From contig JAUNUK010000001.1 in assembly GCA_030538185.1 (NCBI GenBank), forward strand, positions 112,296 to 176,295: a stretch of 64,000 nucleotides of DNA, given 5' to 3'. Below, piece after piece: positions 1 to 64,000 of the stretch (the first letter of the stretch is position 1; the number at the start of each line of letters is the position of its first letter). The stretch comes from Actinomycetaceae bacterium. Lineage in GTDB: Bacteria; Actinomycetota; Actinomycetes; Actinomycetales; Actinomycetaceae. The notes under the pieces were generated by a model. It did no database searches and was not told where the DNA came from. It saw nothing but the letters and a program-made list of their open reading frames with translations. Made by a program: the position numbers and the translations under genes.

Positions 1-1
1 C

Positions 2-226
2 CGGTGGCCGCGATGGTCCGGGCATCGCCTACTTCGGCATCGTGCTGGTGCTGGTGCTGGTGTGGGCGCCGATCACGCAGACCTGCACCCCAGAGACGGG
101 GCCACAGCCGCGGTGAGCGCTTTGTGTGCCGAACGTGGCGTGTGGGCAGTGCGAGTACACGAGGCCGCCTTGAGCCGTGCAGCCGTTGAGGTCGCCCAGA
201 TGTGGAGGGGAAATACCTATGGTTGA
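2..226 (+). CDS. folP: Dihydropteroate synthase, C-terminal end (partial)
   Basis: Open at the left edge and read in the frame starting at base 2. The visible 74 residues end with an Arg-Asp-x-Ala-Thr segment followed by GVWAVRVHEAALSRAA, which matches the last strand and helix of dihydropteroate synthase (VRVHD region of the TIM barrel that binds pterin). The enzyme joins p-aminobenzoate to hydroxymethyl-dihydropterin diphosphate in the cytoplasm. It is followed with an 8-base overlap by the folB-folK fusion, so the genes are translationally coupled in a folate operon. Catalytic and pterin-binding loops lie outside the window. Family call is fairly sure because of both sequence and context. 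Confidence 0.8.
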   Translation, partial: RWPRWSGHRLLRHRAGAGAGVGADHADLHPRDGATAAVSALCAERGVWAVRVHEAALSRAAVEVAQMWRGNTYG

Positions 227-1646
227 TTATTCCGAACTGCCTGAACGTACAGATGTGGTAGCGCGCGATTGCATCCGTTTACAAGGAATTAGCGCCCAAG
301 GCTTTCACGGCGTCCACGACTTCGAACGTCAAAATGGCCAAGCATTCAGCATTGATGTCGCCATATTCCTCGACACTCGGGCGGCCGCCTTGAGCGACGA
401 TCTGGACAAAACCGTCGACTACTCTGTCCTGGCCACCCAGCTTCAGGCGCTGCTGACGGGCGAGCCGCTATTCCTGATCGAGCGCCTGGCCGAACGCGCA
501 GCCTTCATCGTCCTTTCAAACCCCCTGGTCGAGGCCGTCGACATCACAGTCCACAAACCCGAAGCGCCCCTGGGTGTCGCCTTCAGGGACGTCAACGTCA
601 CAATCCGCAGGGATCGCGCCGACTACGAAGCCTACAGGGGGCAGGGCTTGAGCATCACGGATTTTTCCTTCGAGTCAGAAGAGTTTGCCGAGGGCGAAGT
701 CCCTGAGTCTGCCGCGGTGTCACAGGGGGTGGCAGACGCCCTCGTCGATGGGCATGTGGAAAACCCGCTGGATGTGCGACCTGCGCAAGCGCGCGAAATC
801 GTTTTGGCCCTCGGCTCAAATTTGGGGGACCCTGTGGGGACCTTGAGGGTGGCCGTGGCTAAGCTGCGGGGCTTGCCGGAGTTGCAGGACGTGAGGGTAT
901 CGCCTTTGGCCAGGACACAGGCGGTTTTGGCCGAGGGGCAAGTGCCCCAACCGGATTACTACAACGCGGTTATTGTGGCGCGTTCTGTGTTGTCGGCGCG
1001 TGAGGTATTAGCTGTCGCGCAGCGTTTGGAGGATACGCACGGCAGGTTGCGTGATGAGCACTGGGGGGCCAGGACCCTGGACGTGGATGTGATTTCGATC
1101 GAGGGGCTGGAGTCTGATGACCCAGCGTTGACATTGCCGCACCCCAGGGCCTACATGCGGGCTTTTGTGTTGCGTCCTTGGGCTGCCTTGGATCCCGGCG
1201 CGTTTTTGGGAGGGGTGCCCGTCGAGGAGTTGGCCAAGGCGGCCGTGGACGGGCCAGGTGTCAAGCGCTTGTGGCACGAATGGTTAGAGCCGGGGACAGT
1301 GACTCGGGCACAGGAGGTTGTGTCTGCGGAGGATATTGGTGCTGGTGGGCTTGAGACCGGTGGCGCGGGGGTGCTTGAGGGCAGGGCCTTCATTGGAGGC
1401 GCTCCCGTTGAGGTGCGTGGCCTAGAGATGCTGGCTTTGCCGTCTTGGGAAGATGCCATAGAGGGCAGAAGCCCCCGAATCGTGGACGACAGCGGAGTCG
1501 ATATCCTGCGCGGCGAAGACATGGTGACAGGTGACAATGCTGGTACTGGGGAAGGTGCGGGTTCGCCCTCGGAAAAAAATATGACGGAACAAGCCCGGCG
1601 CAGTGGTTTGTTGCCGCGCTGGCCATCTTTGCGCGGGGAGCAGTGA
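219..1646 (+). CDS. folBK: Bifunctional dihydroneopterin aldolase / HPPK (FolB-FolK fusion)
   Basis: 475 residues from ATG 219, preceded by GGAGGGG. An upstream in-frame ATG at 177 lies inside folP and is rejected. Residues 1-140 are FolB: they open with DCIRLQGISAQGFHGVHDFE and continue to VDITVHKPEAPLG. Residues about 195-345 are FolK, with ALGSNLGDP, YYNAVIVA, GARTLDVDVI and LPHPRAYMRAFVL, the pyrophosphokinase signature. Together they convert dihydroneopterin to the diphosphate that FolP uses. A poorly conserved linker (about 145-190) and a 110-residue acidic C-terminal extension each carry one copy of the CCGAGGGCG motif (688-696 and 1564-1572). The fused arrangement is known in some actinobacteria; the long tail is unusual. 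Confidence 0.92.
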   Translation: MVDYSELPERTDVVARDCIRLQGISAQGFHGVHDFERQNGQAFSIDVAIFLDTRAAALSDDLDKTVDYSVLATQLQALLTGEPLFLIERLAERAAFIVLSNPLVEAVDITVHKPEAPLGVAFRDVNVTIRRDRADYEAYRGQGLSITDFSFESEEFAEGEVPESAAVSQGVADALVDGHVENPLDVRPAQAREIVLALGSNLGDPVGTLRVAVAKLRGLPELQDVRVSPLARTQAVLAEGQVPQPDYYNAVIVARSVLSAREVLAVAQRLEDTHGRLRDEHWGARTLDVDVISIEGLESDDPALTLPHPRAYMRAFVLRPWAALDPGAFLGGVPVEELAKAAVDGPGVKRLWHEWLEPGTVTRAQEVVSAEDIGAGGLETGGAGVLEGRAFIGGAPVEVRGLEMLALPSWEDAIEGRSPRIVDDSGVDILRGEDMVTGDNAGTGEGAGSPSEKNMTEQARRSGLLPRWPSLRGEQ

Positions 1647-2158
1647 TGGGGCGCACGCGGGTTCGTGTACTGGTGGGGCTGTATGTAGGGGTTGCCGCGG
1701 TTGTTTTGGCGGCCGTCGTGCTGGTGATCCGTTTTGGGTGGATCCCGCCCTTGGTCTTGTCCGGGTCGGCGGTGTTGTTGCTGGTGGTAGCCGCAGTGTT
1801 GCTGTTTTTCGGGTTGGCCGTGCGCAAGTTGAAACGGCGTCAAAGGACGTGGATCACTTTGATTGGGGCGGCCAGGACCGCGGCGGCTGCCTTGGCATGT
1901 ACGCATGCTTCAGCGATTTTGGGCGGGTATTTCACCGGGCACTTGTTGGCGTCCTTGCTGCACATGCAAGCGACGTACATGGCTGCGCAGGCGTGGGCGG
2001 CAGCAGTGGACTTGGTGGGGTGCGGTGTTTTATTGGGCGTGGCGCTGCTGGTAGAGCACTGGTGTGCCATTGACGAGGACGACGAGGAACGCAAGAAACG
2101 TGGTGTTGGGGGAGCTGGTGGGGTCGGCCCCACATTCCCCGGAGCCGCCCCGGCCTGA
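1646..2158 (+). CDS. DUF3180 membrane protein
   Basis: 170 residues from ATG 1646, which overlaps the folBK stop as TGATG; GTG 1643 is a possible alternative. Hydrophobicity shows four membrane segments (about residues 8-30, 34-58, 78-105 and 118-140), an Arg/Lys-rich loop after the second, and a charged cytoplasmic tail. DUF3180 proteins of this size follow folK in many actinobacteria, and the position supports the call. Function is unknown. It is the last gene of the folate operon here; the 183 bases downstream hold only one motif copy at 2168-2176. Confidence 0.8.
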   Translation: MGRTRVRVLVGLYVGVAAVVLAAVVLVIRFGWIPPLVLSGSAVLLLVVAAVLLFFGLAVRKLKRRQRTWITLIGAARTAAAALACTHASAILGGYFTGHLLASLLHMQATYMAAQAWAAAVDLVGCGVLLGVALLVEHWCAIDEDDEERKKRGVGGAGGVGPTFPGAAPA

Positions 2159-2341
2159 GCCAATTTGCCGAGGGCGACGTCCTAGTGGGTGTGGACGGTT
2201 CCGTGTGGCCCCGTTCGTTGTGGCTGGTGTCGGGTTTTGTCGTTTGGGCGGGGCACGACCCCCGCCGACCCTCGCAGCAGCAGCCACAAAGAAAACCTTG
2301 ACCCAAGCAGGCGCAAACCGCCATGCGACGCCTGCTTCAAG

Positions 2342-2758
2342 TCAATTAGTGACCCAGGGGTTGTGCACTTGCAGGCCGGGTACGTGGAAGTCAGTAACGT
2401 TCCTGGTGATAAGGGTCATTGAATGGGTTAATGCTGTCGCGGCAATGAAAGCATCGCGTTCAGGGCGTGGATCGGGAACATGTAATCCGGCAGCCCGCAC
2501 GGCAACGGCCTCATCCATGGGTAGAATCCTGCCGAAATATGCCTGCGCAAGTAATCGTTGCAGCCAGTCGTTCAGCAGTTGCCCTTGTTGTGGGTCTTTT
2601 CGTGCTCTCAGTTCGATCCCCAAGCGAATCTCGAAGATGGTGATGACGCTGATATGTAAATCGAGTGGGTCCCTCAATTGTATCCAGCTGAGAACTGGGG
2701 CAGCTGGGTTCTTTTTCCGTAGTTCGCTAACGACGTTTGTGTCTAGTAAATACTTCAC
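2342..2758 (-). CDS. vapC: PIN-domain toxin (VapC/FitB type)
   Basis: 138 residues starting at GTG 2758, which overlaps the antitoxin stop by 4 bases. The N-terminus MKYLLDTNVVSELRK contains the first PIN acidic residue (DTN), and later acidic positions appear at the expected spacing, for example E in ISVITIFEIRLGIE, D in RDAFIAATAL and the D of ITRNVTDF. PIN toxins are Mg-dependent RNases that cleave tRNA or rRNA. The gene lies downstream of and is coupled to a Phd-type antitoxin, the normal order for the class. Substrate cannot be told from sequence. Confidence 0.9.
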   Translation of the reverse strand: MKYLLDTNVVSELRKKNPAAPVLSWIQLRDPLDLHISVITIFEIRLGIELRARKDPQQGQLLNDWLQRLLAQAYFGRILPMDEAVAVRAAGLHVPDPRPERDAFIAATALTHSMTLITRNVTDFHVPGLQVHNPWVTN

Positions 2759-3012
2759 AGTTGAGGAATCTTTGGCTCAAACTTCATGGGCGGAAACTCA
2801 AGATCAATGTCTTCGTCCATGCGTTGAAGATTCAAAAAATCCTCTACATCAACGTGTGTCAGGCGGCGGTATTCAGCAATATTAAGTAGGACAAAGGCGT
2901 CTTTGCCTCGGTCAGTAACCACGACGGGCCCTGCCATTGCCATTCGTTTAGCAGCGCTGACGTCGCGGTTGAATTCTTGGGCTGTCACACTGGCCACCGA
3001 AACCACCTCCAT
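2755..3012 (-). CDS. Phd/YefM-type antitoxin
   Basis: 85 residues if started at ATG 3012. The region VTAQEFNRDVSAAKRMA followed by GPVVVTDRGKDAFVLLNIAEY is the Phd/YefM DNA-binding fold. The C-terminal acidic part (VDVEDFLNLQRMDEDIDLEF) would bind the PIN toxin. The ATG sits directly after an inverted repeat with no ribosome site in front, whereas a strong GGAGGTG lies inside codons 1-4 and is spaced correctly for GTG 2997. The true start may therefore be 2997, or the transcript may be leaderless. It overlaps the toxin gene by 4 bases. Confidence 0.88.
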   Translation of the reverse strand: MEVVSVASVTAQEFNRDVSAAKRMAMAGPVVVTDRGKDAFVLLNIAEYRRLTHVDVEDFLNLQRMDEDIDLEFPPMKFEPKIPQL

Positions 3013-3030
3013 AGTAGGTATGTGCCTACT
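3013..3030. promoter_or_regulatory. Inverted-repeat operator of the Phd/PIN pair
   Basis: Perfect 6-6-6 inverted repeat: AGTAGG (3013-3018), a 6-base spacer, and CCTACT (3025-3030), immediately upstream of the antitoxin start. Phd-family antitoxins bind palindromes at their own promoter, so autoregulation is likely (inference). Confidence 0.65.
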
Positions 3031-3119
3031 TAAGTTTAGGAGCATCCCGCCTCTTTTACAAGTCGAAGACTAAGGCAGCTTCGGAAAGCGAGGGTAAGAG
3101 CCAAGTTTTTCCCGGATTG

Positions 3120-3128
3120 CCGAGGGCG
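3120..3128 (+). repeat. CCGAGGGCG motif copy, intergenic
   Basis: ATTGCCGAGGGCGG, a full consensus copy of the dispersed motif, lies between the divergent antitoxin and cell-wall-protein genes. The rest of the 3031-3292 gap is G/T-rich on the + strand and shows no convincing promoter boxes. Confidence 0.85.
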
Positions 3129-3292
3129 GTGTTGTCGTGGGTGGGGGTTCACCCTTGTGGGTGGTTTTTGGGTGTGATTTTCACCCTTTTGGGTATTCCT
3201 TTGGGTTGGTGTGGGTGTTTATGGTGGGGGTGTGGGGCGTATTGGCGCGTCCGGGGATCCGCATGTTTCATCTCTTGGGGAGGGTGTTTGTC

Positions 3293-5005
3293 ATGAGTAT
3301 CGGGTCGAGGCTGCGCTCGTTTGTGGGCGTGTTAGCAGCAGGCGTGTTGTGCGTGGCTGCTGTTGGGGGGTCTGTTGCTGTAGCGGCTGAAAAGCGTATC
3401 GCCGGTGACGACAGAGTCGCTACGTCAATCAAGGTTGCGGAGGCCACGACGGCATGGTCTTCTTCAGCGATTATTGTCAACAAGAACGTGTTTGCTGATG
3501 CCTTGTCTGCTACCCCTCTTGGGGGAGTACTCAAAGCACCGATATACCTGACTGGCCCTGAAGGCCTGGATCCCCAGGTTGGGGCGTCCATGAAGGCCCG
3601 CGGGGTGAATCATGTGGTCCTAGTCGGTGGCGAAGCAGTCTTACCTGGAAAGGTTTTGCACGATGTTCAGGCTTTAGGCGTGAATGCGGAACGTGTCGCA
3701 GGTGCCGATAGGTATGGGACGTCGGTTGAGGTGGCTAAACATGTGGTGGCCCGCAAGGGTGGGAGCGTGCCGGTGGCGTTTATTGCCACAGGCCTAAACT
3801 TCCCCGATGGTCTTACTGCGGGTGCGACGGCTGCCAGGATGGGTGGCATATTGCTGCTTAGTCAAGATGGTGTGTTGCCGGGTGTGGTGAAGGACTACCT
3901 GGATTCTTTGAACATCACGAAACTGGTGGGTGCCGGTGTGCAAGGAGCCAAAGCCATTGAGTCCTACAGCAAGACAGGTATCACGAAAGAATCTGCCGCC
4001 GGAAGCGATCGCTACGATACGGCAGTGAAGCTCGCAGCCTATTGGGGTACACCAGCCTCTGTAGTTGTAGTGACGGGTGAAAACTTCCCCGACGCACTAT
4101 CAGCTGGGCCCTATGCAGCCCTTCAGGGGTGGCCCATTATGCCTGTCCAAAAAGACACCGTACCCGGCCCAATCGCTGCGAAGCTACAAGCCATGGCACC
4201 CATGAGCATCCCACCCACAGTGATCGGCGGCCCAGCCGTCATCACCCCAAGCACCGCCACACAAGCCACCACCCAAGCCACCACACCAGCTACACCCAGC
4301 GGCGGTTCGGGAGTCTCCGGAGGATCTGCAGGTTCGGGAGGCTCCGCAGGAAGCGGTACGGTGAAGGGGACTTTGACCATGGCACTAACTACACCGAATA
4401 CGACAGTTGCTGCAGGTGTCGGCAGCATTCAATTAACGATTACTTTCACAGCGCTGGATGGGGCAGTTCCTTCTGGTGAACTTCAAATAACTGCGGGTGG
4501 AACACCCACCAAATTGTGGGTTTCTGGGAATGAACGTAAAACAACGATATTTTTTGACCAAAACACAACTAATGAAGAGAAGAAATTTACTATAAGTGTC
4601 AAGCATATTCCTGATGCATTACATGCCAAAGCCCCAGACCAAACTCTGGAAATCACGCAAGAGGCAAATACTTCAACTGTCACGGCTGCTATGGGGCCAA
4701 CACAAACGGCAAAGAAGGATGCCACTGAGTTCACAGTCAAGGCTGTTGTAACCTACACGGGGACGGTTGATAACACAAAGCTAGGAAGTGTCCTCTTTAC
4801 GGTCTACAACGCTCCAAAGGAAGATCAGTATGGGAGATGGGCTGACGTACAGTCAGATGGTTCTGGAGGATATATCGCTGAAACCACAATCGGGTACGTT
4901 GACGGGCCCGTTGGTTACTTTGTGCGCGGACAATATAAAGCAGCAGGCAGTGGTGGTTACCCGGGAACATCCGATCCCACCTATGCGCCTATTCCAGCCC
5001 CCTAG
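3293..5005 (+). CDS. Secreted cell-wall-binding repeat 2 protein
   Basis: 570 residues from ATG 3293 (GGGGAGGG 8 bases upstream); a longer reading from 3137 lacks a signal-peptide-like start. A signal peptide covers about residues 1-32, ending VAVAA. Three putative cell-wall-binding repeat 2 units follow, marked by AGDDRVATS, AGADRYGTS and AGSDRYDTA at about 100-residue spacing, each with a FPDALSA-like block. A Thr- then Gly/Ser-rich linker (about 325-360) leads to a beta-rich C-terminal region of unknown family. No LPxTG or membrane anchor is present, so attachment is probably through the repeats. Its A/T-richer C-terminal third (4380-4980) differs from the rest and may have been exchanged. 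Confidence 0.82.
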   Translation: MSIGSRLRSFVGVLAAGVLCVAAVGGSVAVAAEKRIAGDDRVATSIKVAEATTAWSSSAIIVNKNVFADALSATPLGGVLKAPIYLTGPEGLDPQVGASMKARGVNHVVLVGGEAVLPGKVLHDVQALGVNAERVAGADRYGTSVEVAKHVVARKGGSVPVAFIATGLNFPDGLTAGATAARMGGILLLSQDGVLPGVVKDYLDSLNITKLVGAGVQGAKAIESYSKTGITKESAAGSDRYDTAVKLAAYWGTPASVVVVTGENFPDALSAGPYAALQGWPIMPVQKDTVPGPIAAKLQAMAPMSIPPTVIGGPAVITPSTATQATTQATTPATPSGGSGVSGGSAGSGGSAGSGTVKGTLTMALTTPNTTVAAGVGSIQLTITFTALDGAVPSGELQITAGGTPTKLWVSGNERKTTIFFDQNTTNEEKKFTISVKHIPDALHAKAPDQTLEITQEANTSTVTAAMGPTQTAKKDATEFTVKAVVTYTGTVDNTKLGSVLFTVYNAPKEDQYGRWADVQSDGSGGYIAETTIGYVDGPVGYFVRGQYKAAGSGGYPGTSDPTYAPIPAP

Positions 5006-5151
5006 CCCAAGTGGCGCTGTCTTTCAACAGGCCAGGTGCTGCATTGATTGACTCCACTCATGGAGTGCACTGAGTGGTCGGTGGCACGCTGTGCGGTTGT
5101 GGTCGGCTGCGTGGTTGGTGGCTGACTTGTAGCAGGTTAGTGGTCTGTAGT

Positions 5152-5207
5152 GTGACCTTGTTGCCTCGGGGTGACGGTGTTTGGTCACCCCGAGGCAACA
5201 AGGTCAC
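5152..5207. repeat. Perfect 24-bp inverted repeat (large hairpin)
   Basis: Arms 5152-5175 and 5184-5207 are perfectly complementary with an 8-base loop. The right arm runs into the first palindrome of family A. It lies in the 399-base gap 5006-5404, downstream of the wall-binding protein gene, where it could stop transcription, but there is no clear T-run. A motif copy sits at 5266-5274 in the same gap. Confidence 0.8.
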
Positions 5208-5223
5208 CTGGTGACGGTGTTGC
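5195..5223. repeat. Palindromic repeat family A, copy 1
   Basis: 29-bp near-palindrome centred on GTCACCTGGTGAC with outer arms GCAACA and TGTTGC. The surrounding 45 bases (5182-5226) recur at 6177-6221 with a single difference, and the 29-bp core recurs at 16332-16360. Confidence 0.85.
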
Positions 5224-5404
5224 ACGCGTAGATTTGGTGTGTGCCGGCGGTTACGACGCATCTTTCGCCCTCGGAAATGAAATGGGTGGATGGTCGGTGG
5301 GCGCGATAAAAGTGGGGGACGTCGGTACCTTCCTTTCGGGGGCTTTGGTCTGAGATACTTGGGGGGATTCGTTTGTCCATCTCTTCATCTCTCCGGGAGT
5401 CGAC

Positions 5405-6142
5405 ATGTACCCACAGCCGCCGCAAAATCCGCAAGGGCCGCAGTATCCGCCGCAGCCGCAGGGCCAAAACCCGCAAGGACCGTACCCACCCCAACAGCCG
5501 GGGTGGCAGCCTGCGCCCAAGGCCACAGGCCGGCCGCTGCTTGTTGTCGTCGTGGTCCTGGCGGTTTTGGCTGTTGTCCTGGTCGCTTCCTTAGTGTTTG
5601 TGCTGGTCACCAAGAAGGATAATGTGGCCAAGCCGAGTGGAAGCCCCACTGCGTCCGTTACTCAGACCGAGGGCGGAAAGACGCCCACGAAAGCACCCAC
5701 AACCAGCAGCAGTACTCCTGTTACGAAACCCCCTACGGAGTCGAATGAAGCACCAAACATTGCGAACTCTGAGGCCTTCGTTTCCTACGAAAGCGAGGCT
5801 TCGGGACTGGAATATGCGGAACACGTAACCTTGGGCCCAGGTGAACCCGACGCCCGGATCGTTTTCTCCACAGACGGTGTGCTCCGCGACTTCAGGGTCC
5901 TGGCCTTGGAATATGCGGAATCTGGCGGGGACGGTAACGGAGTTGGCGGTGTCAATTTCACAACGCAGGTCGTCCACAGGGCAGGAGACCTGCACACCAT
6001 GCACCCCTTGCTGGTGGACGTGACCTTCTTTGGGACCATCCCCAATAACGGCATTTCCTACGTGGACCACACGGGTAAAACCCGGTACTTCGCAGTCCAA
6101 GAGTCCGGCAAAGACGGCTCCCTGTCCCTCATGGAGTTCTAG
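5405..6142 (+). CDS. Proline-rich single-pass membrane protein, unknown
   Basis: 245 residues from ATG 5405 with GGGAG upstream. The first 40 residues are a Pro/Gln/Gly-rich cytoplasmic tail (repeats of PQGP and YPPQ), then a Val/Leu membrane segment at about 44-68, a Ser/Thr/Pro-rich linker to about 115, and a compact extracytoplasmic domain of about 125 residues. This layout is common in actinobacterial surface proteins (DUF4352-like). I do not recognise the outer domain with confidence. It stands alone between two family A palindromes. Confidence 0.75.
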   Translation: MYPQPPQNPQGPQYPPQPQGQNPQGPYPPQQPGWQPAPKATGRPLLVVVVVLAVLAVVLVASLVFVLVTKKDNVAKPSGSPTASVTQTEGGKTPTKAPTTSSSTPVTKPPTESNEAPNIANSEAFVSYESEASGLEYAEHVTLGPGEPDARIVFSTDGVLRDFRVLALEYAESGGDGNGVGGVNFTTQVVHRAGDLHTMHPLLVDVTFFGTIPNNGISYVDHTGKTRYFAVQESGKDGSLSLMEF

Positions 6143-6189
6143 CTTCGGTCATGAGAGTGTTCACCGACCGGGAACTTGGTCACCCCGAG

Positions 6190-6218
6190 GCAACATGGTC
6201 ACCTGGTGACGGTGTTGC
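6190..6218. repeat. Palindromic repeat family A, copy 2
   Basis: Same 29-bp palindrome as at 5195, with GCAACA and TGTTGC arms around GTCACCTGGTGAC; 44 of the 45 flanking bases 6177-6221 match 5182-5226. It lies between the Pro-rich protein gene and the ACT-domain gene, 117 bases before the latter. Confidence 0.85.
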
Positions 6219-6335
6219 ACGTGGGAGGCTCTACGCGAGGGGTGCCTCGAACGGTCGCAGCCCCTGGTGAGGCGGGGCTGCAAGGCGTGGGACTGCGGGT
6301 TCGCCACACTTCAACGTGAGTGGAAGAATGGGGGC

Positions 6336-6605
6336 ATGAAAGCAATCATGACGGTTACAGGCGTCGACCATCCCGGAATCGTTGCGGCCGTCGCAACCAC
6401 ATGCGCCGACAATAACGTCAATATCCTCAACATCTCCCAAACTCTGATGGATCAGTTTTTCACCATGATCCTGCAGGTCGACTTCGATGACCAGCAGCTG
6501 CCCTTGGAACAGCTGCAAACAGCCATGACCGCTGTTGGGGCCACCCAAGGCCTAGAAATCCGCGTGCAATCCGAGGCCATCTTCAAGGCCATGCACACCC
6601 TGTAG
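6336..6605 (+). CDS. ACT-domain protein, UPF0237 family
   Basis: 89 residues from ATG 6336; the upstream in-frame ATG 6267 is rejected because conserved sequence begins at MKAIMTVTGVDHPGIVAAV. The whole protein is one ACT domain with a ligand-site-like GVDHPGI turn and NVNILNISQT. UPF0237 proteins are small regulatory domains of unknown ligand and are encoded directly before UPF0210 in many Gram-positives, as here (60-base gap). Probably a sensory partner of the next gene product. Confidence 0.9.
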   Translation: MKAIMTVTGVDHPGIVAAVATTCADNNVNILNISQTLMDQFFTMILQVDFDDQQLPLEQLQTAMTAVGATQGLEIRVQSEAIFKAMHTL

Positions 6606-6641
6606 CCACCCCCAGCCCAAGACCGCATCAACTGCCGCCTG

Positions 6642-6650
6642 CGCCCTCGG
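6642..6650 (-). repeat. CCGAGGGCG motif copy next to a ribosome site
   Basis: Minus-strand copy (CGCCCTCGG on +) in the short gap between the ACT gene and UPF0210, ending 15 bases before the GTG start and just upstream of its AAGGA ribosome site. Confidence 0.8.
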
Positions 6651-6665
6651 CGAATAAGGACATAC

Positions 6666-8117
6666 GTGAACACCTCAGAAAACATCCTCGAAACCATCCG
6701 AATGATCGAGGAAGACAAACTGGACATCCGCACCGTCACAATGGGTATTAACCTGCTGGGATGCGCCGACTCCGACGTCAAACGCACCTGCGAACGCGTC
6801 TACGAACGCGTGAGAACGCAGGCCGCGCGCCTGGTCGAGGTCGCAGACCAAGTCGGCGCAGAGCTCGGCGTGCCCATCATCAACAAACGCATTGCGGTCA
6901 CACCAGTGTCCTTGCTGTTGGCCCCAATAATGGGCCCAGGTTCCACCACACAGATTGTCGAGGGCGGGCCGGTCCCTTCTGGGGCACACGATTGCGAGGC
7001 CTTCCGCGCTGAAATCGCAGCGGGCGTCGATGCAGCATTGCAGATTGCCCAGACCCTAGACCGCGCCGGCAAAGAAGTCGGCGTCGATTTTGTGGGAGGG
7101 TTTTCTGCCCTGGTCGAAAAGGGCCGCACAAGGGCCGACTATGCGCTGATGGAAGCGATTCCGCGTGCCTTGGCCTCGACCGACATTGTGTGCGGGTCGG
7201 TCAATATCGGCACGACGCGCGCTGGCATCAATATGTCTGCCGTGGCACACATGGGCCAGGTCGTAAAGGATGCAGCCGAGGCCACCAAAGACGCCGGTGG
7301 CCTGGGAGCCGCCAAGCTGGTGGTATTCGCCAACGCGGTGGGCGACAACCCGTTTATGGCCGGCGCCTTCCACGGCATTGAGGAAGGCGACTGCGTCATT
7401 TCGGTCGGAATCTCTGGGCCAGGGGTGGTCAAACGCGCTTTGGAACAGGTGCGCGGTGCAACCTTCGGGACCTGTGCCCAGACCATAAAAAAGGCGGCCT
7501 TCAAGATCACCCGCATGGGCGAACTGGTCGGCCGCACGGTGGCCGGGCGCCTGGACGTGCCTTTCGGCATCGTGGACTTATCCCTGGCGCCAACCGCCGA
7601 GGTAGGGGACTCGGTGGCCCGCATCCTGGAAGAAATCGGCCTAGAGCGCGTCGGTGCTCACGGCACCACGGCGGCGCTTGCCCTGTTGAATGACGCGGTG
7701 AAAAAGGGCGGGCTCATGGCGTGTTCGCATGTCGGGGGCCTGTCCGGGTCCTTCATTCCCGTCTCAGAGGACATCGGCATGATCGAGGCCGCCCAGATGG
7801 GTGCCATCACCTTGGATAAACTGGAGGCCATGACCGCGATCTGTTCGGTCGGTCTGGATATGGTCGCCGTCCCTGGGGACACGCCGGCCTCGACCCTGGC
7901 CGGCATGATCGCTGATGAAGCGGCGATAGGAATCATGAACCACAAGACCACGGCCGTGCGCGTCATCCCTGTTCCGGGCGCTGTGCCTGGCGACATGGCC
8001 CAGTTCGGTGGCCTACTAGGTCGCGCCCCGGTCATGCCGGTGTCGCAGTATTCCAGCGCCGACATGTTCGCTAGAGGCGGGCGCCTACCCAGCCCCATCC
8101 ACGGCTTCAAAAACTAG
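6666..8117 (+). CDS. UPF0210 (DUF711) family protein
   Basis: 483 residues from GTG 6666, preceded by AAGGA. It starts with [26 protein letters not shown], characteristic of the UPF0210 family, and contains the Gly-rich [10 protein letters not shown] and [11 protein letters not shown] blocks. Proteins of this family have a fold related to pyruvate formate-lyase, but no glycyl-radical motif is visible and enzymatic activity is unproved. Length is normal (about 450). It forms a pair with the ACT-domain gene. Confidence 0.9.
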
Positions 8118-8148
8118 GAAATCCCCATCCGATAAGTGCGGCTCAGTG

Positions 8149-8538
8149 TTACGTGTGGCCGAAGATGAGGACGTGGGCGTGGTGGCCTGGCCCCACAAGC
8201 TTTTTATCACAGGTCACCAAAGGTGCATTCAGTCCTTCTGCTAGGGCGATATAGCTTGCGTCATACGCAGTGAATCGGTTGCGCAAGGTCCAGATGCGCT
8301 CACTCAAAGGAGCGGCCTCGTATCTAGTCAGAGTAAATGCGTCATAGTCTTTTCGTGCCTCATCTGCTTGTAGATCAGATAACGCGCCACCAAGGACCAG
8401 CCCACGTAAAACAGACAAGACCTCGATGTCCAGCAAGTGCGGCACAGACACCTGTCCTTCAAGTAGATCCAGCAATTCGGGAGAAGGATTGCGGCCCACT
8501 AATGCCTCAACCATGGCCGAAGCATCAACAACTATCAC
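8149..8538 (-). CDS. vapC: PIN-domain toxin (VapC)
   Basis: 129 residues starting MIVVDASAMVEALVG, where VDAS carries the first PIN aspartate. Later features are E in LDIEVLSVLRGL, the YDASYIALAE block with the third acidic residue, and a final LVTCDKKL. The gene overlaps the upstream ribbon-helix-helix antitoxin by 4 bases. Predicted ribonuclease held inactive by that antitoxin. Confidence 0.92.
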   Translation of the reverse strand: MIVVDASAMVEALVGRNPSPELLDLLEGQVSVPHLLDIEVLSVLRGLVLGGALSDLQADEARKDYDAFTLTRYEAAPLSERIWTLRNRFTAYDASYIALAEGLNAPLVTCDKKLVGPGHHAHVLIFGHT

Positions 8539-8762
8539 CGGCGCGAGCCTTGCACGGTATCCAGGATCTGTTGGGTGCCAGGGCCGTCAGCTCGATTTTT
8601 TCTTCGAAGCCGCTCAACTATCTGGGCATTGGTGGGTTTGTCGGCAAGGATCCTCAGCTGGGCAAGTACGTAGGATGACATGGACATGCCTTCATCGGCA
8701 GCCCTGGCCTTAAGCACCTCGGAGACAGACTCTGGCACATCGCGCACGTATAAGACACCCAT
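8535..8762 (-). CDS. vapB: Ribbon-helix-helix antitoxin (FitA/VapB type)
   Basis: 75 residues: GVLYVRDVPESVSEVLKARA is the beta strand and first helix of a ribbon-helix-helix domain, and MSMSSYVLAQLRILAD the second helix. The basic C-terminus (VERLRRKNRADG) would contact the toxin. A 10-bp perfect palindrome sits just upstream. Confidence 0.88.
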   Translation of the reverse strand: MGVLYVRDVPESVSEVLKARAADEGMSMSSYVLAQLRILADKPTNAQIVERLRRKNRADGPGTQQILDTVQGSRR

Positions 8763-8768
8763 GGTCCA

Positions 8769-8778
8769 ATGCTAGCAT
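8769..8778. promoter_or_regulatory. Palindromic operator of the RHH/PIN pair
   Basis: ATGCTAGCAT is a perfect 10-bp palindrome 6 bases before the antitoxin start codon (8762, minus strand). RHH antitoxins bind such half-sites; the role is inferred from position. Confidence 0.5.
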
Positions 8779-8855
8779 ACTGCAAGCAAGAAGGCGCTGG
8801 CCGCAGTCTTGAACACACGTCTGGCCTCGAACTGCGCCCTCGGGCAAAGGCAAGG

Positions 8856-10820
8856 CTAGGACTGTGGGGCGGCGGGCAGCCAGATTTCAAAGGTTGTGCC
8901 CGAACCCACCGGGTCATCCAACAGGCGCACAGTCCCCCCGTGCGCCTGGGTCACTGCCTTGACGATCGACAGCCCGAGCCCCGTGGATTGTGACGATGAT
9001 CTTGCGGAATCCGCCCTCGCAAATCTGTCAAAAACTTTTCCACGGACTTCGGGTAAAATCCCTGGCCCCTCGTCGTGAACCCACACGGCCACGTGGTCTG
9101 CCCTGCCTTCGCTGCGCATCAACCTGCCAGCCAAAGTCACCTTTGTGCCGGCAGGCGTGTGTTGGCGCGCGTTGGACAGCAGGTTCGCCACGATCTGACG
9201 CAGGCGCGCATCATCGCCCACGACCAGCAGTTGCGTCTCATCCACGGGATACCACACCGGTCGGACATACCGCAGGGGCGTCGGTATCGGTGCACGGACC
9301 TTCGCTTTGCCCTTCGGCGGGGTTTCTTCAGTGGCCGAGGGCGGCACAGTAGCAGGGGGCGCGGCCGAGATGTGCGACTGCTGTCCCGCTGCCTCCATGA
9401 TTGGCATCAGGAACCAGGGCAGCGAACTGCTTGAGGTCTCTGTTTCGTCCTGCAGGGCAGGGATGTCAAGAACCCAGGCGTGGGTGGGAGCCATGACATG
9501 CGCGTCGGCCACAGAGTCAATCAATACGGCAGAGATGTCAATGAGTTCACGTTCCAAGGGGCGCCCAGAATCCAGACGCGCCAATAACAATAAGTCTTCG
9601 ACCAGGTAAGACATGCGTCCAGCCTCGGAGCGGATGCGCGTAATGGCCTGCAGCTGATCCGGAGGCACGTTGAGCTGAGAGAGCAGCTCAGAGTATCCGG
9701 CAACGGAAGCTAAAGGGGTGCGCAGTTCATGAGAGGCGTCTGCTACGAACTGTCTGGACCTGGCCTCGGATGCCTCGCGAGCAGACAGCGCAGAAGACAC
9801 GTGTTCAAGCATGGTGTTCATGGCCTGACCGACCTCGCCGATCTCGGTATTGGGTATGGCGTCGCGGGCCGGTATGCGCACATCCAACTGGGGCGAGCCA
9901 AAGCCGAGGTCGCGATTCGACACCTCTTTGGCGACAGCCGCGACACGGGCCAAAGGTTGGAGATCGTGGCGGATAATGACCCATACAACAAGGGCGGCCA
10001 ACATGGCTCCCGCAAGGGAGAGCAATAGGCCGCGCATGGCAAACAGCCAGACAGCTTGTTCAATCAGATCCAAAGGAAGACCGACAATCACGGTGACTAC
10101 TTGAGTATTTTGTTGCTCGGCAAGCTTCGTAGCCTGGGATACGTTCCGCGTTTGGAGCCACTTGCTTGCGCCCAAACTTGGGGCGGGAACCAGGTATTGC
10201 CTGGCCAGGCGGTAGCTGCCTAATTCCTGTAACTGCTGTGTGGAGATTTGCTCTTGGGTTTTTTCTTGTAATTCAATGCTGGTGCCCGGGGTTAAGGCTA
10301 CGACATCGTAATCGTAGACAACCATGGCCGAAGCAATTGTTTCGCCCACGGTCACTAGCTGCAGAGCCCCAAAATGTGACTCAGCCTTGAATAACGCAGA
10401 GCCAAGTCCAAGCCTTTTGGACTGTTGACCATCAGGGTTATCCGTGGTGCCTGGGGTATTTCCTTGGGTGGTTGAATCTTGATTCTGATTGTTGGCCTCC
10501 CCTTGTGGCGAGTTGAGGGGATTGGATGGTTGGGTACTACTTTGCAGGTCCTGCGCGCTTTGCACGCCATTATTGAGGGCGCGTTCCAGCTCAATGTCGG
10601 TTTGACTTAGCATGTAGCCGCTCATTGCCCAGGAGGAAACCAAGGAAACACTGGCAGTTATCAAGACCACCACGATCGCGGTGAGGGCAGGCACCCTCAA
10701 AGACAGGGCGCCGCGCCCATAATGTATCTCTTGCGTAGGATTTAGGAACGTCCCAGGTGGGGGAGCGCTTGAGGCGTCTGAGGAATCGTCCTTGTGTAGG
10801 CGCGCAATCTTCCTCCTCAC
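8856..10820 (-). CDS. Sensor histidine kinase
   Basis: 654 residues from GTG 10820, overlapping the regulator stop by 4 bases. Order: cytoplasmic tail, membrane segment (about 45-68), a Gln/Asn/Ser-rich extracytoplasmic sensor of about 180 residues, second membrane segment (about 262-285), HAMP, HisKA with phospho-acceptor in FVADASHELRTPL, and HATPase with NLLSNARQHTP, DEGPGI and GLGLSIVK. An insertion of about 65 residues rich in Ser/Pro/Ala (about 9250-9450) separates HisKA from the ATPase N-box and contains the motif copy 9335-9343. It belongs to the OmpR-partner kinases; the signal is unknown. Confidence 0.92.
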   Translation of the reverse strand: MRRKIARLHKDDSSDASSAPPPGTFLNPTQEIHYGRGALSLRVPALTAIVVVLITASVSLVSSWAMSGYMLSQTDIELERALNNGVQSAQDLQSSTQPSNPLNSPQGEANNQNQDSTTQGNTPGTTDNPDGQQSKRLGLGSALFKAESHFGALQLVTVGETIASAMVVYDYDVVALTPGTSIELQEKTQEQISTQQLQELGSYRLARQYLVPAPSLGASKWLQTRNVSQATKLAEQQNTQVVTVIVGLPLDLIEQAVWLFAMRGLLLSLAGAMLAALVVWVIIRHDLQPLARVAAVAKEVSNRDLGFGSPQLDVRIPARDAIPNTEIGEVGQAMNTMLEHVSSALSAREASEARSRQFVADASHELRTPLASVAGYSELLSQLNVPPDQLQAITRIRSEAGRMSYLVEDLLLLARLDSGRPLERELIDISAVLIDSVADAHVMAPTHAWVLDIPALQDETETSSSSLPWFLMPIMEAAGQQSHISAAPPATVPPSATEETPPKGKAKVRAPIPTPLRYVRPVWYPVDETQLLVVGDDARLRQIVANLLSNARQHTPAGTKVTLAGRLMRSEGRADHVAVWVHDEGPGILPEVRGKVFDRFARADSARSSSQSTGLGLSIVKAVTQAHGGTVRLLDDPVGSGTTFEIWLPAAPQS

Positions 10821-11677
10821 GGCAAGATGACCTCATCAGGGTTAGTGACCGCAGCAGGGGTGGATTCAGGGGCGGTCTCGACTGTGTCGTCCTCGGAAAT
10901 GTTTTCAAAAGTGGTTGTGGAGGTGGCGGGCTTGAGGATGTAGCCGACTCCGCGCATGGTGTGAATCATGGGCTCTTGACCGGAGTCCACTTTTTTGCGC
11001 AGGTAGGAAATGTAGAGTTCGACGACGTTGGCCTGCCCGCCGAAGTCATAAGACCAGACACGGTCTAATATCTGCGCCTTCGACAGGACACGATTGGGGT
11101 TTTCCATTAGGTAACGCAACAGTTCAAACTCGGTTTTGGTGAGGTTGATGGGCTGACCTGCGCGGGAGACTTCGTGGGAGTTTTCGTTCATCTCTAGATC
11201 GCCGACCGTGAGGATTGCGTCTGGCTGTTCGGATTGGAAACCGGCGCGGCGTGCCAGCGCCTCAAGCCTGGCCATGACCTCTTCGAGAGAGTAGGGCTTT
11301 GTTACGTAGTCATCCCCGCCTGCCCTTAGGCCCATGACGCGGTCTTCCACTGAATCCAGGGCAGTCAGGAAGAGGACGGGCAGGTAGGGCTGGGTTTTGC
11401 GTAGGCGTTCCAAAACCTCGAAGCCGTCCATCTTAGGCATCATGACATCGAGGACAACCACGTCGGGCTGGAACTTTTCGGCCAGGCGTATGGCTGCGTA
11501 GCCATCGGCAGCCGTGCGCGTATCCCAACCGTTGCGCATGAGAACCTGTGCGAGGAGTTCAGCCAACATGACTTCGTCATCGACCACCATGACGCGCAGG
11601 GGTGTGCCATCTTCGCGAATCAGGGTCGACCCGTACGGAGCTTTCGAGGACGCAGGACCGGGCATATTCATACTCAT
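10817..11677 (-). CDS. OmpR-family response regulator
   Basis: 286 residues from ATG 11677; ATG 11671 is an alternative, and a longer reading from 11845 has no receiver homology. The receiver domain (about 27-140) has VVDDE, phospho-acceptor D in VVLDVMMPKMDG, and the conserved T and K in FLTALD and VTKPYS. A winged-helix domain (about 160-255) ends NVVELYISYLRKKVD and MHTMRGVGYIL. A 25-residue acidic tail follows. Forms an operon with the kinase; the target genes are not known, though the divergent membrane gene at 11777 is a candidate. Confidence 0.93.
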   Translation of the reverse strand: MSMNMPGPASSKAPYGSTLIREDGTPLRVMVVDDEVMLAELLAQVLMRNGWDTRTAADGYAAIRLAEKFQPDVVVLDVMMPKMDGFEVLERLRKTQPYLPVLFLTALDSVEDRVMGLRAGGDDYVTKPYSLEEVMARLEALARRAGFQSEQPDAILTVGDLEMNENSHEVSRAGQPINLTKTEFELLRYLMENPNRVLSKAQILDRVWSYDFGGQANVVELYISYLRKKVDSGQEPMIHTMRGVGYILKPATSTTTFENISEDDTVETAPESTPAAVTNPDEVILP

Positions 11678-11776
11678 GGTGTTATTCTCGCAGGACTTTT
11701 TTGTAATGAGCGCTAGATTGCCTGTGATTGACCTGTGTGTTGAGGAATTTCGGCGTGGCTCTGTGGGGAAACAGCT

Positions 11777-12592
11777 TTGCCGCTTTACGGTCAAAGGGTG
11801 AGACCAACACCTTCTGCCACACCACGCCCAGGTAGACGCGGCCAAGCATTGCCGAGGGCGGCACAGGGGACATCTGGAAGGCGAACACCTGGGGGCGGAA
11901 AACCTGCGGGGAAAAAGACAGAAGCTGGAGTGTCCGGGGGCAGAAAACCTGTAGCTCGAAAACCTGTAGCCAAAAAACCCAGGAATAAAAAACCTCGTTC
12001 AAAGGCCAGCATTTGGGCAGCGAGGGCACTGGTTTTAGCTGTTTTACTGTTCTTCGTCGTGGGCGTCATCTTTGGCGTAAAAGCAATAATTGCTGCGATT
12101 GGCGGTGCCTTCGAATCGAATGCGAAGGCCAGCGCCGAAATGGCCCAGGAGAACAAAGAGGCGGAGGAAAAAGCTGCGTCTGCGGCAACGCATGCACCTC
12201 CACAGCCCTGCACGGCCCAAGAACTGGGTTTCCAGGCATCTTCCCCCTCGGGCGAATTCGGAGTGGGTGCAGGGGCAATCTTCGGGGTAGAGGTCACTAA
12301 TAAAGGGACGCTGCCTTGCCTCATGGACAGCGGACCTGGGACTCTGGGAGTTCAATTGCGTTCAGGGAACCAAATTATTTGGACCTCGGCCACCTGCGGG
12401 GCAGGTTCTGAACCTGTGCAGTTGCTTTTGTCCCCGGGGGATACCTGGAGCGCCCAAATCCCTTGGCATGCGCGCGTTCAAGGCCCAGAATGTGGGGTTG
12501 CCGGGGGCATCGCCAAAGCCGGCACGTATCGCGTGATCGCCATGAAGGATGGCAATGCCCTGGGTGAAGAACGGGTTTTCGTCCTGCATTAG
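11777..12592 (+). CDS. Single-pass membrane protein, DUF4232-like outer domain
   Basis: 271 residues from a TTG start with GGGGAAA 8 bases upstream. A basic Lys/Arg/Pro-rich tail of about 75 residues has several KPVARKP-like units, then a membrane segment (about 80-108), a charged coiled stretch (about 112-135), and an outer domain with four cysteines (PCTAQEL, LPCLMDSGP, TSATCG, GPECGV). The spacing resembles DUF4232 domains. Copy 11852-11860 of the motif encodes LPRAA in the tail. It is divergent from the two-component operon. Start codon uncertain. Confidence 0.7.
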   Translation: MPLYGQRVRPTPSATPRPGRRGQALPRAAQGTSGRRTPGGGKPAGKKTEAGVSGGRKPVARKPVAKKPRNKKPRSKASIWAARALVLAVLLFFVVGVIFGVKAIIAAIGGAFESNAKASAEMAQENKEAEEKAASAATHAPPQPCTAQELGFQASSPSGEFGVGAGAIFGVEVTNKGTLPCLMDSGPGTLGVQLRSGNQIIWTSATCGAGSEPVQLLLSPGDTWSAQIPWHARVQGPECGVAGGIAKAGTYRVIAMKDGNALGEERVFVLH

Positions 12593-12619
12593 TGCTGTGG
12601 GGCCAGACCTGCGCCCCTT

Positions 12620-12628
12620 CGCCCTCGG
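12620..12628 (-). repeat. CCGAGGGCG motif copy, intergenic
   Basis: Consensus minus-strand copy (CGCCCTCGGAAAT on +) between the membrane gene stop and disA. Downstream of it a GTAACC hexamer is repeated (12639-12655), possibly promoter-related, but no clear -35/-10 pair was recognised. Confidence 0.75.
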
Positions 12629-12742
12629 AAATGTTGTAGCGTAACCAATCTGTAACCGGTCAAGACGGGTTAAGTAAAGACAATCCTCGTAGACTGGGCA
12701 TGAGTTTGGGACACGCTAGTGCAGGACAACACCGAGGCAGGC

Positions 12743-13810
12743 ATGACAGATAACGACACCTTGCGCGAGGTCTTGGTGTCGCTGGCGCCTGGAACCCAGC
12801 TGCGTGACGGTTTAGAACGCATTATCCGAGGGCGGGGCGGTGCCCTGATCGTGATGGGATATGGCCCAGACGTCCAAGCCCTGTGCTCGGATGGTTTCGA
12901 AATGGATGTGAAGTTTTCACCTCAAAGGTTGCGCGAACTGTGCAAAATGGACGGCGCGGTCCTGCTAAGTGAGCCTGATTGGCGGATTCGACGCGCCAAT
13001 GTGCAGCTGTTGCCTGACCCCTCGATTCCCACACTTGAGTCTGGGATGCGTCATCGTACCGCTCACCGTATGGCTGTTGAGACCGGCGTTCCGGTCATAT
13101 CCGTGTCCCATTCCTTGCAAACCATTGCCTTGTATTTCGGTTCGCAGCGCTACGTGTTGGAAGATTCGCGCGTCCTGTTGGGGAGGGCAGACCAAGCGCT
13201 ATCCACCCTGGAAAAATACAAGTCCCGTCTGGAAGAGATCACTGCGACGCTGTCTGCCCTTGAGATTGAAGACTTTGTCACCTTGAGAGATGTGGCCTTG
13301 GTGGTTCAACGCATGGAGATGGTGCGTCGCATTTCTTTCGAGATAGAGGGTTACGTTACGGAGTTGGGCACTGATGGGCGTCTGCTGTCGATGCAATTGG
13401 ATGAGCTTATTAGGGGCACAGCGCGGGAACGCACGAGGCTTTTGCGCGATTACGCACCGCGCGGGGCAAGTCTGACGGAGATGGAGGACGCAATTCAAGC
13501 CCTGAGCGCCACCGACATTATGGACCTGTCTTTGCTGGGTCGTATTTTGCAACCGGGGTTGCACGGCGTTGAGGGTCTTGACTTGGGTCTTCACCCGCAC
13601 GGGTATCGCATGTTGGCAAAAATTCCCAGACTTCCTTTCGCTGTGGTCGAAGCACTTGTGATCCACTTTGGCGAATTTCAGGCGCTGTTGCGTGCCAGCA
13701 GCGAGGATTTACAGGAAGTGGAGGGTGTGGGACCGCAGCGGGCCAATATTATCCACGATGGCCTGCAAACAGTCGCCGCCAACGCCTCTCTTTTGTCGAC
13801 TTTTTCTTAG
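12743..13810 (+). CDS. disA: Diadenylate cyclase DisA
   Basis: 355 residues from ATG 12743, chosen over GTG 12719 because GAGGCAGG precedes it and the length then matches the family (about 355-360). The N-terminal DAC domain shows DGAVLLS (metal-binding Asp) and SGMRHRTAHRMA (ATP-binding RHR). A helical linker follows, and a C-terminal helix-hairpin-helix region with VEGVGPQRANII binds branched DNA. It makes cyclic di-AMP and monitors DNA structure. It lies next to radA, as commonly seen in actinobacteria and Bacillus, where RadA modulates DisA. Motif copy 12826-12834 encodes IRGRG. Confidence 0.96.
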   Translation: MTDNDTLREVLVSLAPGTQLRDGLERIIRGRGGALIVMGYGPDVQALCSDGFEMDVKFSPQRLRELCKMDGAVLLSEPDWRIRRANVQLLPDPSIPTLESGMRHRTAHRMAVETGVPVISVSHSLQTIALYFGSQRYVLEDSRVLLGRADQALSTLEKYKSRLEEITATLSALEIEDFVTLRDVALVVQRMEMVRRISFEIEGYVTELGTDGRLLSMQLDELIRGTARERTRLLRDYAPRGASLTEMEDAIQALSATDIMDLSLLGRILQPGLHGVEGLDLGLHPHGYRMLAKIPRLPFAVVEALVIHFGEFQALLRASSEDLQEVEGVGPQRANIIHDGLQTVAANASLLSTFS

Positions 13811-13844
13811 GCCTACGCGGTTCTTTGGCAGGTTCTTTGGCAGG

Positions 13845-14471
13845 TTATTTTGCCTCTGCTATGACGACGTAGTTGGCTGTTCTGTGACCATCAGATCCAT
13901 ATCCGAGGGCGTCATCGCAGGTAATCAGGACTATGCGACGGGTGTCTCGGTTTTCGCCCCACACTTCGTTGTTGTCGGGTAGTTCCTCTTTGTGCATCAA
14001 GAAGGCGTCGGTGACAGTGAAGGCTTGCGGGTTATCACCAATGGTAAAGGTCTGCCCGGTTTGCAGCTCTGAGAGGCGTTGGAAAATATCCGGCTTGGAA
14101 CCCCAAGCCACATGGCCGGAGATAATGGCAGTTCCCACATCGCCGGGAGACACCCTGGCAAGGCCGTTATACCACTCGAGGGTGCCTTTGGGTGGGTCGA
14201 TGGCCTCAGCGTTCGTCTCACTTGGGACGACCGGGTGGTCCAGGCCCAGGCTGGGAATTTTCAGTTGGGTCGGCTGCGGGTTTTCCACGGTGGCGTACGG
14301 GTCGTAGGGGGGTGTGGGGGTTTCAGTAGTGGTCGTTGGCGCGGTCGTTGTGGGTGTTGGGGGTGAGGTTGTTTCTGGTGCGGCATCATTGGTGTTGGCG
14401 CAGGCAGCGAGGCTGAAGGCCACGAGACTTGCGGCCACAAGTGCGCAAGCCCTAGCCATTATGCGGGTCAT
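13845..14471 (-). CDS. Sortase-family lipoprotein (class E/F type)
   Basis: 208 residues. The N-terminus is a lipoprotein signal (FSLAAC) followed by a Thr/Pro-rich linker (about 30-60). The catalytic set is visible: His in IISGHVAWG, Cys in IVLITCDD, and Arg in GHRTANYV. It would act as a transpeptidase or hydrolase outside the membrane. Class F-like sortases usually have a membrane helix; a lipobox instead is less usual. No LPxTG substrate was seen in the window. Motif copy 13903-13911 lies in the catalytic region and encodes ALG. Confidence 0.85.
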   Translation of the reverse strand: MTRIMARACALVAASLVAFSLAACANTNDAAPETTSPPTPTTTAPTTTTETPTPPYDPYATVENPQPTQLKIPSLGLDHPVVPSETNAEAIDPPKGTLEWYNGLARVSPGDVGTAIISGHVAWGSKPDIFQRLSELQTGQTFTIGDNPQAFTVTDAFLMHKEELPDNNEVWGENRDTRRIVLITCDDALGYGSDGHRTANYVVIAEAK

Positions 14472-14524
14472 AGGCCGATGCTAACACCACAGCAGATGCA
14501 TTATCCGGTTGTGCTGCGGTATTG

Positions 14525-16225
14525 CTAGTCGCCCTCGGAAATTTTTTCCAGGGCGAAGTGTACGGCGGAGGCCAGGTCCAAAACGGGGATGATTTCGATG
14601 TTCTCTGGGGCGGCGATCTCTGCGGCGCCCTGGGCTGGGACTATGGACGTTGTGAAGCCCAGGCGTGCGGCCTCTGACAAGCGGCGCTGCACGCCAATGG
14701 CTGGGCGAACCTCGCCCGACAAGGAGACTTCTCCAAGAGCTATGAGTCCTGGTCGTAGGGATTTGCCTGCGTAAGACGAGGCAATGGCTAAAGCCAAGGC
14801 CAGGTCTACCGCAGGTTCGGTGGTTTTGGCCCCGCCCACGGTGGAGACGTAGACGTCATTGGCAGACACATCGATCCCAGCCCGCGACTGGAGTATCGCG
14901 ACAATCATGGCCAGCCTGGAGCTATCCAAGCCTGACGTTGTGCGCCTGGGTGACCCGCCCCCGCTGGTGGCAACCAGGGCCTGGATTTCGGTCGGCATGG
15001 GGCGCTGGCCTTCCAAGGTCACGGTTACGCAGGTGCCTGGCACGTTTTTGCCCGTGTGAGATAAGAACAAACCTGAAGGGTCAGGCAGTCCAATGATGCC
15101 CTTTTCTGAAAGTTCAAAGCAGCCGACCTCGTCAGTGGGGCCGTAGCGGTTTTTGACCGCACGCAGCAAACGCAGGCGAGAATGTCTTTCACCTTCAATC
15201 ACGCATACGACATCCACCAGGTGTTCCAAGACGCGCGGTCCTGCCAAGCCGCCATCTTTAGTCACGTGGCCCACCAGTATTACCGGGATAGACCGTTCCT
15301 TGGCTATGGCTATCAGCGAGGACGCAACTGCACGGACCTGTGAAACCCCGCCGGCTTGCCCATCGACCTCTGGGTTCGTGAAGGTTTGTACAGAGTCGAT
15401 GATCAGCAAGGACGGATTCGTGGTGGCCACCTGGGCCGCCACCTGGGTTGTGTCGTGTTCGGAGGCGATAAGGAGGGTCGGTGCAAGGGCGCCAATGCGT
15501 TGTGCGCGCAGACGAACCTGGGCTGCAGATTCTTCCCCAGTGAGGTAGAGGACCGTTTGCGGTGGCCGCAAGGCTGAAGGGTGCATGTCGCGGGAGTTGT
15601 TTCTTGCGTCTGCGTCTTTGGCCTCCGTCTCCAGTGGTGAAGGGGAAGGTCCGGTCTGGGTGCTGGGGACAAGCCTCAGCAAGGGGCTAGCTGTAGGGTC
15701 CCGGGTTTCATCTTCCTGCGTGTCCAAGACGTTTTCAGCGGCAATATCTGTGCTCACGACCTCGTCAGCAACCTTGTGCGCCAGGCCAGATAATCGTTTT
15801 TGGGTGAAGGGATCCAGGCCGTCGCCATTCGACCCGGGAATATCGAAACCGCCCTCGGCAATGAGTGTGCCTTTGGCTGCGCGGGCGGCGACATCCAGCA
15901 AAAGTGTGGATTTCCCCACCCCAGGCTCGCCGGCCAGGAGGATGACGGCACCTGGGACGATGCCACCTCCCAGGACGCGGTCCATCTCTGAAACCCCGGT
16001 TGACCAGGTTCGTGTATGTGTGATTTCGACCTGTGCGATCGGTAGGGCCGCTTGGCTGGGTTTGGTCGAGGCGGCAACCGCGCGCGCCACAGGGTCGCGG
16101 ACTTGTTCTTCGCCCCCAAGCTCTTCCAAAGTACCCCAAGCTTGGCAAGACTTGCACTGGCCTAGCCATTTGGGGCTGGACCAGCCGCATTCGGAGCAGT
16201 TGAAGGTGGTACGGATTCGCGCCAT
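14525..16225 (-). CDS. radA: DNA repair protein RadA (with a 100-residue insertion)
   Basis: 566 residues from ATG 16225; the upstream reading to 16408 is not conserved. A zinc finger (CSEC and CKSC), Walker A GEPGVGKST at about 100-107, the RadA signature KNRYG and a C-terminal Lon-like domain are all present. RadA is a branch-migration helicase in recombination and, in streptococci, in transformation. Between the Walker A helix and the strand VLYLTGEES (normally adjacent) lies an insertion at about residues 119-222 (15560-15871), low in complexity and containing motif copy 15850-15858. A second copy (14530-14538) is placed at the stop codon, encoding KISEGD. Confidence 0.95.
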   Translation of the reverse strand: MARIRTTFNCSECGWSSPKWLGQCKSCQAWGTLEELGGEEQVRDPVARAVAASTKPSQAALPIAQVEITHTRTWSTGVSEMDRVLGGGIVPGAVILLAGEPGVGKSTLLLDVAARAAKGTLIAEGGFDIPGSNGDGLDPFTQKRLSGLAHKVADEVVSTDIAAENVLDTQEDETRDPTASPLLRLVPSTQTGPSPSPLETEAKDADARNNSRDMHPSALRPPQTVLYLTGEESAAQVRLRAQRIGALAPTLLIASEHDTTQVAAQVATTNPSLLIIDSVQTFTNPEVDGQAGGVSQVRAVASSLIAIAKERSIPVILVGHVTKDGGLAGPRVLEHLVDVVCVIEGERHSRLRLLRAVKNRYGPTDEVGCFELSEKGIIGLPDPSGLFLSHTGKNVPGTCVTVTLEGQRPMPTEIQALVATSGGGSPRRTTSGLDSSRLAMIVAILQSRAGIDVSANDVYVSTVGGAKTTEPAVDLALALAIASSYAGKSLRPGLIALGEVSLSGEVRPAIGVQRRLSEAARLGFTTSIVPAQGAAEIAAPENIEIIPVLDLASAVHFALEKISEGD

Positions 16226-16331
16226 GCCTATATCCTGCCACTGACCCTGGACCCGAACGCAAGATTTCGATGAAATCGATGTGCACGGTGTGTGTGTTGC
16301 AGAGGTTGTAGGGGTGCAAGGGTGCAAGGGT

Positions 16332-16360
16332 GCAACATCGTCACCTGGTGACGTTGTTGC
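16332..16360. repeat. Palindromic repeat family A, copy 3
   Basis: 29-bp palindrome with the same GTCACCTGGTGAC centre and GCAACA/TGTTGC arms, 48 bases before menA in the radA-menA divergent gap. It is preceded by three GGGTGCAA units (about 16312-16334). Could be an operator shared by the three downstream genes or a small dispersed repeat. Confidence 0.8.
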
Positions 16361-16408
16361 GCGGGAGGGGCTAGACTTGGTTGGTTCTAATGGAAGGCAG
16401 CGGCACAT

Positions 16409-17302
16409 ATGGCAACACCCGGTGAATGGCTGGAAGGTGCACGTCTGCGTACCCTACCTGCCGCCATAGCGCCCGTCTTTTTGGGCACAGGCGTGTCCTA
16501 CGGGATGGGTTCCGGGCACCTCGGCAAGGCAATGATGGCGGGGGCAGTGGCTCTTTTACTGCAGGTCGGTGTCAATTTCGCCAATGACTACTCGGACGGG
16601 GTGCGCGGCACTGATGAACACCGCAAGGGGCCTCAGCGCCTGACCGCGACCGGCGCGGCACCTCCTCGCACGGTTCTAACCGTGGCCTTAGTGAATTTTG
16701 CGCTGGCTGCTGTTGTCGGCCTGGTGCTGGTTGCCTGGTCAGGAGCCTGGAACCTCTTGGCGGCAGGTGCGGGGGCCATCGGTGCCGCCTGGTTCTACAC
16801 AGGCGGAAAACGGCCCTACGGCTACATGGGCCTAGGTGAGGTCTTCGTGTTCATCTTCTTCGGATGGTTGGCGACATTGGGGACGACCTGGACGCAGTCG
16901 CATGCCCTGACATGGCAGGCCTGGGTGGTCGCAAGCGGGGTTGGCCTGCTGTCATGTGCCTTGTTGATGGTCAATAATATCCGTGACATTTCCAGCGATA
17001 CGCCCTCGGGAAAGAAAACCCTGGCTGTGCGGCTGGGGGACGCTCGGGCACGCGCGGTTTACCTTCTCATGCTGGGCCTGTCAGTAGCGGGACTTGTCCC
17101 GGTTTTCTTTGCGCCCAAAGCCTGGTGGCCTGGGCTTTTATTGATCGTGATTTTGGCCATTGCGGCCATCGTGGTCGCCCGACCTGTTATGCGGGGCGCG
17201 CGCGGCATGGCCCTGGTCGCGGTTTTACGCAATACAGGTTTCTTGACACTGGCATATGGGGTTAGTGTGGGTGTGGTTTTGGCCTACATGCCCGGACAAT
17301 AA
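16409..17302 (+). CDS. menA: 1,4-dihydroxy-2-naphthoate polyprenyltransferase
   Basis: 297 residues, ATG 16409 with GGAAGG upstream. UbiA-family membrane enzyme that prenylates dihydroxynaphthoate in the menaquinone pathway. Nine hydrophobic segments are visible, with the two Asp-rich active-site motifs NDYSDG (about 61) and NNIRDISSD (about 190). It is separated from the other men genes by 22 kb, and menaquinone is likely the acceptor for the complex I encoded at the right end. Motif copy 17001-17009 encodes TPSGK directly after the second Asp motif. Confidence 0.95.
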
Positions 17303-17324
17303 CAGCACGACGCGGAAGGAAATA

Positions 17325-18839
17325 ATGACCACGCAGGCAAAGGAAGTGGCTCGTGCGCTGGGTTTCGACCGCGACAAGTACTTGGCGTTGCAATCGCAGC
17401 ACATCCAGGCCAGACGCGAACAGTTCGGCGGCAAACTCTATCTAGAGTTCGGTGGCAAACTCTTCGACGACATGCACGCCTCGCGGGTCTTGCCCGGTTT
17501 TTCGCCGGATTCCAAAATCGCCATGCTGGAAACGATGAAAGACGACATCGAGGTCGTCATCGTCGTATCGGCCAGGGACTTGGCCCGCAATAAGGTCCGT
17601 GCCGACCTGGGAATCCCCTACGAAGTCGACGTTTTGCGCCTGATCGACGAGCTGCGCGGCTACGGCCTGCTGGTCGGCTCCGTCGTCATCACGCACATCT
17701 CCGAGGATTCCGCGCAGGCGCGCGCCTTCCGTCGCAAGCTGGGCCGCCTGGGCGTCAAGGTCTACAGGCACTACATGATTAAGGGCTACCCCAACGACGC
17801 TTCTTTCATCCTTTCCGAGGGCGGCTTCGGCAAGAATGAGTACATTGAGACCTCGCGGGACTTGATACTGGTCACCGCGCCTGGGCCTGGGTCAGGCAAG
17901 ATGGCGACTTGTTTGTCCCAGCTGTATCACGACCATCAACGCGGTATCGCTTCAGGGTATGCGAAGTTTGAGACCTTCCCGATTTGGAATCTGCCATTGG
18001 ATCACCCGGTCAATATCGCCTATGAGGCAGCAACTGCTGACCTGGATGACGTGAATATGATCGACCCCTTCCACTTGGCGGCATACGGAGAGCAACGCGT
18101 CAACTACAACAGGGATGTCGAGATCTTCCCGGTGCTGAACCTGTTGTTCGAGCGCCTATATGGTTCATCGCCCTATAAATCGCCCACCGACATGGGCGTG
18201 AACATGGCCGGCATGTGTATTTCGGATGACGCCGTGTGCCAGGAGGCCTCACGCCAAGAAATCGTGCGTCGTTACTACAAGGCCTTGGTGGTAGAAAAAC
18301 GCGACCAGCTTGAACCTGTTATCTCTGACCGTATTGCCCTGTCCATGTCGAAGGTCGGTGTGCGCAGTTCGGACAGGGCTGTTGTCGGGCCCGCCTTGGC
18401 GGTTGAAAAACGCACTAAGGGGCCCGCGGCTGCCATCGAGTTGCCGGACGGAACGGTTGTCACCGGAAAGACGTCGGCACTGTTGGGAGCATGTTCTGCC
18501 ATGCTGTTGAACGCCCTGAAAGTTCTGGCCGGTATTGATGACTCGGTGACCTTGCTGGCGCCAGAAACTATTGAGCCTATTAAGTCCCTGAAAACACAGC
18601 ACCTTGGTTCACGTAACCCCAGGTTGCACACGGATGAAGTGCTGATTGCCTTAGCGGTCGGAGCCACCACGGATCCGCGTGCGCGTTCGGCCTTGGATCA
18701 GCTAAAGAACCTGGCGGGCTGTGATGTGCACACCTCCGTGATCTTGGGATCTGTCGACGAAGGGGTGTTTAGGAACCTGGGCGTGCACGTGACCTCTGAG
18801 CCTGTGTATCAACGCAAGAACCTGTACCACAAGGAGTAA
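17325..18839 (+). CDS. DUF1846 (UPF0371) family protein
   Basis: 504 residues from ATG 17325 with GGAAGGA; starts 22 bases after menA. Recognised by [17 protein letters not shown] and the long conserved middle ([60 protein letters not shown]), typical of DUF1846. Structures of the family are known but no reaction is established. A GxGSGK-like turn suggests nucleotide or phosphate binding. Length is normal. Motif copy 17815-17823 encodes LSEGGFG. Confidence 0.9.
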
Positions 18840-18875
18840 TTAGGTGGCGTCGGTGGTGCCAGGTGATTGTGCGGC

Positions 18876-18884
18876 CGCCCTCGG
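18876..18884 (-). repeat. CCGAGGGCG motif copy, intergenic
   Basis: Minus-strand copy (CGCCCTCGGAAA on +) in the short convergent gap between DUF1846 and the PIN toxin. Confidence 0.75.
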
Positions 18885-18906
18885 AAACTATTGTGGACGG
18901 CAGGAC

Positions 18907-19302
18907 TCAAGTCGCTGAAATCAAGGTGACCTGGTCGGGAAGCCTGCGGGCTAGGGCTTGGTCAAAGGTCGCCAGTTTGCCCGAGTGCGCGGCAGCCAGG
19001 GCGGCAAGATACGTGTCGGTGGCCTGGCGGTGGCCGATGACGGTGTCGTAATCAACGTCGGTGTAGGACAGGTCGTCGGGCCAAAACTCACATCCGCTCA
19101 TCGTGTGAATGGTGTTTAAAAAATCGGTGATGATGCCCGTAGGGGTTTTTTCTCGCAACATGTACCTGACCAGGGCTCCCTCAGTTATGGGGCACACCGA
19201 AAAATGTGTCACGCTTGAAAGCCACGTGTGCGCAATTTGGTGATGTTCATGTCGAGGGGAACCCAGAGCAATCAGCACATTCGCGTCAAGTAGGTACCTC
19301 AT
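18907..19302 (-). CDS. vapC: PIN-domain toxin (VapC)
   Basis: 131 residues beginning MRYLLDANVLIALG with the first PIN Asp in LDAN. ITEGALVRYML supplies the conserved Glu and HRQATDTYLAALA the third acidic residue, followed by LATFDQAL. This layout matches the VapC subgroup with an HxxH-rich first loop. One base separates it from the upstream antitoxin gene. Predicted RNase toxin. Confidence 0.92.
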   Translation of the reverse strand: MRYLLDANVLIALGSPRHEHHQIAHTWLSSVTHFSVCPITEGALVRYMLREKTPTGIITDFLNTIHTMSGCEFWPDDLSYTDVDYDTVIGHRQATDTYLAALAAAHSGKLATFDQALARRLPDQVTLISAT

Positions 19303-19303
19303 C

Positions 19304-19540
19304 TTATAAATCTTCGTCGATCATGTCAGCGACCTCTTCGGAGGTTACAGGGCGGCCTGTGTCGAATGTGGGGAAGCCTGTTAGGGGATCGATTTTGATT
19401 CTAGATTCATCCGGCGCGTACTTGTTGAGGCCGTAAGTTGCCAGTTGGCCAATGGTTTCAGAGAGGGACTGGTTCATCTCTTTGGCCAGGGTTTTTAGCC
19501 GCTGATGGGTGTGCGGGTCTAATTCTACGGTGGTTCTCAT
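19304..19540 (-). CDS. vapB: Ribbon-helix-helix antitoxin
   Basis: 78 residues. MRTTVELDPHTHQRLKTLAKEM is a classic ribbon-helix-helix start, then SLSETIGQLATYGL as the second helix. The C-terminal half is acidic (ADMIDEDL) and should wrap the PIN toxin. The start codon lies within a palindrome likely used for autoregulation. Confidence 0.9.
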   Translation of the reverse strand: MRTTVELDPHTHQRLKTLAKEMNQSLSETIGQLATYGLNKYAPDESRIKIDPLTGFPTFDTGRPVTSEEVADMIDEDL

Positions 19541-19547
19541 AATGAGA
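19535..19547. promoter_or_regulatory. Palindromic operator over the antitoxin start
   Basis: TCTCAT-A-ATGAGA is a perfect palindrome covering the antitoxin ATG (19538-19540, minus strand). Position and symmetry suggest autorepression (inference). Confidence 0.5.
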
Positions 19548-19675
19548 TTCTACAGGCGTGTGTCGTGTGAATCAACGGTGATGTTCCTTTGAGTTTTCTA
19601 TGGTGCTTGGCTTGTGTGGCATTGGCTCAAATTTTCGTCCGGCTTCGTGTCCAGGGTGGCGGGTAGTGTGTGGGT

Positions 19676-21664
19676 ATGGAAAAATTTCCGAGGGCGAATT
19701 CCTTGTTTGGCGTGCGCTTGCGCGGTTTTGTGGCGCTTGTGGCTGTGTTTGTCACATGCCTTGTGTTGGGCGTTTTGATGCCTGTTACCCCTGCTTTGGG
19801 GGCGCAGGGGGATGCAAATGGGGGTAGTGAAAACGCCCCAACCCTCAGTGGGTCACCCTCGGCTGCTTCCTTGCAGAGCTCTGTGCCCTTAAAAGGGTTG
19901 GCGGGTGCTGGCACAGGTGCGCCGCGTTTTGCGGGTGCGGACAGGTATGCAACCAACGCTGCGGTTGTGGGGGCAGTGGCACCTGCCGGTGGGGCAACTT
20001 TGATTATTGCCACGGGGGATGACTATCCAGATGCCTTGGTGGCGGGTGCTTTGTCGGCAAAACTGCAAGCGCCATTGTTGCTGGTGGCTAAGGACTCGAT
20101 TGCCCAGGTTGGCCTGGATGTTTTGGCGTCGCTGCGTCCTTCTAAGTTGGTCATCGTCGGTGGTCAGGCGGCAGTCTCTGGGCAGCTTGGTGCCCAATTG
20201 GCGCAAATGACAGGTGCAGAGGTCACCAGGCTTGCAGGTGTCGACCGCTTTGAGACCGCTGCGCGGGTTGCGGACCTGTGGGATAGTGCCACGACCGTGT
20301 TTGTGGCCACCGGCAGTGGATACGCAGATGCCTTGGCGGCGACCCCTGCGGCTGCATCTCAGGGCAACGCGCCGCTTTTGTTGGTTCAGGCTGACCAGAT
20401 ACCAAAGGCCAGTGCGGATGCCTTGACCCGTTTGAAGCCCACATCCGTTGTGGTGGTCGGTGGACCTTCTGTTGTGAGCGACCAGGCATCTGCACAGGTG
20501 CAAGCCGTCGTGCCGCAGGTGACCATGTCCAGGGTCTTTGGTGCGGATCGTTATGGCACCGCATATGCGCTGGCTAACACGTATATGCCCAATGCTGGTG
20601 GTGTGGTGTTGGCGACAGGCACGAACTTTCCTGACGCGCTTTCGGCCGCGCCTCTGGCAATTGCTAATGCGAGGCCGATTTTGATGGTGCCGGGGTCTAA
20701 GTGCATGTCTTCTCCCTATATTGACTATCTTGAGGCGCGCGGCGGGGTTCAGGCCGCCGTTTTGCTTGGAGGTGATGCCGCCCTGGGGGATAACCCGACC
20801 CAGCTGTGCGCGGCAACAGCGGAACGTAGGGCCGAGGCAAAGGCGCTGGAAGCCAGCGGTTGCGCGCCTGGACAGGCAGGGGCGCGTGAGGCTTTGCCTG
20901 CTGATCAGCGGCCTTGGTGTCCAGGTGGGGACTACTATCGGCCGGTTGTCGACGTCTTGCCTGTGCGTACCCAAGAGGTTTTGGGGGAACATCACGCGGG
21001 AGTCAAGGTCGCGGCGGTGCAGCGCCGACTGGGGATCGGTGGACTGGCAGGCATGTGGAAGAAAACCTTGAGTGCAGCGGTGATCCAGTTTCAACAAAAC
21101 GTGGGCTTACCAGTAAACGGGCTGGTAGACAAGGCTACTTGGGACGCCTTGAACACCGGGATCGACTGGCAGGCGGACACCTGGAAGGCTGGGGTGTCCG
21201 TGGCTCCCAATGCCACGCGGGCACAGCGCATCGAAGCCATGATTGCTTTCGCTTCCGCACAGGTCGGTTCGCCCTACGTGTGGGGAGGGGCAGGACCTTA
21301 CGCACAAGGTTATGACTGTTCAGGTTTAGTTTTGCAGGGTTTGCACGTGGCCGGTGTGGACCCTCAGCCCTATGAAATGCGCCTGTTCGGGCACCACACG
21401 ACCACAACCGAGAGGATGATTCATGACCCTCGCTTCCAAAAACTGGACTATTCACAGCGTCAGCGCGGTGACCTGATTTTTTGGACTGACCGCGCGGGGG
21501 TAACAGTCCACGTGGCGATCTATTTGGGCGCTGCTCCGGGCGCCAGTGGCGCGGAAGAAATCTTAGAAGCCACGGGCCCGAGTGTGGGCGTTAACCCTCT
21601 GTTGGGTGCCCACAAGAACTGGCAGCTCCACCCCCAGATCATTCGCCCCTTCCAAACTGGCTGA
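19676..21664 (+). CDS. Secreted NlpC/P60 wall hydrolase with cell-wall-binding repeats
   Basis: 662 residues from ATG 19676. A short basic N-terminus containing motif copy 19688-19696 (FPRAN) precedes a signal peptide ending near TPALGA (about 40). Three cell-wall-binding repeat 2 units follow (AGADRYATN, AGVDRFETA, GADRYGTAY), then a peptidoglycan-binding helix bundle (VAAVQRRLGIGG, LPVNGLVDKATW) and a C-terminal NlpC/P60 peptidase with YDCSGLVLQG (catalytic Cys) and VTVHVAIYLG (His). It should cleave peptide stems in peptidoglycan. Related in its repeats to the 3293 protein. Confidence 0.9.
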   Translation: MEKFPRANSLFGVRLRGFVALVAVFVTCLVLGVLMPVTPALGAQGDANGGSENAPTLSGSPSAASLQSSVPLKGLAGAGTGAPRFAGADRYATNAAVVGAVAPAGGATLIIATGDDYPDALVAGALSAKLQAPLLLVAKDSIAQVGLDVLASLRPSKLVIVGGQAAVSGQLGAQLAQMTGAEVTRLAGVDRFETAARVADLWDSATTVFVATGSGYADALAATPAAASQGNAPLLLVQADQIPKASADALTRLKPTSVVVVGGPSVVSDQASAQVQAVVPQVTMSRVFGADRYGTAYALANTYMPNAGGVVLATGTNFPDALSAAPLAIANARPILMVPGSKCMSSPYIDYLEARGGVQAAVLLGGDAALGDNPTQLCAATAERRAEAKALEASGCAPGQAGAREALPADQRPWCPGGDYYRPVVDVLPVRTQEVLGEHHAGVKVAAVQRRLGIGGLAGMWKKTLSAAVIQFQQNVGLPVNGLVDKATWDALNTGIDWQADTWKAGVSVAPNATRAQRIEAMIAFASAQVGSPYVWGGAGPYAQGYDCSGLVLQGLHVAGVDPQPYEMRLFGHHTTTTERMIHDPRFQKLDYSQRQRGDLIFWTDRAGVTVHVAIYLGAAPGASGAEEILEATGPSVGVNPLLGAHKNWQLHPQIIRPFQTG

Positions 21665-21742
21665 CCGTATCGGTCGTACCGTGACCATATCGGCCGGAAG
21701 GGCTCCCAGCGATATAGTCAGAACACCACCGATATGGTCAGC
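21660..21742. repeat. Palindromic repeat family B, double copy upstream of tetR
   Basis: Outer arms 21660-21673 and 21729-21742 (GCTGAC...TATCGG) pair with one mismatch and enclose a 39-bp palindromic unit at 21682-21720 of the same type. It lies between the NlpC gene stop and the TetR start, so these TGACC-TATCGG half-sites could also serve TetR; related units elsewhere have no TetR gene. Confidence 0.75.
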
Positions 21743-21761
21743 AAGAAAGAGGGGGCAGGAC

Positions 21762-22475
21762 GTGACACAGCCCGCAGCAAAGCGCAAGGTTGGTCGGCCG
21801 GTAGGGCTGGCAGGGCGCGAGGGTGGACAGGGACCAGCCACCACCCGCGAACAGATCTTGGAAGCGGCGCGCGAGGCGTTCTTGACCAAAGGCTACAAGG
21901 GTGCCAGCCTGCGGATGATCGCCGCCAATGCAGGCGTGGACGTGGCACTGATTTCGTACTATTTCGGTCGTAAGGAAGGACTGTTTGGTCAAGTCATAGC
22001 CGTCAATGCCATACCCTCACATGTTTTGCATGACATGTTTGCCGGCCCTCAAGACCAGGCCGCCGCAAACCTATTGGATGGAGTGATGCGCCTATGGGAG
22101 CCAAAAGCCAACAGTGAGGCCATGCGCGCGATCCTCCTCGAAGCGATGCGTGACCCAGCCGTGCGCGCAATCGTCGAAGACTATGTGCAAGAACAGCTGG
22201 TCGCCTCGCTGGCACAACACCTTGGCGGGCGTTCAGCCACTAGGCGAGCAGCCGCCACGAGCTCTATCGTTATTGGTCTGGTGTTTGCACGCTATGTCTT
22301 CCACCTGGGTCCCCTTGCGAAAATGACCCCTGATGAAGTTCACGTTACTTTGCTACCCGCCCTCGAAACTGCTCTGTTTCCTCGCAAAACTGCCAAGCCA
22401 ATCAGCAAGCCTGCCGCAAGCAGCCAGCCCAGGATGACCAGCCAGCCGAAAGTTGCGTCGGCGTCAGGGAAGTAG
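21762..22475 (+). CDS. TetR-family transcriptional regulator
   Basis: 237 residues from GTG 21762 with GGGGGCAGGA upstream; longer readings cross the palindromes. Helix-turn-helix at about 25-70: REQILEAAREAFLTKGYKGASLRMIAANAG, with VALISYYFGRKEGLF as recognition helix and beyond. The ligand domain ends near 200. The last 45 codons overlap tail-to-tail with the coding end of the convergent membrane protein gene, so the Lys/Ser/Pro-rich C-terminus is probably a by-product of that overlap. Likely regulates the neighbour. Confidence 0.88.
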   Translation: MTQPAAKRKVGRPVGLAGREGGQGPATTREQILEAAREAFLTKGYKGASLRMIAANAGVDVALISYYFGRKEGLFGQVIAVNAIPSHVLHDMFAGPQDQAAANLLDGVMRLWEPKANSEAMRAILLEAMRDPAVRAIVEDYVQEQLVASLAQHLGGRSATRRAAATSSIVIGLVFARYVFHLGPLAKMTPDEVHVTLLPALETALFPRKTAKPISKPAASSQPRMTSQPKVASASGK

Positions 22476-23662
22476 CCCAGGTTGCGCATAAGTGTCGTTG
22501 TGGCGCCAGGCAGCAGGTATTGGCCGAAGTCGCCGAGACCAGAGGGAAGGAACTGTGGAGGCAGTGCCAGTCCAGCCCACGGCAATCCCATAAAAATCGT
22601 GATGACAACACCAAGGGCTAGGCCGGCGTGCTTCAGCAGTGTCGCCAGGGCGATGAACAGGCAGGTTGTGGTGAAAATAGAAGACGTCATGGCCACAAAA
22701 ACCGCGCCGGCGTTTCCCGGGTACACACCCAACCAGGTGTTCAAAACCAGGATGCCGAGGCCAGCATAGGCAAGGGCGTACACGCAGGCCATGAGTAAGC
22801 GGGCGCGCAAGGTCGTGAACAGGAAGAATACTGCAATACCGCCAATCAGACCCGCGATAGTCAAGGGGACGGGTGTGAGTGTGATGCCGATTCCCAGGGG
22901 ATCGGTGTCGGAGACAGGCACAACGTCGGTGAGGGTGACCTGAGGTAATTGCAGGTCAGGAAGGTTAGAGGCCGTAGGGGGCACGCCGGGTGTTTCAGGG
23001 GCGGGTGAATCCCCGGCCGTGAGCTGCGCTAAAAGCTGAGGCGGCAGGCTTCCATCAGCCGGTAGGGCGGCCAGCATTTGCGGGTTTGCCCGGATCTGCG
23101 CCAGTAGACCTGCGATTTTGGCTGGCATTTCCACTTGTGCTTGCGCTTGTGCCTGTGCGATCCCTGCCTTTATCCCCTCCAATACTCGGGTGTTCAGCTC
23201 TTTTTGCATGGCGGCAGTCAGTTGAGTACCAAGTGAGCCGATGGCTTGTCCGGCAGCCGAAGCCGTCAAAACCTCGGGTTTTGACGCGTCGATGACCAGT
23301 CCGGCCTCGGCCTTACGTTCCTTTATGGCTTGGGTTAGGGCTTCACGGTCAGGGTAGTTTTCCAGGGTGGCCCTGTCTTTTAGCCCATTTTCGAGGGCGG
23401 GACGCACCTGCTCAAGCAACGCGGTTTCGCCTGTGATTCCAATACGTAGCCCACTTGCTTCTGCCTTGGCAGAGGGTGCAATAAAAGCAATCAACTGCAG
23501 ACACATGACGAGCGCCAAGATGAGTGCAAAAATCACAGCCTGCTTCAGCGGGCTTGCTTGTGCAGATGGTGCAGGCAGTGACGGTGGCGCTGTGGCCACT
23601 GAGGTTTGAGAGACCGTAGCCGGTTGACTTGTGTCCTGTGGTGTTGCGTCCTTGGTGTCCAT
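22340..23662 (-). CDS. ABC-2-type membrane protein, putative
   Basis: About 440 residues (ATG 23662 chosen; ATG 23674 possible). Thr/Ser/Pro/Ala-rich cytoplasmic start, one membrane helix (about 45-65), an extracytoplasmic region of about 210 residues with an Ala/Gln-rich part, then six membrane helices to the end. This is the topology of ABC-2 permeases (ABC2_membrane_3). No ATPase gene is adjacent, so it may pair with one elsewhere. The C-terminus is clearly a genuine membrane helix, so its 136-base overlap with tetR is real in both frames. Confidence 0.7.
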   Translation of the reverse strand: MDTKDATPQDTSQPATVSQTSVATAPPSLPAPSAQASPLKQAVIFALILALVMCLQLIAFIAPSAKAEASGLRIGITGETALLEQVRPALENGLKDRATLENYPDREALTQAIKERKAEAGLVIDASKPEVLTASAAGQAIGSLGTQLTAAMQKELNTRVLEGIKAGIAQAQAQAQVEMPAKIAGLLAQIRANPQMLAALPADGSLPPQLLAQLTAGDSPAPETPGVPPTASNLPDLQLPQVTLTDVVPVSDTDPLGIGITLTPVPLTIAGLIGGIAVFFLFTTLRARLLMACVYALAYAGLGILVLNTWLGVYPGNAGAVFVAMTSSIFTTTCLFIALATLLKHAGLALGVVITIFMGLPWAGLALPPQFLPSGLGDFGQYLLPGATTTLMRNLGYFPDADATFGWLVILGWLLAAGLLIGLAVLRGNRAVSRAGSKVT

Positions 23663-23828
23663 GTATTCCAGCATGAAGACAAGGCAGCTAAATCACAATG
23701 TTGTTGAATAAAGAAATGACACAAATAGGCAGGTGTAAGAGTTCTTCTTAAGAAAATCAACTAGCAAAGCGCCTGCGTGTTGAATTGTGCCACCACTCAT
23801 TTTCTTCTGAACTTTATCGGCTGTGTTG

Positions 23829-23867
23829 TGGCTATATCGATCAGAACGCCTCTCGCCGATACATCCA
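23829..23867. repeat. Palindromic repeat family B, degenerate copy
   Basis: 39 bases aligning with the family B unit (TATATCG ... CCGATACA) but with weaker arms. It lies in the 284-base divergent gap 23663-23946, which otherwise holds an A/T-rich stretch likely to contain the promoter for the membrane protein; no boxes were assigned. Confidence 0.55.
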
Positions 23868-23917
23868 GTAAGAAGCGGCGGTGGGTTCGGAAAAAGCTTG
23901 AAGGGATAAGGGGTGCG

Positions 23918-23935
23918 CCTTACACTTAGGTAAGG
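23918..23935. promoter_or_regulatory. Inverted-repeat operator of the AbrB/PIN pair
   Basis: Perfect 6-6-6 inverted repeat CCTTAC (23918-23923), spacer, GTAAGG (23930-23935), partly overlapping the AAGGAGG ribosome site. The same 6-6-6 geometry is found before the Phd antitoxin at 3013. Likely bound by the antitoxin (inference). Confidence 0.55.
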
Positions 23936-23946
23936 AGGTGATATTT

Positions 23947-24186
23947 GTGGTTAGTGCAACGATGACATCGAAAGGGCAAATTACTGTGCCCAAAGAAGTC
24001 CGGAAAGCCTTGAACCTGGAACCTGGGATGGTGGTCGACTTCAAGCTCTTAGAAGACGGCACCTACCTGTTCGCAAAGCCACGCCGGTATTTTGACCACC
24101 TGTTTGGTGCAATCCCTTACGACGGTCCACCGATTTCCTTGGAGGAAATGGAAGAGGCCATTGCTGCAGGAGCGTGTGGCGAATGA
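23947..24186 (+). CDS. AbrB/MazE-type antitoxin
   Basis: 79 residues from GTG 23947, chosen because AAGGAGGTGAT ends 4 bases before it. SATMTSKGQITVPKEVRKAL is the SpoVT/AbrB swapped-hairpin DNA-binding domain. The C-terminal half has an acidic helix (SLEEMEEAIAAGA) typical of VapB antitoxins partnered with PIN toxins. It overlaps the toxin gene by 4 bases. Confidence 0.92.
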   Translation: MVSATMTSKGQITVPKEVRKALNLEPGMVVDFKLLEDGTYLFAKPRRYFDHLFGAIPYDGPPISLEEMEEAIAAGACGE

Positions 24187-24608
24187 GGATCGGTGTAGAT
24201 GCAAACGTTTTGGTGCGCATGATCTCGGTAGACGATATGGATCAAGCACTTAAAGCTCGAGAGTTTGGGCAGTCTTTAAGAGGTGATCGATACGGTTTTT
24301 TCTCGAAGACTGCCTTGGTTGAGGCGTTTTGGGTTTTAACCAGAGCCCACAAGCTGCCCAAAACTCAGGTGCTGCATGTATATAAAGATTTACTAGATCT
24401 TTCAAACGTTTTGGTTGAAGACTCTGGTGACGTGATGTGGGCTATTGGCAAAGCTCTAGAAGAAAAAGCTGACTTCCCGGATGCGCTAATATCTGCCGCA
24501 GCCCGCAGTGCTAACTGTCACACAACCGTCACCTTCGATAAAAAAGCAGCCAAAGCTTTCGGCTGGCAGTATTTGGGTGATCCAGCTACGACTGCCCCTA
24601 TTTCCTAA
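24183..24608 (+). CDS. vapC: PIN-domain toxin (VapC)
   Basis: 141 residues from ATG 24183 (ATGA overlap). MRIGVDANVLVRMIS has the first PIN Asp; TALVEAFWVLT has the Glu; FPDALISAAARS and TVTFDKKAAKAFGW complete the acidic site. It is A/T-richer than its neighbours, consistent with transfer as a module. Toxin RNase paired with the AbrB antitoxin. Confidence 0.93.
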   Translation: MRIGVDANVLVRMISVDDMDQALKAREFGQSLRGDRYGFFSKTALVEAFWVLTRAHKLPKTQVLHVYKDLLDLSNVLVEDSGDVMWAIGKALEEKADFPDALISAAARSANCHTTVTFDKKAAKAFGWQYLGDPATTAPIS

Positions 24609-24615
24609 CACCTGC

Positions 24616-24654
24616 TGACTATATCGGCCGGAATACCTTTCAGCGGCGTGCTCA
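24616..24654. repeat. Palindromic repeat family B, partial copy
   Basis: Left half (TGACTATATCGGCCGGAA) matches the family closely, while the right arm is eroded. It lies just after the PIN toxin stop, in the convergent gap before DUF1684. Confidence 0.6.
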
Positions 24655-24680
24655 GTACCCTACCGATAACTTTGGCAAGG

Positions 24681-25577
24681 TTATTCGGGGCGTAGTTCGC
24701 CGGCCTCTACTCGTGCGGGAATGTGGTTGCCCTTCACCGGGCGCGGACAGGTCCCAAAAGCGGTGAAATGTGCCGGAAAGTTCTTGGCACGGTTGAAATC
24801 GATCCACACCTGGGCGCCACCTGCGTCGCCACCACCAGCCACATCAAAAGGCGAGGTGTTCACGATAGGCGCAATCCTCCACGCCGAGGTCGTATCCCCA
24901 TTGGTCTCGTCCGTAAAATTTAGCGACAGCCCGTCGGGTGAACCTATTGCGACCAGTTCCACTACCGCCCCGCCCTCGGGAATGGTGAATGTGACCGTGC
25001 CCTGTGCCCGCGCGGTTGATTCCAAGCCGGGCTGTGCGGTCAAAATCGGCATGACCCGAGGCTCGTCGTAGGGGTGGAAGGTGGCCTCGACAATCCAGGA
25101 GGGAGTGAAAGGATAGGCTGGGACCAGCCCGGTAAATCCGGCAAGTTTAGGTGAGGAAGAATCCCGAGGGCGGACAGCCACGCGCCCACCTCGTGAGGCG
25201 AGCTCAATGAGTATTGGGCCCTCGGAAAAGACCTTGTTTTCTTGGCCGCGTTCCAATTCAATATCCAGTTCCAAGGGGCCGTGCAATTGGGCAGTTTCGC
25301 CGCTGGGTAGGGACCTGGATAAATGTTCGCCTGCTGCAAGGCTGAGGTGTATTCGGTGTGCGACAGTTGAGGTCTTGGCATCGTTATTGGGTGCATCGAC
25401 ACTCGCCCAGGTGCCAGGCAGGCCTTCAATGTGTATCGCCTCAGGTCCAAGCCAGACCAGGTTCGTCAAGGACAGCCACCCGTGGGGTTCGCGCAATGCT
25501 TCAGCGCGCTCTTGGCGCCACTTTTGCCACAGTCGAGAAAGTTGATCCTTGTGCTGTGTGGCGGTGTCTTGTGACAT
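24681..25577 (-). CDS. DUF1684 family protein
   Basis: 298 residues from ATG 25577. Recognised by W-rich start WRQERAEALREPHGWLSLTN, a central TFHPYDEPR strand, and the C-terminal VWIDFNRAKNFPAHFTAFGTCP then VEAGE, all signature blocks of DUF1684. The family is cytoplasmic and uncharacterised. It holds two exact motif copies (24971-24979, 25164-25172) and one near-copy (25217-25225), in three different reading frames (IPEGG, RPRDS and an SEG-like frame). Single-gene unit. Confidence 0.88.
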   Translation of the reverse strand: MSQDTATQHKDQLSRLWQKWRQERAEALREPHGWLSLTNLVWLGPEAIHIEGLPGTWASVDAPNNDAKTSTVAHRIHLSLAAGEHLSRSLPSGETAQLHGPLELDIELERGQENKVFSEGPILIELASRGGRVAVRPRDSSSPKLAGFTGLVPAYPFTPSWIVEATFHPYDEPRVMPILTAQPGLESTARAQGTVTFTIPEGGAVVELVAIGSPDGLSLNFTDETNGDTTSAWRIAPIVNTSPFDVAGGGDAGGAQVWIDFNRAKNFPAHFTAFGTCPRPVKGNHIPARVEAGELRPE

Positions 25578-25670
25578 GTCCGGCTCCTGTCGTCCTTTAT
25601 AACGGTATCAAATGTGCGAATGTGGGCAGCTGCGGCGGGGTTGCGTGACGCAGAAGCCTGGGTGTTGAAT

Positions 25671-25726
25671 CAACCCCGCCCCTTGGCTGTGCAGCCGGTT
25701 GGCAATGCAGTCAAAGGGCGGGGTTG
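25671..25726. terminator. Hairpin downstream of dps
   Basis: Arms CAACCCCGCCC (25671-25681) and GGGCGGGGTTG (25716-25726) are perfect over 11 bases, with a further partly paired inner stem. A third GGCGGGGTTG at 25634 could pair alternatively. It lies 80 bases beyond the dps stop on the minus strand. No T-run, so the terminator role is tentative. Confidence 0.5.
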
Positions 25727-25807
25727 CAGTAGATATGAACCATCTGCCCCAATTGGACAGTGGTCACGTCAGTGACACTAAAGAGTGACACTAAAGAAAA
25801 TGCCGAA

Positions 25808-26257
25808 TTAAACGACGGGCCTTTCAGCACGGAGCATCCACGCGGTCTTTTCAAGCTCACGGGCGGTGCTAATCAATAGGTCCGCAGAGAGGTGATCTTC
25901 GGCGTCGACGGCGTCAATGTGGGATTTCATGACCTCGGCGACTCGTAAGACGGCCTCTTCCATGTGGGCATAGGCCTTGTCAACGCCAATAGGGCCGGGA
26001 TCGATAGGGCTCAGGGATGCGGTATTGGCAATAGTGTTTGCGCGCGCATCCGGGTTTCCACCGATGGCCACCAGGCGCTCTGCGAACTCATCATAAGAGG
26101 TGCGGCTAAAGTCCACTAGTTCATCCAACAGTAGGTGCAGTGAACGAAACCCTGTGCCAACGATGTTCCAATGTGCCTGCTTGCCTTGTAAGGCTAAGGC
26201 GTTTAGATCGACAGTGGCCTGTTGAAGTGCTGTTTCTACGACTTTTGATACTGACAT
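25808..26257 (-). CDS. dps: Dps-family ferritin-like DNA-protection protein
   Basis: 149 residues from ATG 26257 (AGGAAGC upstream); the extension to 26389 is not conserved. Ferroxidase site residues are visible: His in GKQAHWNIVGTGF, then DELVDFSRTSYDEFAERL with the Asp/Glu ligands. Forms a dodecamer that stores iron and protects DNA under peroxide stress. Transcribed singly, with the Cys-rich small gene upstream on the same strand. Confidence 0.95.
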   Translation of the reverse strand: MSVSKVVETALQQATVDLNALALQGKQAHWNIVGTGFRSLHLLLDELVDFSRTSYDEFAERLVAIGGNPDARANTIANTASLSPIDPGPIGVDKAYAHMEEAVLRVAEVMKSHIDAVDAEDHLSADLLISTARELEKTAWMLRAERPVV

Positions 26258-26423
26258 GTTGCTTCCTCTCAAAACTATGCGCCCTTGTGTATTCGGATGT
26301 GTCCAGGGCTTCACAGGTCTTGTGTTTTGGACGAAATCGACCAATGTGTGAGGTTTGTAGAACCTCAGTGAAGTCATCCATGTCAACAAAAGTTGGCCTC
26401 GATTTATTTCGAGGTGGTGCTAG

Positions 26424-26543
26424 CTACTTGTCGCAGGTGCAGCGTTCGCTTTGGGGAACCCCGGCCATAACCTGGTTGACGTGCATACCGCAACCGGCCC
26501 AGGTGATTTTCTTACAACGACGGCATTTGACTGCACGGCACAT
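26424..26543 (-). CDS. 39-residue Cys-rich small protein
   Basis: ATG 26543 to TAG 26424, with AAGGAG 5 bases before the start. The peptide starts MCRAVKCRRCKKITWAGCG and has six cysteines, including CxxC (CRRC) and CTC near the end, and a MHVNQV segment. Short proteins with the same MCRAVxCxxCxKxTWAGCGxH pattern are common in actinobacterial genomes and probably bind zinc; none has a known role. Lies 167 bases upstream of dps on the same strand and divergent from the 26688 gene. Confidence 0.85.
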   Translation of the reverse strand: MCRAVKCRRCKKITWAGCGMHVNQVMAGVPQSERCTCDK

Positions 26544-26687
26544 GGTGTCTCCTTGGTAGATGAAAACTTCCGAATAAAAGATAACATACCCCCGTGGGTA
26601 TCACCACCTCTTGTTTCGAGAGATGTCTCATATCCACCTGGTCCCTGTAAAACTGCACCCACCAACTTTCCAGGTTAAGGTAGAAGA

Positions 26688-27176
26688 ATGGCTCGTGTCC
26701 TCATGGTTTTGCTAGTAATCGCGTTGACTGTCTACGCGATTGCGGACTGCGCGCGCACGCCCTCAGATGAAATGCCTGCTCGAATCCCCAAAGCTTTGTG
26801 GATTTTGTTGATACTGATTCTCACACCTTTCGGTGCTATTGGGTGGATCATTATTTCTCGCGTCCAGCGCGCCGAGACACGTGGGGGGAAGGTCGACCCT
26901 GCCCTGTGGTCTTCTTCAGGGCCAGCCAGTATTAAATTTCCCCGAGGGCGAAGGCGGCAAGGGCCTCTTGCCCCTGATGACGATCCGGCGTACTTGCGCA
27001 AGATTGAGCAAGAAATGCGCCGCATGAAGCGCGAAGAGATGGAAGCCGAGCGCCGCCAAGCCGAGGAGCAAGCCAGGAATCCCGAGGAACAAGAAGGACC
27101 TCAAGAGCATGAGGGTCCGGGCGGCGACCAGGAACCAGAAAAACCAGAAGATCCGCCTGGTCCGAAAATCCTTTAG
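26688..27176 (+). CDS. PLDc_N-type small membrane protein
   Basis: 162 residues from ATG 26688. Two membrane helices (about 3-20 and 36-56) with YAIADCARTP between them and GAIGWIIISR at the end match the phospholipase D N-terminal-like domain (PLDc_N) found alone in many actinobacteria. A highly charged tail follows, with coiled-coil RKIEQEMRRMKREEMEAERR and a Pro/Glu/Gly-rich end. Motif copy 26942-26950 encodes FPRGR at the junction of membrane part and tail. Function unknown. Confidence 0.8.
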   Translation: MARVLMVLLVIALTVYAIADCARTPSDEMPARIPKALWILLILILTPFGAIGWIIISRVQRAETRGGKVDPALWSSSGPASIKFPRGRRRQGPLAPDDDPAYLRKIEQEMRRMKREEMEAERRQAEEQARNPEEQEGPQEHEGPGGDQEPEKPEDPPGPKIL

Positions 27177-27179
27177 TGC

Positions 27180-27947
27180 TCACGCGCCGGAGGAAAACGA
27201 GAGAGCGGGTTCCTGCGGACAACCGCGTAAGACTCGCAGCATCGCCGACTTTTCGTCCTCGGTAACCCATAGGCCGTACTTGGCCTTCACGGAAACCTGT
27301 CTGGCGACATAGGGGCACCTGAAATCCTGGTTTGGTGGTAGCCATGCGGCAGCGTCCTTGTTGGATTTGGATTGGTTGCTGTGCCCATCGACTGCCAGCA
27401 GGTTCAAAGGGTCGTTGGCAAGCTCTATGCGCTGCCACTCGCTTAGACGGGAAGCTCCCGTTTTCCAGGCGTTTGATAGCGCGATAACGTGATCTAGCTG
27501 CACCTCGGCCGAGGTTTTGTCGCCGCGCAGGAAGGTGAGGGTTCTGCCGGTATATGGGTCATTCAAAAGGCCTGTGGCAACCTTGCAGGTACCTGGCACA
27601 TGGGTGGTGTTGTGCAGGTCGCGGTTCAAAATGTCATTGCGCGTGTTGCAGCCGTTGCCATCCGTGTCCACCCAGGACTTTCCAAAATATTCGCGCCTAT
27701 AGTCTTGGCTGCGATCTTCTGGGGCGACGGCCAGTCCGTTCAAAACCTCCAAGGCGCTGCCTGGTGCACCTTTCCCTGCCGCAATTGCGGTTTTGTGTGG
27801 GTCTGCACTGGGTGCGTAGCCGCCCTCGGGAGAAAAAATGGAGGAGGCGATGACGATAAGGGAGCAGAGTAAAAGGGCGAGGGTGATGATGGTGACGGGG
27901 CGTTTCCATAGGGGAATGTTGGTGCCTTTGGGGCCAATCCCTGCCAT
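27180..27947 (-). CDS. Membrane-anchored HNH nuclease (DUF1524)
   Basis: 255 residues from ATG 27947 with GGAGGT 8 bases upstream. One N-terminal membrane helix (about 16-38) puts the domain outside. The domain shows DTDGNGCNTRNDIL, VQLDHVIALSNAWKTGA (the HNH-type His) and ANDPLNLLAVDGHSNQSKSNKD, as in secreted DUF1524 nucleases. It probably cuts extracellular DNA for nutrition or biofilm release, or could process DNA at the surface. Motif copy 27821-27829 lies just after the membrane helix (SPEGGY). Convergent, 3 bases from the 26688 gene. Confidence 0.85.
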   Translation of the reverse strand: MAGIGPKGTNIPLWKRPVTIITLALLLCSLIVIASSIFSPEGGYAPSADPHKTAIAAGKGAPGSALEVLNGLAVAPEDRSQDYRREYFGKSWVDTDGNGCNTRNDILNRDLHNTTHVPGTCKVATGLLNDPYTGRTLTFLRGDKTSAEVQLDHVIALSNAWKTGASRLSEWQRIELANDPLNLLAVDGHSNQSKSNKDAAAWLPPNQDFRCPYVARQVSVKAKYGLWVTEDEKSAMLRVLRGCPQEPALSFSSGA

Positions 27948-28018
27948 GTGTCTGACCTCCTGTCTGTTCGCAACAATCATCCCACGCTCGGTCCTTAACC
28001 CCCGTAGCCCACAAGCGT

Positions 28019-28060
28019 GCTGACCGTATCGCCGGGAGCGCTTTCGGCGATACGGTCAGC
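28019..28060. repeat. Palindromic repeat family B, intact copy
   Basis: Arms 28019-28034 and 28045-28060 are perfect over 16 bases with a 10-base loop; arms begin GCTGACCGTATCG. It lies in the divergent gap between the HNH nuclease and the GntR operon. Confidence 0.85.
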
Positions 28061-28096
28061 TAATCTCAGTACCCAACCGAAAGCTCAGCACGTGGT

Positions 28097-28141
28097 TGAC
28101 AGGATGGTTGGTGGTGTGGTGTACTGGTGGAGTAATACACC
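28097..28141 (+). promoter_or_regulatory. Promoter and GntR/YtrA-type operator
   Basis: TTGACA (28097-28102), a 17-base spacer and TGTACT (28120-28125) form a plausible sigma-A promoter. An inverted repeat GGTGTA (28118-28123) ... TACACC (28136-28141) overlaps the -10 region. YtrA-subfamily regulators bind such repeats to repress their own ABC operon, so this is probably autoregulation by the next gene. Confidence 0.65.
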
Positions 28142-28193
28142 AATGGGCAGCTAAGCAGAGGTGTCACACAAGAGATAGATGGGAGGTGGCGCA

Positions 28194-28583
28194 GTGGTTG
28201 ACCACGTAACACCGCTTATGGGCGATGGTCTCGTATTCGAGCAAATCGCCGAAGGAATCCGCCATGAAATCCTGGACGACTTGCTTCCAGGCGGCGCCCA
28301 GGTCATGTCGGTATCTGCCTACGCCGCCGCGCACCGCATTAACCCCGCCACCATTCAGCGGGCATTTGTTGTCCTGGTGGACGAGGGGCTGCTAGAAAAG
28401 CGCCGTGGGATTGGCACCTTTGTCGTCTCGGATGCGAAGGAGCGGCTACTGAAAAACCGCCGCGCCACCTTCGCCGCCCAGGTCCTGTGCCCAGCCATCG
28501 CCCAGGCGTTTTTGCTGGGTTTCGACAGGCAAGAAATCCAAGAAATGATCTCCACCTGCATTAGTGAAGGGGAAAAGAAATGA
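28194..28583 (+). CDS. GntR-family regulator, YtrA subfamily
   Basis: 129 residues from GTG 28194, chosen because GGAGGTG lies 5 bases before it; ATG 28179 is the alternative. Winged helix-turn-helix (LVFEQIAEGIRHEILDD, RINPATIQRAFVVLVDEGLLEKRRGIGTFV) and a short C-terminal dimerisation helix, as in YtrA members that lack a large ligand domain. Overlaps the ABC ATPase gene by 4 bases. Confidence 0.92.
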   Translation: MVDHVTPLMGDGLVFEQIAEGIRHEILDDLLPGGAQVMSVSAYAAAHRINPATIQRAFVVLVDEGLLEKRRGIGTFVVSDAKERLLKNRRATFAAQVLCPAIAQAFLLGFDRQEIQEMISTCISEGEKK

Positions 28584-29392
28584 GAAATACAGTCATTGCC
28601 GAGGGCGGGCAAGGAACGACCCTGTTACCACGCCTCAGTGTGGCTGGTGTGTCCCACACCTACCGCTCGGGTTTCCTGGGCTTTGGGCATACACAGGCAT
28701 TGAAGGGTGTTGACCTACAGATTGTCCCTGGCGAAATCACTGGCCTGCTAGGTCCTAATGCCTCTGGAAAATCAACACTGATGCAGATCATGGCGGGATT
28801 TTTGATTCCTACACAGGGTCATGCCTTGATGGACGGCGACAAAGTAGTGGGCAGTGCGTGGGCTGCGTCTCGTATTCATCTGGCACGCGAGGGCGGCGAT
28901 AACGCTGGTGAAAAAGTTGGCGCGGTTGTGAAACTGCATTCTCAACTGCGTAGCGGCTTTGATATGGAGTTTGCTGAGCACTTGCTCCAGCGCTTCGATT
29001 TGCCGCTGAAGAAAAGTTCAAACTCACTCTCACGAGGAAAGAAAAGCTGCCTGGCGGCAGTGATCGCCCTGGCAAGCCGCGCACCCATCACAATTCTGGA
29101 CGAGGTTCAACTGGGGATGGACGTTCCATCCCGTCAGATTTTTACAGAAGAACTGCTGGCTGACTATGCGGACAACCCGCGAACGTATGTGATTTCTTCT
29201 CACATGGTTTCCGAACTTGAAAACGTGCTGTCTAGGGTCGTCATTATTGACCGCGGGCGCGTTATCGCTGACCAAGACGCAGCACATTTCCGTGAGGGTG
29301 AAACCCTTTCCTTGCAAGACGCTTTTATGAAAGCGATCAATGCCACGGGAAACCCTGCCGAACACGTTTATCACGCCCAGGAAAGGAACTGA
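28580..29392 (+). CDS. ABC transporter ATP-binding protein
   Basis: 270 residues from ATG 28580 (ATGA overlap). Walker A GPNASGKST, a degenerate signature SLSRGKKS in place of LSGGQ, Walker B ITILDEVQLGMD, and the H-loop in VISSHMV. Typical of YtrB-like exporters next to GntR. Motif copy 28599-28607 lies in the first codons (IAEGG), before the conserved domain begins. Substrate unknown; often cell-envelope stress or peptide related. Confidence 0.92.
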   Translation: MRNTVIAEGGQGTTLLPRLSVAGVSHTYRSGFLGFGHTQALKGVDLQIVPGEITGLLGPNASGKSTLMQIMAGFLIPTQGHALMDGDKVVGSAWAASRIHLAREGGDNAGEKVGAVVKLHSQLRSGFDMEFAEHLLQRFDLPLKKSSNSLSRGKKSCLAAVIALASRAPITILDEVQLGMDVPSRQIFTEELLADYADNPRTYVISSHMVSELENVLSRVVIIDRGRVIADQDAAHFREGETLSLQDAFMKAINATGNPAEHVYHAQERN

Positions 29393-29393
29393 G

Positions 29394-30161
29394 ATGACTA
29401 CGAGTATTGCTTCAACCGAGGGTGTGCAGACCCAGGAAACATCGCGTCTAGATGCCGGTCACATACGTGTATTGGCAGGGCGCATATTCTCAGTCTGGTA
29501 CCTTGTCATACTGTTTGCCATCACGGCTGTTCAGGTCCTTTTTAACGGGGGCGCCAGAGGAATCGTCGACGGCTCCTTTGTGATGGAGGATGTGGTGACC
29601 ATGATTCCAAGTCAACTGTGGTTCACCACCGCCATCATGGTGTTGGTGGTGACAATCCTGTATTACACCTACTACTTTCCTTTTGCCCTGGCGGCAGGTG
29701 TAGCCAGATCCCGGGTGCTGGGTGGGATGCTGCTTGGAACAGGAATGCATGCGGGGGTCATCGGGCTGTTGGTGGTAGGGATCATCGCTATCACCGGTGT
29801 GAACAGGTTTGACGGTTTGTCCATGCCCGGCACGGATCTTGTCTCAGTGTTGCTAATATTTGCAACCCTGTTGGCCTGGGGTTTTGGTGGCGCCTTGGCC
29901 GCGATTGGTTTCATCCGCTGGCACTGGGTCATCGGCTTGCTTTGGCTGGAGCTTGCTACGGTCTTGCCAATAGCAACCCTGGGATTGTTCTTTATCCTGC
30001 GTGACAATATCGCTCAAACAAGCGCTGCCACACTGTCAGAGTTCTGGCTGGGTTTCACCCAGTGGGGCATTTGGCTGGGCTTGGCGCTGGTAGCCATGCA
30101 ACTGGCTTTACTGGTTTGGCAAACTCCGCGCTTGTCTGCCCCCAAACCCGCCGCCTCCTAG
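29394..30161 (+). CDS. ABC transporter permease, six membrane helices
   Basis: 255 residues from ATG 29394, one base after the ATPase stop. Polar start of about 25 residues and six hydrophobic helices (about 35-57, 80-100, 105-125, 130-150, 165-205, 220-245). No recognised family signature beyond the ABC-2 topology. Completes the GntR-ATPase-permease unit. Confidence 0.8.
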   Translation: MTTSIASTEGVQTQETSRLDAGHIRVLAGRIFSVWYLVILFAITAVQVLFNGGARGIVDGSFVMEDVVTMIPSQLWFTTAIMVLVVTILYYTYYFPFALAAGVARSRVLGGMLLGTGMHAGVIGLLVVGIIAITGVNRFDGLSMPGTDLVSVLLIFATLLAWGFGGALAAIGFIRWHWVIGLLWLELATVLPIATLGLFFILRDNIAQTSAATLSEFWLGFTQWGIWLGLALVAMQLALLVWQTPRLSAPKPAAS

Positions 30162-30163
30162 CT

Positions 30164-31408
30164 TCAGCTAAGTTTTAGGGTGGGTGGGGTGCCGTGGTTG
30201 TCCCACAGGCGCAGCCAGGTGTCGAAGATTTCTCCCGAGGGCGAAAGCTCGGCACGTCGTGCAGCAGCGGAGGGGACCTCAAGAACAGGCCGCTCCACAG
30301 TCCTAGCACCCTCAACATGAAAAGCCGTTGCAGGGGTATTGCTCAGTGACGCCACAGCGCCTTGCGCACCGCCCTCGGCCCCCGAAAAAGACCTGGACTT
30401 GTAATCTGCGATGTATTCGGCGAAAGCCTGGCCGATTCCCTTGACCTTCCCGGAGGAATCCAGTAGCCCAAGTGAGTACTCAAGTTCTGGGAAGTCAGCT
30501 AAGGACCGTGAGACGTCGTGAGAACACCACCAGGTCACACCCCACAACCCGGCCAGATCCTCGACATTACGCAAAGAGGCATCCAAGAATGCGGGAGCAT
30601 CCGCCTCGGACACGACGGGGGCAGGTGCACCGATTTCGTGCAGCCACACGGGGCGTTGCGCCCTGCCGCGGTGCACATTCCACGCGGTGGCCAACTCGCA
30701 CAAGTACCTGGCGAAGCGAGTCAAAGCCGGGTGTTTCTCTCCGTAACGCGGGCCAACTTGCATGAAGACCCAGGAGTGTACGGTCGTCATGGCGCCAAAA
30801 TCCACCGCATGTGCGGGCTCAAATGGATGTTCGGGCACGAACCACAGGTCATCATCGAAGCAGTGCACTGTGGGGGACTCTGGCCAGGCAAGCTCCGATT
30901 CGTCCATCATGGCGTGCAGCCACGCTCCAGCTTCCGCAGAATCCAAGCTTGCGGCGTGTGGGTGCCGTGGCGCGGCAAACTGGCCAATCTCGTTACCCAG
31001 GCACAATCCTGCAGCGCCGGGCCGTCCCCGCAGTTCAGCAGCTAAAGCGGCCAGCAGGGCGCGCTGCCCCGACACCACATCAGGGTTAGTGAAGATATTG
31101 CTCTCATGCCAGGTGCTCACCCACGAGGGCAGGAAATCATAGGAGGAAAGGTGTCCTTGCAGTACGTCAACCCAGGTTTCCAGCCCTTGACGATGTGCTG
31201 CGTCGACCACGGCGCCCACATCCGCGATGGCACGCGGGCGGATCAGGGTACGGTTTGGCTGCAATAGGGGCCACAGTGGGAAAATCCGCACGTGGTCCAA
31301 CCCCAGGGCCTTCAGGGCCTCAAAGTCGCGTTCTACCTCAGCAATGTCCAGGTCCAGCCACGAGTGGAACCAACCAACCTTGGGCGTGTAGTTCGCGCCA
31401 AACCGCAT
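30164..31408 (-). CDS. Clan GH-A glycoside hydrolase, probable beta-mannosidase
   Basis: 414 residues from ATG 31408 with AGGAAG. TIM-barrel features: MRFGANYTPKVGWFHSW start, DHVRIFPLW, acid/base Glu in LCLGNEIGQF and nucleophile Glu in WLHEIGAP. Resembles GH5-type beta-mannosidases; the GH5_18 enzymes of bifidobacteria release mannose from Man-beta-1,4-GlcNAc of N-glycans and are co-encoded with GH38. No signal peptide. A C-terminal tail of about 60 residues beyond the barrel carries two motif copies (30235-30243, 30370-30378). Exact subfamily is an inference. Confidence 0.75.
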   Translation of the reverse strand: MRFGANYTPKVGWFHSWLDLDIAEVERDFEALKALGLDHVRIFPLWPLLQPNRTLIRPRAIADVGAVVDAAHRQGLETWVDVLQGHLSSYDFLPSWVSTWHESNIFTNPDVVSGQRALLAALAAELRGRPGAAGLCLGNEIGQFAAPRHPHAASLDSAEAGAWLHAMMDESELAWPESPTVHCFDDDLWFVPEHPFEPAHAVDFGAMTTVHSWVFMQVGPRYGEKHPALTRFARYLCELATAWNVHRGRAQRPVWLHEIGAPAPVVSEADAPAFLDASLRNVEDLAGLWGVTWWCSHDVSRSLADFPELEYSLGLLDSSGKVKGIGQAFAEYIADYKSRSFSGAEGGAQGAVASLSNTPATAFHVEGARTVERPVLEVPSAAARRAELSPSGEIFDTWLRLWDNHGTPPTLKLS

Positions 31409-31410
31409 GA

Positions 31411-34400
31411 CTACTTCCTTCCTAAACGTAGGGTGACAACTTGGAATGGATGAAGATTCAGCGTCCATTCGGGTTTTTCAGGGTTTTTATTTCCGAGGGC
31501 GACCGGAAGTTCTGCGGCACCCGGGCTGCTCAGGGGTCGTTCAAGCAGGTCACATTCAGTGACCGTGTTGAACTCTGGGGCCACAACCTTGGCGGTTTTG
31601 CGTCCACCTGAGGACTCGTACACGCGCACAATCACGTCGCCTGACTGGTCCTCGGCACATTTCACTGCTTCAACAGTGGCACCTGCGACCTCTACCAGGG
31701 CAGGGATAATTGCGCCGGCATCAGATCCAAGACGATCGTCAGACCCAACCCTGTCGCCAGTCCCGGCACCCACACCGCCCTCGGCAATGGCGGTGACTTC
31801 GCGAATGGGAAGGGCCTGGCGGTAGCCGCCACGCATGGTTTCCTCCCGCGTTGCCCCGGGCAGGAGTTCAAAGTCGAAGGTGTGGAAACCCTGGTCGGCT
31901 TGCGGGTCGGGGTACAGGGGTGCGCGCAGCAGTGACGCACGAAGGCGGGTAAAGGATCCCCCGCCTGGGCGTTCGCCTCGTGTCACGTCCCAGCCGTAGG
32001 TGCGGGAGTTGCTCAGACCCACGCCGAAACCAGGTTCTTGCACGTGAACCCAGCGTTGGGCGTTGACCTCGAAACGGTAGGCATCCCAGGAGGTGTTGGT
32101 GTGAATCGGGCGCGTGACGTGGCCGAACTGTGTCTCAAAGGTGGCTTCCTGGGTGTGGATGTCCAGGGGCCAGGCCATTTTTAGGAACTGTTCACGCTGG
32201 TGCCAGTCGACTTCCACATGAATGCCCAGGCCGGTTTTCGCACCGAGCGTCCAAGAAATATCGGCCCACGAGTCGCCAAAGCGGCGACGCAGCCGGATGC
32301 CCACGTATGTGCCGTCTGCGCGGTATTCGGTTGTCGTTTCAATCGAGGTAACGTCCTCGGGGCCATCCAGTGCTTGCGCTGTTTCCTGGTAGAAAATATC
32401 CACGTCCCAGGCATCCCACATATTCGGGAAGTCCTGATGTAGGACCAACATTCCGCCCTTTTCCCCTGGTGGGATGCTCTCACGTCCCGTTTCGACGTCC
32501 ACCAAAGAGGTCAGCAGTCCTGCCCGGTCAATCCGGGCGCGAAGGCGCGAATTGTGCAGCTCCCAACCCTCGTCTGTTTCGGTAATCTGCGGCGCTCCAT
32601 CATTTCCGAGGGCGGTTTGCGTTGTTCCTGCCCGCGTAACCAGGGCGCTCATCGGCGGGATGGTGTGCCCATGTGCTGTTTGCGGATACGGCGCGGCATT
32701 CGCCAATACCTGCCCGCCACGAGTGTGTGTGCCCTCGCCTATTGCACCTTCCAAGGCTCTTAGCGCCCGATCGCGCAGTTGGCGCAGTTCTTCCAAGATA
32801 TGGGTGTATTCGGTGTCGCCCTCGTCATACACCCAACCGATCGAGGTCCCAGGCAAAATGTCGTGGAACTGGTACAGGCAGATGCGTTTCCAGATGTCCG
32901 TGAGTGCCTCTGCGGGGTATTCCATCAGGCCGCGCGTGGCCGCAGTGGCGCACCACAGTTCTGCCTCCCTGGCCAGGCCCTCGGCGAAGCGGTTGCCTCG
33001 TTTGGTGTTGGCTTGGCTGGTGAAGGTGCCGCGGTGCAGCTCTAGGTAGAGTTCACCCACCCACGTTTCCGGGTCCGGGTAGTCAGCGCGCGCGGCCTCA
33101 ATGAACTCTGTGGTGTTTGTTAGGCGCACTTGAGGGACGCCCGCCAGGTTTTCGTAACGTTTGGCCCGCCACAGCATCTCGCGCACGGGTCCGCCCCCGC
33201 CGTCTCCGTAGCCGAAGGGCGCCAGTGACACCTTAGTTTTGCCTTTGTCGCGGAAGTTCGTTTTACCGTGCAGCAGTTCTTTGGCGTTTAAGGAGCTGTT
33301 GTAGGTGTCCACGGGTGGGAAGTGGGTGAAGATACGCGTTCCGTCGATCCCCTCCCACCAGAAAGTGTGGTGCGGGAAAGTGTCCACTTGGTTCCAGGAA
33401 ATCTTTTGTGTGAGGAACCAGCGTGCCCCGGCACCCTTCGCCAACTGCGGCAATGCGCCGGAGTATCCGAAAGAGTCGGGCAGCCACACTTGTTCGCACA
33501 CGCGCCCGAAGTGTTCCTGGAAATACTGTTGCCCCAGCAAGAGCTGGCGAACCAGAGATTCGCCACCAGGCAAAACCGCGTCAGGTTCGATCCACATGCC
33601 GCCAACCAGTTCAATCTTGCCCTTGCCGACCCACTCCTTGATGCGTTCAAACAATGCCGGGGCGTCTTGCTCGATCCAGGCCAAGTGCTGTGCTGCGGGC
33701 AGCGCAAAAACGAAATCTTCCCCGCTGTCCAAAAGGTTTACGACATTGGCGAGGGTCCGCACGACCTTCCGGCGGGTTTCGCGAAGCGGCCACAGCCAAG
33801 CAGTGTCAATGTGGGCATGTCCGAGGGCGAATACTTGGTTCTCGCCCGCAACGGCGGGGGCTGATAGCAGAGGCTGAAGTAAGGCTTGTGCCTCTTTGGC
33901 GTTGCCGCCAGGGTTTTTGAGATCCAGCAGATTGAGGGCTGAAGACATGGTAGTGGCCAGCTCCCAACGCCGGGGATCTGTGTCTTCCAGTTCGACACAG
34001 AGGTCAAGGAGAGCTTCGAGATCTGCGGCAAATTCACGAAGTTGTACATCAACCTGCACAACTCGGGCTGTTGATAGCCGATAAATGGGCTCTGGGGATG
34101 CGGTGTCTTTACGCCCTTCATCAGTCGGGATGAAGGGGGGAAGCCCCAAGAGCAAGGGAACGGCAGATGCCTCGACGAAATACGTGAAGCTCTGTCCTTC
34201 TGGGGCGTGTACGGGCAGCCACTGGTTTTTGGGATTGAGGGCCTTAATGAGGGTCCCATGCGCATCATAGACGGCTGCCTCGCATTGGAAGCCGGGGGAG
34301 TGATCGGCCCAGCCGAGGTCTATGTGAAGCTCAGTAACTTTTCCTGCCTCGGCTTTGGGTGCGGTGGCGCTGACTTTGAACCAGGTGTTGCCCCAGGCTG

Positions 34401-34620
34401 GACCCCAAGGCGTCCCGATATGGGTGGGGGTGTAAGTGGCGCGGGAGGCTTCTTGGAAAGTGATGGGTTCGCCTTGGCCTGTGACAGCGCCTTCGGCGGT
34501 ATCAGTGACATCGAAGCGCTCGAGTTTTAGGTCTGTGATGTAAGTATTTACAGCAGGATAGATGCGTTCGATCAGGGTCCTGCGCACGCGGGATTCGAGG
34601 ATTTGAAGATTTTCATGCAT
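31411..34620 (-). CDS. GH38 alpha-mannosidase
   Basis: 1069 residues from ATG 34620; the extension to 34692 is not conserved. The N-terminal catalytic domain has GHAHIDTAWLWPLRETRRK (metal-binding His/Asp), WLPDSFGYSGALPQL (nucleophile Asp) and WEGIDGTRIFTHFPP. A helical linker and C-terminal beta domains follow. Cytoplasmic, retaining, metal-dependent; would trim alpha-mannosides imported by the neighbouring ABC system. Four motif copies: 31493, 31776 (in a 25-residue Gly/Asp-rich insertion), 32606 and 33821. Ends 2 bases before the next glycosidase gene. Confidence 0.95.
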   Translation of the reverse strand: MHENLQILESRVRRTLIERIYPAVNTYITDLKLERFDVTDTAEGAVTGQGEPITFQEASRATYTPTHIGTPWGPAWGNTWFKVSATAPKAEAGKVTELHIDLGWADHSPGFQCEAAVYDAHGTLIKALNPKNQWLPVHAPEGQSFTYFVEASAVPLLLGLPPFIPTDEGRKDTASPEPIYRLSTARVVQVDVQLREFAADLEALLDLCVELEDTDPRRWELATTMSSALNLLDLKNPGGNAKEAQALLQPLLSAPAVAGENQVFALGHAHIDTAWLWPLRETRRKVVRTLANVVNLLDSGEDFVFALPAAQHLAWIEQDAPALFERIKEWVGKGKIELVGGMWIEPDAVLPGGESLVRQLLLGQQYFQEHFGRVCEQVWLPDSFGYSGALPQLAKGAGARWFLTQKISWNQVDTFPHHTFWWEGIDGTRIFTHFPPVDTYNSSLNAKELLHGKTNFRDKGKTKVSLAPFGYGDGGGGPVREMLWRAKRYENLAGVPQVRLTNTTEFIEAARADYPDPETWVGELYLELHRGTFTSQANTKRGNRFAEGLAREAELWCATAATRGLMEYPAEALTDIWKRICLYQFHDILPGTSIGWVYDEGDTEYTHILEELRQLRDRALRALEGAIGEGTHTRGGQVLANAAPYPQTAHGHTIPPMSALVTRAGTTQTALGNDGAPQITETDEGWELHNSRLRARIDRAGLLTSLVDVETGRESIPPGEKGGMLVLHQDFPNMWDAWDVDIFYQETAQALDGPEDVTSIETTTEYRADGTYVGIRLRRRFGDSWADISWTLGAKTGLGIHVEVDWHQREQFLKMAWPLDIHTQEATFETQFGHVTRPIHTNTSWDAYRFEVNAQRWVHVQEPGFGVGLSNSRTYGWDVTRGERPGGGSFTRLRASLLRAPLYPDPQADQGFHTFDFELLPGATREETMRGGYRQALPIREVTAIAEGGVGAGTGDRVGSDDRLGSDAGAIIPALVEVAGATVEAVKCAEDQSGDVIVRVYESSGGRKTAKVVAPEFNTVTECDLLERPLSSPGAAELPVALGNKNPEKPEWTLNLHPFQVVTLRLGRK

Positions 34621-34808
34621 GGTTACGCCTATCTGCTCGCCGTGACAACGCCGTCTCGAATGATAGTAATACGTTTTAGTTGCCTTCGGCAAGCCTTTCG
34701 GAATAATGGTGAGAAAGGGCTTAGCCCCGGGTTCTCCAGCTAATCGTAAGAATTGCGGTAATGTAACGAAACGATATACAGCTTGCGAAGCGGTGAAGCC
34801 TGTGACAC

Positions 34809-34829
34809 ACTACACTAAAGCGTTGTAGT
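34809..34829. promoter_or_regulatory. Candidate LacI-type operator
   Basis: Imperfect 21-bp palindrome with ACTACA (34809-34814) and TGTAGT (34824-34829) arms and a CG-containing centre, in the 255-base divergent gap between GH38 and the sugar-binding protein. A TACACT inside it resembles a -10 box. LacI regulators usually act at such sites; the regulator gene lies at 38289. Tentative. Confidence 0.4.
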
Positions 34830-34875
34830 TCCCTGCGGCGTTACTGTGTTCAACTTCGAAGGAGAAGCATCAGTT

Positions 34876-36165
34876 ATGAAGCGCATCTTCAAAGCATCTT
34901 TAGCGGTCTTCGCTGCCGCCAGCCTTACATTGGGGCTGGCTGCCTGTACAGGTGGTGGCAAAGAAGCCGGCGGTGAAACTGGCGGTGACAAGGGCACCCA
35001 GGCTGGGGGCACGATCACCTTCCAGACTTGGTCTTTGAAAAACGACCGTTTCACCCCATATTTCGAAAAGCTCATTGCTGATTTCGAAAAAGAAAACCCT
35101 GGTACAACTATCAAGTGGTTAGACCAGCCAGGTGAAGGCTACGAAGCCAAAATCTTGCAGCAGGCTAACTCGAATGAGTTGCCTGATGTAGTCAACCTGC
35201 CTCCCGAATTTGCTTACAAGCTTGCCAAGGTTGGAAAACTGAATGACCTGGAAGCAGCCGATTCGGCAATCCTGAATGACTACGTCAAGGGCGGTGTTGA
35301 GGCCTACAAGTTCCCAGACGTTGAGGGGTCATACGGGTACCCCTGGTACTTGGGCACCGACCTCAACTGGTGGAACCTTGAACAGTTCAAGAAAGCCGGT
35401 TTGGACGAAAGCAGAATACCGAAGAGTGGTGATGAACTATTCGCCCTCGCCGAAGAGATCGCTGCCAAGACCAATGGTGAGGTCAAGATCATCTCGGAAT
35501 CACCGAAGATGGGAACCATGTCCAATGCAGGAATCACCATGTTCAAGGATGGTAAGTGGGTCTTCCATACTCCTGAGGCAGAGAAGCTGATCGGACAGTA
35601 CGCAGCTGCCTTCAAGTCTGGCGCCATGCCTGCAGAGGCCTTGACTGGTGACTGGCTGGGTAACTCGGCCTCATACAAGCAGGGCAAGGTCGCATGGACA
35701 ACCGCCTCGGCAGGGTATGCCTCCGAGCTGGAAAAGGATGCACCTAGCTTGCTTGCTGCAACGAAGGTGACCCCTCGTTTCGGACAATCACCTCTGTTCG
35801 TGCAAGGCATTTCGGTAGCCAAGGAATCCAAGAGTCCTGAGCTGGCCCTCAAGTTTGCCCAGTATGTTACAAATGACGCTAACCAGGTCGCATTCCTGAA
35901 GATCGCGCGTGGTTTCTTCCCAGGAACAAAGGCTTCGAATGAGAATCCTGCGGTCTTGTTGGAAGGCATCACCAACGAGCTACAGAAGACAGCGACTGAG
36001 GAAGCTGCAAAGACGGTCACAACCGCCTACCTGGAAAACCCCATCCAATACACCCAAGAGATGGACAAGTACTTCCAGCAGCAGGTTTCCTTGGCAGTTC
36101 GAGGTGATATCTCGCCTGCTGAAGCCTTGGAAAAGGCACAGAAGTACTGCAACGATCAGATGTAG
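34876..36165 (+). CDS. Sugar ABC transporter solute-binding lipoprotein
   Basis: 429 residues from ATG 34876, with GAAGGAGAAG upstream. Lipoprotein signal ending LGLAAC, Gly/Glu/Lys linker, then a family 1 extracellular binding protein: ITFQTWSLKNDRFTPYFEKLIADFEKENPG, YGYPWYLGTDLNWWN and a C-terminal helical end. Binds oligosaccharide outside; by neighbourhood a mannoside. No exact motif copy occurs in this gene or the two permeases. Confidence 0.92.
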   Translation: MKRIFKASLAVFAAASLTLGLAACTGGGKEAGGETGGDKGTQAGGTITFQTWSLKNDRFTPYFEKLIADFEKENPGTTIKWLDQPGEGYEAKILQQANSNELPDVVNLPPEFAYKLAKVGKLNDLEAADSAILNDYVKGGVEAYKFPDVEGSYGYPWYLGTDLNWWNLEQFKKAGLDESRIPKSGDELFALAEEIAAKTNGEVKIISESPKMGTMSNAGITMFKDGKWVFHTPEAEKLIGQYAAAFKSGAMPAEALTGDWLGNSASYKQGKVAWTTASAGYASELEKDAPSLLAATKVTPRFGQSPLFVQGISVAKESKSPELALKFAQYVTNDANQVAFLKIARGFFPGTKASNENPAVLLEGITNELQKTATEEAAKTVTTAYLENPIQYTQEMDKYFQQQVSLAVRGDISPAEALEKAQKYCNDQM

Positions 36166-36177
36166 TAAATCTTCGTT

Positions 36178-36225
36178 CCTAGGGTGCCGGGATGTCCTTG
36201 CCCTTGCACAACCCGGCACCCTAGG
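36178..36225 (+). terminator. Intra-operon hairpin after the binding-protein gene
   Basis: Perfect 14-bp arms (36178-36191 and 36212-36225, CCTAGGGTGCCGGG and its complement) with a 20-base loop, followed by a T-run at 36235-36241. It is placed where sugar-transporter operons often reduce permease expression relative to the binding protein; likely a partial terminator or mRNA stabiliser. Confidence 0.75.
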
Positions 36226-36259
36226 GCGATTTGCATTTTTTTAGGTGAAAGGGTGTTGG

Positions 36260-37195
36260 ATGCAGCCTAATCGTTGGTATACCCCATATTTACTTGCTGG
36301 TCCCGCAGTGTTGTGGGTGCTTGTGTTTTCTTTGTGGCCGTTCCTCAATACGGTCGTCTTGTCCTTTACGAACGCCAGGCCACTTCAGCCGGCAACCCTT
36401 GTGTGGTTCGACAACTACCAAAAACTTTTTGATGACGAAATGTTTAGGTACGCCATTGTCAACTCATTCATCTACGCCCTGGCCTGTGTCCCACTACTGA
36501 CTTTCTTGCCTTTGTTCCTGGCCATGCTGGTACAAAGAGTGATCCCAGGAATTGGATTCTTTAGAACCACAGCGTATTTCCCGGTTGTTGCTTCTGTCGT
36601 TGTCGTTTCTATTATTTGGGGCTGGCTATTTGAAAGCCGGGGGGTTATCAACGGTGCGTTGAAAGCCCTTGGCATACAGCCTGTGGATTTCTTGATTTAT
36701 CGCGAGTGGATTCTTTTTACAGCCGTGACCCTCACCGTGTGGAAGGGGATCGGCTATTACATGGTTATTTACCTTGCGGCACTGGGAAGTGTCAATAAGG
36801 AACTGTATGAGGCTGCAGCCCTGGATGGCGCTGGGTGGTGGCGTCGCTTTTGGACGGTCACCGTCCCGGGCGTCAAGGGAGCAATCCTATTGATTTCGGC
36901 ACTTATTACCGTGGCGGCCATCCGCGTTTTTTCGGAACTATACGTTTTGACTGGCGGAAATGGCGGTCCAGGAGGGCATGCGACCTCGATTGTTATGTAC
37001 GTCAAACAAGTCGGCTCTGGCCTGTCTGGCAGGTTAGGCTATGCCTCTGCTGTGTCGGTCGCTTTGTTCTTCTTGACGATCGGTCCTTTGCTCTTGGTCG
37101 GATACATCAACCAAAAGGATGAGATTCGAGACGCCTTGAGGGTGCGGAAACTCACCCGAGCACAAAGACGCAAAATGAAGGCAGGTGCACAATGA
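36260..37195 (+). CDS. Sugar ABC transporter permease (MalF type)
   Basis: 311 residues from ATG 36260, chosen over GTG 36245 because AAAGGG precedes it. Six helices and the inner-face EAA loop YEAAALDGAGWWRRFWTVTVPG. Forms the channel with the next gene product; the ATPase is not encoded here, so a shared MsiK-like ATPase elsewhere is likely (inference). Confidence 0.93.
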   Translation: MQPNRWYTPYLLAGPAVLWVLVFSLWPFLNTVVLSFTNARPLQPATLVWFDNYQKLFDDEMFRYAIVNSFIYALACVPLLTFLPLFLAMLVQRVIPGIGFFRTTAYFPVVASVVVVSIIWGWLFESRGVINGALKALGIQPVDFLIYREWILFTAVTLTVWKGIGYYMVIYLAALGSVNKELYEAAALDGAGWWRRFWTVTVPGVKGAILLISALITVAAIRVFSELYVLTGGNGGPGGHATSIVMYVKQVGSGLSGRLGYASAVSVALFFLTIGPLLLVGYINQKDEIRDALRVRKLTRAQRRKMKAGAQ

Positions 37196-38139
37196 GTGTG
37201 ACGGTCGAAGCGAGCAAGACTTCTGAGCTTGCAGTACCAAGTGCGCGTGGGGTTAAGAAAAAGGAACGTGAACTTCCCTATCGCAAACGCGGCAGCTTCA
37301 ATCTGGAAAAGCCAACCCTGGGCGTGTTGGTGCTGAAATATGTGGCGCTTATTGGGGTATTGCTGCTGTGTGTCGGTCCTTTTGTGTGGCAGTTATCGAC
37401 CTCGTTTAAGGGCAAGACGGAGGATCTGTACACCTTCCCTCCAACCTTGATCCCGCAGCACCCAACGTTGGACGCCTACGGGGAAGTCATGCGGACAATC
37501 CCGGTATTCAATTACGCCTGGCACTCGCTTCTGGTTGGCGTTGCTACAGTCGTATCCAACTGTGTCTTTGCTTTACTAGCCGGGTATGTCATTAGCTGCA
37601 TGTCCTTTAAAGGTAAGGCCCTCGTCTTGGGCTTGATTCTTTCAACCATGCTGCTTCCTGGCGAAGTGACCTTGACCAGTCAATATTTGACGATCAAGAG
37701 CCTGGGGTTTTCAAACTCCCTTATCGGTGTCTTCTTACCAGGGGCAATTGGTGCTCTAAACGTGTTACTGATGGCAACTGCCTGCAGAACCATTCCCAAA
37801 GAAATTCTGGACGCAGCAGTCATTGATGGCACAAACACTTGGCAACGTCTGTGGCATATTGTGTGGCCCAATGTTAAAGGCATGGTTTCGGTTGTGGCTT
37901 TGATGAGCTTCATTGGTGCCTGGGATGACTTCTTGTGGCCTCTGGTGGTCTTGTCAGATCCAGCGAAGTACACCTTGACAGTGGGTATGCAATACCTGGC
38001 ATCTAATCAAACCCTGGGGACGGATCCGCGCGTGGTGGCGGCAGGTACCGTCATTGCCCTGCTGCCAATCATCGCCCTCTTCGCCTTCACCCAACGCTTC
38101 TTCTTCGCCGGCGTAGAAACCGGAGCAGTAAAGGGCTAA
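37192..38139 (+). CDS. Sugar ABC transporter permease (MalG type)
   Basis: 315 residues from ATG 37192 with a 4-base overlap. A polar N-terminus of about 35 residues, six helices and the EAA-type loop DAAVIDGTNTWQRLWHIVWP. MalG-type partner of the preceding permease. Followed by a strong hairpin. Confidence 0.93.
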   Translation: MSVTVEASKTSELAVPSARGVKKKERELPYRKRGSFNLEKPTLGVLVLKYVALIGVLLLCVGPFVWQLSTSFKGKTEDLYTFPPTLIPQHPTLDAYGEVMRTIPVFNYAWHSLLVGVATVVSNCVFALLAGYVISCMSFKGKALVLGLILSTMLLPGEVTLTSQYLTIKSLGFSNSLIGVFLPGAIGALNVLLMATACRTIPKEILDAAVIDGTNTWQRLWHIVWPNVKGMVSVVALMSFIGAWDDFLWPLVVLSDPAKYTLTVGMQYLASNQTLGTDPRVVAAGTVIALLPIIALFAFTQRFFFAGVETGAVKG

Positions 38140-38203
38140 TAGAACGGACTGGGAAAACCACGCCACAATACCTTGAATAATGCTCTGCCCACAGTTATGC
38201 AAA

Positions 38204-38241
38204 GCAGGAAAGTCGGAAGTCGCGCCTTCCGACTTTCCTGC
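38204..38241. terminator. Bidirectional terminator of the transporter operon
   Basis: Perfect 16-bp arms (38204-38219 and 38226-38241) around a 6-base loop. It lies between the convergent permease and LacI genes and can serve both. Confidence 0.8.
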
Positions 38242-38288
38242 CAGTGACGCGCCGCGGATTATCGCGGCGCAATTAAACACCGTGCCGC

Positions 38289-39281
38289 TCACGTCGAGTC
38301 TCTTACGACCAATTGTGGACTGGGCGCATGCACATTGCCTGCCGACCCACGTTCTAAATACTCCAAGAGCATGGTTGCAGCCATGGCGCCCATCTCAATC
38401 GGGTCGCGGTTCAGCGCCGTGATAGTCGGGTTAGCGACCTTACACAAGGGCGCATCCTCCAGGGACACCACTGCAATATCCTGTGGGATCCGCAGGCCTT
38501 CCTGCTCTATGGCGCTCATGCCGCCCAAGGCCAGGATTTCGTTATCGTAAACGATAGCGGTGGGCGGATCGGCTGAGGTGATCATGTGCCTGGTCACCAC
38601 CTGCCCGGATTCCTCCGTGTAATCAGTCGACAGGGCGCGGGTCTCTATCCCGGCCTCGCCACATGAAACCTCAAAAGCCGAGGCGCGCGCCAAGGAGTAT
38701 TCCAGCCCCATAATGCCTGCGACATAGGCGATATTCTTATGGCCCTGCTGATGCAGATATTCCACAACCGAGCGCACGGCCCCATAGTCGTCCGCCAGGA
38801 GGGACGGGCATCCGGGTACGTGCTGTCCAATGGCCACCGCCGGTATCGACAGGGTTTGCAGGTGCGCCGGCCTCGGATCTTGATTGCGCAAATCCGTCAG
38901 AATCACACCATCGACTCGTCGCTGGGTCCACCACTGGTGGTAAACCTGTTTTTCTGCCTCGATGGTGTCCACAATCTGTAGGGCCAGTGTGAAGTTTTGA
39001 GGTGACAAGATGGATTCGATTCCACAGATCAGTTGAAAATAGAACTTTTCCGTAGAAAGAGATTTCCGAGGGCGGGCAATAACTAGCCCGATCGACGACG
39101 TACTCGCCCCGGTCAGGGCTCGAGCAGCGGGGTTTGGTGCCCACCCCATCTGAGTGGCGATTCCTCGCACCCTTGCGCGGGTCTCGTCAGAAACACCTGG
39201 GCGGTCATTGAGCGCAAAGGAGACCGCAGACTGCGAGACACGGGCTTCTTTGGCTATGTCTCTAATTGTGGGCCTTTTCAT
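38289..39281 (-). CDS. LacI-family transcriptional regulator
   Basis: 330 residues. Helix-turn-helix PTIRDIAKEARVSQSAVSFALN and hinge PAARALTGASTSSIG, then a periplasmic-binding-like domain ending SLEDAPLCKVANPTITALNRDPIEMG. Presumed repressor of the mannoside locus, which it flanks. Motif copy 39066-39074 sits at the hinge/domain border (IARPRKS). Confidence 0.92.
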   Translation of the reverse strand: MKRPTIRDIAKEARVSQSAVSFALNDRPGVSDETRARVRGIATQMGWAPNPAARALTGASTSSIGLVIARPRKSLSTEKFYFQLICGIESILSPQNFTLALQIVDTIEAEKQVYHQWWTQRRVDGVILTDLRNQDPRPAHLQTLSIPAVAIGQHVPGCPSLLADDYGAVRSVVEYLHQQGHKNIAYVAGIMGLEYSLARASAFEVSCGEAGIETRALSTDYTEESGQVVTRHMITSADPPTAIVYDNEILALGGMSAIEQEGLRIPQDIAVVSLEDAPLCKVANPTITALNRDPIEMGAMAATMLLEYLERGSAGNVHAPSPQLVVRDST

Positions 39282-39341
39282 GCACTACATGGTACCTCCA
39301 GCCGCCTTGCTCAAACCGCAAGTGGAGGGTCGCGGCGCAAG

Positions 39342-40940
39342 TTATCTGACCCAGGCCCGCCCAGCTCGCAATTCGCGCTGAGCCAGAGCTAGAACCTCGC
39401 GCCGGTCTATCTTTCCAGGGCCCAGTTTCGGCAAATCAGGCACGATGGCGATAATCCTGGGTGCGTGCGCCCCGCCCAGTTCGGCCGTGACCGCTGTGCG
39501 GATGCGCGCTGCCAAAGAATCAGGTTCAACGAGGCCGCCCTCGTCAATTCCTTCGGCGGCGGGCACCCCCTCGACGGCGCCGTACATGGGCGCAACCAAG
39601 TCGCCCTCGAAATCCCCGGAGGCCACGACGACTGCCGTGACGACCTCGATCCACCTGGAATCCGGCAGGCCGACGACGCAGACTTCACCAACGCCTTCCA
39701 CGGCTCCCGCAGCGGATTCCACGGCCGAGGCGTGGACCTTGACGCCACCAGTGTTGATGACATCATCGGCGCGCCCCTGGACAATCAGGCGTGGTCCGTC
39801 CATGCGGCCCGTGTCCTTCGTGCGCAGCCAACGCCGCCTGGACATGTCGACGAAAGGCGAATCTTCGTTGTCACCCTGGGCCTCTAAATACCCTTCCATC
39901 AGGATCGTTCCGCTCAGCCATACGATTCCTGCCACGCAGGCGACGTGCACGCCGGGCAGCGGGATGCCGTCATAAACACAGCCTCCGCAGGTCTCGGTCA
40001 TGCCATAGGTGGTGACTATTTTGATGCCGTGCGCTCGTGCCCGATCCAGCAGGTACGGGGTTGCTGCTGAACCTCCCAAGAGGACCGCATCGAGTTGTTT
40101 TAGCGCCTCCACGCACTCTTGTCCCGCATCCAGACATTCAGAAAGCTGGGTGGGAACGAGGGAAAGGTAGGCGGGGGTGTCGGTGTCCTTTGCCTTTGCT
40201 CGGTCAATGGCACGCGCCAAAGCTTTGGGTTGGAAGCCGCGGGTCGTGTCAACGATGAGCGGCGGGATTCCTGCGATAAGCGCACGCACGAGGACCTGAA
40301 GTCCGGCGATGTGTTGGGTTGGTAGAGCCAGGATCCAACGCCCTGGCCTGCCTAAAAATGCCGAGGACGCCTGAGCGCTGGCCACTATCGCCGACATGGA
40401 CAGCGCCACCAAGTGCCCGTCTTGAATCGAAGAGCCCGAGGTCTGCATGACGATCTGGGTGCGGGCAGGAAGGTGCCCTGAAATGCGGGAGATAAGAGTG
40501 GCGCGCGCATCTGCCGGGTCCACGCCAGGCGCAGTGGGTACCAAGACTTCTTTGAAGGTCGGCGCAGGCGGCGCGGGAGGTGTCGGGGGCGCGGGTGGTG
40601 CCGGCACTTCAAGGTTTTCGTTATTAGCTTCATTGCCGAGGGCGGCGTCTTCGCTGTCCTGGCGGTCTTGAGAATCTTGCGCGTCTTCGGGACTATCTTC
40701 AGATGAGGTCTGTGAACTTGGTGTAGGCGGGGGCGCAACAGTGTGTGCATCGTCGCCCTCGGCAATTTTTTTGTTGGAATTGCCGAAAATACCATCTGGC
40801 CACAGTGCTCTGGTCTTGTCTAACTCGGCTTCCACTAGGGGTTCGAGTGCCTCAATTAGGGACACGACATCTGCTGGGGCGGTTCCGCCGGTGATGAATC
40901 GGAATCGCACGGGTACAGGTGCTGTGGCGGTGTCTTTCAC
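39342..40940 (-). CDS. menE: O-succinylbenzoate-CoA ligase MenE (with insertion)
   Basis: 532 residues. Adenylate-forming enzyme: TSGSS (P-loop-like) at about 165, LPTQHIAGLQVLVRAL, TTYGMTETCGGCVYDG, KDTGRMDG and final GPGKIDRRE (catalytic Lys). Activates o-succinylbenzoate with CoA in menaquinone synthesis. Residues about 55-130 (40551-40778) form an acidic then Pro/Ala-rich insertion, absent from the family, that contains two motif copies in opposite orientation (40636-40644 +, 40754-40762 -). Another Gly/Glu-rich insertion is near 455-480. Confidence 0.92.
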   Translation of the reverse strand: MKDTATAPVPVRFRFITGGTAPADVVSLIEALEPLVEAELDKTRALWPDGIFGNSNKKIAEGDDAHTVAPPPTPSSQTSSEDSPEDAQDSQDRQDSEDAALGNEANNENLEVPAPPAPPTPPAPPAPTFKEVLVPTAPGVDPADARATLISRISGHLPARTQIVMQTSGSSIQDGHLVALSMSAIVASAQASSAFLGRPGRWILALPTQHIAGLQVLVRALIAGIPPLIVDTTRGFQPKALARAIDRAKAKDTDTPAYLSLVPTQLSECLDAGQECVEALKQLDAVLLGGSAATPYLLDRARAHGIKIVTTYGMTETCGGCVYDGIPLPGVHVACVAGIVWLSGTILMEGYLEAQGDNEDSPFVDMSRRRWLRTKDTGRMDGPRLIVQGRADDVINTGGVKVHASAVESAAGAVEGVGEVCVVGLPDSRWIEVVTAVVVASGDFEGDLVAPMYGAVEGVPAAEGIDEGGLVEPDSLAARIRTAVTAELGGAHAPRIIAIVPDLPKLGPGKIDRREVLALAQRELRAGRAWVR

Positions 40941-41005
40941 GATGAAAACCTCAATGACGGGTACGGTTGAATCCCCGCCTAGTGGCGGCGACAGGAAGGA
41001 TCACC

Positions 41006-42316
41006 GTGTTCGCAAACTCGCATACCGACTTTGACATTCAGCCTGGGCGAAGGTCTTTAACCGATTTTCGTCGTTCTCGAGTGCTGCAAGGGCACAGCCA
41101 TCAATCCACGCTGATCCTACCGTTTCTGGCCAGGTTTGTTGCATTCGTCACCATAGCGGGTCTCGGTTTGTCTCTGGCAGGTTGTTCTTCCACAGCAAAG
41201 GGTGGCGATGGTGAGGCGGCGCCTACACAGAAACAGACCACGCCAGAAGTGCCACCACCTCCTGTGACCTGGCCTTTGACTGGTGTTGTTGTGGATGGGT
41301 CTGATGCCGCTGGGTTGGAGGCTGTCAAAAAACGTCCAACGGTGAGTGTGAAGATTGAAAACTCTGCGGCGGCGCGTCCTCAGTCCGGCCTGGAGGTTGC
41401 CGACATCGTTTATGAAGAAATGATTGAGGGAGGCTCGACCCGTTTCAACGCCGTGTGGCATTCGACTCTGCCCACAAGCGTGGGGCCTGTGCGTTCGGTG
41501 CGACCCGTCGATGTGCCCTTGTCCTTGCCTCTGGGAGGGATTTTGGCTTTCTCCGGTGGTCAGGATGACTTTATTTACGAGGTGCGTAACTCTGGGATGG
41601 TCGGCCTCGACGAAGACCACGTTGGCAAAGCGGCGACCCGCACGCGCGACAGGCGCATGCCACACAACCTGTACTACAACACCGAGATGTTGGCGCAAAA
41701 CTTTGGTTCAGAGTTGACGGCACCAAAACGGCAGTGGCCAATTGTGGAGCCCCCCGTAGGAGGGGATGCTGGTGACGGCGCGGGCGGCGGCACGGGTGCG
41801 GAGGCAACGCCCTCGGCAAGTGCTGAGGCGAAAGATTCGGCAGGCAGCCCGTCATCCACCAGCAGCCCCGCAACCGAGGAGCCCGCAGACCCCACAAAGC
41901 CTAGTGCGGTAAGCAAGGGCCAACCCGCAGCCCAGATTATTGCCAAGTTCCCAGCACACAGGGCGGGTTGGTCCTGGTCTGGGGTGGCTTGGCTGCGCTA
42001 TGACGATGGTGTCCAGAGCGTTGCGGCCTCTGGAACTCCCCTTGTGGCGGCCAATGTGGTGGTCTTGCAGGTAGAGACCTTTAACACGCGCTACCGCGAC
42101 GGGGCCGGAAGCCCTGTGCCAGATACCAAGCTGCTGACCTCTGGTAAAGGTTGGGTGGCCTCCGGTGGACATATTCTGCCTATAACTTGGTCGAAAGCCT
42201 CAAACGCCGAATCTTTCCAGTTCACGGATGAAAACGGCATGCCCGTCGTCTTGAACAGCGGGGCGACCTGGGTCGAACTGGTGCCCATAAACGGCGGCTT
42301 GGTCGAAATAAGCTAA
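41006..42316 (+). CDS. DUF3048 lipoprotein
   Basis: 436 residues from GTG 41006 with GGAAGGA 5 bases upstream; GTG 41081 would give a more normal signal peptide. Lipobox LSLAGC. DUF3048 N-domain (VSVKIENSAAARPQSGLEVADIVYEEMIEGGSTRF) and C-domain (HRAGWSWSGVAWLRYDDG, GKGWVASGGHILPITWSK) are joined by a Gly/Ala/Ser/Pro-rich linker of about 60 residues with motif copy 41808-41816. Related to YerB; function unknown, surface exposed. Confidence 0.87.
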   Translation: MFANSHTDFDIQPGRRSLTDFRRSRVLQGHSHQSTLILPFLARFVAFVTIAGLGLSLAGCSSTAKGGDGEAAPTQKQTTPEVPPPPVTWPLTGVVVDGSDAAGLEAVKKRPTVSVKIENSAAARPQSGLEVADIVYEEMIEGGSTRFNAVWHSTLPTSVGPVRSVRPVDVPLSLPLGGILAFSGGQDDFIYEVRNSGMVGLDEDHVGKAATRTRDRRMPHNLYYNTEMLAQNFGSELTAPKRQWPIVEPPVGGDAGDGAGGGTGAEATPSASAEAKDSAGSPSSTSSPATEEPADPTKPSAVSKGQPAAQIIAKFPAHRAGWSWSGVAWLRYDDGVQSVAASGTPLVAANVVVLQVETFNTRYRDGAGSPVPDTKLLTSGKGWVASGGHILPITWSKASNAESFQFTDENGMPVVLNSGATWVELVPINGGLVEIS

Positions 42317-42329
42317 GCCCAAGCTTGTG

Positions 42330-42368
42330 TGACTGTATCGGCAGGAACGCTTCCGACCGATACAGTCA
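42330..42368. repeat. Palindromic repeat family B, intact copy
   Basis: Arms 42330-42341 and 42357-42368 (TGACTGTATCGG and complement) are perfect. It fills the convergent gap between DUF3048 and menB and may terminate both transcripts. Confidence 0.85.
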
Positions 42369-42369
42369 G

Positions 42370-43395
42370 CTAGTAGTAGTAGGGGAAGTTGGACCAGTTG
42401 GGGGCGCGCCCCTGCACGAAGGCGTCCCTGCCCTCTTGTGCCTCGGCGGTCATATAGGCCATGCGGGTGGCCTCACCCGCGAACATCTGCTGCCCTAATA
42501 ACCCGTCATCTGCGGCATTGAAGGCGTATTTGAGCATTCGGATCGCCTGGGGTGACTTGCTGGCAATGCTGCGTGCCCAGTCCAAGGCCGTGGTCTCTAG
42601 CTCGGCGTGTGGCACAGCCGCATTTACCATCCCCCAGTTGGCTGCGTCCTCGGCGCCGTAGGTGTCGGCCAAGAAGAAAATCTGTCGTGCGCGTTTATCG
42701 CCCACGTGGCGAGCCAAAAGTGCAGAACCGTAACCCGCATCAAAAGAGCCCACATTCGCATCCGTCTGCTTGAAGCGGGCGTGTTCTATGGAGGCCAGGG
42801 CCAAATCCGCGACAACCACCAAGGAGTGCCCGCCCCCCGCAGCCCAGCCGGGCACCAAAGCAATAACTGGCTTGGGTGTGGCACGGATCAGGCGTTGAAC
42901 CTCCAGGATATGTAACCTCCCAGCCCTGGCACGCGCCACGTGTTCGGCCTCTTCGCCCTCGGCAATCAAAGTGGCGGAAGGCGTGTCGCCTAAGGAACCT
43001 GTGTACTTATAGCCGTCGCGCCCGCGAACCCGCTGATCCCCGCCGGAACAAAAGGCGTAGCCCCCGTCTTTGGCGCTGGGGCCATTGCCGGTCAGCAGTA
43101 TCGCCGCAACGTCTGGCGTGCAACGTGCGTGATCCAGGCAAGCGTAGAGTTCATCGACGGTTTCGGGGCGAAAGGCGTTGCGCAGATCGGGTCTGTCGAA
43201 GGCAATGCGCACGACTGGCAACAGCGCGCCTTCGGGTGCCCCGTCTGCTTCGAGGCCGCGCGAAACGGCGCGGTGATAAGTCAGGTCTTGCAGGTCACCG
43301 CTCAGGAAGTCAGCGAACCGAGGGTCGAAGGCGTGGTCAACCTCGCGCCAGCGCGCCGGGTCGAATGTGTCGGATACAAAAGGCAGGGAGCTCAT
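42370..43395 (-). CDS. menB: 1,4-dihydroxy-2-naphthoyl-CoA synthase
   Basis: 341 residues from ATG 43395; the extension to 43563 is not conserved. Crotonase fold with RNAFRPETVDELY, FCSGGDQRVRGRDGY, VPGWAAGGGHSLVVVADLALAS and the C-terminal APNWSNFPYY typical of MenB. Closes the second ring of the naphthoquinone. A loop after GRDGYKYTG is extended and carries motif copy 42954-42962 (LIAEGEE), where the family has a variable acidic loop. Confidence 0.96.
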   Translation of the reverse strand: MSSLPFVSDTFDPARWREVDHAFDPRFADFLSGDLQDLTYHRAVSRGLEADGAPEGALLPVVRIAFDRPDLRNAFRPETVDELYACLDHARCTPDVAAILLTGNGPSAKDGGYAFCSGGDQRVRGRDGYKYTGSLGDTPSATLIAEGEEAEHVARARAGRLHILEVQRLIRATPKPVIALVPGWAAGGGHSLVVVADLALASIEHARFKQTDANVGSFDAGYGSALLARHVGDKRARQIFFLADTYGAEDAANWGMVNAAVPHAELETTALDWARSIASKSPQAIRMLKYAFNAADDGLLGQQMFAGEATRMAYMTAEAQEGRDAFVQGRAPNWSNFPYYY

Positions 43396-43445
43396 GCAAC
43401 CAGCATAGACATATTGGGCGAGTCGCTGGCTTGAGAAAAACATTG

Positions 43446-43454
43446 CCGAGGGCG
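43446..43454 (+). repeat. CCGAGGGCG motif copy, divergent promoter region
   Basis: Consensus copy ATTGCCGAGGGCGG in the 181-base gap between menB and the 43577 membrane protein gene; nothing else was recognised there. Confidence 0.85.
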
Positions 43455-43576
43455 GTGTCGCAGTGGATGTGGCTGAAAAATGGGAAGGCCGTGGTGTTTC
43501 GTGTTCGTGTCCGCCCCCTGGTCTAGCATGGACCTTGAGGGTAAAACGATACGCACAGCGCAAGAGGGGAGGGTAT

Positions 43577-44536
43577 GTGGACTACATGTTCCCCCTTGCT
43601 GCAGTGCTGGGCATTGGTGTGTGGGTGGCCTCCTACGTGACGGTGCGCATTAAGGCAGTGCGAGACTCCCTGGGACGCGGTGAGTTCGGCAATAGGATCT
43701 TGTTATTGATGGTGCCGGGGCTGACCTTGATTTGTGTGGGTGTGACTGTTGCACAGGCTTTGTTATTGCCCAAGTGGGCACTGGAATCATCGTGGGCCAG
43801 GCCTCTTGGGGTCGGGGTGTTCCTGATTTTGACGGGTGTGGGTTTTGGACTCGTCATTTGGTCGTTCTTGCCCGTGAACGTTCCCAGGTGGATGCGCCCA
43901 AACTGGTTATTGGAAGAAGACAAGAACCTGGATCGTCAGTCCATACGTCGAGTTCAACGGCGGGGATCTTCTGCTCGCAGCTCCAGGCGACGCTTGGGAT
44001 GGGATGAGCTTGAACCCATCATGGTTGCCGGGGTGGCTATCGCATTGCCGCGGGATTGGCCGCGTACCATCCCCGACGTGCCCGTCGTGGCGGAACCTCC
44101 CACACAGGGCGAGGCAGGCGAGGGCGAGGCAGATGACGCTCCACAAGAACAAGAACCTGCCAAGCCGCACTTGTCTCTGTTGGTGCAGGCGACCTCACCG
44201 GGAGAAAACTACACCCAAGTCCAGATTTCTTTGTGGCGAAGCCAACGCGCGCAAGACATGGAACAGGCGCGCGCCTTCACGCAAGCTCTGGCCAGCCCGA
44301 GCGGATGGTATCTCAACAGTGCCGAAGCACTCACGATTGCGCAATCCTCAGCGCTTGAATGTAAATTGACCCGTAAAGAAGGTGAAGATGCCACAGTTCA
44401 GTCCATGATGCGCTGGGTCATCTCGCAAAGAGGCTTTGGTTATGTGCTCGATGTTTTTGTGGCATCAACACAAAGTGAAGAAGCGCGCCAACTGGGACAT
44501 TGTGTGGCGGCAACACTGGTGTTACCAGCGCCTTGA
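43577..44536 (+). CDS. Membrane protein of unknown function
   Basis: About 319 residues from GTG 43577 (GGGGAGGG just before it; ATG 43586 also possible). Three N-terminal membrane helices (about 4-22, 38-60, 74-98), an Arg-rich segment, then a soluble domain of about 180 residues interrupted by an acidic Glu/Pro-rich stretch. I do not recognise the family. It is followed by menC at 60 bases and could be in the same transcript. Confidence 0.7.
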   Translation: MDYMFPLAAVLGIGVWVASYVTVRIKAVRDSLGRGEFGNRILLLMVPGLTLICVGVTVAQALLLPKWALESSWARPLGVGVFLILTGVGFGLVIWSFLPVNVPRWMRPNWLLEEDKNLDRQSIRRVQRRGSSARSSRRRLGWDELEPIMVAGVAIALPRDWPRTIPDVPVVAEPPTQGEAGEGEADDAPQEQEPAKPHLSLLVQATSPGENYTQVQISLWRSQRAQDMEQARAFTQALASPSGWYLNSAEALTIAQSSALECKLTRKEGEDATVQSMMRWVISQRGFGYVLDVFVASTQSEEARQLGHCVAATLVLPAP

Positions 44537-44596
44537 ACGTCGTAAAGGACCAGACACCTTAGTAACCCAATCGACTGTAAGGATGTGGCATAGGGG

Positions 44597-45724
44597 ATGA
44601 GCGGCAGACAAGACATGCAGGACGTTGCCGAGGAAGCCATGACGCAAACGCCTCGTGTGGCGGCGATGCCTATGGCCTCCTTAGGGCCCACCGCTCGCGC
44701 ACTTTTCGAGAAGTTTGGGATCGACGAATTGCTGCTTTACACCCTGCCCATGAAGGTCCGTTTCCGAGGGATCTCTTTGCGTCACGGGCTGCTCATACAC
44801 GGGCCAGGCGGTTGGGGAGAAGTCGCCCCCTTCGTCGAATACGACGATCATGAATCTGCTTCTTGGCTGGTAGCAGGCCTAGAGACAGCCCGCAGGGGGG
44901 TGCCCGCCCCCGTGCGCGACAAGGTCTCAGTCAACGTCACGGTTCCGATCATCGGGGCGCGCGAAGCCTGGGAGCTGGTCAGCAAATCAGGGTGCACCAC
45001 TGCGAAGGTAAAGGTTGCAGAGCCAGGTTACGGTATCGGTTTTGACTTGGGGCGCCTTTCGGCTGTCCGCGATGCCTTGGGGCCTGAAGGAAAAATCCGT
45101 ATTGATGCCAATGCTGGCTGGGACATAGACGAGGCCAAGAACGCCATCCAGCAATACGACCGCGCTGCCGGCGGCCTGGAGTACGTGGAACAGCCTTGTC
45201 AGAGCATCGAGGACATGATCAAACTGCGCGCAATGATCGACGTGCCCGTTGCGGCAGATGAATGTGTGCGCAGAGCCAAAGACCCCTTGGCAGGCGCGCG
45301 TGCAGGAGCCGCAGACATCCTGGTGTTTAAGGCCATGCCCCTGGGTGGGCCTTGGCGTGCCTTGGAACTGGCGCAAGAAACGGATCTGCCCATTGTGGTG
45401 TCTTCTGCCTTAGGCTCCACCATCTGCTTGTACGTGGGAATGTCTCTAGCTGCGGCTTTGCCTTCCATGGACTTCGCCTGTGGGCTGGGAACCTCGCGCA
45501 TGTTCCTGCGCGACGTGACCGATGAAGAATCCAGGATCGTGCAGAAGGACGGTTTCTACACGATGCCTCAAACCGCGCCTGTCCCTGACAGATCAGTGAT
45601 CCTGTACGACGAAAACGACGAGGGGCTTGAGCGCTTGAAACGCGAATGGGTTGCGCGCCTTGAGGATATTAGTAATGCCTTGGTCAACGACCCCCCGCCC
45701 TCGGCATATATTTTGGAGCGCTAG
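44597..45724 (+). CDS. menC: o-Succinylbenzoate synthase
   Basis: 375 residues from ATG 44597. Enolase-superfamily barrel: TAKVKVAEPG (catalytic Lys pair KxK), IRIDANAGWD, YVEQPCQS and VAADECVR for metal ligands, and KAMPLGG. Dehydrates the cyclohexadiene product of MenD/MenH. The last residues, PPPSAYILER, are encoded across motif copy 45696-45704. Followed 5 bases later by menD. Confidence 0.95.
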   Translation: MSGRQDMQDVAEEAMTQTPRVAAMPMASLGPTARALFEKFGIDELLLYTLPMKVRFRGISLRHGLLIHGPGGWGEVAPFVEYDDHESASWLVAGLETARRGVPAPVRDKVSVNVTVPIIGAREAWELVSKSGCTTAKVKVAEPGYGIGFDLGRLSAVRDALGPEGKIRIDANAGWDIDEAKNAIQQYDRAAGGLEYVEQPCQSIEDMIKLRAMIDVPVAADECVRRAKDPLAGARAGAADILVFKAMPLGGPWRALELAQETDLPIVVSSALGSTICLYVGMSLAAALPSMDFACGLGTSRMFLRDVTDEESRIVQKDGFYTMPQTAPVPDRSVILYDENDEGLERLKREWVARLEDISNALVNDPPPSAYILER

Positions 45725-45729
45725 AAGAA

Positions 45730-47547
45730 GTGGCCGCGTCAGTAAAAACCCCGGAACCCGAGCCACGCGACATTCTTTCCTCGTATGAACGTGCCCTTGA
45801 ACTGGTAGACCACCTGAAACACTGGGGGGTGCGCACCTGGGTGTATGCACCTGGTTCACGTAGCGCACCCCTGGCCTACGCCCTGGAAACTAGGCGCAAC
45901 ATGGAGGATTTCGACATACACGTGCGCATTGACGAACGCGCCGCAGCCTTCACGGCTTTGGGGTTATCCTTGGCTTCCGCATCTTTTGTCGAGGGCGATG
46001 CGCACCTCCCCGTTGACCAGCAGGTTCCACGCACCAAAGCGGGGCATCGCGCAATCGGGCTGATAACAACCTCTGGGTCCGCCCCGGCACACGCCTATCC
46101 TGCGGTTTTGGAGGCCTCACATTCAGGTGTGCCCCTCGTAGTGGTTTCAGCCGACCGACCTGCCATGTTGCGCGGGACCGGGGCCAATCAGACCACCGAC
46201 CAGACCCAGATGTTTGGGTCGCATGTGCGAGAGTTTTTCGACTGGCAAGACGAAACCCGTCTGGTGGAATGCGTTGAAAACATGGGTCTGCATGGGCAAA
46301 CGCGCAGGATTGTGGCTGCTGCGCTGGGGGCCTTGACGAACACCCCGGGACCCGTCCACATCAACGCGGCCTTCTGGGAACCTTTGACGCCCACGGATTT
46401 TGAGCGGTACGCCAAAGAGATGCTGCTGCCCTTCGAGGCGGCCAGAGGAACGTTTTATACGCATCCCGTTTATGACTGGCCCAGCACCAAGGACAGTCAA
46501 GCCAATACGGGGCACCAACACTCAAACGCAGTAGAGTCCGATGAATGGCCTGATGAGGCCACCGTCGTCGTGGCTGGGACAGGGGCATATTCGAGGGCGG
46601 GAGATACGGGCGATGTGGTTGGCAGGCTGGCTACTGAGCGCAAGTGGCCGATCTTCGCGGAGGTGGCCTCCGGTCTGCGAGGGCATCCCAATGCGGTGCC
46701 AGCATATTCACAAGTATTGTCCAAGGACAGCTACCTTCTGCGAGATATTCGTAGGGTGATCGTTGTCGGACATCCCACCTTGAACCGTCCCACGCAGGGG
46801 TTGCTGAGGGACAAAGAAACGATGAGTGTCGATGTAGTTACCCAGATGGGTACATGGACAGATGTGTGGGGAGCTGCCAACAGAGTCTTTGCAAGTGCAT
46901 ATGATCTACCCCTTGCGCCGCTAGAGAAAACAAGGGTACCTGGGGCCGGAGTTAAGGCCTATCGCTTGAGTCAGTGGCTAAAATCAGGACACGATTGGGT
47001 TGAACATTGCATAAGCTCCGGTTATGGACAACACCAGGTTGCCCAAGTCATTTGGGAAGGAACCAGTGGACCCTTGGTTTTGGGTGCCTCGACCGTGATC
47101 CGTTCCTTCGACACCGTCGCGCACGGCCCAGGTCCAAGTAACGTGTATTCCAATCGCGGACTTGCCGGAATCGACGGGAACATCGCTACGGCCTGGGGGA
47201 TTGCCCTGGAGTCCAAACAGCGTGTGCGCCTGGTGGTGGGGGACGTGACCTTCGCTCACGACATGTCGGCCCTTATGCACGGAGTCCATGAACAGGTGCC
47301 TGACCTGGACGTTGTGGTTATGGACAATGGGGGCGGTCAGATTTTCGGGACGCTGGAACACGCGCAAGCCCCCGAACACATACTGCAACGCTACTTTGCG
47401 ACCCCACAGGTCCTGAACATCGAGCACATAGCGCGCGCGGTCGGCGCCGACTACGAACGCACCTCTTCCCTGGACGAACTTCGAGCCGCCCTCGGCAATG
47501 GGAACAAACTAAGCGGCGTGCGAGTTATCCATATTGACCTGTGTTGA
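45730..47547 (+). CDS. menD: 2-Succinyl-5-enolpyruvyl-6-hydroxy-3-cyclohexene-1-carboxylate synthase
   Basis: 605 residues from GTG 45730. Thiamine-diphosphate enzyme with YAPGSRSAPLAYAL, IDERAAAFTALGL, TSGSAPAHAYPAVLEA, SADRPAMLRGTGANQTTDQ and the ThDP-binding VGDVTFAHDMSAL to VVVMDNGGGQIF. Condenses isochorismate with 2-oxoglutarate. Motif copy 47487-47495 lies near the C-terminus (AALGN). No menH was found in the window. Confidence 0.96.
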   Translation: MAASVKTPEPEPRDILSSYERALELVDHLKHWGVRTWVYAPGSRSAPLAYALETRRNMEDFDIHVRIDERAAAFTALGLSLASASFVEGDAHLPVDQQVPRTKAGHRAIGLITTSGSAPAHAYPAVLEASHSGVPLVVVSADRPAMLRGTGANQTTDQTQMFGSHVREFFDWQDETRLVECVENMGLHGQTRRIVAAALGALTNTPGPVHINAAFWEPLTPTDFERYAKEMLLPFEAARGTFYTHPVYDWPSTKDSQANTGHQHSNAVESDEWPDEATVVVAGTGAYSRAGDTGDVVGRLATERKWPIFAEVASGLRGHPNAVPAYSQVLSKDSYLLRDIRRVIVVGHPTLNRPTQGLLRDKETMSVDVVTQMGTWTDVWGAANRVFASAYDLPLAPLEKTRVPGAGVKAYRLSQWLKSGHDWVEHCISSGYGQHQVAQVIWEGTSGPLVLGASTVIRSFDTVAHGPGPSNVYSNRGLAGIDGNIATAWGIALESKQRVRLVVGDVTFAHDMSALMHGVHEQVPDLDVVVMDNGGGQIFGTLEHAQAPEHILQRYFATPQVLNIEHIARAVGADYERTSSLDELRAALGNGNKLSGVRVIHIDLC

Positions 47548-47652
47548 TACGAGGAACAAAACTTCACAGAAAAGGCACAGCGAAAAACTGGGATGAACAA
47601 GAGTTGCGGGTCCATAGTTATCGCAGGTGTAAGCCTCACGAGTTCAGGAGTG

Positions 47653-49299
47653 ATGAAAATGAGCGATCCGAATACCACTACGCCTGGAGAGAATACCGGC
47701 AACGGCGTAAACGAAACTCCCGATGCCAGGGCCAGTTTCGAGGGCGGGGCGCAGCAGACGAACACCTGGAGTGCTCAAGGAACCTCGTACCCTAGCATCT
47801 CGGGGAATGTGTCCGTGCAGACCACTCACGCTCAGCCGCAGACACCTGGCCAGATGGGCGGGGCTCAGATGGCTGGCGGAACAAGCTATCCGCAGGTCGG
47901 TGTGCCCTTTGCTGCCCCTTCTAGGGCTCCCGGGCAGGCAGGGCAGGCTGGAGGACTTGGCCAATCTGGCCAACCTGGCCAAACAGGTCAACCGATGGCA
48001 TCAAACCCCTTTGGCCCGCCAGCAGGCATGCCAGCTACCGGTAGCGCCTACACGGGTGGTGCCCCCGGCACCAAGGCTGCCAGGCGTGGCCCCGGTTGGT
48101 TTTCTCTTATTGCCGTATCTGCGCTGATGGCACTGTTGGCCAGTGGTGGCACCTACGCCGTGCTCTCATTGGATAATCAACGCCTTGCCGCAGAATCCAA
48201 TACATCGAAACTCTTTGACAATTCGGACAGCGATTCTGCTTCGGGGGCGGTCGCGGAACCAGTCACAAACTCCACCTCCGCACAGCCTGATTGGGAGGCT
48301 GTCGCCTCAGCGGTGCGCTCCACAGTGGTGGCTATCCAGGTAGTCACTCAAAACGCTGGTGACCAGGGATCGGGCGTTATCTTGGATCATGATGGGCGCA
48401 TCCTGACCAATAACCACGTTGTGGCCTCGGCGGCCCAGGGTGGAAAAATAACCGTGGTTCTCTCGGACGGCCGGGTATTTGCGGCCTCGATCGTTGGCCT
48501 AGACGCCATGACGGACCTGGCCGTTATCAAGATCGACACCCCGCCCTCGGATCTGACCGTTGCCACCTTGGGCGAGTCGGCGAATCTGAAGGTTGGACAG
48601 GCCGTCGCCGCCATCGGAAACCCCCTGGGGTTGTCCTCCACCGTGACCACTGGGATCATTTCGGCCTTGGACAGGCCCGTCACGGTTCAGCAAAGCGACG
48701 CACAAACCCAAGAAGTCGACCCCAATGATCCCTTTGGGTCCTTCGGCAGGCAACAACAGGGCAGCACCGGCGGCACTTTGACGACGACCAACGCCATTCA
48801 GGTAGACGCCTCGATTAACCCAGGAAACTCTGGGGGGCCGCTCTTCGACGCCAAGGGCAGGGTGATTGGGATTAACTCCTCGATTGCCTCACTATCCAGG
48901 GGATCGTCAGGACAAGCAGGATCGATTGGCCTGGGCTTTGCGATCCCAGTGGACTTGGCGCAGATGGTCGCCAAGCAATTGATCAGCAACGGTGTGGCAG
49001 AACACGCCTTCCTGGGGGTCGGTGTAGGAGACGGGACCGCAACCGTCGACGGTGTGACGCGCCTGGGTGCCAAGGTCCGCACGGTCTCGCAGGGGACGGC
49101 TGCAGAAGAGGCAGGAGTAAAGGCCGGTGACGTGATTGTTGCGATTGATGGTAACGAGGTGGGCTCTGGTGAGGCGCTGACTGGGTGGGTGAGACGCTAC
49201 CCTTCAGGTTCTCAGGTGAGGTTGACGATCGTCAGGGACGGTAAAGAGTTGCAGCTCAACGCATCCTTGCGTACGCGCTCAGATGCGCAGCTTCAGTGA
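47653..49299 (+). CDS. HtrA/DegP-type serine protease with PDZ domain
   Basis: 548 residues from ATG 47653 (or ATG 47659), with AGGAG upstream. A Gln/Gly/Pro/Ala-rich cytoplasmic region of about 150 residues, membrane helix (about 153-175), then trypsin-like domain with ILTNNHVV (His), MTDLAVIKID (Asp) and NPGNSGGPLF (Ser), and a PDZ domain from about 455. Surface quality-control protease. Exact motif copy 48542-48550 lies near the catalytic Asp strand and a one-mismatch copy in the N-terminal region. Confidence 0.94.
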   Translation: MKMSDPNTTTPGENTGNGVNETPDARASFEGGAQQTNTWSAQGTSYPSISGNVSVQTTHAQPQTPGQMGGAQMAGGTSYPQVGVPFAAPSRAPGQAGQAGGLGQSGQPGQTGQPMASNPFGPPAGMPATGSAYTGGAPGTKAARRGPGWFSLIAVSALMALLASGGTYAVLSLDNQRLAAESNTSKLFDNSDSDSASGAVAEPVTNSTSAQPDWEAVASAVRSTVVAIQVVTQNAGDQGSGVILDHDGRILTNNHVVASAAQGGKITVVLSDGRVFAASIVGLDAMTDLAVIKIDTPPSDLTVATLGESANLKVGQAVAAIGNPLGLSSTVTTGIISALDRPVTVQQSDAQTQEVDPNDPFGSFGRQQQGSTGGTLTTTNAIQVDASINPGNSGGPLFDAKGRVIGINSSIASLSRGSSGQAGSIGLGFAIPVDLAQMVAKQLISNGVAEHAFLGVGVGDGTATVDGVTRLGAKVRTVSQGTAAEEAGVKAGDVIVAIDGNEVGSGEALTGWVRRYPSGSQVRLTIVRDGKELQLNASLRTRSDAQLQ

Positions 49300-49309
49300 G
49301 GCCAGCAGC

Positions 49310-49360
49310 AGCGGTGGTCTTGATGAAGCAGCTTGTAAAACAGCTTGTAAAACCACCGCT
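49310..49360 (+). terminator. Hairpin with tandem 12-mers after htrA
   Basis: Arms AGCGGTGGT (49310-49318) and ACCACCGCT (49352-49360). The loop contains a tandem repeat of CAGCTTGTAAAA (49329-49352). Located between the htrA-like gene and the menF-menG fusion gene; possible attenuator or terminator, no T-run. Confidence 0.5.
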
Positions 49361-49410
49361 ACCTGCACCTTTCAGCACTTTACAAGAAGCACATTAGGAT
49401 AGGTGCCACT

Positions 49411-51846
49411 ATGGTGCATTCTTTGACCCTCGCTCTTCCTGATGACATAACTGCGGCTCTGCAAGAGGCGAATACTTGCGGAAACCTGACCGAAATTACT
49501 GACTCGACGGGTTCTTCGCCGCAATACCTGTGGATGCACCCCACCCTCGGACTGGCTGGCTGGGGGCAAACTTGGAGAATCTCAACGTCGAAACCTGCCC
49601 AGGAACAATCGCCCGAAGCAGGCAGTGAGTCATCAACGCAGCAGACCCCGGAACTTGAAGCGGCCACTGCCGCAACGCAGGAGATCCAGGTCGATCCGAC
49701 CATCGCCCACGGGGCAGCAGCCTGGGCGGTTTTGGTAGCACATTCACAGGTGATCGACCGCGTGAACAGGCCAGGTACAGGCCTGTGCGCCTTCGCCTCC
49801 TTTGGTTTCAGCCCAGACACCCTGCCCGTTTTGGTCGTGCCCGAGTTCATCATCGGGGTCGATGCGCACAGTGCCTGGATGACCCACACTGCCCTCGCCG
49901 GCTCTGAAACAGAGCTGGAAGCTCGACTAGAGCAAGAGATAGAGGAGCTGCGGCGCCAGCTAACTGTCGGCAGCGCCGACAGCGCCGACGCCGCCACCTC
50001 GGTCGACGCCGCAGACACCAGCGACACCCCAAGGCTGGCCCTCTCAGCCCGTCCAATGTCTGCAGGAGGAATCACCCTGCGCGATTCCTGGAGCAATTCA
50101 GATGCCTTCGCCCCCGGTTTCACTGAAGAGCTACACAGGCACCTAGATGTGCAGGTCGTAGGCCTAAATGACTCTCAGTGGGAGGCCTCCGTTCGCAACC
50201 TTGCACGCCGCTTACGACGCGGTCAGGCAGAAAAAGTTGTCTTGGCTCGCGCCATGGACGCCACCTTCAAGGCAAGCAAAAAAAACATTTCCGAGGGCGA
50301 CACCTCCAAGGATGTGCCCCGCGCACAGTTCGAGGCCTCAACCATTGCTCACTACCTGGCGCAAAACGCACAGGACTCTTGGATCTACGCAGTTGACGGC
50401 CTGGTCGGAGCCACCCCTGAAATGCTGGTCGAAATCAGTTCCGGCGTGGTCAAATGCCGGGTCTTGGCCGGCACTGGGGACCCGGCCCACCCGCAGGAAC
50501 TGATGCGCTCGGAAAAAGATCTGCGCGAACACGTCATCGCCGTTGAGTCCGTCACCAGCGCATTAACCTACTGTTGTACGGATATTACCGCTTCGCCCTC
50601 GCCAGAAATCTTGCCTCAACCCACCTTGGCGCACCTGGCCTCCTCTGTTAGTGCCCTGCCCGAAAAGGGCGCTTCGGTCCTGAAGGTGGCGGCCGCGCTG
50701 CATCCGACAGCCGCCGTGTGCGGAAGGCCCACCACCACGGCAGCAGAGATCATCCAGCAGGCAGAAACCGAGGGCCGAGGGCGGTACGCAGGGCCTGTGG
50801 GCTGGGTAGATGCCTTGGGTGAAGGGCAACTGGGGCTGGCATTACGATGCGGGCAGATCGACTCCGAGGATTCAGGCACGATCCGGGTTTATGCAGGTGC
50901 TGGCATTATGCCGCAGTCTCGGCCAAGGCTGGAGCGTGCAGAGATCCAGGCGAAGATGGCGCCCGTTTTTGAAGCACTTGTTGCCTGTGCCCAGGAACTT
51001 TACAGCGAGGCGGAGTCGCGCGAAGGTGGTGCGAGGGTGGACAATGGTGCCGTGGGAACGCGTGCGCATATGGATAAGGACCCGAAAGAGGTCGCCTCAA
51101 TGTTTGACCAGGTCGCCAAGAAGTACGACCGAATGAATGACCTGGGATCCTTGTATCAGACAAGGCAGTGGCGTCGCGCCGTAAAATCGGCGATTGCGCC
51201 AGTGGCCGGGATGAAGGTTTTGGATGTGGCGGCCGGAACGGGGACCTCGACGGCTATTTTGGCGCAAGATGGCGCCGAGGTGATCGGCGTGGACTTGTCC
51301 GAGGGCATGATCCAGGTTGGGCGTGAACGCCATCCGAATTTGACTCTATTGCAGGCAGACGCTTGTGACCTGCCCTTTGGCGATGATGAATTCGATGCGG
51401 TGACCATTTCCTTTGGGATCCGCAATGTGCAAGAACGCGAGCTTGCACTGGCAGAGTTCCTGCGTGTGACGAAACCAGGGGGACGCCTGGTGATCTGCGA
51501 GTTTTCGACGCCAACCTTCGCTCCCTTGCGCTGGGCCTATCACAAGTGGCTGCGTATTGTGATGCCGCGCATGGCCGCGGTGGCCTCCTCAGACTCTTCC
51601 GCCTATGAGTATCTGATCGAATCCATCCTTGAATGGCCGGCTCAGACTGCCTTTGGGCGGGAGTTGTTGGCTGCCGGATGGCAGGATGTGGCCTATCGGA
51701 ACCTGACGGGCGGCATTGTGGCGCTGCACAGAGCTACGAAGCCCTGGACCATCGACGACGCTGTGGACGCGGACGTTCCAGTAGCCGATGCGATCGATGA
51801 AACCGCAAGCACCGAAGAACCTGCTGAGGAATCTGACTCAAAGTAA
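49411..51846 (+). CDS. Isochorismate synthase fused to demethylmenaquinone methyltransferase
   Basis: 811 residues in a single uninterrupted frame. Residues about 1-535 are a MenF/EntC isochorismate synthase (KVVLARAMDATF, GATPEMLVEISSGVVKCRVLAGT, LHPTAAVCGRPT, AGAGIMPQSRP). Residues about 553-790 are UbiE/MenG (VASMFDQVAKKYDRMNDLGS, VLDVAAGTGTSTA, VTISFGIRNV). They catalyse the first committed and the last step of menaquinone synthesis. ATG 51069 begins the second domain but lacks a good ribosome site. Motif copy 50290-50298 falls in a 20-residue insertion of the first domain; another at 50775-50783. Confidence 0.9.
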   Translation: MVHSLTLALPDDITAALQEANTCGNLTEITDSTGSSPQYLWMHPTLGLAGWGQTWRISTSKPAQEQSPEAGSESSTQQTPELEAATAATQEIQVDPTIAHGAAAWAVLVAHSQVIDRVNRPGTGLCAFASFGFSPDTLPVLVVPEFIIGVDAHSAWMTHTALAGSETELEARLEQEIEELRRQLTVGSADSADAATSVDAADTSDTPRLALSARPMSAGGITLRDSWSNSDAFAPGFTEELHRHLDVQVVGLNDSQWEASVRNLARRLRRGQAEKVVLARAMDATFKASKKNISEGDTSKDVPRAQFEASTIAHYLAQNAQDSWIYAVDGLVGATPEMLVEISSGVVKCRVLAGTGDPAHPQELMRSEKDLREHVIAVESVTSALTYCCTDITASPSPEILPQPTLAHLASSVSALPEKGASVLKVAAALHPTAAVCGRPTTTAAEIIQQAETEGRGRYAGPVGWVDALGEGQLGLALRCGQIDSEDSGTIRVYAGAGIMPQSRPRLERAEIQAKMAPVFEALVACAQELYSEAESREGGARVDNGAVGTRAHMDKDPKEVASMFDQVAKKYDRMNDLGSLYQTRQWRRAVKSAIAPVAGMKVLDVAAGTGTSTAILAQDGAEVIGVDLSEGMIQVGRERHPNLTLLQADACDLPFGDDEFDAVTISFGIRNVQERELALAEFLRVTKPGGRLVICEFSTPTFAPLRWAYHKWLRIVMPRMAAVASSDSSAYEYLIESILEWPAQTAFGRELLAAGWQDVAYRNLTGGIVALHRATKPWTIDDAVDADVPVADAIDETASTEEPAEESDSK

Positions 51847-51892
51847 GCCCCGCTGCTGCGGAATTGCGTGGTACATGCGCCTAGGGCGTCAA

Positions 51893-51914
51893 AGCGGGGC
51901 CGTTTGGCCCCGCT
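51893..51914 (+). terminator. Terminator after the menF-menG fusion
   Basis: Arms AGCGGGGCC (51893-51901) and GGCCCCGCT (51906-51914) around GTTT, followed by a T-rich run. A GCCCCGCT at 51847-51854 can pair alternatively with the left arm. Convincing intrinsic terminator. Confidence 0.8.
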
Positions 51915-51966
51915 GTCTTTGTTATTGACTGGGGTTTAGTTTGTTCGTTGGGGTGGGGTGTGGGAA

Positions 51967-52292
51967 GGGGGTCGTGCCCAGCGGTGCAGTGCCGAGCTGA
52001 AGCTCGGCACGCATCCGAAGCCCAACCTACCGCGCCCTCCCTCCCCACACCCCACCTAGGTAAGGAAATTCGGATTGGGAAAAAGCAATTCGTCGGCAAG
52101 CGTTTCTTTGACCTAACCCGATTGTGGGGACAGGAAAGGAATTTGTGGGTAGGAATTTTCTTTGCCGTCACCGAAAAAGGTGAGATGGGCGGGTCTTGAG
52201 GCGGGTGGGAGCGGTGGGTGGGCTTCGGATGCCTGCTTGGCTTTAGCCGAGCAGTGCACCGCTGGGCACGACCCCCGCCACAAGACCCGCCC
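51967..52292. repeat. Long imperfect inverted repeat / multi-hairpin region
   Basis: About 60-base arms (51967-52026 and 52214-52275) are inverted copies flanking 187 bases. Each arm holds its own small hairpin that has diverged with pairing preserved: GTGCCGAGC/GCTCGGCAC in the left and CTGCTTGGC/GCCGAGCAG in the right. A separate nested stem pairs GGGCGGGTCTTG (52188-52199) with CAAGACCCGCCC (52281-52292). It fills the convergent 517-base gap 51847-52363. Could be a MITE-like element or structured RNA; no transposase seen. Confidence 0.7.
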
Positions 52293-52363
52293 AAACAAAT
52301 TAACCTAACCCCGGACAGTCACTACGAGCGGTGCCATACGGCACCGCAGCGACAGCTCTATGT

Positions 52364-53374
52364 TTAGGCCTTTTGTGGGGAGGGGAGGCGGGTGGTGGTC
52401 CAGGTGATTGTTAGGGCCAGTAGCAGGGTGATGCTTAGGCCGACCAGTCCTGCGGCGGAATTGCCGAGATTGCCGAGGGCGGGCAGGGCGTAGTCGGCCA
52501 GGGGCGACAATGCCATCACGGAATCTTGGGCAGCGCCCTCGAAACCTAAAGCGCCTGCCACGAACTCCAGGCCGTCGGGATGCGAGGAAGCCAAGAGGGA
52601 AAGGCCTCCGGCGGTTAAGGCAGAAGCACCCAAAGCCGCCCGAGCTAAAACCTTCAAGGGAACACGTGTGTTTGCTGCCTCGCCAAGCTTGGCGTCCTTG
52701 CAGGCCCAGACCATATCGGGGCGCAGGGCAACGACAACCGCGACAACGGCAAGAGTGATTGCGGCTTCGCCGACGCCAATCAGTGCGTGCCAGCCCAGCA
52801 TATTGGCGGCCAAAGCGCTCAAGGGGATCGCGACGGCACCGCCCGCAGCGTAAAAGGCGACGAAGGTCAGGGCAGCGGCAGGGACGGACGCCAAGGCCGC
52901 AATGCCTGCGCCCACAACGGCTGACCGGCGTCCCTTGGCGACGCGGCCCATCAGGGCCATAACGCCGTAGGCGGCGAAAACACCAACGACTGCCATCAGG
53001 ACAATGTTCACGCCCAGGGCCATAATGCCGCCATCGGCGAAAACGAAAGCCTGCACGGCTAAAACGCTGGTCAATATCAATACTGCAGTCCAAGGACCGA
53101 CAAGAGCCACGGCCAAAGCCCCGCCCAAGAGGTGCCCCGACGTTCCAGATGAAACAGGGAAGTTGATCATTTGGGCGGCAAAGATTGCGCCTGCGACCAG
53201 GCCTGCGCGCAGTACGCCAACCTTGCCCAGGGGACCTAGTTCTGCGCGAGAACGCATAAGCGCCACAACAATAAAGCCCAGGGCCACGACCCATGCGGCC
53301 AGAGAAACCGGGTGATCCAAGAACCCGTCGGGTGTGTGCATAACAGGCATAACAGCAGCGTTATTAATAGTCAT
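52364..53374 (-). CDS. cbiM: Cobalt/nickel ECF transporter CbiM with CbiN-like domain
   Basis: 336 residues from ATG 53374 (start somewhat uncertain; ATG 53341 begins MHTPDGFLD). The family-defining MHTPDGF metal-binding N-terminus, a ground-state seven-helix CbiM body and a C-terminal SSHPDGLEFVAG unit typical of CbiN/PDGLE fused in. Imports Co or Ni with CbiQ/CbiO, which are not in the window. The upstream gap 53375-53707 holds motif copy 53476-53484 and no convincing cobalamin riboswitch box. Motif copy 52473-52481 is in the last helix region (ALGN repeated). Confidence 0.9.
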   Translation of the reverse strand: MTINNAAVMPVMHTPDGFLDHPVSLAAWVVALGFIVVALMRSRAELGPLGKVGVLRAGLVAGAIFAAQMINFPVSSGTSGHLLGGALAVALVGPWTAVLILTSVLAVQAFVFADGGIMALGVNIVLMAVVGVFAAYGVMALMGRVAKGRRSAVVGAGIAALASVPAAALTFVAFYAAGGAVAIPLSALAANMLGWHALIGVGEAAITLAVVAVVVALRPDMVWACKDAKLGEAANTRVPLKVLARAALGASALTAGGLSLLASSHPDGLEFVAGALGFEGAAQDSVMALSPLADYALPALGNLGNSAAGLVGLSITLLLALTITWTTTRLPSPQKA

Positions 53375-53707
53375 GCCTCGAATATATGCCTGCGATACGA
53401 CAGGCGCACCGTATTTCACTCCCTTGCCTGGGTAGCTGGGGTGTTGGATTGTGCCACACCCGCAAGCGCCTCTTTCGCCCTCGGGGATAATTATGAAAAC
53501 ACTGACGTTGCCAATAAAGGTTTCTCGAAGTCGAGATAAAACACCCCGCCCCGTACTCAAATCCTGCGAAAGTTGGCGAAAAACAGCCGATTCGATTCAA
53601 AAAGTCCAGCAAGCGCCTCTAAAGTGGGTAGGGTAAGTTTGAACTTTGCGTTCGGCTGGGAGTGCCCCGAGCCGGGTTGCGCCAAGAAGAGTTCGCGCGG
53701 AGGAAAG

Positions 53708-54067
53708 ATGAGCCCATATGTTTCGCTGTTGATCATGTTGGCGGCGGCCCTGGTTATTGCTCTTTCGGGTCTGGCAGTGTCTGCCATTATGGGACCCTTC
53801 AAACCCAATAGAACCAAGGTTCAAACGTATGAGTGCGGCATCGACCCCACTCCAGCGCGCGCGTCGGGGGCCAGATTCCCCGTGAAGTACTACTTGACGG
53901 CCATGACCTTCATTGTTTTCGATATCGAGGTCGTGTTCTTGTATCCCTGGGCTGTGTCCTTCAGCTCCCTGTCGTGGTTTGGCCTGATTGCCATGATGAC
54001 CTTCGTCTTTTTGATTACGGTGCCCTTTGTCTACGAGTGGCGCAGAGGCGGGCTGGATTGGACATAG
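53708..54067 (+). CDS. nuoA: NADH-quinone oxidoreductase subunit A
   Basis: 119 residues from ATG 53708 with GGAGGAA; the extension upstream is not conserved. Three membrane helices, and the YECGIDP and FDIEVVFLYPW motifs of NuoA. First gene of the complex I operon, membrane arm. Confidence 0.96.
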   Translation: MSPYVSLLIMLAAALVIALSGLAVSAIMGPFKPNRTKVQTYECGIDPTPARASGARFPVKYYLTAMTFIVFDIEVVFLYPWAVSFSSLSWFGLIAMMTFVFLITVPFVYEWRRGGLDWT

Positions 54068-54186
54068 GAACCCAGGGCCGACATAAGGCTTGAAACCGTG
54101 CAGTGCTGCGGTAGCTGCCTGACAGCCAGCCACCAAGCCACACGTAGTCACACAGCAGGAAATGACGAAGAAGGAAGCTTAAGAAT

Positions 54187-54756
54187 ATGGAAACACAGCG
54201 CCTAGGCCTGGAAGAGATGGTGCCCCCCGGCCCCGTCCTCAAGGGTGTTGAAACTGTTGTCAACCTGGCTCGAAGCGTCTCGCTTTGGCCTGTCACGATG
54301 GGTTTGGCGTGTTGTGCTATCGAGATGATGGCAACAGCCGCCCCACGCTTCGACATTGCCCGCATCGGCTCTGAGGTCTTCCGCGCCTCCCCGCGCCACG
54401 CCGACCTCATGTTGGTCTCAGGGCGCGTGTCCCAAAAGATGGCCCCCGTTATCCGCGCCATCTATGACCAGATGCCCGAACCAAAGTGGGTTATCGCCAT
54501 GGGCGCGTGCGCCTCCTCGGGCGGCGTCTTCAATAACTACGCCGTGGTCCAAGGAGCCGACCACATCGTCCCCGTGGACCTTTACCTCCCTGGTTGCCCG
54601 CCGCGCCCCGAAATGCTTATCGGCGCGATTTTGTCCCTGCACGACTCGATCCAAAAAGATCCCTTGGGCAAACACCGCGAAGAGGCCATCCGTAAGGCTG
54701 AGGAGGCCGCTTTGTCCGCCCTTCCCACCTCCGAACAGAAGGGGTTATTGGCATGA
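54187..54756 (+). CDS. nuoB: NADH-quinone oxidoreductase subunit B
   Basis: 189 residues from ATG 54187. Cluster N2 ligands are visible in [20 protein letters not shown] and LPGCPPRPE. Starts 119 bases after nuoA and overlaps nuoC by 4 bases. Confidence 0.97.
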
Positions 54757-55502
54757 GTGACACACCTTCCACAGACATTGCCGAGGACGAATCCGCAAGT
54801 CCTGTGGCACTTGCGCAAAACTCTGCCCGCAAGGCCCCGGCGCCAGAAGTAGTTGAGATCCGCATCGGCTCCTTTGGCGCACATGGCACGGGAGACACCT
54901 CCGGTTTTGGCGGCGAGGTCCGCCAGGTGGTTATCCCAGGTGAAAGCCCGCGCCCCTACGGTTCGTGGTTCGACGAGGTCGTCGACTACCTGGAAGAAGA
55001 CCTGCGCAGCGAGGACCTGGACCCCACACAGGTCATTGAAAAGGTCACGACCGACCGCGGTGAGCTGACCATTTATGTGGACCGTGACTATATCGTGAAT
55101 GTGGCCCGTCACCTGCGTGATGATCAAGATCTGCGTTTTGAACTGTGCATGGGGGTCTCCGGTGTTCACTACCCGGGCAATAAAGGCCGCGAACTGCACG
55201 CCGTTTACCACTTCTTCTCGCTGACGCACGCGCGCCAGTTGCGGATCGAGGTGACGTGCCCGGACAGTGACCCGCGTATTCCTTCCATCGTTGGCCTCTA
55301 CCCAGGAAACGATTGGCATGAACGCGAAACCTTCGACCTGATGGGCATTATTTTCACAGGGCATCCGGGGTTGACCAGGTCGGCTATGCCCGATGACTGG
55401 ATAGGTCATCCGCAACGCAAGGATTACCCGCTGGGTGGGATTCCGGTGGAGTACAAGGGCGCGACCATACCGCCGCCAGATGCGAGGAGGAACTATTCAT
55501 GA
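54753..55502 (+). CDS. nuoC: NADH-quinone oxidoreductase subunit C
   Basis: 249 residues from ATG 54753. Conserved [28 protein letters not shown] block near the C-terminus. A variable N-terminal region of about 40 residues holds a one-mismatch motif copy (CCGAGGACG, about 54780-54788). Confidence 0.96.
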
Positions 55503-56896
55503 GTCCTGTGTCTTCGATGAATGGCGAAAAAATGAACCAGAGTGCAACAGATTCAGCGCCCTTCCAGGCCACCGCTGGCGCCTCGGCTTTTGACCCCGAG
55601 GCCAAGGAGTACTTCGTCAATGACGCCGGGGATTGGGAGACCATCTCTGCTGAGGTTGACTCCATGACCCACGATCGCATAGCGGTCAATATGGGCCCAG
55701 TTCACCCCTCTACGCACGGGGTTTTGCGCGTCGTCCTCGAACTTGATGGGGAAACCGTAAAAGACATGCGTCTGGGGACCGGCTACCTGCACACGGGTAT
55801 CGAAAAGAACATGGAGTACCGCAACTACACGCAGGGCGTGGCTTACTGCACCCGTATGGACTACTTGGCCCCCTTCTTTACCGAGGTCGCCTACTGTTTG
55901 GCCGTTGAAAAACTCTTGGGCATCACGGATAAGATCCCTCAGCGCGCAACCTTGATCCGCGTGCTTCTGATGGAGCTCAACCGCATCGGATCGCACCTGG
56001 TCGCCATCGGTACTGGCGCCAATGAAATGGGTGCCACCACGATGTTGACCATCGGTTTCAGGGGCCGTGAAGAAATCCTGCGCATCTTTGAGCACGTCTC
56101 TGGCCTGCGCATGAACCACGAGTACATCCGTCCCGGTGGTCTGGCTCAAGACATTCCGGCAGACACGATTCAGATGATCCGCGAAAAATTGCCCATCATC
56201 AAGCACGACGCGGAAGAGATGCAGGCCCTCGTGATGGCCAACCCGATCTTCGTCAAGCGTATGAAAGACGTGGGCTATATTTCGCTGTCGGCGGGCCTTG
56301 CCCTGGGGCTTACCGGCCCGTGTTTGCGCGCGGCTGGCTACCCCCTCGATATGCGTAAAATGCAGCCCTACTGTGGGTATGAAACCTATGACTTCGATGT
56401 GCCCACCTACGACCATTCGGACTGTTACACCCGCACGGCGATTCGTTTCGACGAGATGTACGAATCCCTGAAGATCATCTACCAGGTCCTAGATCGCCTG
56501 GAGGGCACAGAGGGGCAACCCGTTATGGTCGACGACCCACACATCGCTTGGCCTGCCAAGATGTCTTTGGGTTCGGACGGTCAAGGCCAGTCCCCAGAAC
56601 ACGTCGCCGAGATCATGGGTTCTTCCATGGAAGCCTTGATTCACCACTTCAAGATGGTCACCGAGGGCTTCCGCGTGCCTGCCGGCCAAGTCTTCCAAAT
56701 GATCGAGCACGCCAAGGGCGTCCAAGGCGTCCATCTGGTTGCCGACGGCGGGACCAGGCCTTATCGCTCGCATTTCCGCGACCCAAGTTATTCCAACCTG
56801 CAGTCCGCTTCCATCATTTGCGAGGGCGGGCTCATTGCTGATGTTGTCGTTGCGCTGGGCTCCCTTGACCCGGTGCTGGGAGGGGTGGACCGCTGA
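55499..56896 (+). CDS. nuoD: NADH-quinone oxidoreductase subunit D
   Basis: 465 residues from ATG 55499 (4-base overlap). [53 protein letters not shown] and the PVMVDDPHI to [22 protein letters not shown] end identify NuoD, which forms the quinone site with NuoB. Confidence 0.97.
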
Positions 56897-57597
56897 TGAG
56901 TACGTACAGCCCAGAGGTAGATGAACGCCTGCGCCGCGAGGCAGCTCAAATCATCGCCCGCTACCCCGAAGGACACGAGCGTTCTGCTCTGCTGCCCATG
57001 CTGCACTTGGTCCAGTCCCAGGACGGTTACGTCTCTGCCAATGGAATCGCCCTGTGCGCAGAGATCCTGGATCTCTCTCGCGCCGAAGTCTCTGCTGTGG
57101 CAACCTTTTATTCCCAGTACAAACGTCACCCCAACGGCGAATACACGGTAGGTGTGTGTACAAACGCGCTGTGTGCAGTCATGGGTGGGGACGGCATCTA
57201 TAAGGCGCTATCTGAACACTTGGGCATCGAACACGATGAGACCACCGAGGATAAGAAAATAACCTTAGAGGCCGTCGAGTGCAACGCCGCCTGTGACTAT
57301 GCCCCAGTGGTCATGGTCAACTGGGAGTTTTTCGACAACCAGACCCCGTCCTCGGCAATAAAGCTGGTGGACGATATTCGCGCAGGTCGTGATGTTAAGC
57401 CAACACGTGGCCCGGATAAGGTAGCGACCTTCAAGGAAGTCAGCCGTACCTTGGCTGGTTTTGAAGATGGCCTAGTCGATCAGGGACCGAGCGCAGGGGA
57501 GGCGTCCTTGGTGGGCCTCAAGATTGCATCCGAGCGAGGCTGGGGCGTGCCTGCTGAACCTGCCCCGACTTCCAAGGAAGAGGAGGCTGGGAAGTGA
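56896..57597 (+). CDS. nuoE: NADH-quinone oxidoreductase subunit E
   Basis: 233 residues from ATG 56896 (TGATG). Thioredoxin-like [2Fe-2S] ligands in CTNALCAVMGG and CNAACDYAPVV. The C-terminal extension of about 60 residues is longer than usual, as in many actinobacteria. Confidence 0.96.
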   Translation: MSTYSPEVDERLRREAAQIIARYPEGHERSALLPMLHLVQSQDGYVSANGIALCAEILDLSRAEVSAVATFYSQYKRHPNGEYTVGVCTNALCAVMGGDGIYKALSEHLGIEHDETTEDKKITLEAVECNAACDYAPVVMVNWEFFDNQTPSSAIKLVDDIRAGRDVKPTRGPDKVATFKEVSRTLAGFEDGLVDQGPSAGEASLVGLKIASERGWGVPAEPAPTSKEEEAGK

Positions 57598-58898
57598 GTG
57601 ACGTTTCGCTTGCACAAGAGGTTCCTTTGACGCCTATCGTCTCTGAGATCTGGGGTCAAGATCGTTCCTGGACCCTGGATGTCTACCGGGCAAACGGCGG
57701 ATACAAGGCCCTAGAAAAGGCCCGCGCTTTAGAACCCGCCCAGATTACCGAGGCCGTTAAGGCCTCTGGCCTGCGCGGGCGTGGGGGCGCTGGATTCCCC
57801 ACGGGACTGAAGTGGTCCTTCCTGCCTCCTGATGACGGCAAACCCCGCTACTTGGTGGTCAACGCCGATGAGTCAGAGCCAGGGACCTGTAAAGACATCC
57901 CGCATCTCATGGCAAATCCCCACTTGCTTATTGAAGGCATGGCCATTACCTCAAGGGCGATACGTTGTGAACACGCCTTTGTTTACCTGCGCGGAGAGGT
58001 CGTCCATGTCTACCGCCGCTTGTTGGCGGCAATCCGTGAAGCCGAGGAGGCAGGCCTGCTGCAAGGCCTAAAGATAACGGCACACGCTGGTGCCGGCGCC
58101 TACATCTGTGGCGAGGAAACGGCCTTGCTGGATTCTCTTGAAGGCCTGCGTGGGCACCCCCGCCTCAAACCGCCATTCCCGGCAGTCGAAGGGCTCTATG
58201 CCAGGCCGACGGTTGTCAATAATGTTGAAACCATCAGCCAGGTACCCGGTATCTTTGGACACTCGGTCGACTGGTTTACGCAAATGGGGACCGAAAAGTC
58301 CAAGGGGCACGGCCTGTTTTCCATCTCAGGACACGTTGAAAACCCTGGCCAATTCGAGGCCCCCTATGGCATCACCATGCGACAGCTTATTGATATGGCT
58401 GGTGGCATGCGCAAGGGCCACAAGCTGAAGTTCTGGGTCCCGGGTGGCTCATCGACGCCGCTGCTCACCCCAGATCACCTGGATGTGCCTTTGACCTACG
58501 AAGAAGTCGTGACAGCCGGGTCCATGCTGGCCACCCGCGCCTTGCAGGTCTTTGACGAAACGACCTCGGTTGTGCGTGTAATAAGCCGCTGGACGGACTT
58601 CTACCAGCATGAATCCTGCGGTAAATGTACGCCCTGTAGGGAAGGTACCTACTGGATGAAACAGCTCATGCACTCCTTTGAGGCGGGCACTGCAAAGCCA
58701 ACGGATATTGATCTCTTGTATGAGATCACCGGCAATATCGCCGGACGCTGCTTCTGTGCCCTGGGGGACGCTGCGGCTACTCCGCCGAAGTCAGCCATTG
58801 AGCTATTCCGCGAAGAGTTTGAGGCCGGATGCCATACACCCGCTTGGGAGCTCTTCCCCTACGAGGCTTCCGCTCTCTACGAAGAGGCAGGTAAATAA
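57594..58898 (+). CDS. nuoF: NADH-quinone oxidoreductase subunit F
   Basis: 434 residues from GTG 57594 (4-base overlap). FMN and NADH binding: GLRGRGGAGFPTGLKWSF, NADESEPGTCKD and GAGAYICGEETALLDSLEG; the 4Fe-4S cluster in ESCGKCTPCREG with a distal Cys in GRCFCALG. Confidence 0.97.
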   Translation: MSDVSLAQEVPLTPIVSEIWGQDRSWTLDVYRANGGYKALEKARALEPAQITEAVKASGLRGRGGAGFPTGLKWSFLPPDDGKPRYLVVNADESEPGTCKDIPHLMANPHLLIEGMAITSRAIRCEHAFVYLRGEVVHVYRRLLAAIREAEEAGLLQGLKITAHAGAGAYICGEETALLDSLEGLRGHPRLKPPFPAVEGLYARPTVVNNVETISQVPGIFGHSVDWFTQMGTEKSKGHGLFSISGHVENPGQFEAPYGITMRQLIDMAGGMRKGHKLKFWVPGGSSTPLLTPDHLDVPLTYEEVVTAGSMLATRALQVFDETTSVVRVISRWTDFYQHESCGKCTPCREGTYWMKQLMHSFEAGTAKPTDIDLLYEITGNIAGRCFCALGDAAATPPKSAIELFREEFEAGCHTPAWELFPYEASALYEEAGK

Positions 58899-61510
58899 TG
58901 ACACCCCCAGTTCAAGACCTGGTTACCATTTCTATCGACGGCAAGGCCGTTGAGGTACCCAAAGGAACCCTCGTTATTCGCGCTGCTGAACAGGTTGGCG
59001 TACACATCCCACGCTTTTGTGACCACCCCCTACTGAAACCAGTGGCCGCATGTCGCGCCTGTTTGGTTGATGTTGCGACCCCAGGCAGGGACGGCACCAT
59101 CCAAAAGATGCCCAAGCCACAACCGGCGTGTTCCACAACGGTCACACCCGGCATGGAGGTGGAAACCCAATACACCTCTGAAGTGGCAAAGAAAGCACAA
59201 GAGGGCGTCTTGGAATTCCTCTTGGTCAATCACCCTCTGGACTGTCCTGTGTGTGACAAGGGCGGCGAATGTCCCCTTCAAAACCAGGCAATGTCCGATG
59301 GTCGCGCAGACTCACGTTTCACGGGAGCCAAACGCCTGCAGGCCAAACCGGTACGCCTAACCTCCGAAATCCTGCTTGACCGCGAACGCTGCATCCTTTG
59401 TCAGCGCTGCGTGCGCTTCGGCAAAGAGATCCCCGGCGACGCCTTCTTGGACCTCCAAGGCCGCGGCGGCGGTGCCTCCCCCCTGGACGCTCACGGTTTC
59501 CTGGGCGAACAGATCGGCAACTTCGACACACAGATCCTGGGCTTCGTCGACGAGGCCGACAACCCTGACGGGCACACAACGACACGCACAGAGTCCCTCA
59601 CCGGGCCCTGTGGTGAAGCCGGCCTCATCGGTTCAGCCCACGCAGGCCCCGTCAGCCTCGAAGACAGGGATCTCTCGGGCAGGGCATTCTCGTCCTATTT
59701 CTCGGGCAATGTCATCCAGATCTGTCCAGTCGGCGCACTGACAAGCGCAACCTACCGTTTCCGTTCACGGCCCTTCGACCTCGTTTCCACCCCGTCTGTC
59801 ACCGATCACGATGCCAGCGGTGCGGCTATCCGCGTGGATGCCCGTCGCGGCCAGGTCCTACGCCACCTGGCCGGCGAAGACGCGGAGGTCAACGAAGAAT
59901 GGCTGTCTGACAAGGATCGTTTCGCTTTCACCTGGCAGGCTTCCCCCGACAGGCTGACTTCCCCCATGATCAGGGCCGAGGACGGCACGCTGGTAGCGAC
60001 CTCGTGGCCAACGGCCCTGCGCGCAGCAGCCGAGGGGCTGGCCAAGGCAAAAGCAGCCAATGGTGTAGCCTTCCTGCCCGGTGGGCGTCTGACATTCGAA
60101 GATGCCTACGCCTGGTCCAAGTTTGCCCGGGTTGTGGCAGGTTCAAATGCCATTGATTTCCGTGCCCGCACTTGCACCCAGGAAGAAGCCGACCTGCTGC
60201 GCGCCGACGTAGCAGGCTCTGGCCTGGGAGTGACCTATGCGGATGTCGAAAAGGCTCCACAGGTCTTGGCCGTGGGCTTCGAAGCGGAAGATGAATGCGC
60301 CACGCTGTACCTGCGTCTGCGCAAGGCCGTAGATGCCGGGACCACCAAGGTCTGTGTCTTGTCCCCCTTCACAACGCCAGGGTCCAAGAAACTCAAAGCC
60401 ACAGTGTTAAAGGCACAACCAGGTACAGAAGCTGAGGTCATCGCGGCTATCACCAAAGATGCCGAGGGCGGCCTCGGCAATCTGGCCACCTCGCTAGGAC
60501 AAGACGGCTCGATCATCTTGCTGGGCGAAAGGGCTGCCGACACACCGGGCCTCATCACCCAGGTGCGTGCCCTGGCACAGCGCACGGGTGCCCGACTGGC
60601 CTGGATTCCTCGCCGCGCAGGTGAGCGCGGCGCCCTGGAGGCCGGCTGCTTCCCGAATCTGCTTCCTTTTGGCCGCACAACCGAGGATGCGGAAGCGCGC
60701 GCGGATGTGGCCGCGGTTTGGGGTGTTGACTCCTTACCGGACGCTCCGTTCAGGTGCCAAGAACGCATCATCGAATACCTCAACGAGGACAAGCTATCCG
60801 CCCTCGTCATTGGGGGAGTCGACCTGCGAGATATGCCCGAACAAGATGCAACCCGTGCCGCCTTAGCCAATGCGGATTTCGTCGTCCAACTTGAGGTGCG
60901 CCACTCGGCCATCACCCCTGATGCTGATGTCGTATTCCCGGTGGCGCCCCCGCATGAGAAGGCAGGCACCTTCATCAACTGGGAGGGTCGCTTGCGTCCC
61001 TTTGGCCAGGCATTGACGTCCAAGGAACTGTCAGACCATGCGGTCTTGGACCGACTGGCTAAAGCCAGTGGTGTTGACCTGGGCACCTATACCCTGAAAG
61101 AGATCCACACAGAGCTGGCCCAGTTGAAGGACTGGGACGGTGCGCGTGCGCCTTTCAGGGACAAACCGATGAACCAAACCCCGGTACTGCAGCCAGGACA
61201 AGCCGTCCTCGGGATGTGGAAGCCTTTGTTGGACGCGGGAAGGTGTCAAGACGGTGAACCTCATTTGGCGGGAACCTCGCGCGTGCCCGTGGCCCGCGTT
61301 TCTGCCGCAACGGCAAAGGCCAATAACCTACAAAGCGGTGTTGCTTTGAGCACCGATAAGGGCGTCATTACGTTGCCCCTCGTGGTGACTGATATGCCTG
61401 ATGAGACCGTATGGGTGCCCCAGTGTTCTGCCGGGTCTACGGTTTATGCAACCTTGGGTGCCGCCTACGGTGCCGTTGTTTCACTCAATCCTGCGGAGGT
61501 GACTCAGTGA
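58898..61510 (+). CDS. nuoG: NADH-quinone oxidoreductase subunit G
   Basis: 870 residues from ATG 58898. N-terminal [2Fe-2S] in CDHPLLKPVAACRACLVD, 4Fe-4S ligands in CPVCDKGGECPLQNQ and CILCQRCVRFGKEI, and a molybdopterin-oxidoreductase-like body. Motif copy 60462-60470 is followed by an inverted partial copy, together making TGCCGAGG-gcgg-CCTCGGCA (60461-60480), encoding AEGGLGN in a variable part. Confidence 0.96.
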   Translation: MTPPVQDLVTISIDGKAVEVPKGTLVIRAAEQVGVHIPRFCDHPLLKPVAACRACLVDVATPGRDGTIQKMPKPQPACSTTVTPGMEVETQYTSEVAKKAQEGVLEFLLVNHPLDCPVCDKGGECPLQNQAMSDGRADSRFTGAKRLQAKPVRLTSEILLDRERCILCQRCVRFGKEIPGDAFLDLQGRGGGASPLDAHGFLGEQIGNFDTQILGFVDEADNPDGHTTTRTESLTGPCGEAGLIGSAHAGPVSLEDRDLSGRAFSSYFSGNVIQICPVGALTSATYRFRSRPFDLVSTPSVTDHDASGAAIRVDARRGQVLRHLAGEDAEVNEEWLSDKDRFAFTWQASPDRLTSPMIRAEDGTLVATSWPTALRAAAEGLAKAKAANGVAFLPGGRLTFEDAYAWSKFARVVAGSNAIDFRARTCTQEEADLLRADVAGSGLGVTYADVEKAPQVLAVGFEAEDECATLYLRLRKAVDAGTTKVCVLSPFTTPGSKKLKATVLKAQPGTEAEVIAAITKDAEGGLGNLATSLGQDGSIILLGERAADTPGLITQVRALAQRTGARLAWIPRRAGERGALEAGCFPNLLPFGRTTEDAEARADVAAVWGVDSLPDAPFRCQERIIEYLNEDKLSALVIGGVDLRDMPEQDATRAALANADFVVQLEVRHSAITPDADVVFPVAPPHEKAGTFINWEGRLRPFGQALTSKELSDHAVLDRLAKASGVDLGTYTLKEIHTELAQLKDWDGARAPFRDKPMNQTPVLQPGQAVLGMWKPLLDAGRCQDGEPHLAGTSRVPVARVSAATAKANNLQSGVALSTDKGVITLPLVVTDMPDETVWVPQCSAGSTVYATLGAAYGAVVSLNPAEVTQ

Positions 61511-62871
61511 ACGCCCTCGTCATGTCGATACCCGCTGTAAATCAAGCTGTAAATCAAGCTGTGCAACCAGCGGCTGTAGAGGACATATTTGTGGATGACA
61601 CTTGGTGGATAGCGCTGATAAAAGCTGTGTTCATCGTGGTATTCCTGATTGTGTCCGTCATCTTGGGGCTGTGGGTCGAACGGCGCCTCATTGGGCGCAT
61701 CCAGACCCGCCCGGGGCCAAACGTGCGCGGCCCCTTGGGGCTGTTTCAGGCCTTGGGGGACGCCGGAAAGCTCATCTTCAAGGAAGATTTCTGGCTGCGC
61801 GGGGCTGATACCCTCATCTACCTGCTGGCTCCGATCATCTCTGCCACCACGGCTTTCGCCGTGTTCGGGTCGATTCCTTTCGGGCCGGTCGTGAACATCT
61901 TTGGGATCAGCACGCCCTTGCAGCTCTTTGACTCCAGCGTGACGGTCTTGATCATCTTGGCCATCACCTCGGTTGGCGTCTACGGCATTGTTTTGGGTGG
62001 CTGGTCTGCGAATTCTCCCTACCCCTTGCTGGGTGCTGTGCGCTCAACGGCACAGATCATCTCCTATGAACTGGCAATGGGGCTGTCCTTGGTCTCTGTC
62101 TTCCTGGTTTCAGGTTCCATGTCGACCTCGGAAATTGTTGAGGCCCAAAGTTCTGTGTGGTGGTGCTTTACCCTACTGCCGGCCTTTATCATCTACATGA
62201 TTTCAGTCTTCGGCGAAACCAACCGCCTGCCCTTTGACCTGACCGAATGTGAGGGCGAACTGGTCGCCGGTTACATGACCGAGTACTCCTCCATGAAGTT
62301 CGCCTGGTACTACCTGGCCGAATACATCAATATGTTCAACGTCTCTGCCGTGGCAGTGACCTTGTTCTTGGGCGGATGGCGTGCCCCCTTCGGTCTGTCG
62401 CTGGTCAACGACGGCATGTTCAACGAGGGCTTCTGGCCGATGCTGTGGTTCTTGGGCAAGCTGTGGGTCCTGTTCGCCACCTTCGTATGGGTGCGCGGAA
62501 CCCTGGTGCGTTTCCGCTACGACCAGTTCATGAACTTCGGGTGGAAGCGCCTCATCCCGATTGCCTTGCTGTGGTTGGTGGCCGTGGCCGTCATCCAGGC
62601 TTTCGTCCAGTTCTCTGCCGTCGAGGTTGACAAGCTGATGATCGGGATTGCCGCCGTGTGTTTGGTGGCCTTCGTCATCCTGTGGTTCGTGCCAGAAAAG
62701 AAACCGGCTCCGCCTCCCATCGAGGGCGCCTTTGACCCGATGGCGGGGGGCTTCCCAGTGCCACCTATGCCGGGCCAAGTTCTTCCGCCTTCGCCGAGGG
62801 CGGGCCGTATGAAGGTCGCGCATGCCATAACGCCTGCCGCATTAGGCGACAAGGAGGGCCACAATGAGTGA
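61507..62871 (+). CDS. nuoH: NADH-quinone oxidoreductase subunit H
   Basis: 454 residues from GTG 61507, with GGAGGTGA 5 bases upstream; the longer reading inside nuoG is rejected. Eight helices; [21 protein letters not shown] and [22 protein letters not shown] identify NuoH. The N-terminus has a tandem VNQA repeat and the C-terminal 60-residue Pro-rich tail holds motif copy 62794-62802. Confidence 0.96.
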
Positions 62872-63574
62872 GGAACTTACCACCCCTGGAACGCCGGGCG
62901 CCTCGGAGGGCCAGGCAGTCGACAAACCCATAAGTGCTGCACCGTCCCTCTACCAGCGTCCCAAGAAGGGACCCATCGGGGAGTTGTTCGCGCCTGTGGC
63001 CGGATTTGGTGTGACCTTCACATCCATCTTCAGGCCCACGGTGACAGAGCAATACCCCTATGTGAAGGTGCCTACCCAGCCGCGTTATCACGGCAGGCAT
63101 CAGCTGAATCGCTATGCAGATGGCCTGGAAAAATGCGTCGGCTGCGAGCTGTGCGCCTGGGCATGTCCGGCGGATGCCATCTATGTTGAGGCCGCATCGA
63201 ATACACCCAATGCGCAATACTCTGCAGGTGAACGCTATGGCCGCGTCTACCAGATCAACTATTTGCGTTGTATCTTTTGCGCCATGTGTATTGAGGCATG
63301 TCCGACTCGCGCCTTGACCATGAACAATGATTACGAAATCTGGGATGAGACCCGCGAGGACATGATCTATACAAAAGACCAAATCCTTGCACCTCTAGAG
63401 CCTGGAATGTTGCAGGCTCCTCACCCGATGGTCGAAGGCATGTCGGATATTGACTACTACAAGGGCAAGGTCAGCGGTGCAACAGAAGCACAGCGTGCCT
63501 GGGTGCGTGAAAACCGCCCCGAGGACCCGAGCCTTGACCCAACAAGCCTTCAGGCAACGGAGGTGAAGAAATGA
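62864..63574 (+). CDS. nuoI: NADH-quinone oxidoreductase subunit I
   Basis: 236 residues from ATG 62864. Two [4Fe-4S] binding sets: [16 protein letters not shown] and [16 protein letters not shown]. Links peripheral and membrane arms. Confidence 0.97.
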
Positions 63575-64000
63575 ACGCGATACTGACCGCTGTTACTGCT
63601 GGTAGTTTATTCAACGCTGTACCGCCCATCGGTGCCCCCACCATTTCAACAGCCGAAGCGATTATGGCCGTGGCACTGGCCTTGACGACCTTGGCTTGTG
63701 CTTTGGGCGTGGCCTTTGCACGCCAGGCTGTTCACGCCGCTATCTACATGATCGGCGTCATGCTGTCCGTGGCCTTTATCTACTTTGCCCAAGGTGCCCC
63801 ATTCTTGGGTGCGGCCCAAATCGTGGTTTACACGGGCGCTATCATGATGCTTTTCGTCTTCGTGATTATGTTGGTGGGCGTCAATGCCTCAGATTCTCCC
63901 AAGGACTCCAAACCGGCGGTCATTGCGGCAATGGCCCTCATGGCCCTCGCATTGATCGTCGTCCTGATTGTTGCGGTGTACCGCAGTGGCCTACCGGACG
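63571..64000 (+). CDS. nuoJ: NADH-quinone oxidoreductase subunit J (partial)
   Basis: Starts at ATG 63571 (4-base overlap with nuoI) and runs off the window end. About 143 residues are visible with three to four membrane helices and the NuoJ core [14 protein letters not shown], ... [24 protein letters not shown]. The rest of the operon (nuoK-N) is expected downstream. Confidence 0.95.

Follow-up and report, generated by a model that had tools for sequence, protein, structure and literature searches.

The closest described systems are the DUS of the Neisseriaceae and the USS of the Pasteurellaceae. DUS are presented, in the excerpted text of PMC3630211, as a high-copy short motif with rigid-core dialects and permissive as well as intergenic placement. 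USS copies evolve by point mutation and combine a core with a weaker AT-rich flank (excerpts of PMC1939737); they occur in two dialects, and the type IV minor pilin PpdA/ComN is the receptor candidate (excerpts of PMC12616744). In the actinobacterium Micrococcus luteus, natural transformation requires Flp/Tad pili (portions of PMC6370729 and PMC6916266), and the genome carries comEA, comEC, and two tad-like clusters; the available portion of PMC6370729 makes no mention of an uptake sequence. For mycobacterial species, the available portion of PMC10526031 states that no such uptake sequences have been reported. No uptake sequence in Actinobacteria or Actinomycetaceae was reported in the open-access titles and abstract openings covered.

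The motif described here, ATTKCCGAGGGCGR, resembles the Neisseriaceae DUS in being a short, high-copy word with rigid-core dialects at permissive and intergenic sites, and the Pasteurellaceae USS in its evolution by point mutation, its core with a weaker AT-rich flank, and its dialects. It differs from the DUS, whose receptor is ComP, in its sequence, in belonging to a Gram-positive phylum with Tad/Flp pili, and in the lack of a ComP-type N_methyl pilin, and from the USS in motif sequence and pilus class. The likeness to M. luteus is one of gene content; as a point of difference, the source genome, G000, has no ATPase gene beside its Rv3654c-type pilins. We regard the motif, with a probability of about 0.78, as a signal for DNA uptake that serves this actinobacterium (family Actinomycetaceae) as the DUS serves Neisseria and the USS Haemophilus. 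The initial annotation had proposed a DNA-uptake-like signal and had suggested genome-wide counts, a codon-preserving control, a comparison with relatives, and a search for competence and tad genes. The sequence-based tests supported the proposal: the motif is genome-wide, exceeds what codons explain, has neither strand polarity nor an extended repeat around it, and occurs in dialects; in relatives it turns over by point mutation and is depleted in prophages, incompletely so in one genus; and the genes are present, though motif-poor genomes keep them as well.

In the window, which is the whole stretch of 64,000 nucleotides that was analyzed, CCGAGGGCG occurred exactly 45 times (25 on the plus and 20 on the minus strand), compared to a mean of 1.06 and a maximum of 5 in 100 dinucleotide shuffles. 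The initial annotation had given 44 copies (24 plus, 20 minus); its minus-strand count stood, while its total and plus-strand count were each one short. Its chance expectation was about 1–2 core copies, its 19 extended copies were recovered (ATTKCCGAGGGCG, 19 in the window and 0 in the shuffles), and its end points, 688 and 62802, are those of the first and last copies. The 2.42-Mb genome of G000 contained 1,084 copies of CCGAGGGCG against 25 of a reversed-pattern control, showing that the motif is not confined to the window, and the near-even use of strands that had been claimed held genome-wide (563/521). CGAGGRCG was found 2,091 times in the same genome. CCGAGGGCG was also the most over-represented 9-mer in 444 kb of G000, with 217 copies where an order-2 Markov model predicts 5.8. 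Like known uptake signals, it is a short, non-palindromic word whose copies in a genome number from hundreds to thousands.

All window copies are exact matches, and a simple purpose-made gene caller placed 10 of the 45 between genes. Core copies of CCGAGGGCG lie on the plus strand at 688..696, 5667..5675, 9335..9343, 12826..12834, 13903..13911, 17815..17823, 25164..25172, 26942..26950, 30235..30243, 33821..33829, 50775..50783, 60462..60470, and 62794..62802, with an intergenic one at 2168..2176. On the minus strand they lie at 1564..1572, 17001..17009, 24971..24979, 27821..27829, 30370..30378, 41808..41816, 45696..45704, and 48542..48550, and between genes at 6642..6650, 8835..8843, 18876..18884, and 53476..53484. 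The extended 13-mer ATTGCCGAGGGCG was found on the plus strand at 28595..28607, 40632..40644, and 52469..52481 and, between genes, at 3116..3128, 11848..11860, and 43442..43454; its minus-strand copies are at 31776..31788, 40754..40766, 42954..42966, 47487..47499, and, within the radA frame, 15850..15862. The extended 13-mer ATTTCCGAGGGCG occupies 19684..19696, 31489..31501, 32602..32614, 39062..39074, and 50287..50299 on the plus strand, and on the minus strand 5266..5278 and 12620..12632 between genes and 14530..14542 within the radA frame close to its end.

Among 27 one-base variants, those strongly enriched differed only at the first or seventh base, and therefore CGAGGNCG is the rigid part of the motif. 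Four of the five pairs of copies at most 60 bp apart were inverted and hairpin-like; a terminator role for such pairs was considered and dropped, as they were too few.

Homologous sites were compared between motif-bearing congeners at five pairs of loci. Out of 227 directed comparisons, 52 sites were still the motif, 168 differed by substitution only, and 7 involved a gap. In these relatives, motif sites change mostly by point mutation at non-conserved positions, as is typical of uptake signals. Between motif-bearing and motif-poor congeners, the sites kept were 1/14, 0/6, 0/6, 0/2, and 0/2; between G022 and G052, two close motif-poor species, 9/16 were kept at 93% identity. Prophages of the relatives were depleted in the motif. 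Specifically, 14 stretches from nine relatives held 62 copies where 195.6 were expected from host density, which corresponds to about one third of the host value. The scarcity in recently arrived DNA that an uptake signal would show is seen in these prophage stretches, weakly so in genus g27, where L224 held 13 copies vs. 13.7 and where prophage coding DNA exceeded the codon shuffle (12 vs. 1.7 in L224 and 10 vs. 1.9 in L228). Prophage depletion is a statement about the relatives. In G000 we identified four tyrosine recombinases; no capsid gene was found, nor a clear prophage in three stretches around two of the four.

A by-product of GC-rich codon usage, through Glu-Gly and Asp-Ala codon pairs, could in principle generate such a word, since CGAGGGCG and CGACGCCG match common codon pairs and one reading frame is preferred among the copies in coding DNA. 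Yet a 480-kb sample of G000 contained 183 coding copies compared to 14.2 ± 4.6 under a synonymous-codon shuffle, and its 58.8 kb of noncoding DNA contained 51 compared to 0.66 expected, a permissive placement with higher density between genes that resembles uptake signals. The codon shuffles and the intergenic excess refute this explanation for G000, and it is scarcely credible for the motif overall; host genes of the relatives also exceeded the shuffle (666 vs. 113.1), as did their prophage genes (56 vs. 32.8). It is still viable for the high-GC relatives G003, G027, and G037, in which ACGACGNCG reached only 1.8–2.3 times the shuffle, and, judging by counts, for the high-GC G002, G006, G007, and G021. 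The many copies and the few close inverted, hairpin-like pairs might instead recall a dispersed mobile repeat, such as a REP or MITE-like element, but over 234 copies little was conserved beyond about 14 bp (roughly −4 to +9 of the core), no extended repeat surrounded the motif, and the rarity of gaps among the homologous sites of the relatives speaks against copied insertions, which makes a repeat of this kind highly improbable.

A strand-oriented chromosome signal, whether a recombination hot spot of the Chi kind or an FtsK guide of the KOPS kind, would also be short, asymmetric, G-rich, and genome-wide. Chi and KOPS signals are strand-polarised, whereas no local strand polarity was detected over 27 segments of G000 (heterogeneity p 0.99), and the majority-strand share was 0.584 compared to 0.71–0.81 when 75% polarity was simulated; we consider this explanation very unlikely. 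Somewhat less improbable, albeit still unlikely, is a binding site for a putative nucleoid or chromosome-organising protein, at which selection rather than uptake would hold the density. Balanced strands, a density that persists while single sites turn over, and a spacing CV of 0.87 (a value that short stretches bias downwards) are all consistent with such a site. Against it stand the several-fold differences in motif abundance among congeners and the change of dialect between clades, which would be odd, though possible, for a general chromosome function.

The presence of genes for DNA uptake was investigated in G000 and across the family. G000 encodes ComEC with ComEA next to it, as well as DprA, and has a pilus locus of the Tad/Flp type with its pilins. 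ComEC was identified in 46/46 genomes, DprA in 47/48, and the DUF4244 Flp pilin in 79/80; the last belongs to an Rv3654c-type locus (B-locus) together with TadE and an Rv3654c-like TadE protein. PF07963 (N_methyl, type IVa pilin) was not found in G000 and was present in 1/46 family genomes, and consequently G000 and 44 of the 45 other family genomes have no ComP-type receptor. No TadA gene lay beside the platform gene of the G000 B-locus, and the ATPase that was found belongs to a second tad cluster. This second cluster seems dispensable for the motif-bearing state, since motif-bearing G069, G087, and G031 each had a single PF00482 match. Searches for PF01478 (prepilin peptidase) came up empty in 8/48 genomes, including motif-bearing G026, G055, G079, G031, G058, and G080. 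The examined stretches of motif-bearing G087 and of G010 yielded neither TadE nor the Rv3654c-like protein; in G087, recombinase genes interrupt the pilin locus, and the remainder of the pilin has a match on another contig. The motif-poor congeners G048, G072, G022, and G052, and also G014, retain ComEC, DprA, and the B-locus pilins, so the genes examined do not explain motif abundance. Absence of the pilin locus was likewise rejected as a cause of motif poverty, given DUF4244 in 79/80 genomes and TadE and Rv3654c-like proteins in motif-poor congeners as well.

If the motif is an uptake signal, a surface receptor would bind DNA that carries it; the likeliest candidate is a Tad/Flp minor pilin encoded by the Rv3654c-type locus. 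The pilus would then hand the DNA to ComEA and ComEC, a single strand would enter, and DprA with a presumed RecA would recombine it. Point mutations that make or improve copies would tend to spread through preferential uptake of motif-bearing kin DNA, and because of this preference copies would build up on either strand throughout the genome, wherever they are tolerated. A change of receptor would let the genome drift to a new dialect, and loss of the preference would let copies decay. We lean towards the view that these are the first DNA-uptake sequences outside the Proteobacteria, family-wide self-recognition dialects of the Actinomycetaceae that are read by Tad/Flp (type IVc) rather than type IVa pili and have an independent Gram-positive origin. 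Such a case, in which dialects occur alongside lineages poor in the motif, would suggest that marking DNA by sequence for uptake recurs in transformation and is not a peculiarity of two families, and that various Actinomycetaceae are or were naturally transformable. It would open a test of whether uptake bias alone writes a signal into a genome, and the candidate receptor pilins with motif-tagged DNA would offer a possible route to genetics in the family.

Dialects in the Actinomycetaceae share a CGASGNCG scaffold: some genera carry CGAGGRCG and others ACGACGNCG, and several have little or none. De novo 9-mers were obtained for 35 genomes and refined for 34 (G005, with too little sequence, was omitted). 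By reading, nine were clearly CGAGG-type, five were clearly ACGACG-type, and G008 had a third form (CGAGGCC..GG), leaving 19 of the 34 with no firm assignment. Within these 19, G003, G027, G028, and G037 leaned towards CG-rich ACGACG-like words, and G010 had 25 CGAGGRCG in coding DNA vs. 6.1; GATGGTGACGG in G010 was set aside for its strand bias (43/53 on one strand). On a one-gene ComEC tree, the label of nine CGACG genomes required 2 changes (0/500 shuffles as low), while the CGAGG label required 6 (49/500 as low), a clustering that was not significant. The motif-poor congeners G048, G072, G022, and G052 stood at about 2 times the codon shuffle and G090 at about 8 times.

The codon control was extended to the 78 of 80 named loci that were at least 10 kb, with results from the best 22 and best 18. 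Among these, ACGACGNCG was found in Actinotignum schaalii (coding 8 vs. 0.9, noncoding 5) and A. sanguinis (coding 5 vs. 0.7, noncoding 3). Three loci from outside the family also ranked high among the best: an Acidobacteria MAG (L181, ACGACGNCG 7 vs. 0.5), Arthrobacter subterraneus (L162, 18 vs. 5.0), and an Actinomycetales MAG (L127, CGAGGRCG 30 vs. 13.8).

The window contained 45 copies of the 9-mer core CCGAGGGCG (25 on the + and 20 on the − strand), compared with 1.06 expected from dinucleotide shuffles. The initial annotation had counted 44 copies; that figure was one short, and the excess over chance that it described stood. The extended 13-mer ATTKCCGAGGGCG was present 19 times. The motif reached far beyond the window, as the genome holding it (G000; 2.42 Mb in six contigs) contained 1,084 copies of the core compared with 25 of a reversed pattern counted as a control. 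These were split 563/521 between the + and − strands, in agreement with the near-even strand use first noted. The core also ranked first among over-represented 9-mers in the sampled G000 sequence. Alignment of 234 copies from 480 kb gave the consensus A(0.57) T(0.66) T(0.72) G/T(0.83) CCGAGGGCG G/A(0.77). Among the 27 single-base core variants, strong enrichment was found for changes at the first base (T 8.6×, A 7.6×, G 4.1×) and the seventh base (A 14×, T 5×, C 4×) and all others reached at most 2.5×, so the rigid part of the core is CGAGG-N-CG. Motif spacing had a CV of 0.87, a value biased downwards by short stretches.

Several other explanations were weighed. A by-product of codon usage was rejected, given that coding DNA held 183 copies versus 14.2 ± 4.6 after a shuffle preserving both proteins and codon usage, a control proposed in the initial annotation, and that 58.8 kb of noncoding DNA held 51 versus 0.66 expected (the coding/noncoding split came from our own simple gene caller, making these counts approximate). 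A strand-polar signal was also rejected: the + share was alike in all 27 segments (16–21 kb each; chi-square 11.3, 26 df, p 0.99), and a share of 0.584 fell to the majority strand, compared with 0.71–0.81 under simulated 75% polarity. Strand use in these segments was more even than random placement, for which the simulated 95% range of the majority share was 0.592–0.669. A dispersed repeat was rejected because every flanking column outside the consensus of the 234 copies carried 0.22 bits or less; the residual flank signal looks like codon rhythm with a faint upstream A/T bias. Intergenic copies per kb were 1.05, 0.78, and 0.86 between convergent, divergent, and codirectional gene pairs, respectively. 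Of the five motif pairs within 60 bp of each other, four had inverted orientation, and some resemble hairpin terminators, although they are too few for a claim.

By analogy, we file the motif as one that would work like the uptake sequence of Neisseriaceae (DUS) or the uptake signal of Pasteurellaceae (USS), and not as a proven member of the uptake-signal class, since that class is defined by uptake preference. The motif is no relative of the system using the DUS receptor ComP, and searches of an open-access library turned up no uptake sequence reported for Actinobacteria. Site turnover was followed in five locus pairs from motif-bearing congeners, compared in both directions, which are not independent. 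Of 227 aligned sites, 52 (23%, a value raised somewhat by tolerance of one variable base) were still motif, 7 were gapped, and 168 were changed by substitutions only; 12% of other 8-mers with like GC content were identical between species. Most sites were thus lost from their place, a minority were retained at a rate rather above background, and overall density was maintained, which is predicted by uptake-driven accumulation and not by a fixed regulatory site.

Prophages were located through HK97-type capsid genes. Of 24 genomes belonging to genera that carry the motif, 10 had such a gene, and the same search found none in G000. Around 14 capsid matches in nine of the 10 genomes (G088, with a weak match, was left out), 62 motif copies were counted versus 195.6 expected from host-sample density, with 7 kb on each side of the capsid gene taken as prophage and element ends unmapped. 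Prophages in hosts of the ACGACG dialect carried 1, 1, 1, 3, and 2 copies versus 12.1, 18.4, 18.4, 16.6, and 5.2 expected, the last from a host sample of just 20 kb, and their GC was near or above that of the host except at locus L219. Depletion was weaker in the motif-bearing genus g27, where L224 had none (13 vs. 13.7). Relative to codon shuffles, prophage genes held 56 copies versus 32.8 and host genes 666 versus 113.1, with the prophage excess coming mostly from g27.

Comparison with relatives, also suggested initially, indicated that the motif occurs in dialects within the family. Relative to the reversed pattern, CCGAGGGCG was high in G090 (645 vs. 16), G076 (424 vs. 13), and G026 (363 vs. 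18). Four congeners had lower counts: G048 (83 vs. 22), G072 (163 vs. 33), G022 (74 vs. 26), and G052 (73 vs. 35). The coding excess of CGAGGNCG over codon shuffles was about twofold in these four congeners and about eightfold in G090; the low level in the congeners could be decay. Among the rows listed, G014 had no motif excess. A de novo search of 34 genomes found a clear CGAGG-type word in nine and a ACGACGNCG-type word in five. Whole-genome counts of CGAGGRCG and ACGACGNCG were 2,091/108 in G000, 3,300/81 in G026, 3,434/200 in G069, and 2,058/89 in G090, and the pattern was opposite in G031 (223/1,579), G023 (129/1,039), and G001 (226/1,160), although plain counts do not discriminate in high-GC genomes, where both words are abundant. 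Noncoding counts of ACGACGNCG support a second dialect (G030, 13 vs. 0.54; G031, 6 vs. 0.17; G078, 11 vs. 0.40; G025, 5 vs. 0.48), with only 1 versus 0.14 in G016. The pilus loci of Actinotignum schaalii and A. sanguinis share 80–87% DNA identity with that of G016, which identifies the family common to G016 and G000 as Actinomycetaceae, and the loci of these named species carry ACGACGNCG. A further form, CGAGGCCG, occurred 20 times versus 1.01 in noncoding DNA of G008, and the scaffold CGASGNCG accommodates every dialect form. A separate abundant word in G010 (L066, L067, L117), GATGGTGACGG, was strongly strand-biased (43/53 on +) and perhaps derives from repetitive proteins. An Acidobacteria MAG (L181:1-11241) had seven coding copies of ACGACGNCG versus 0.5 under codon shuffle; misbinning of an actinobacterial contig, or chance, may account for this excess.

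The dialects were placed on a 38-genome ComEC tree, which represents one gene with long branches. The CGACG label (nine rows) required two changes, with 0 of 500 shuffles as few, and its rows fell within a 12-row group with support of 100/99. The CGAGG label (nine rows) required six changes (49/500 shuffles as low), and the label "none" (ten rows, taking in motif-poor genomes such as G048, G072, G022, and G052) required seven (100/500). Labels of G001, G017, G023, and G028 rest on counts, and in G017 the two words occur 737 and 709 times. A ACGACGNCG-type word reached 1.8–2.3 times the shuffled count in G003, G027, and G037, all high in GC and unlabelled or absent from the tree; therefore, the tree is no proof that CGACG is confined to the 12-row group. 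We read these patterns as suggesting that CGAGG is the older form, which weakened repeatedly and also switched to CGACG.

The competence and pilus genes named as a check in the initial annotation were found in G000. ComEC (PF03772) was present in 46/46 family genomes examined; the NCBIfam ComEC domain scored above its cut-off and the full-length model below. In G000, ComEA lies directly upstream (TIGR00426 passes, TIGR01259 is under cut-off), and DprA was found in 47/48 genomes. N_methyl pilins (PF07963) were detected in 1/46 genomes, their place being taken by an Rv3654c-type Tad locus, which in G000 (C6:191051-193377) encodes a platform protein, a DUF4244 Flp pilin, a TadE minor pilin (NF041390), and an Rv3654c-family protein (TIGR03816). 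DUF4244 was present in 79/80 genomes. A second tad cluster (C1:483894-488402) encodes an ATPase, two platform proteins, and TadE (PF07811), along with a Flp-like gene and two further small genes assigned from position alone. A study of Micrococcus luteus states that natural transformation requires Flp/Tad pili and that the genome contains comEA, comEC, and two tad-like clusters (PMC6370729). Because of this requirement, a candidate receptor for the motif would, by analogy, sit on the Tad pilus. Motif-poor species retain ComEC, DprA, and Tad pilin genes, which counts against the uptake reading. TadE and the Rv3654c-like protein were missing from the fetched stretch of motif-bearing G087, where the locus is broken; its DUF4244 pilin gene is broken off next to recombinase genes (L114:9625-9966), with a match to the 3′ part on another contig. 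Prepilin peptidase was undetected in 8/48 genomes, six of them motif-bearing, which may reflect sequence divergence or a real gap.

Other features were observed in G000. A single 811-aa open frame in the window (49411-51846, +) contained isochorismate-synthase-like (~251-523) and demethylmenaquinone methyltransferase (~550-778) domains, an apparent MenF-MenG fusion. On contig C3 (L204:16736-19009 and L205:1058-10476), four large similar proteins sharing the start MSTSTVRKFGVGIASLALVA cluster near a tyrosine recombinase, possibly as a recombining surface-protein array. Three CWB2 cell-wall-binding repeats are present in the proteins encoded at window positions 3137-5005 and 19670-21664, and one of these proteins has an NlpC/P60 domain.
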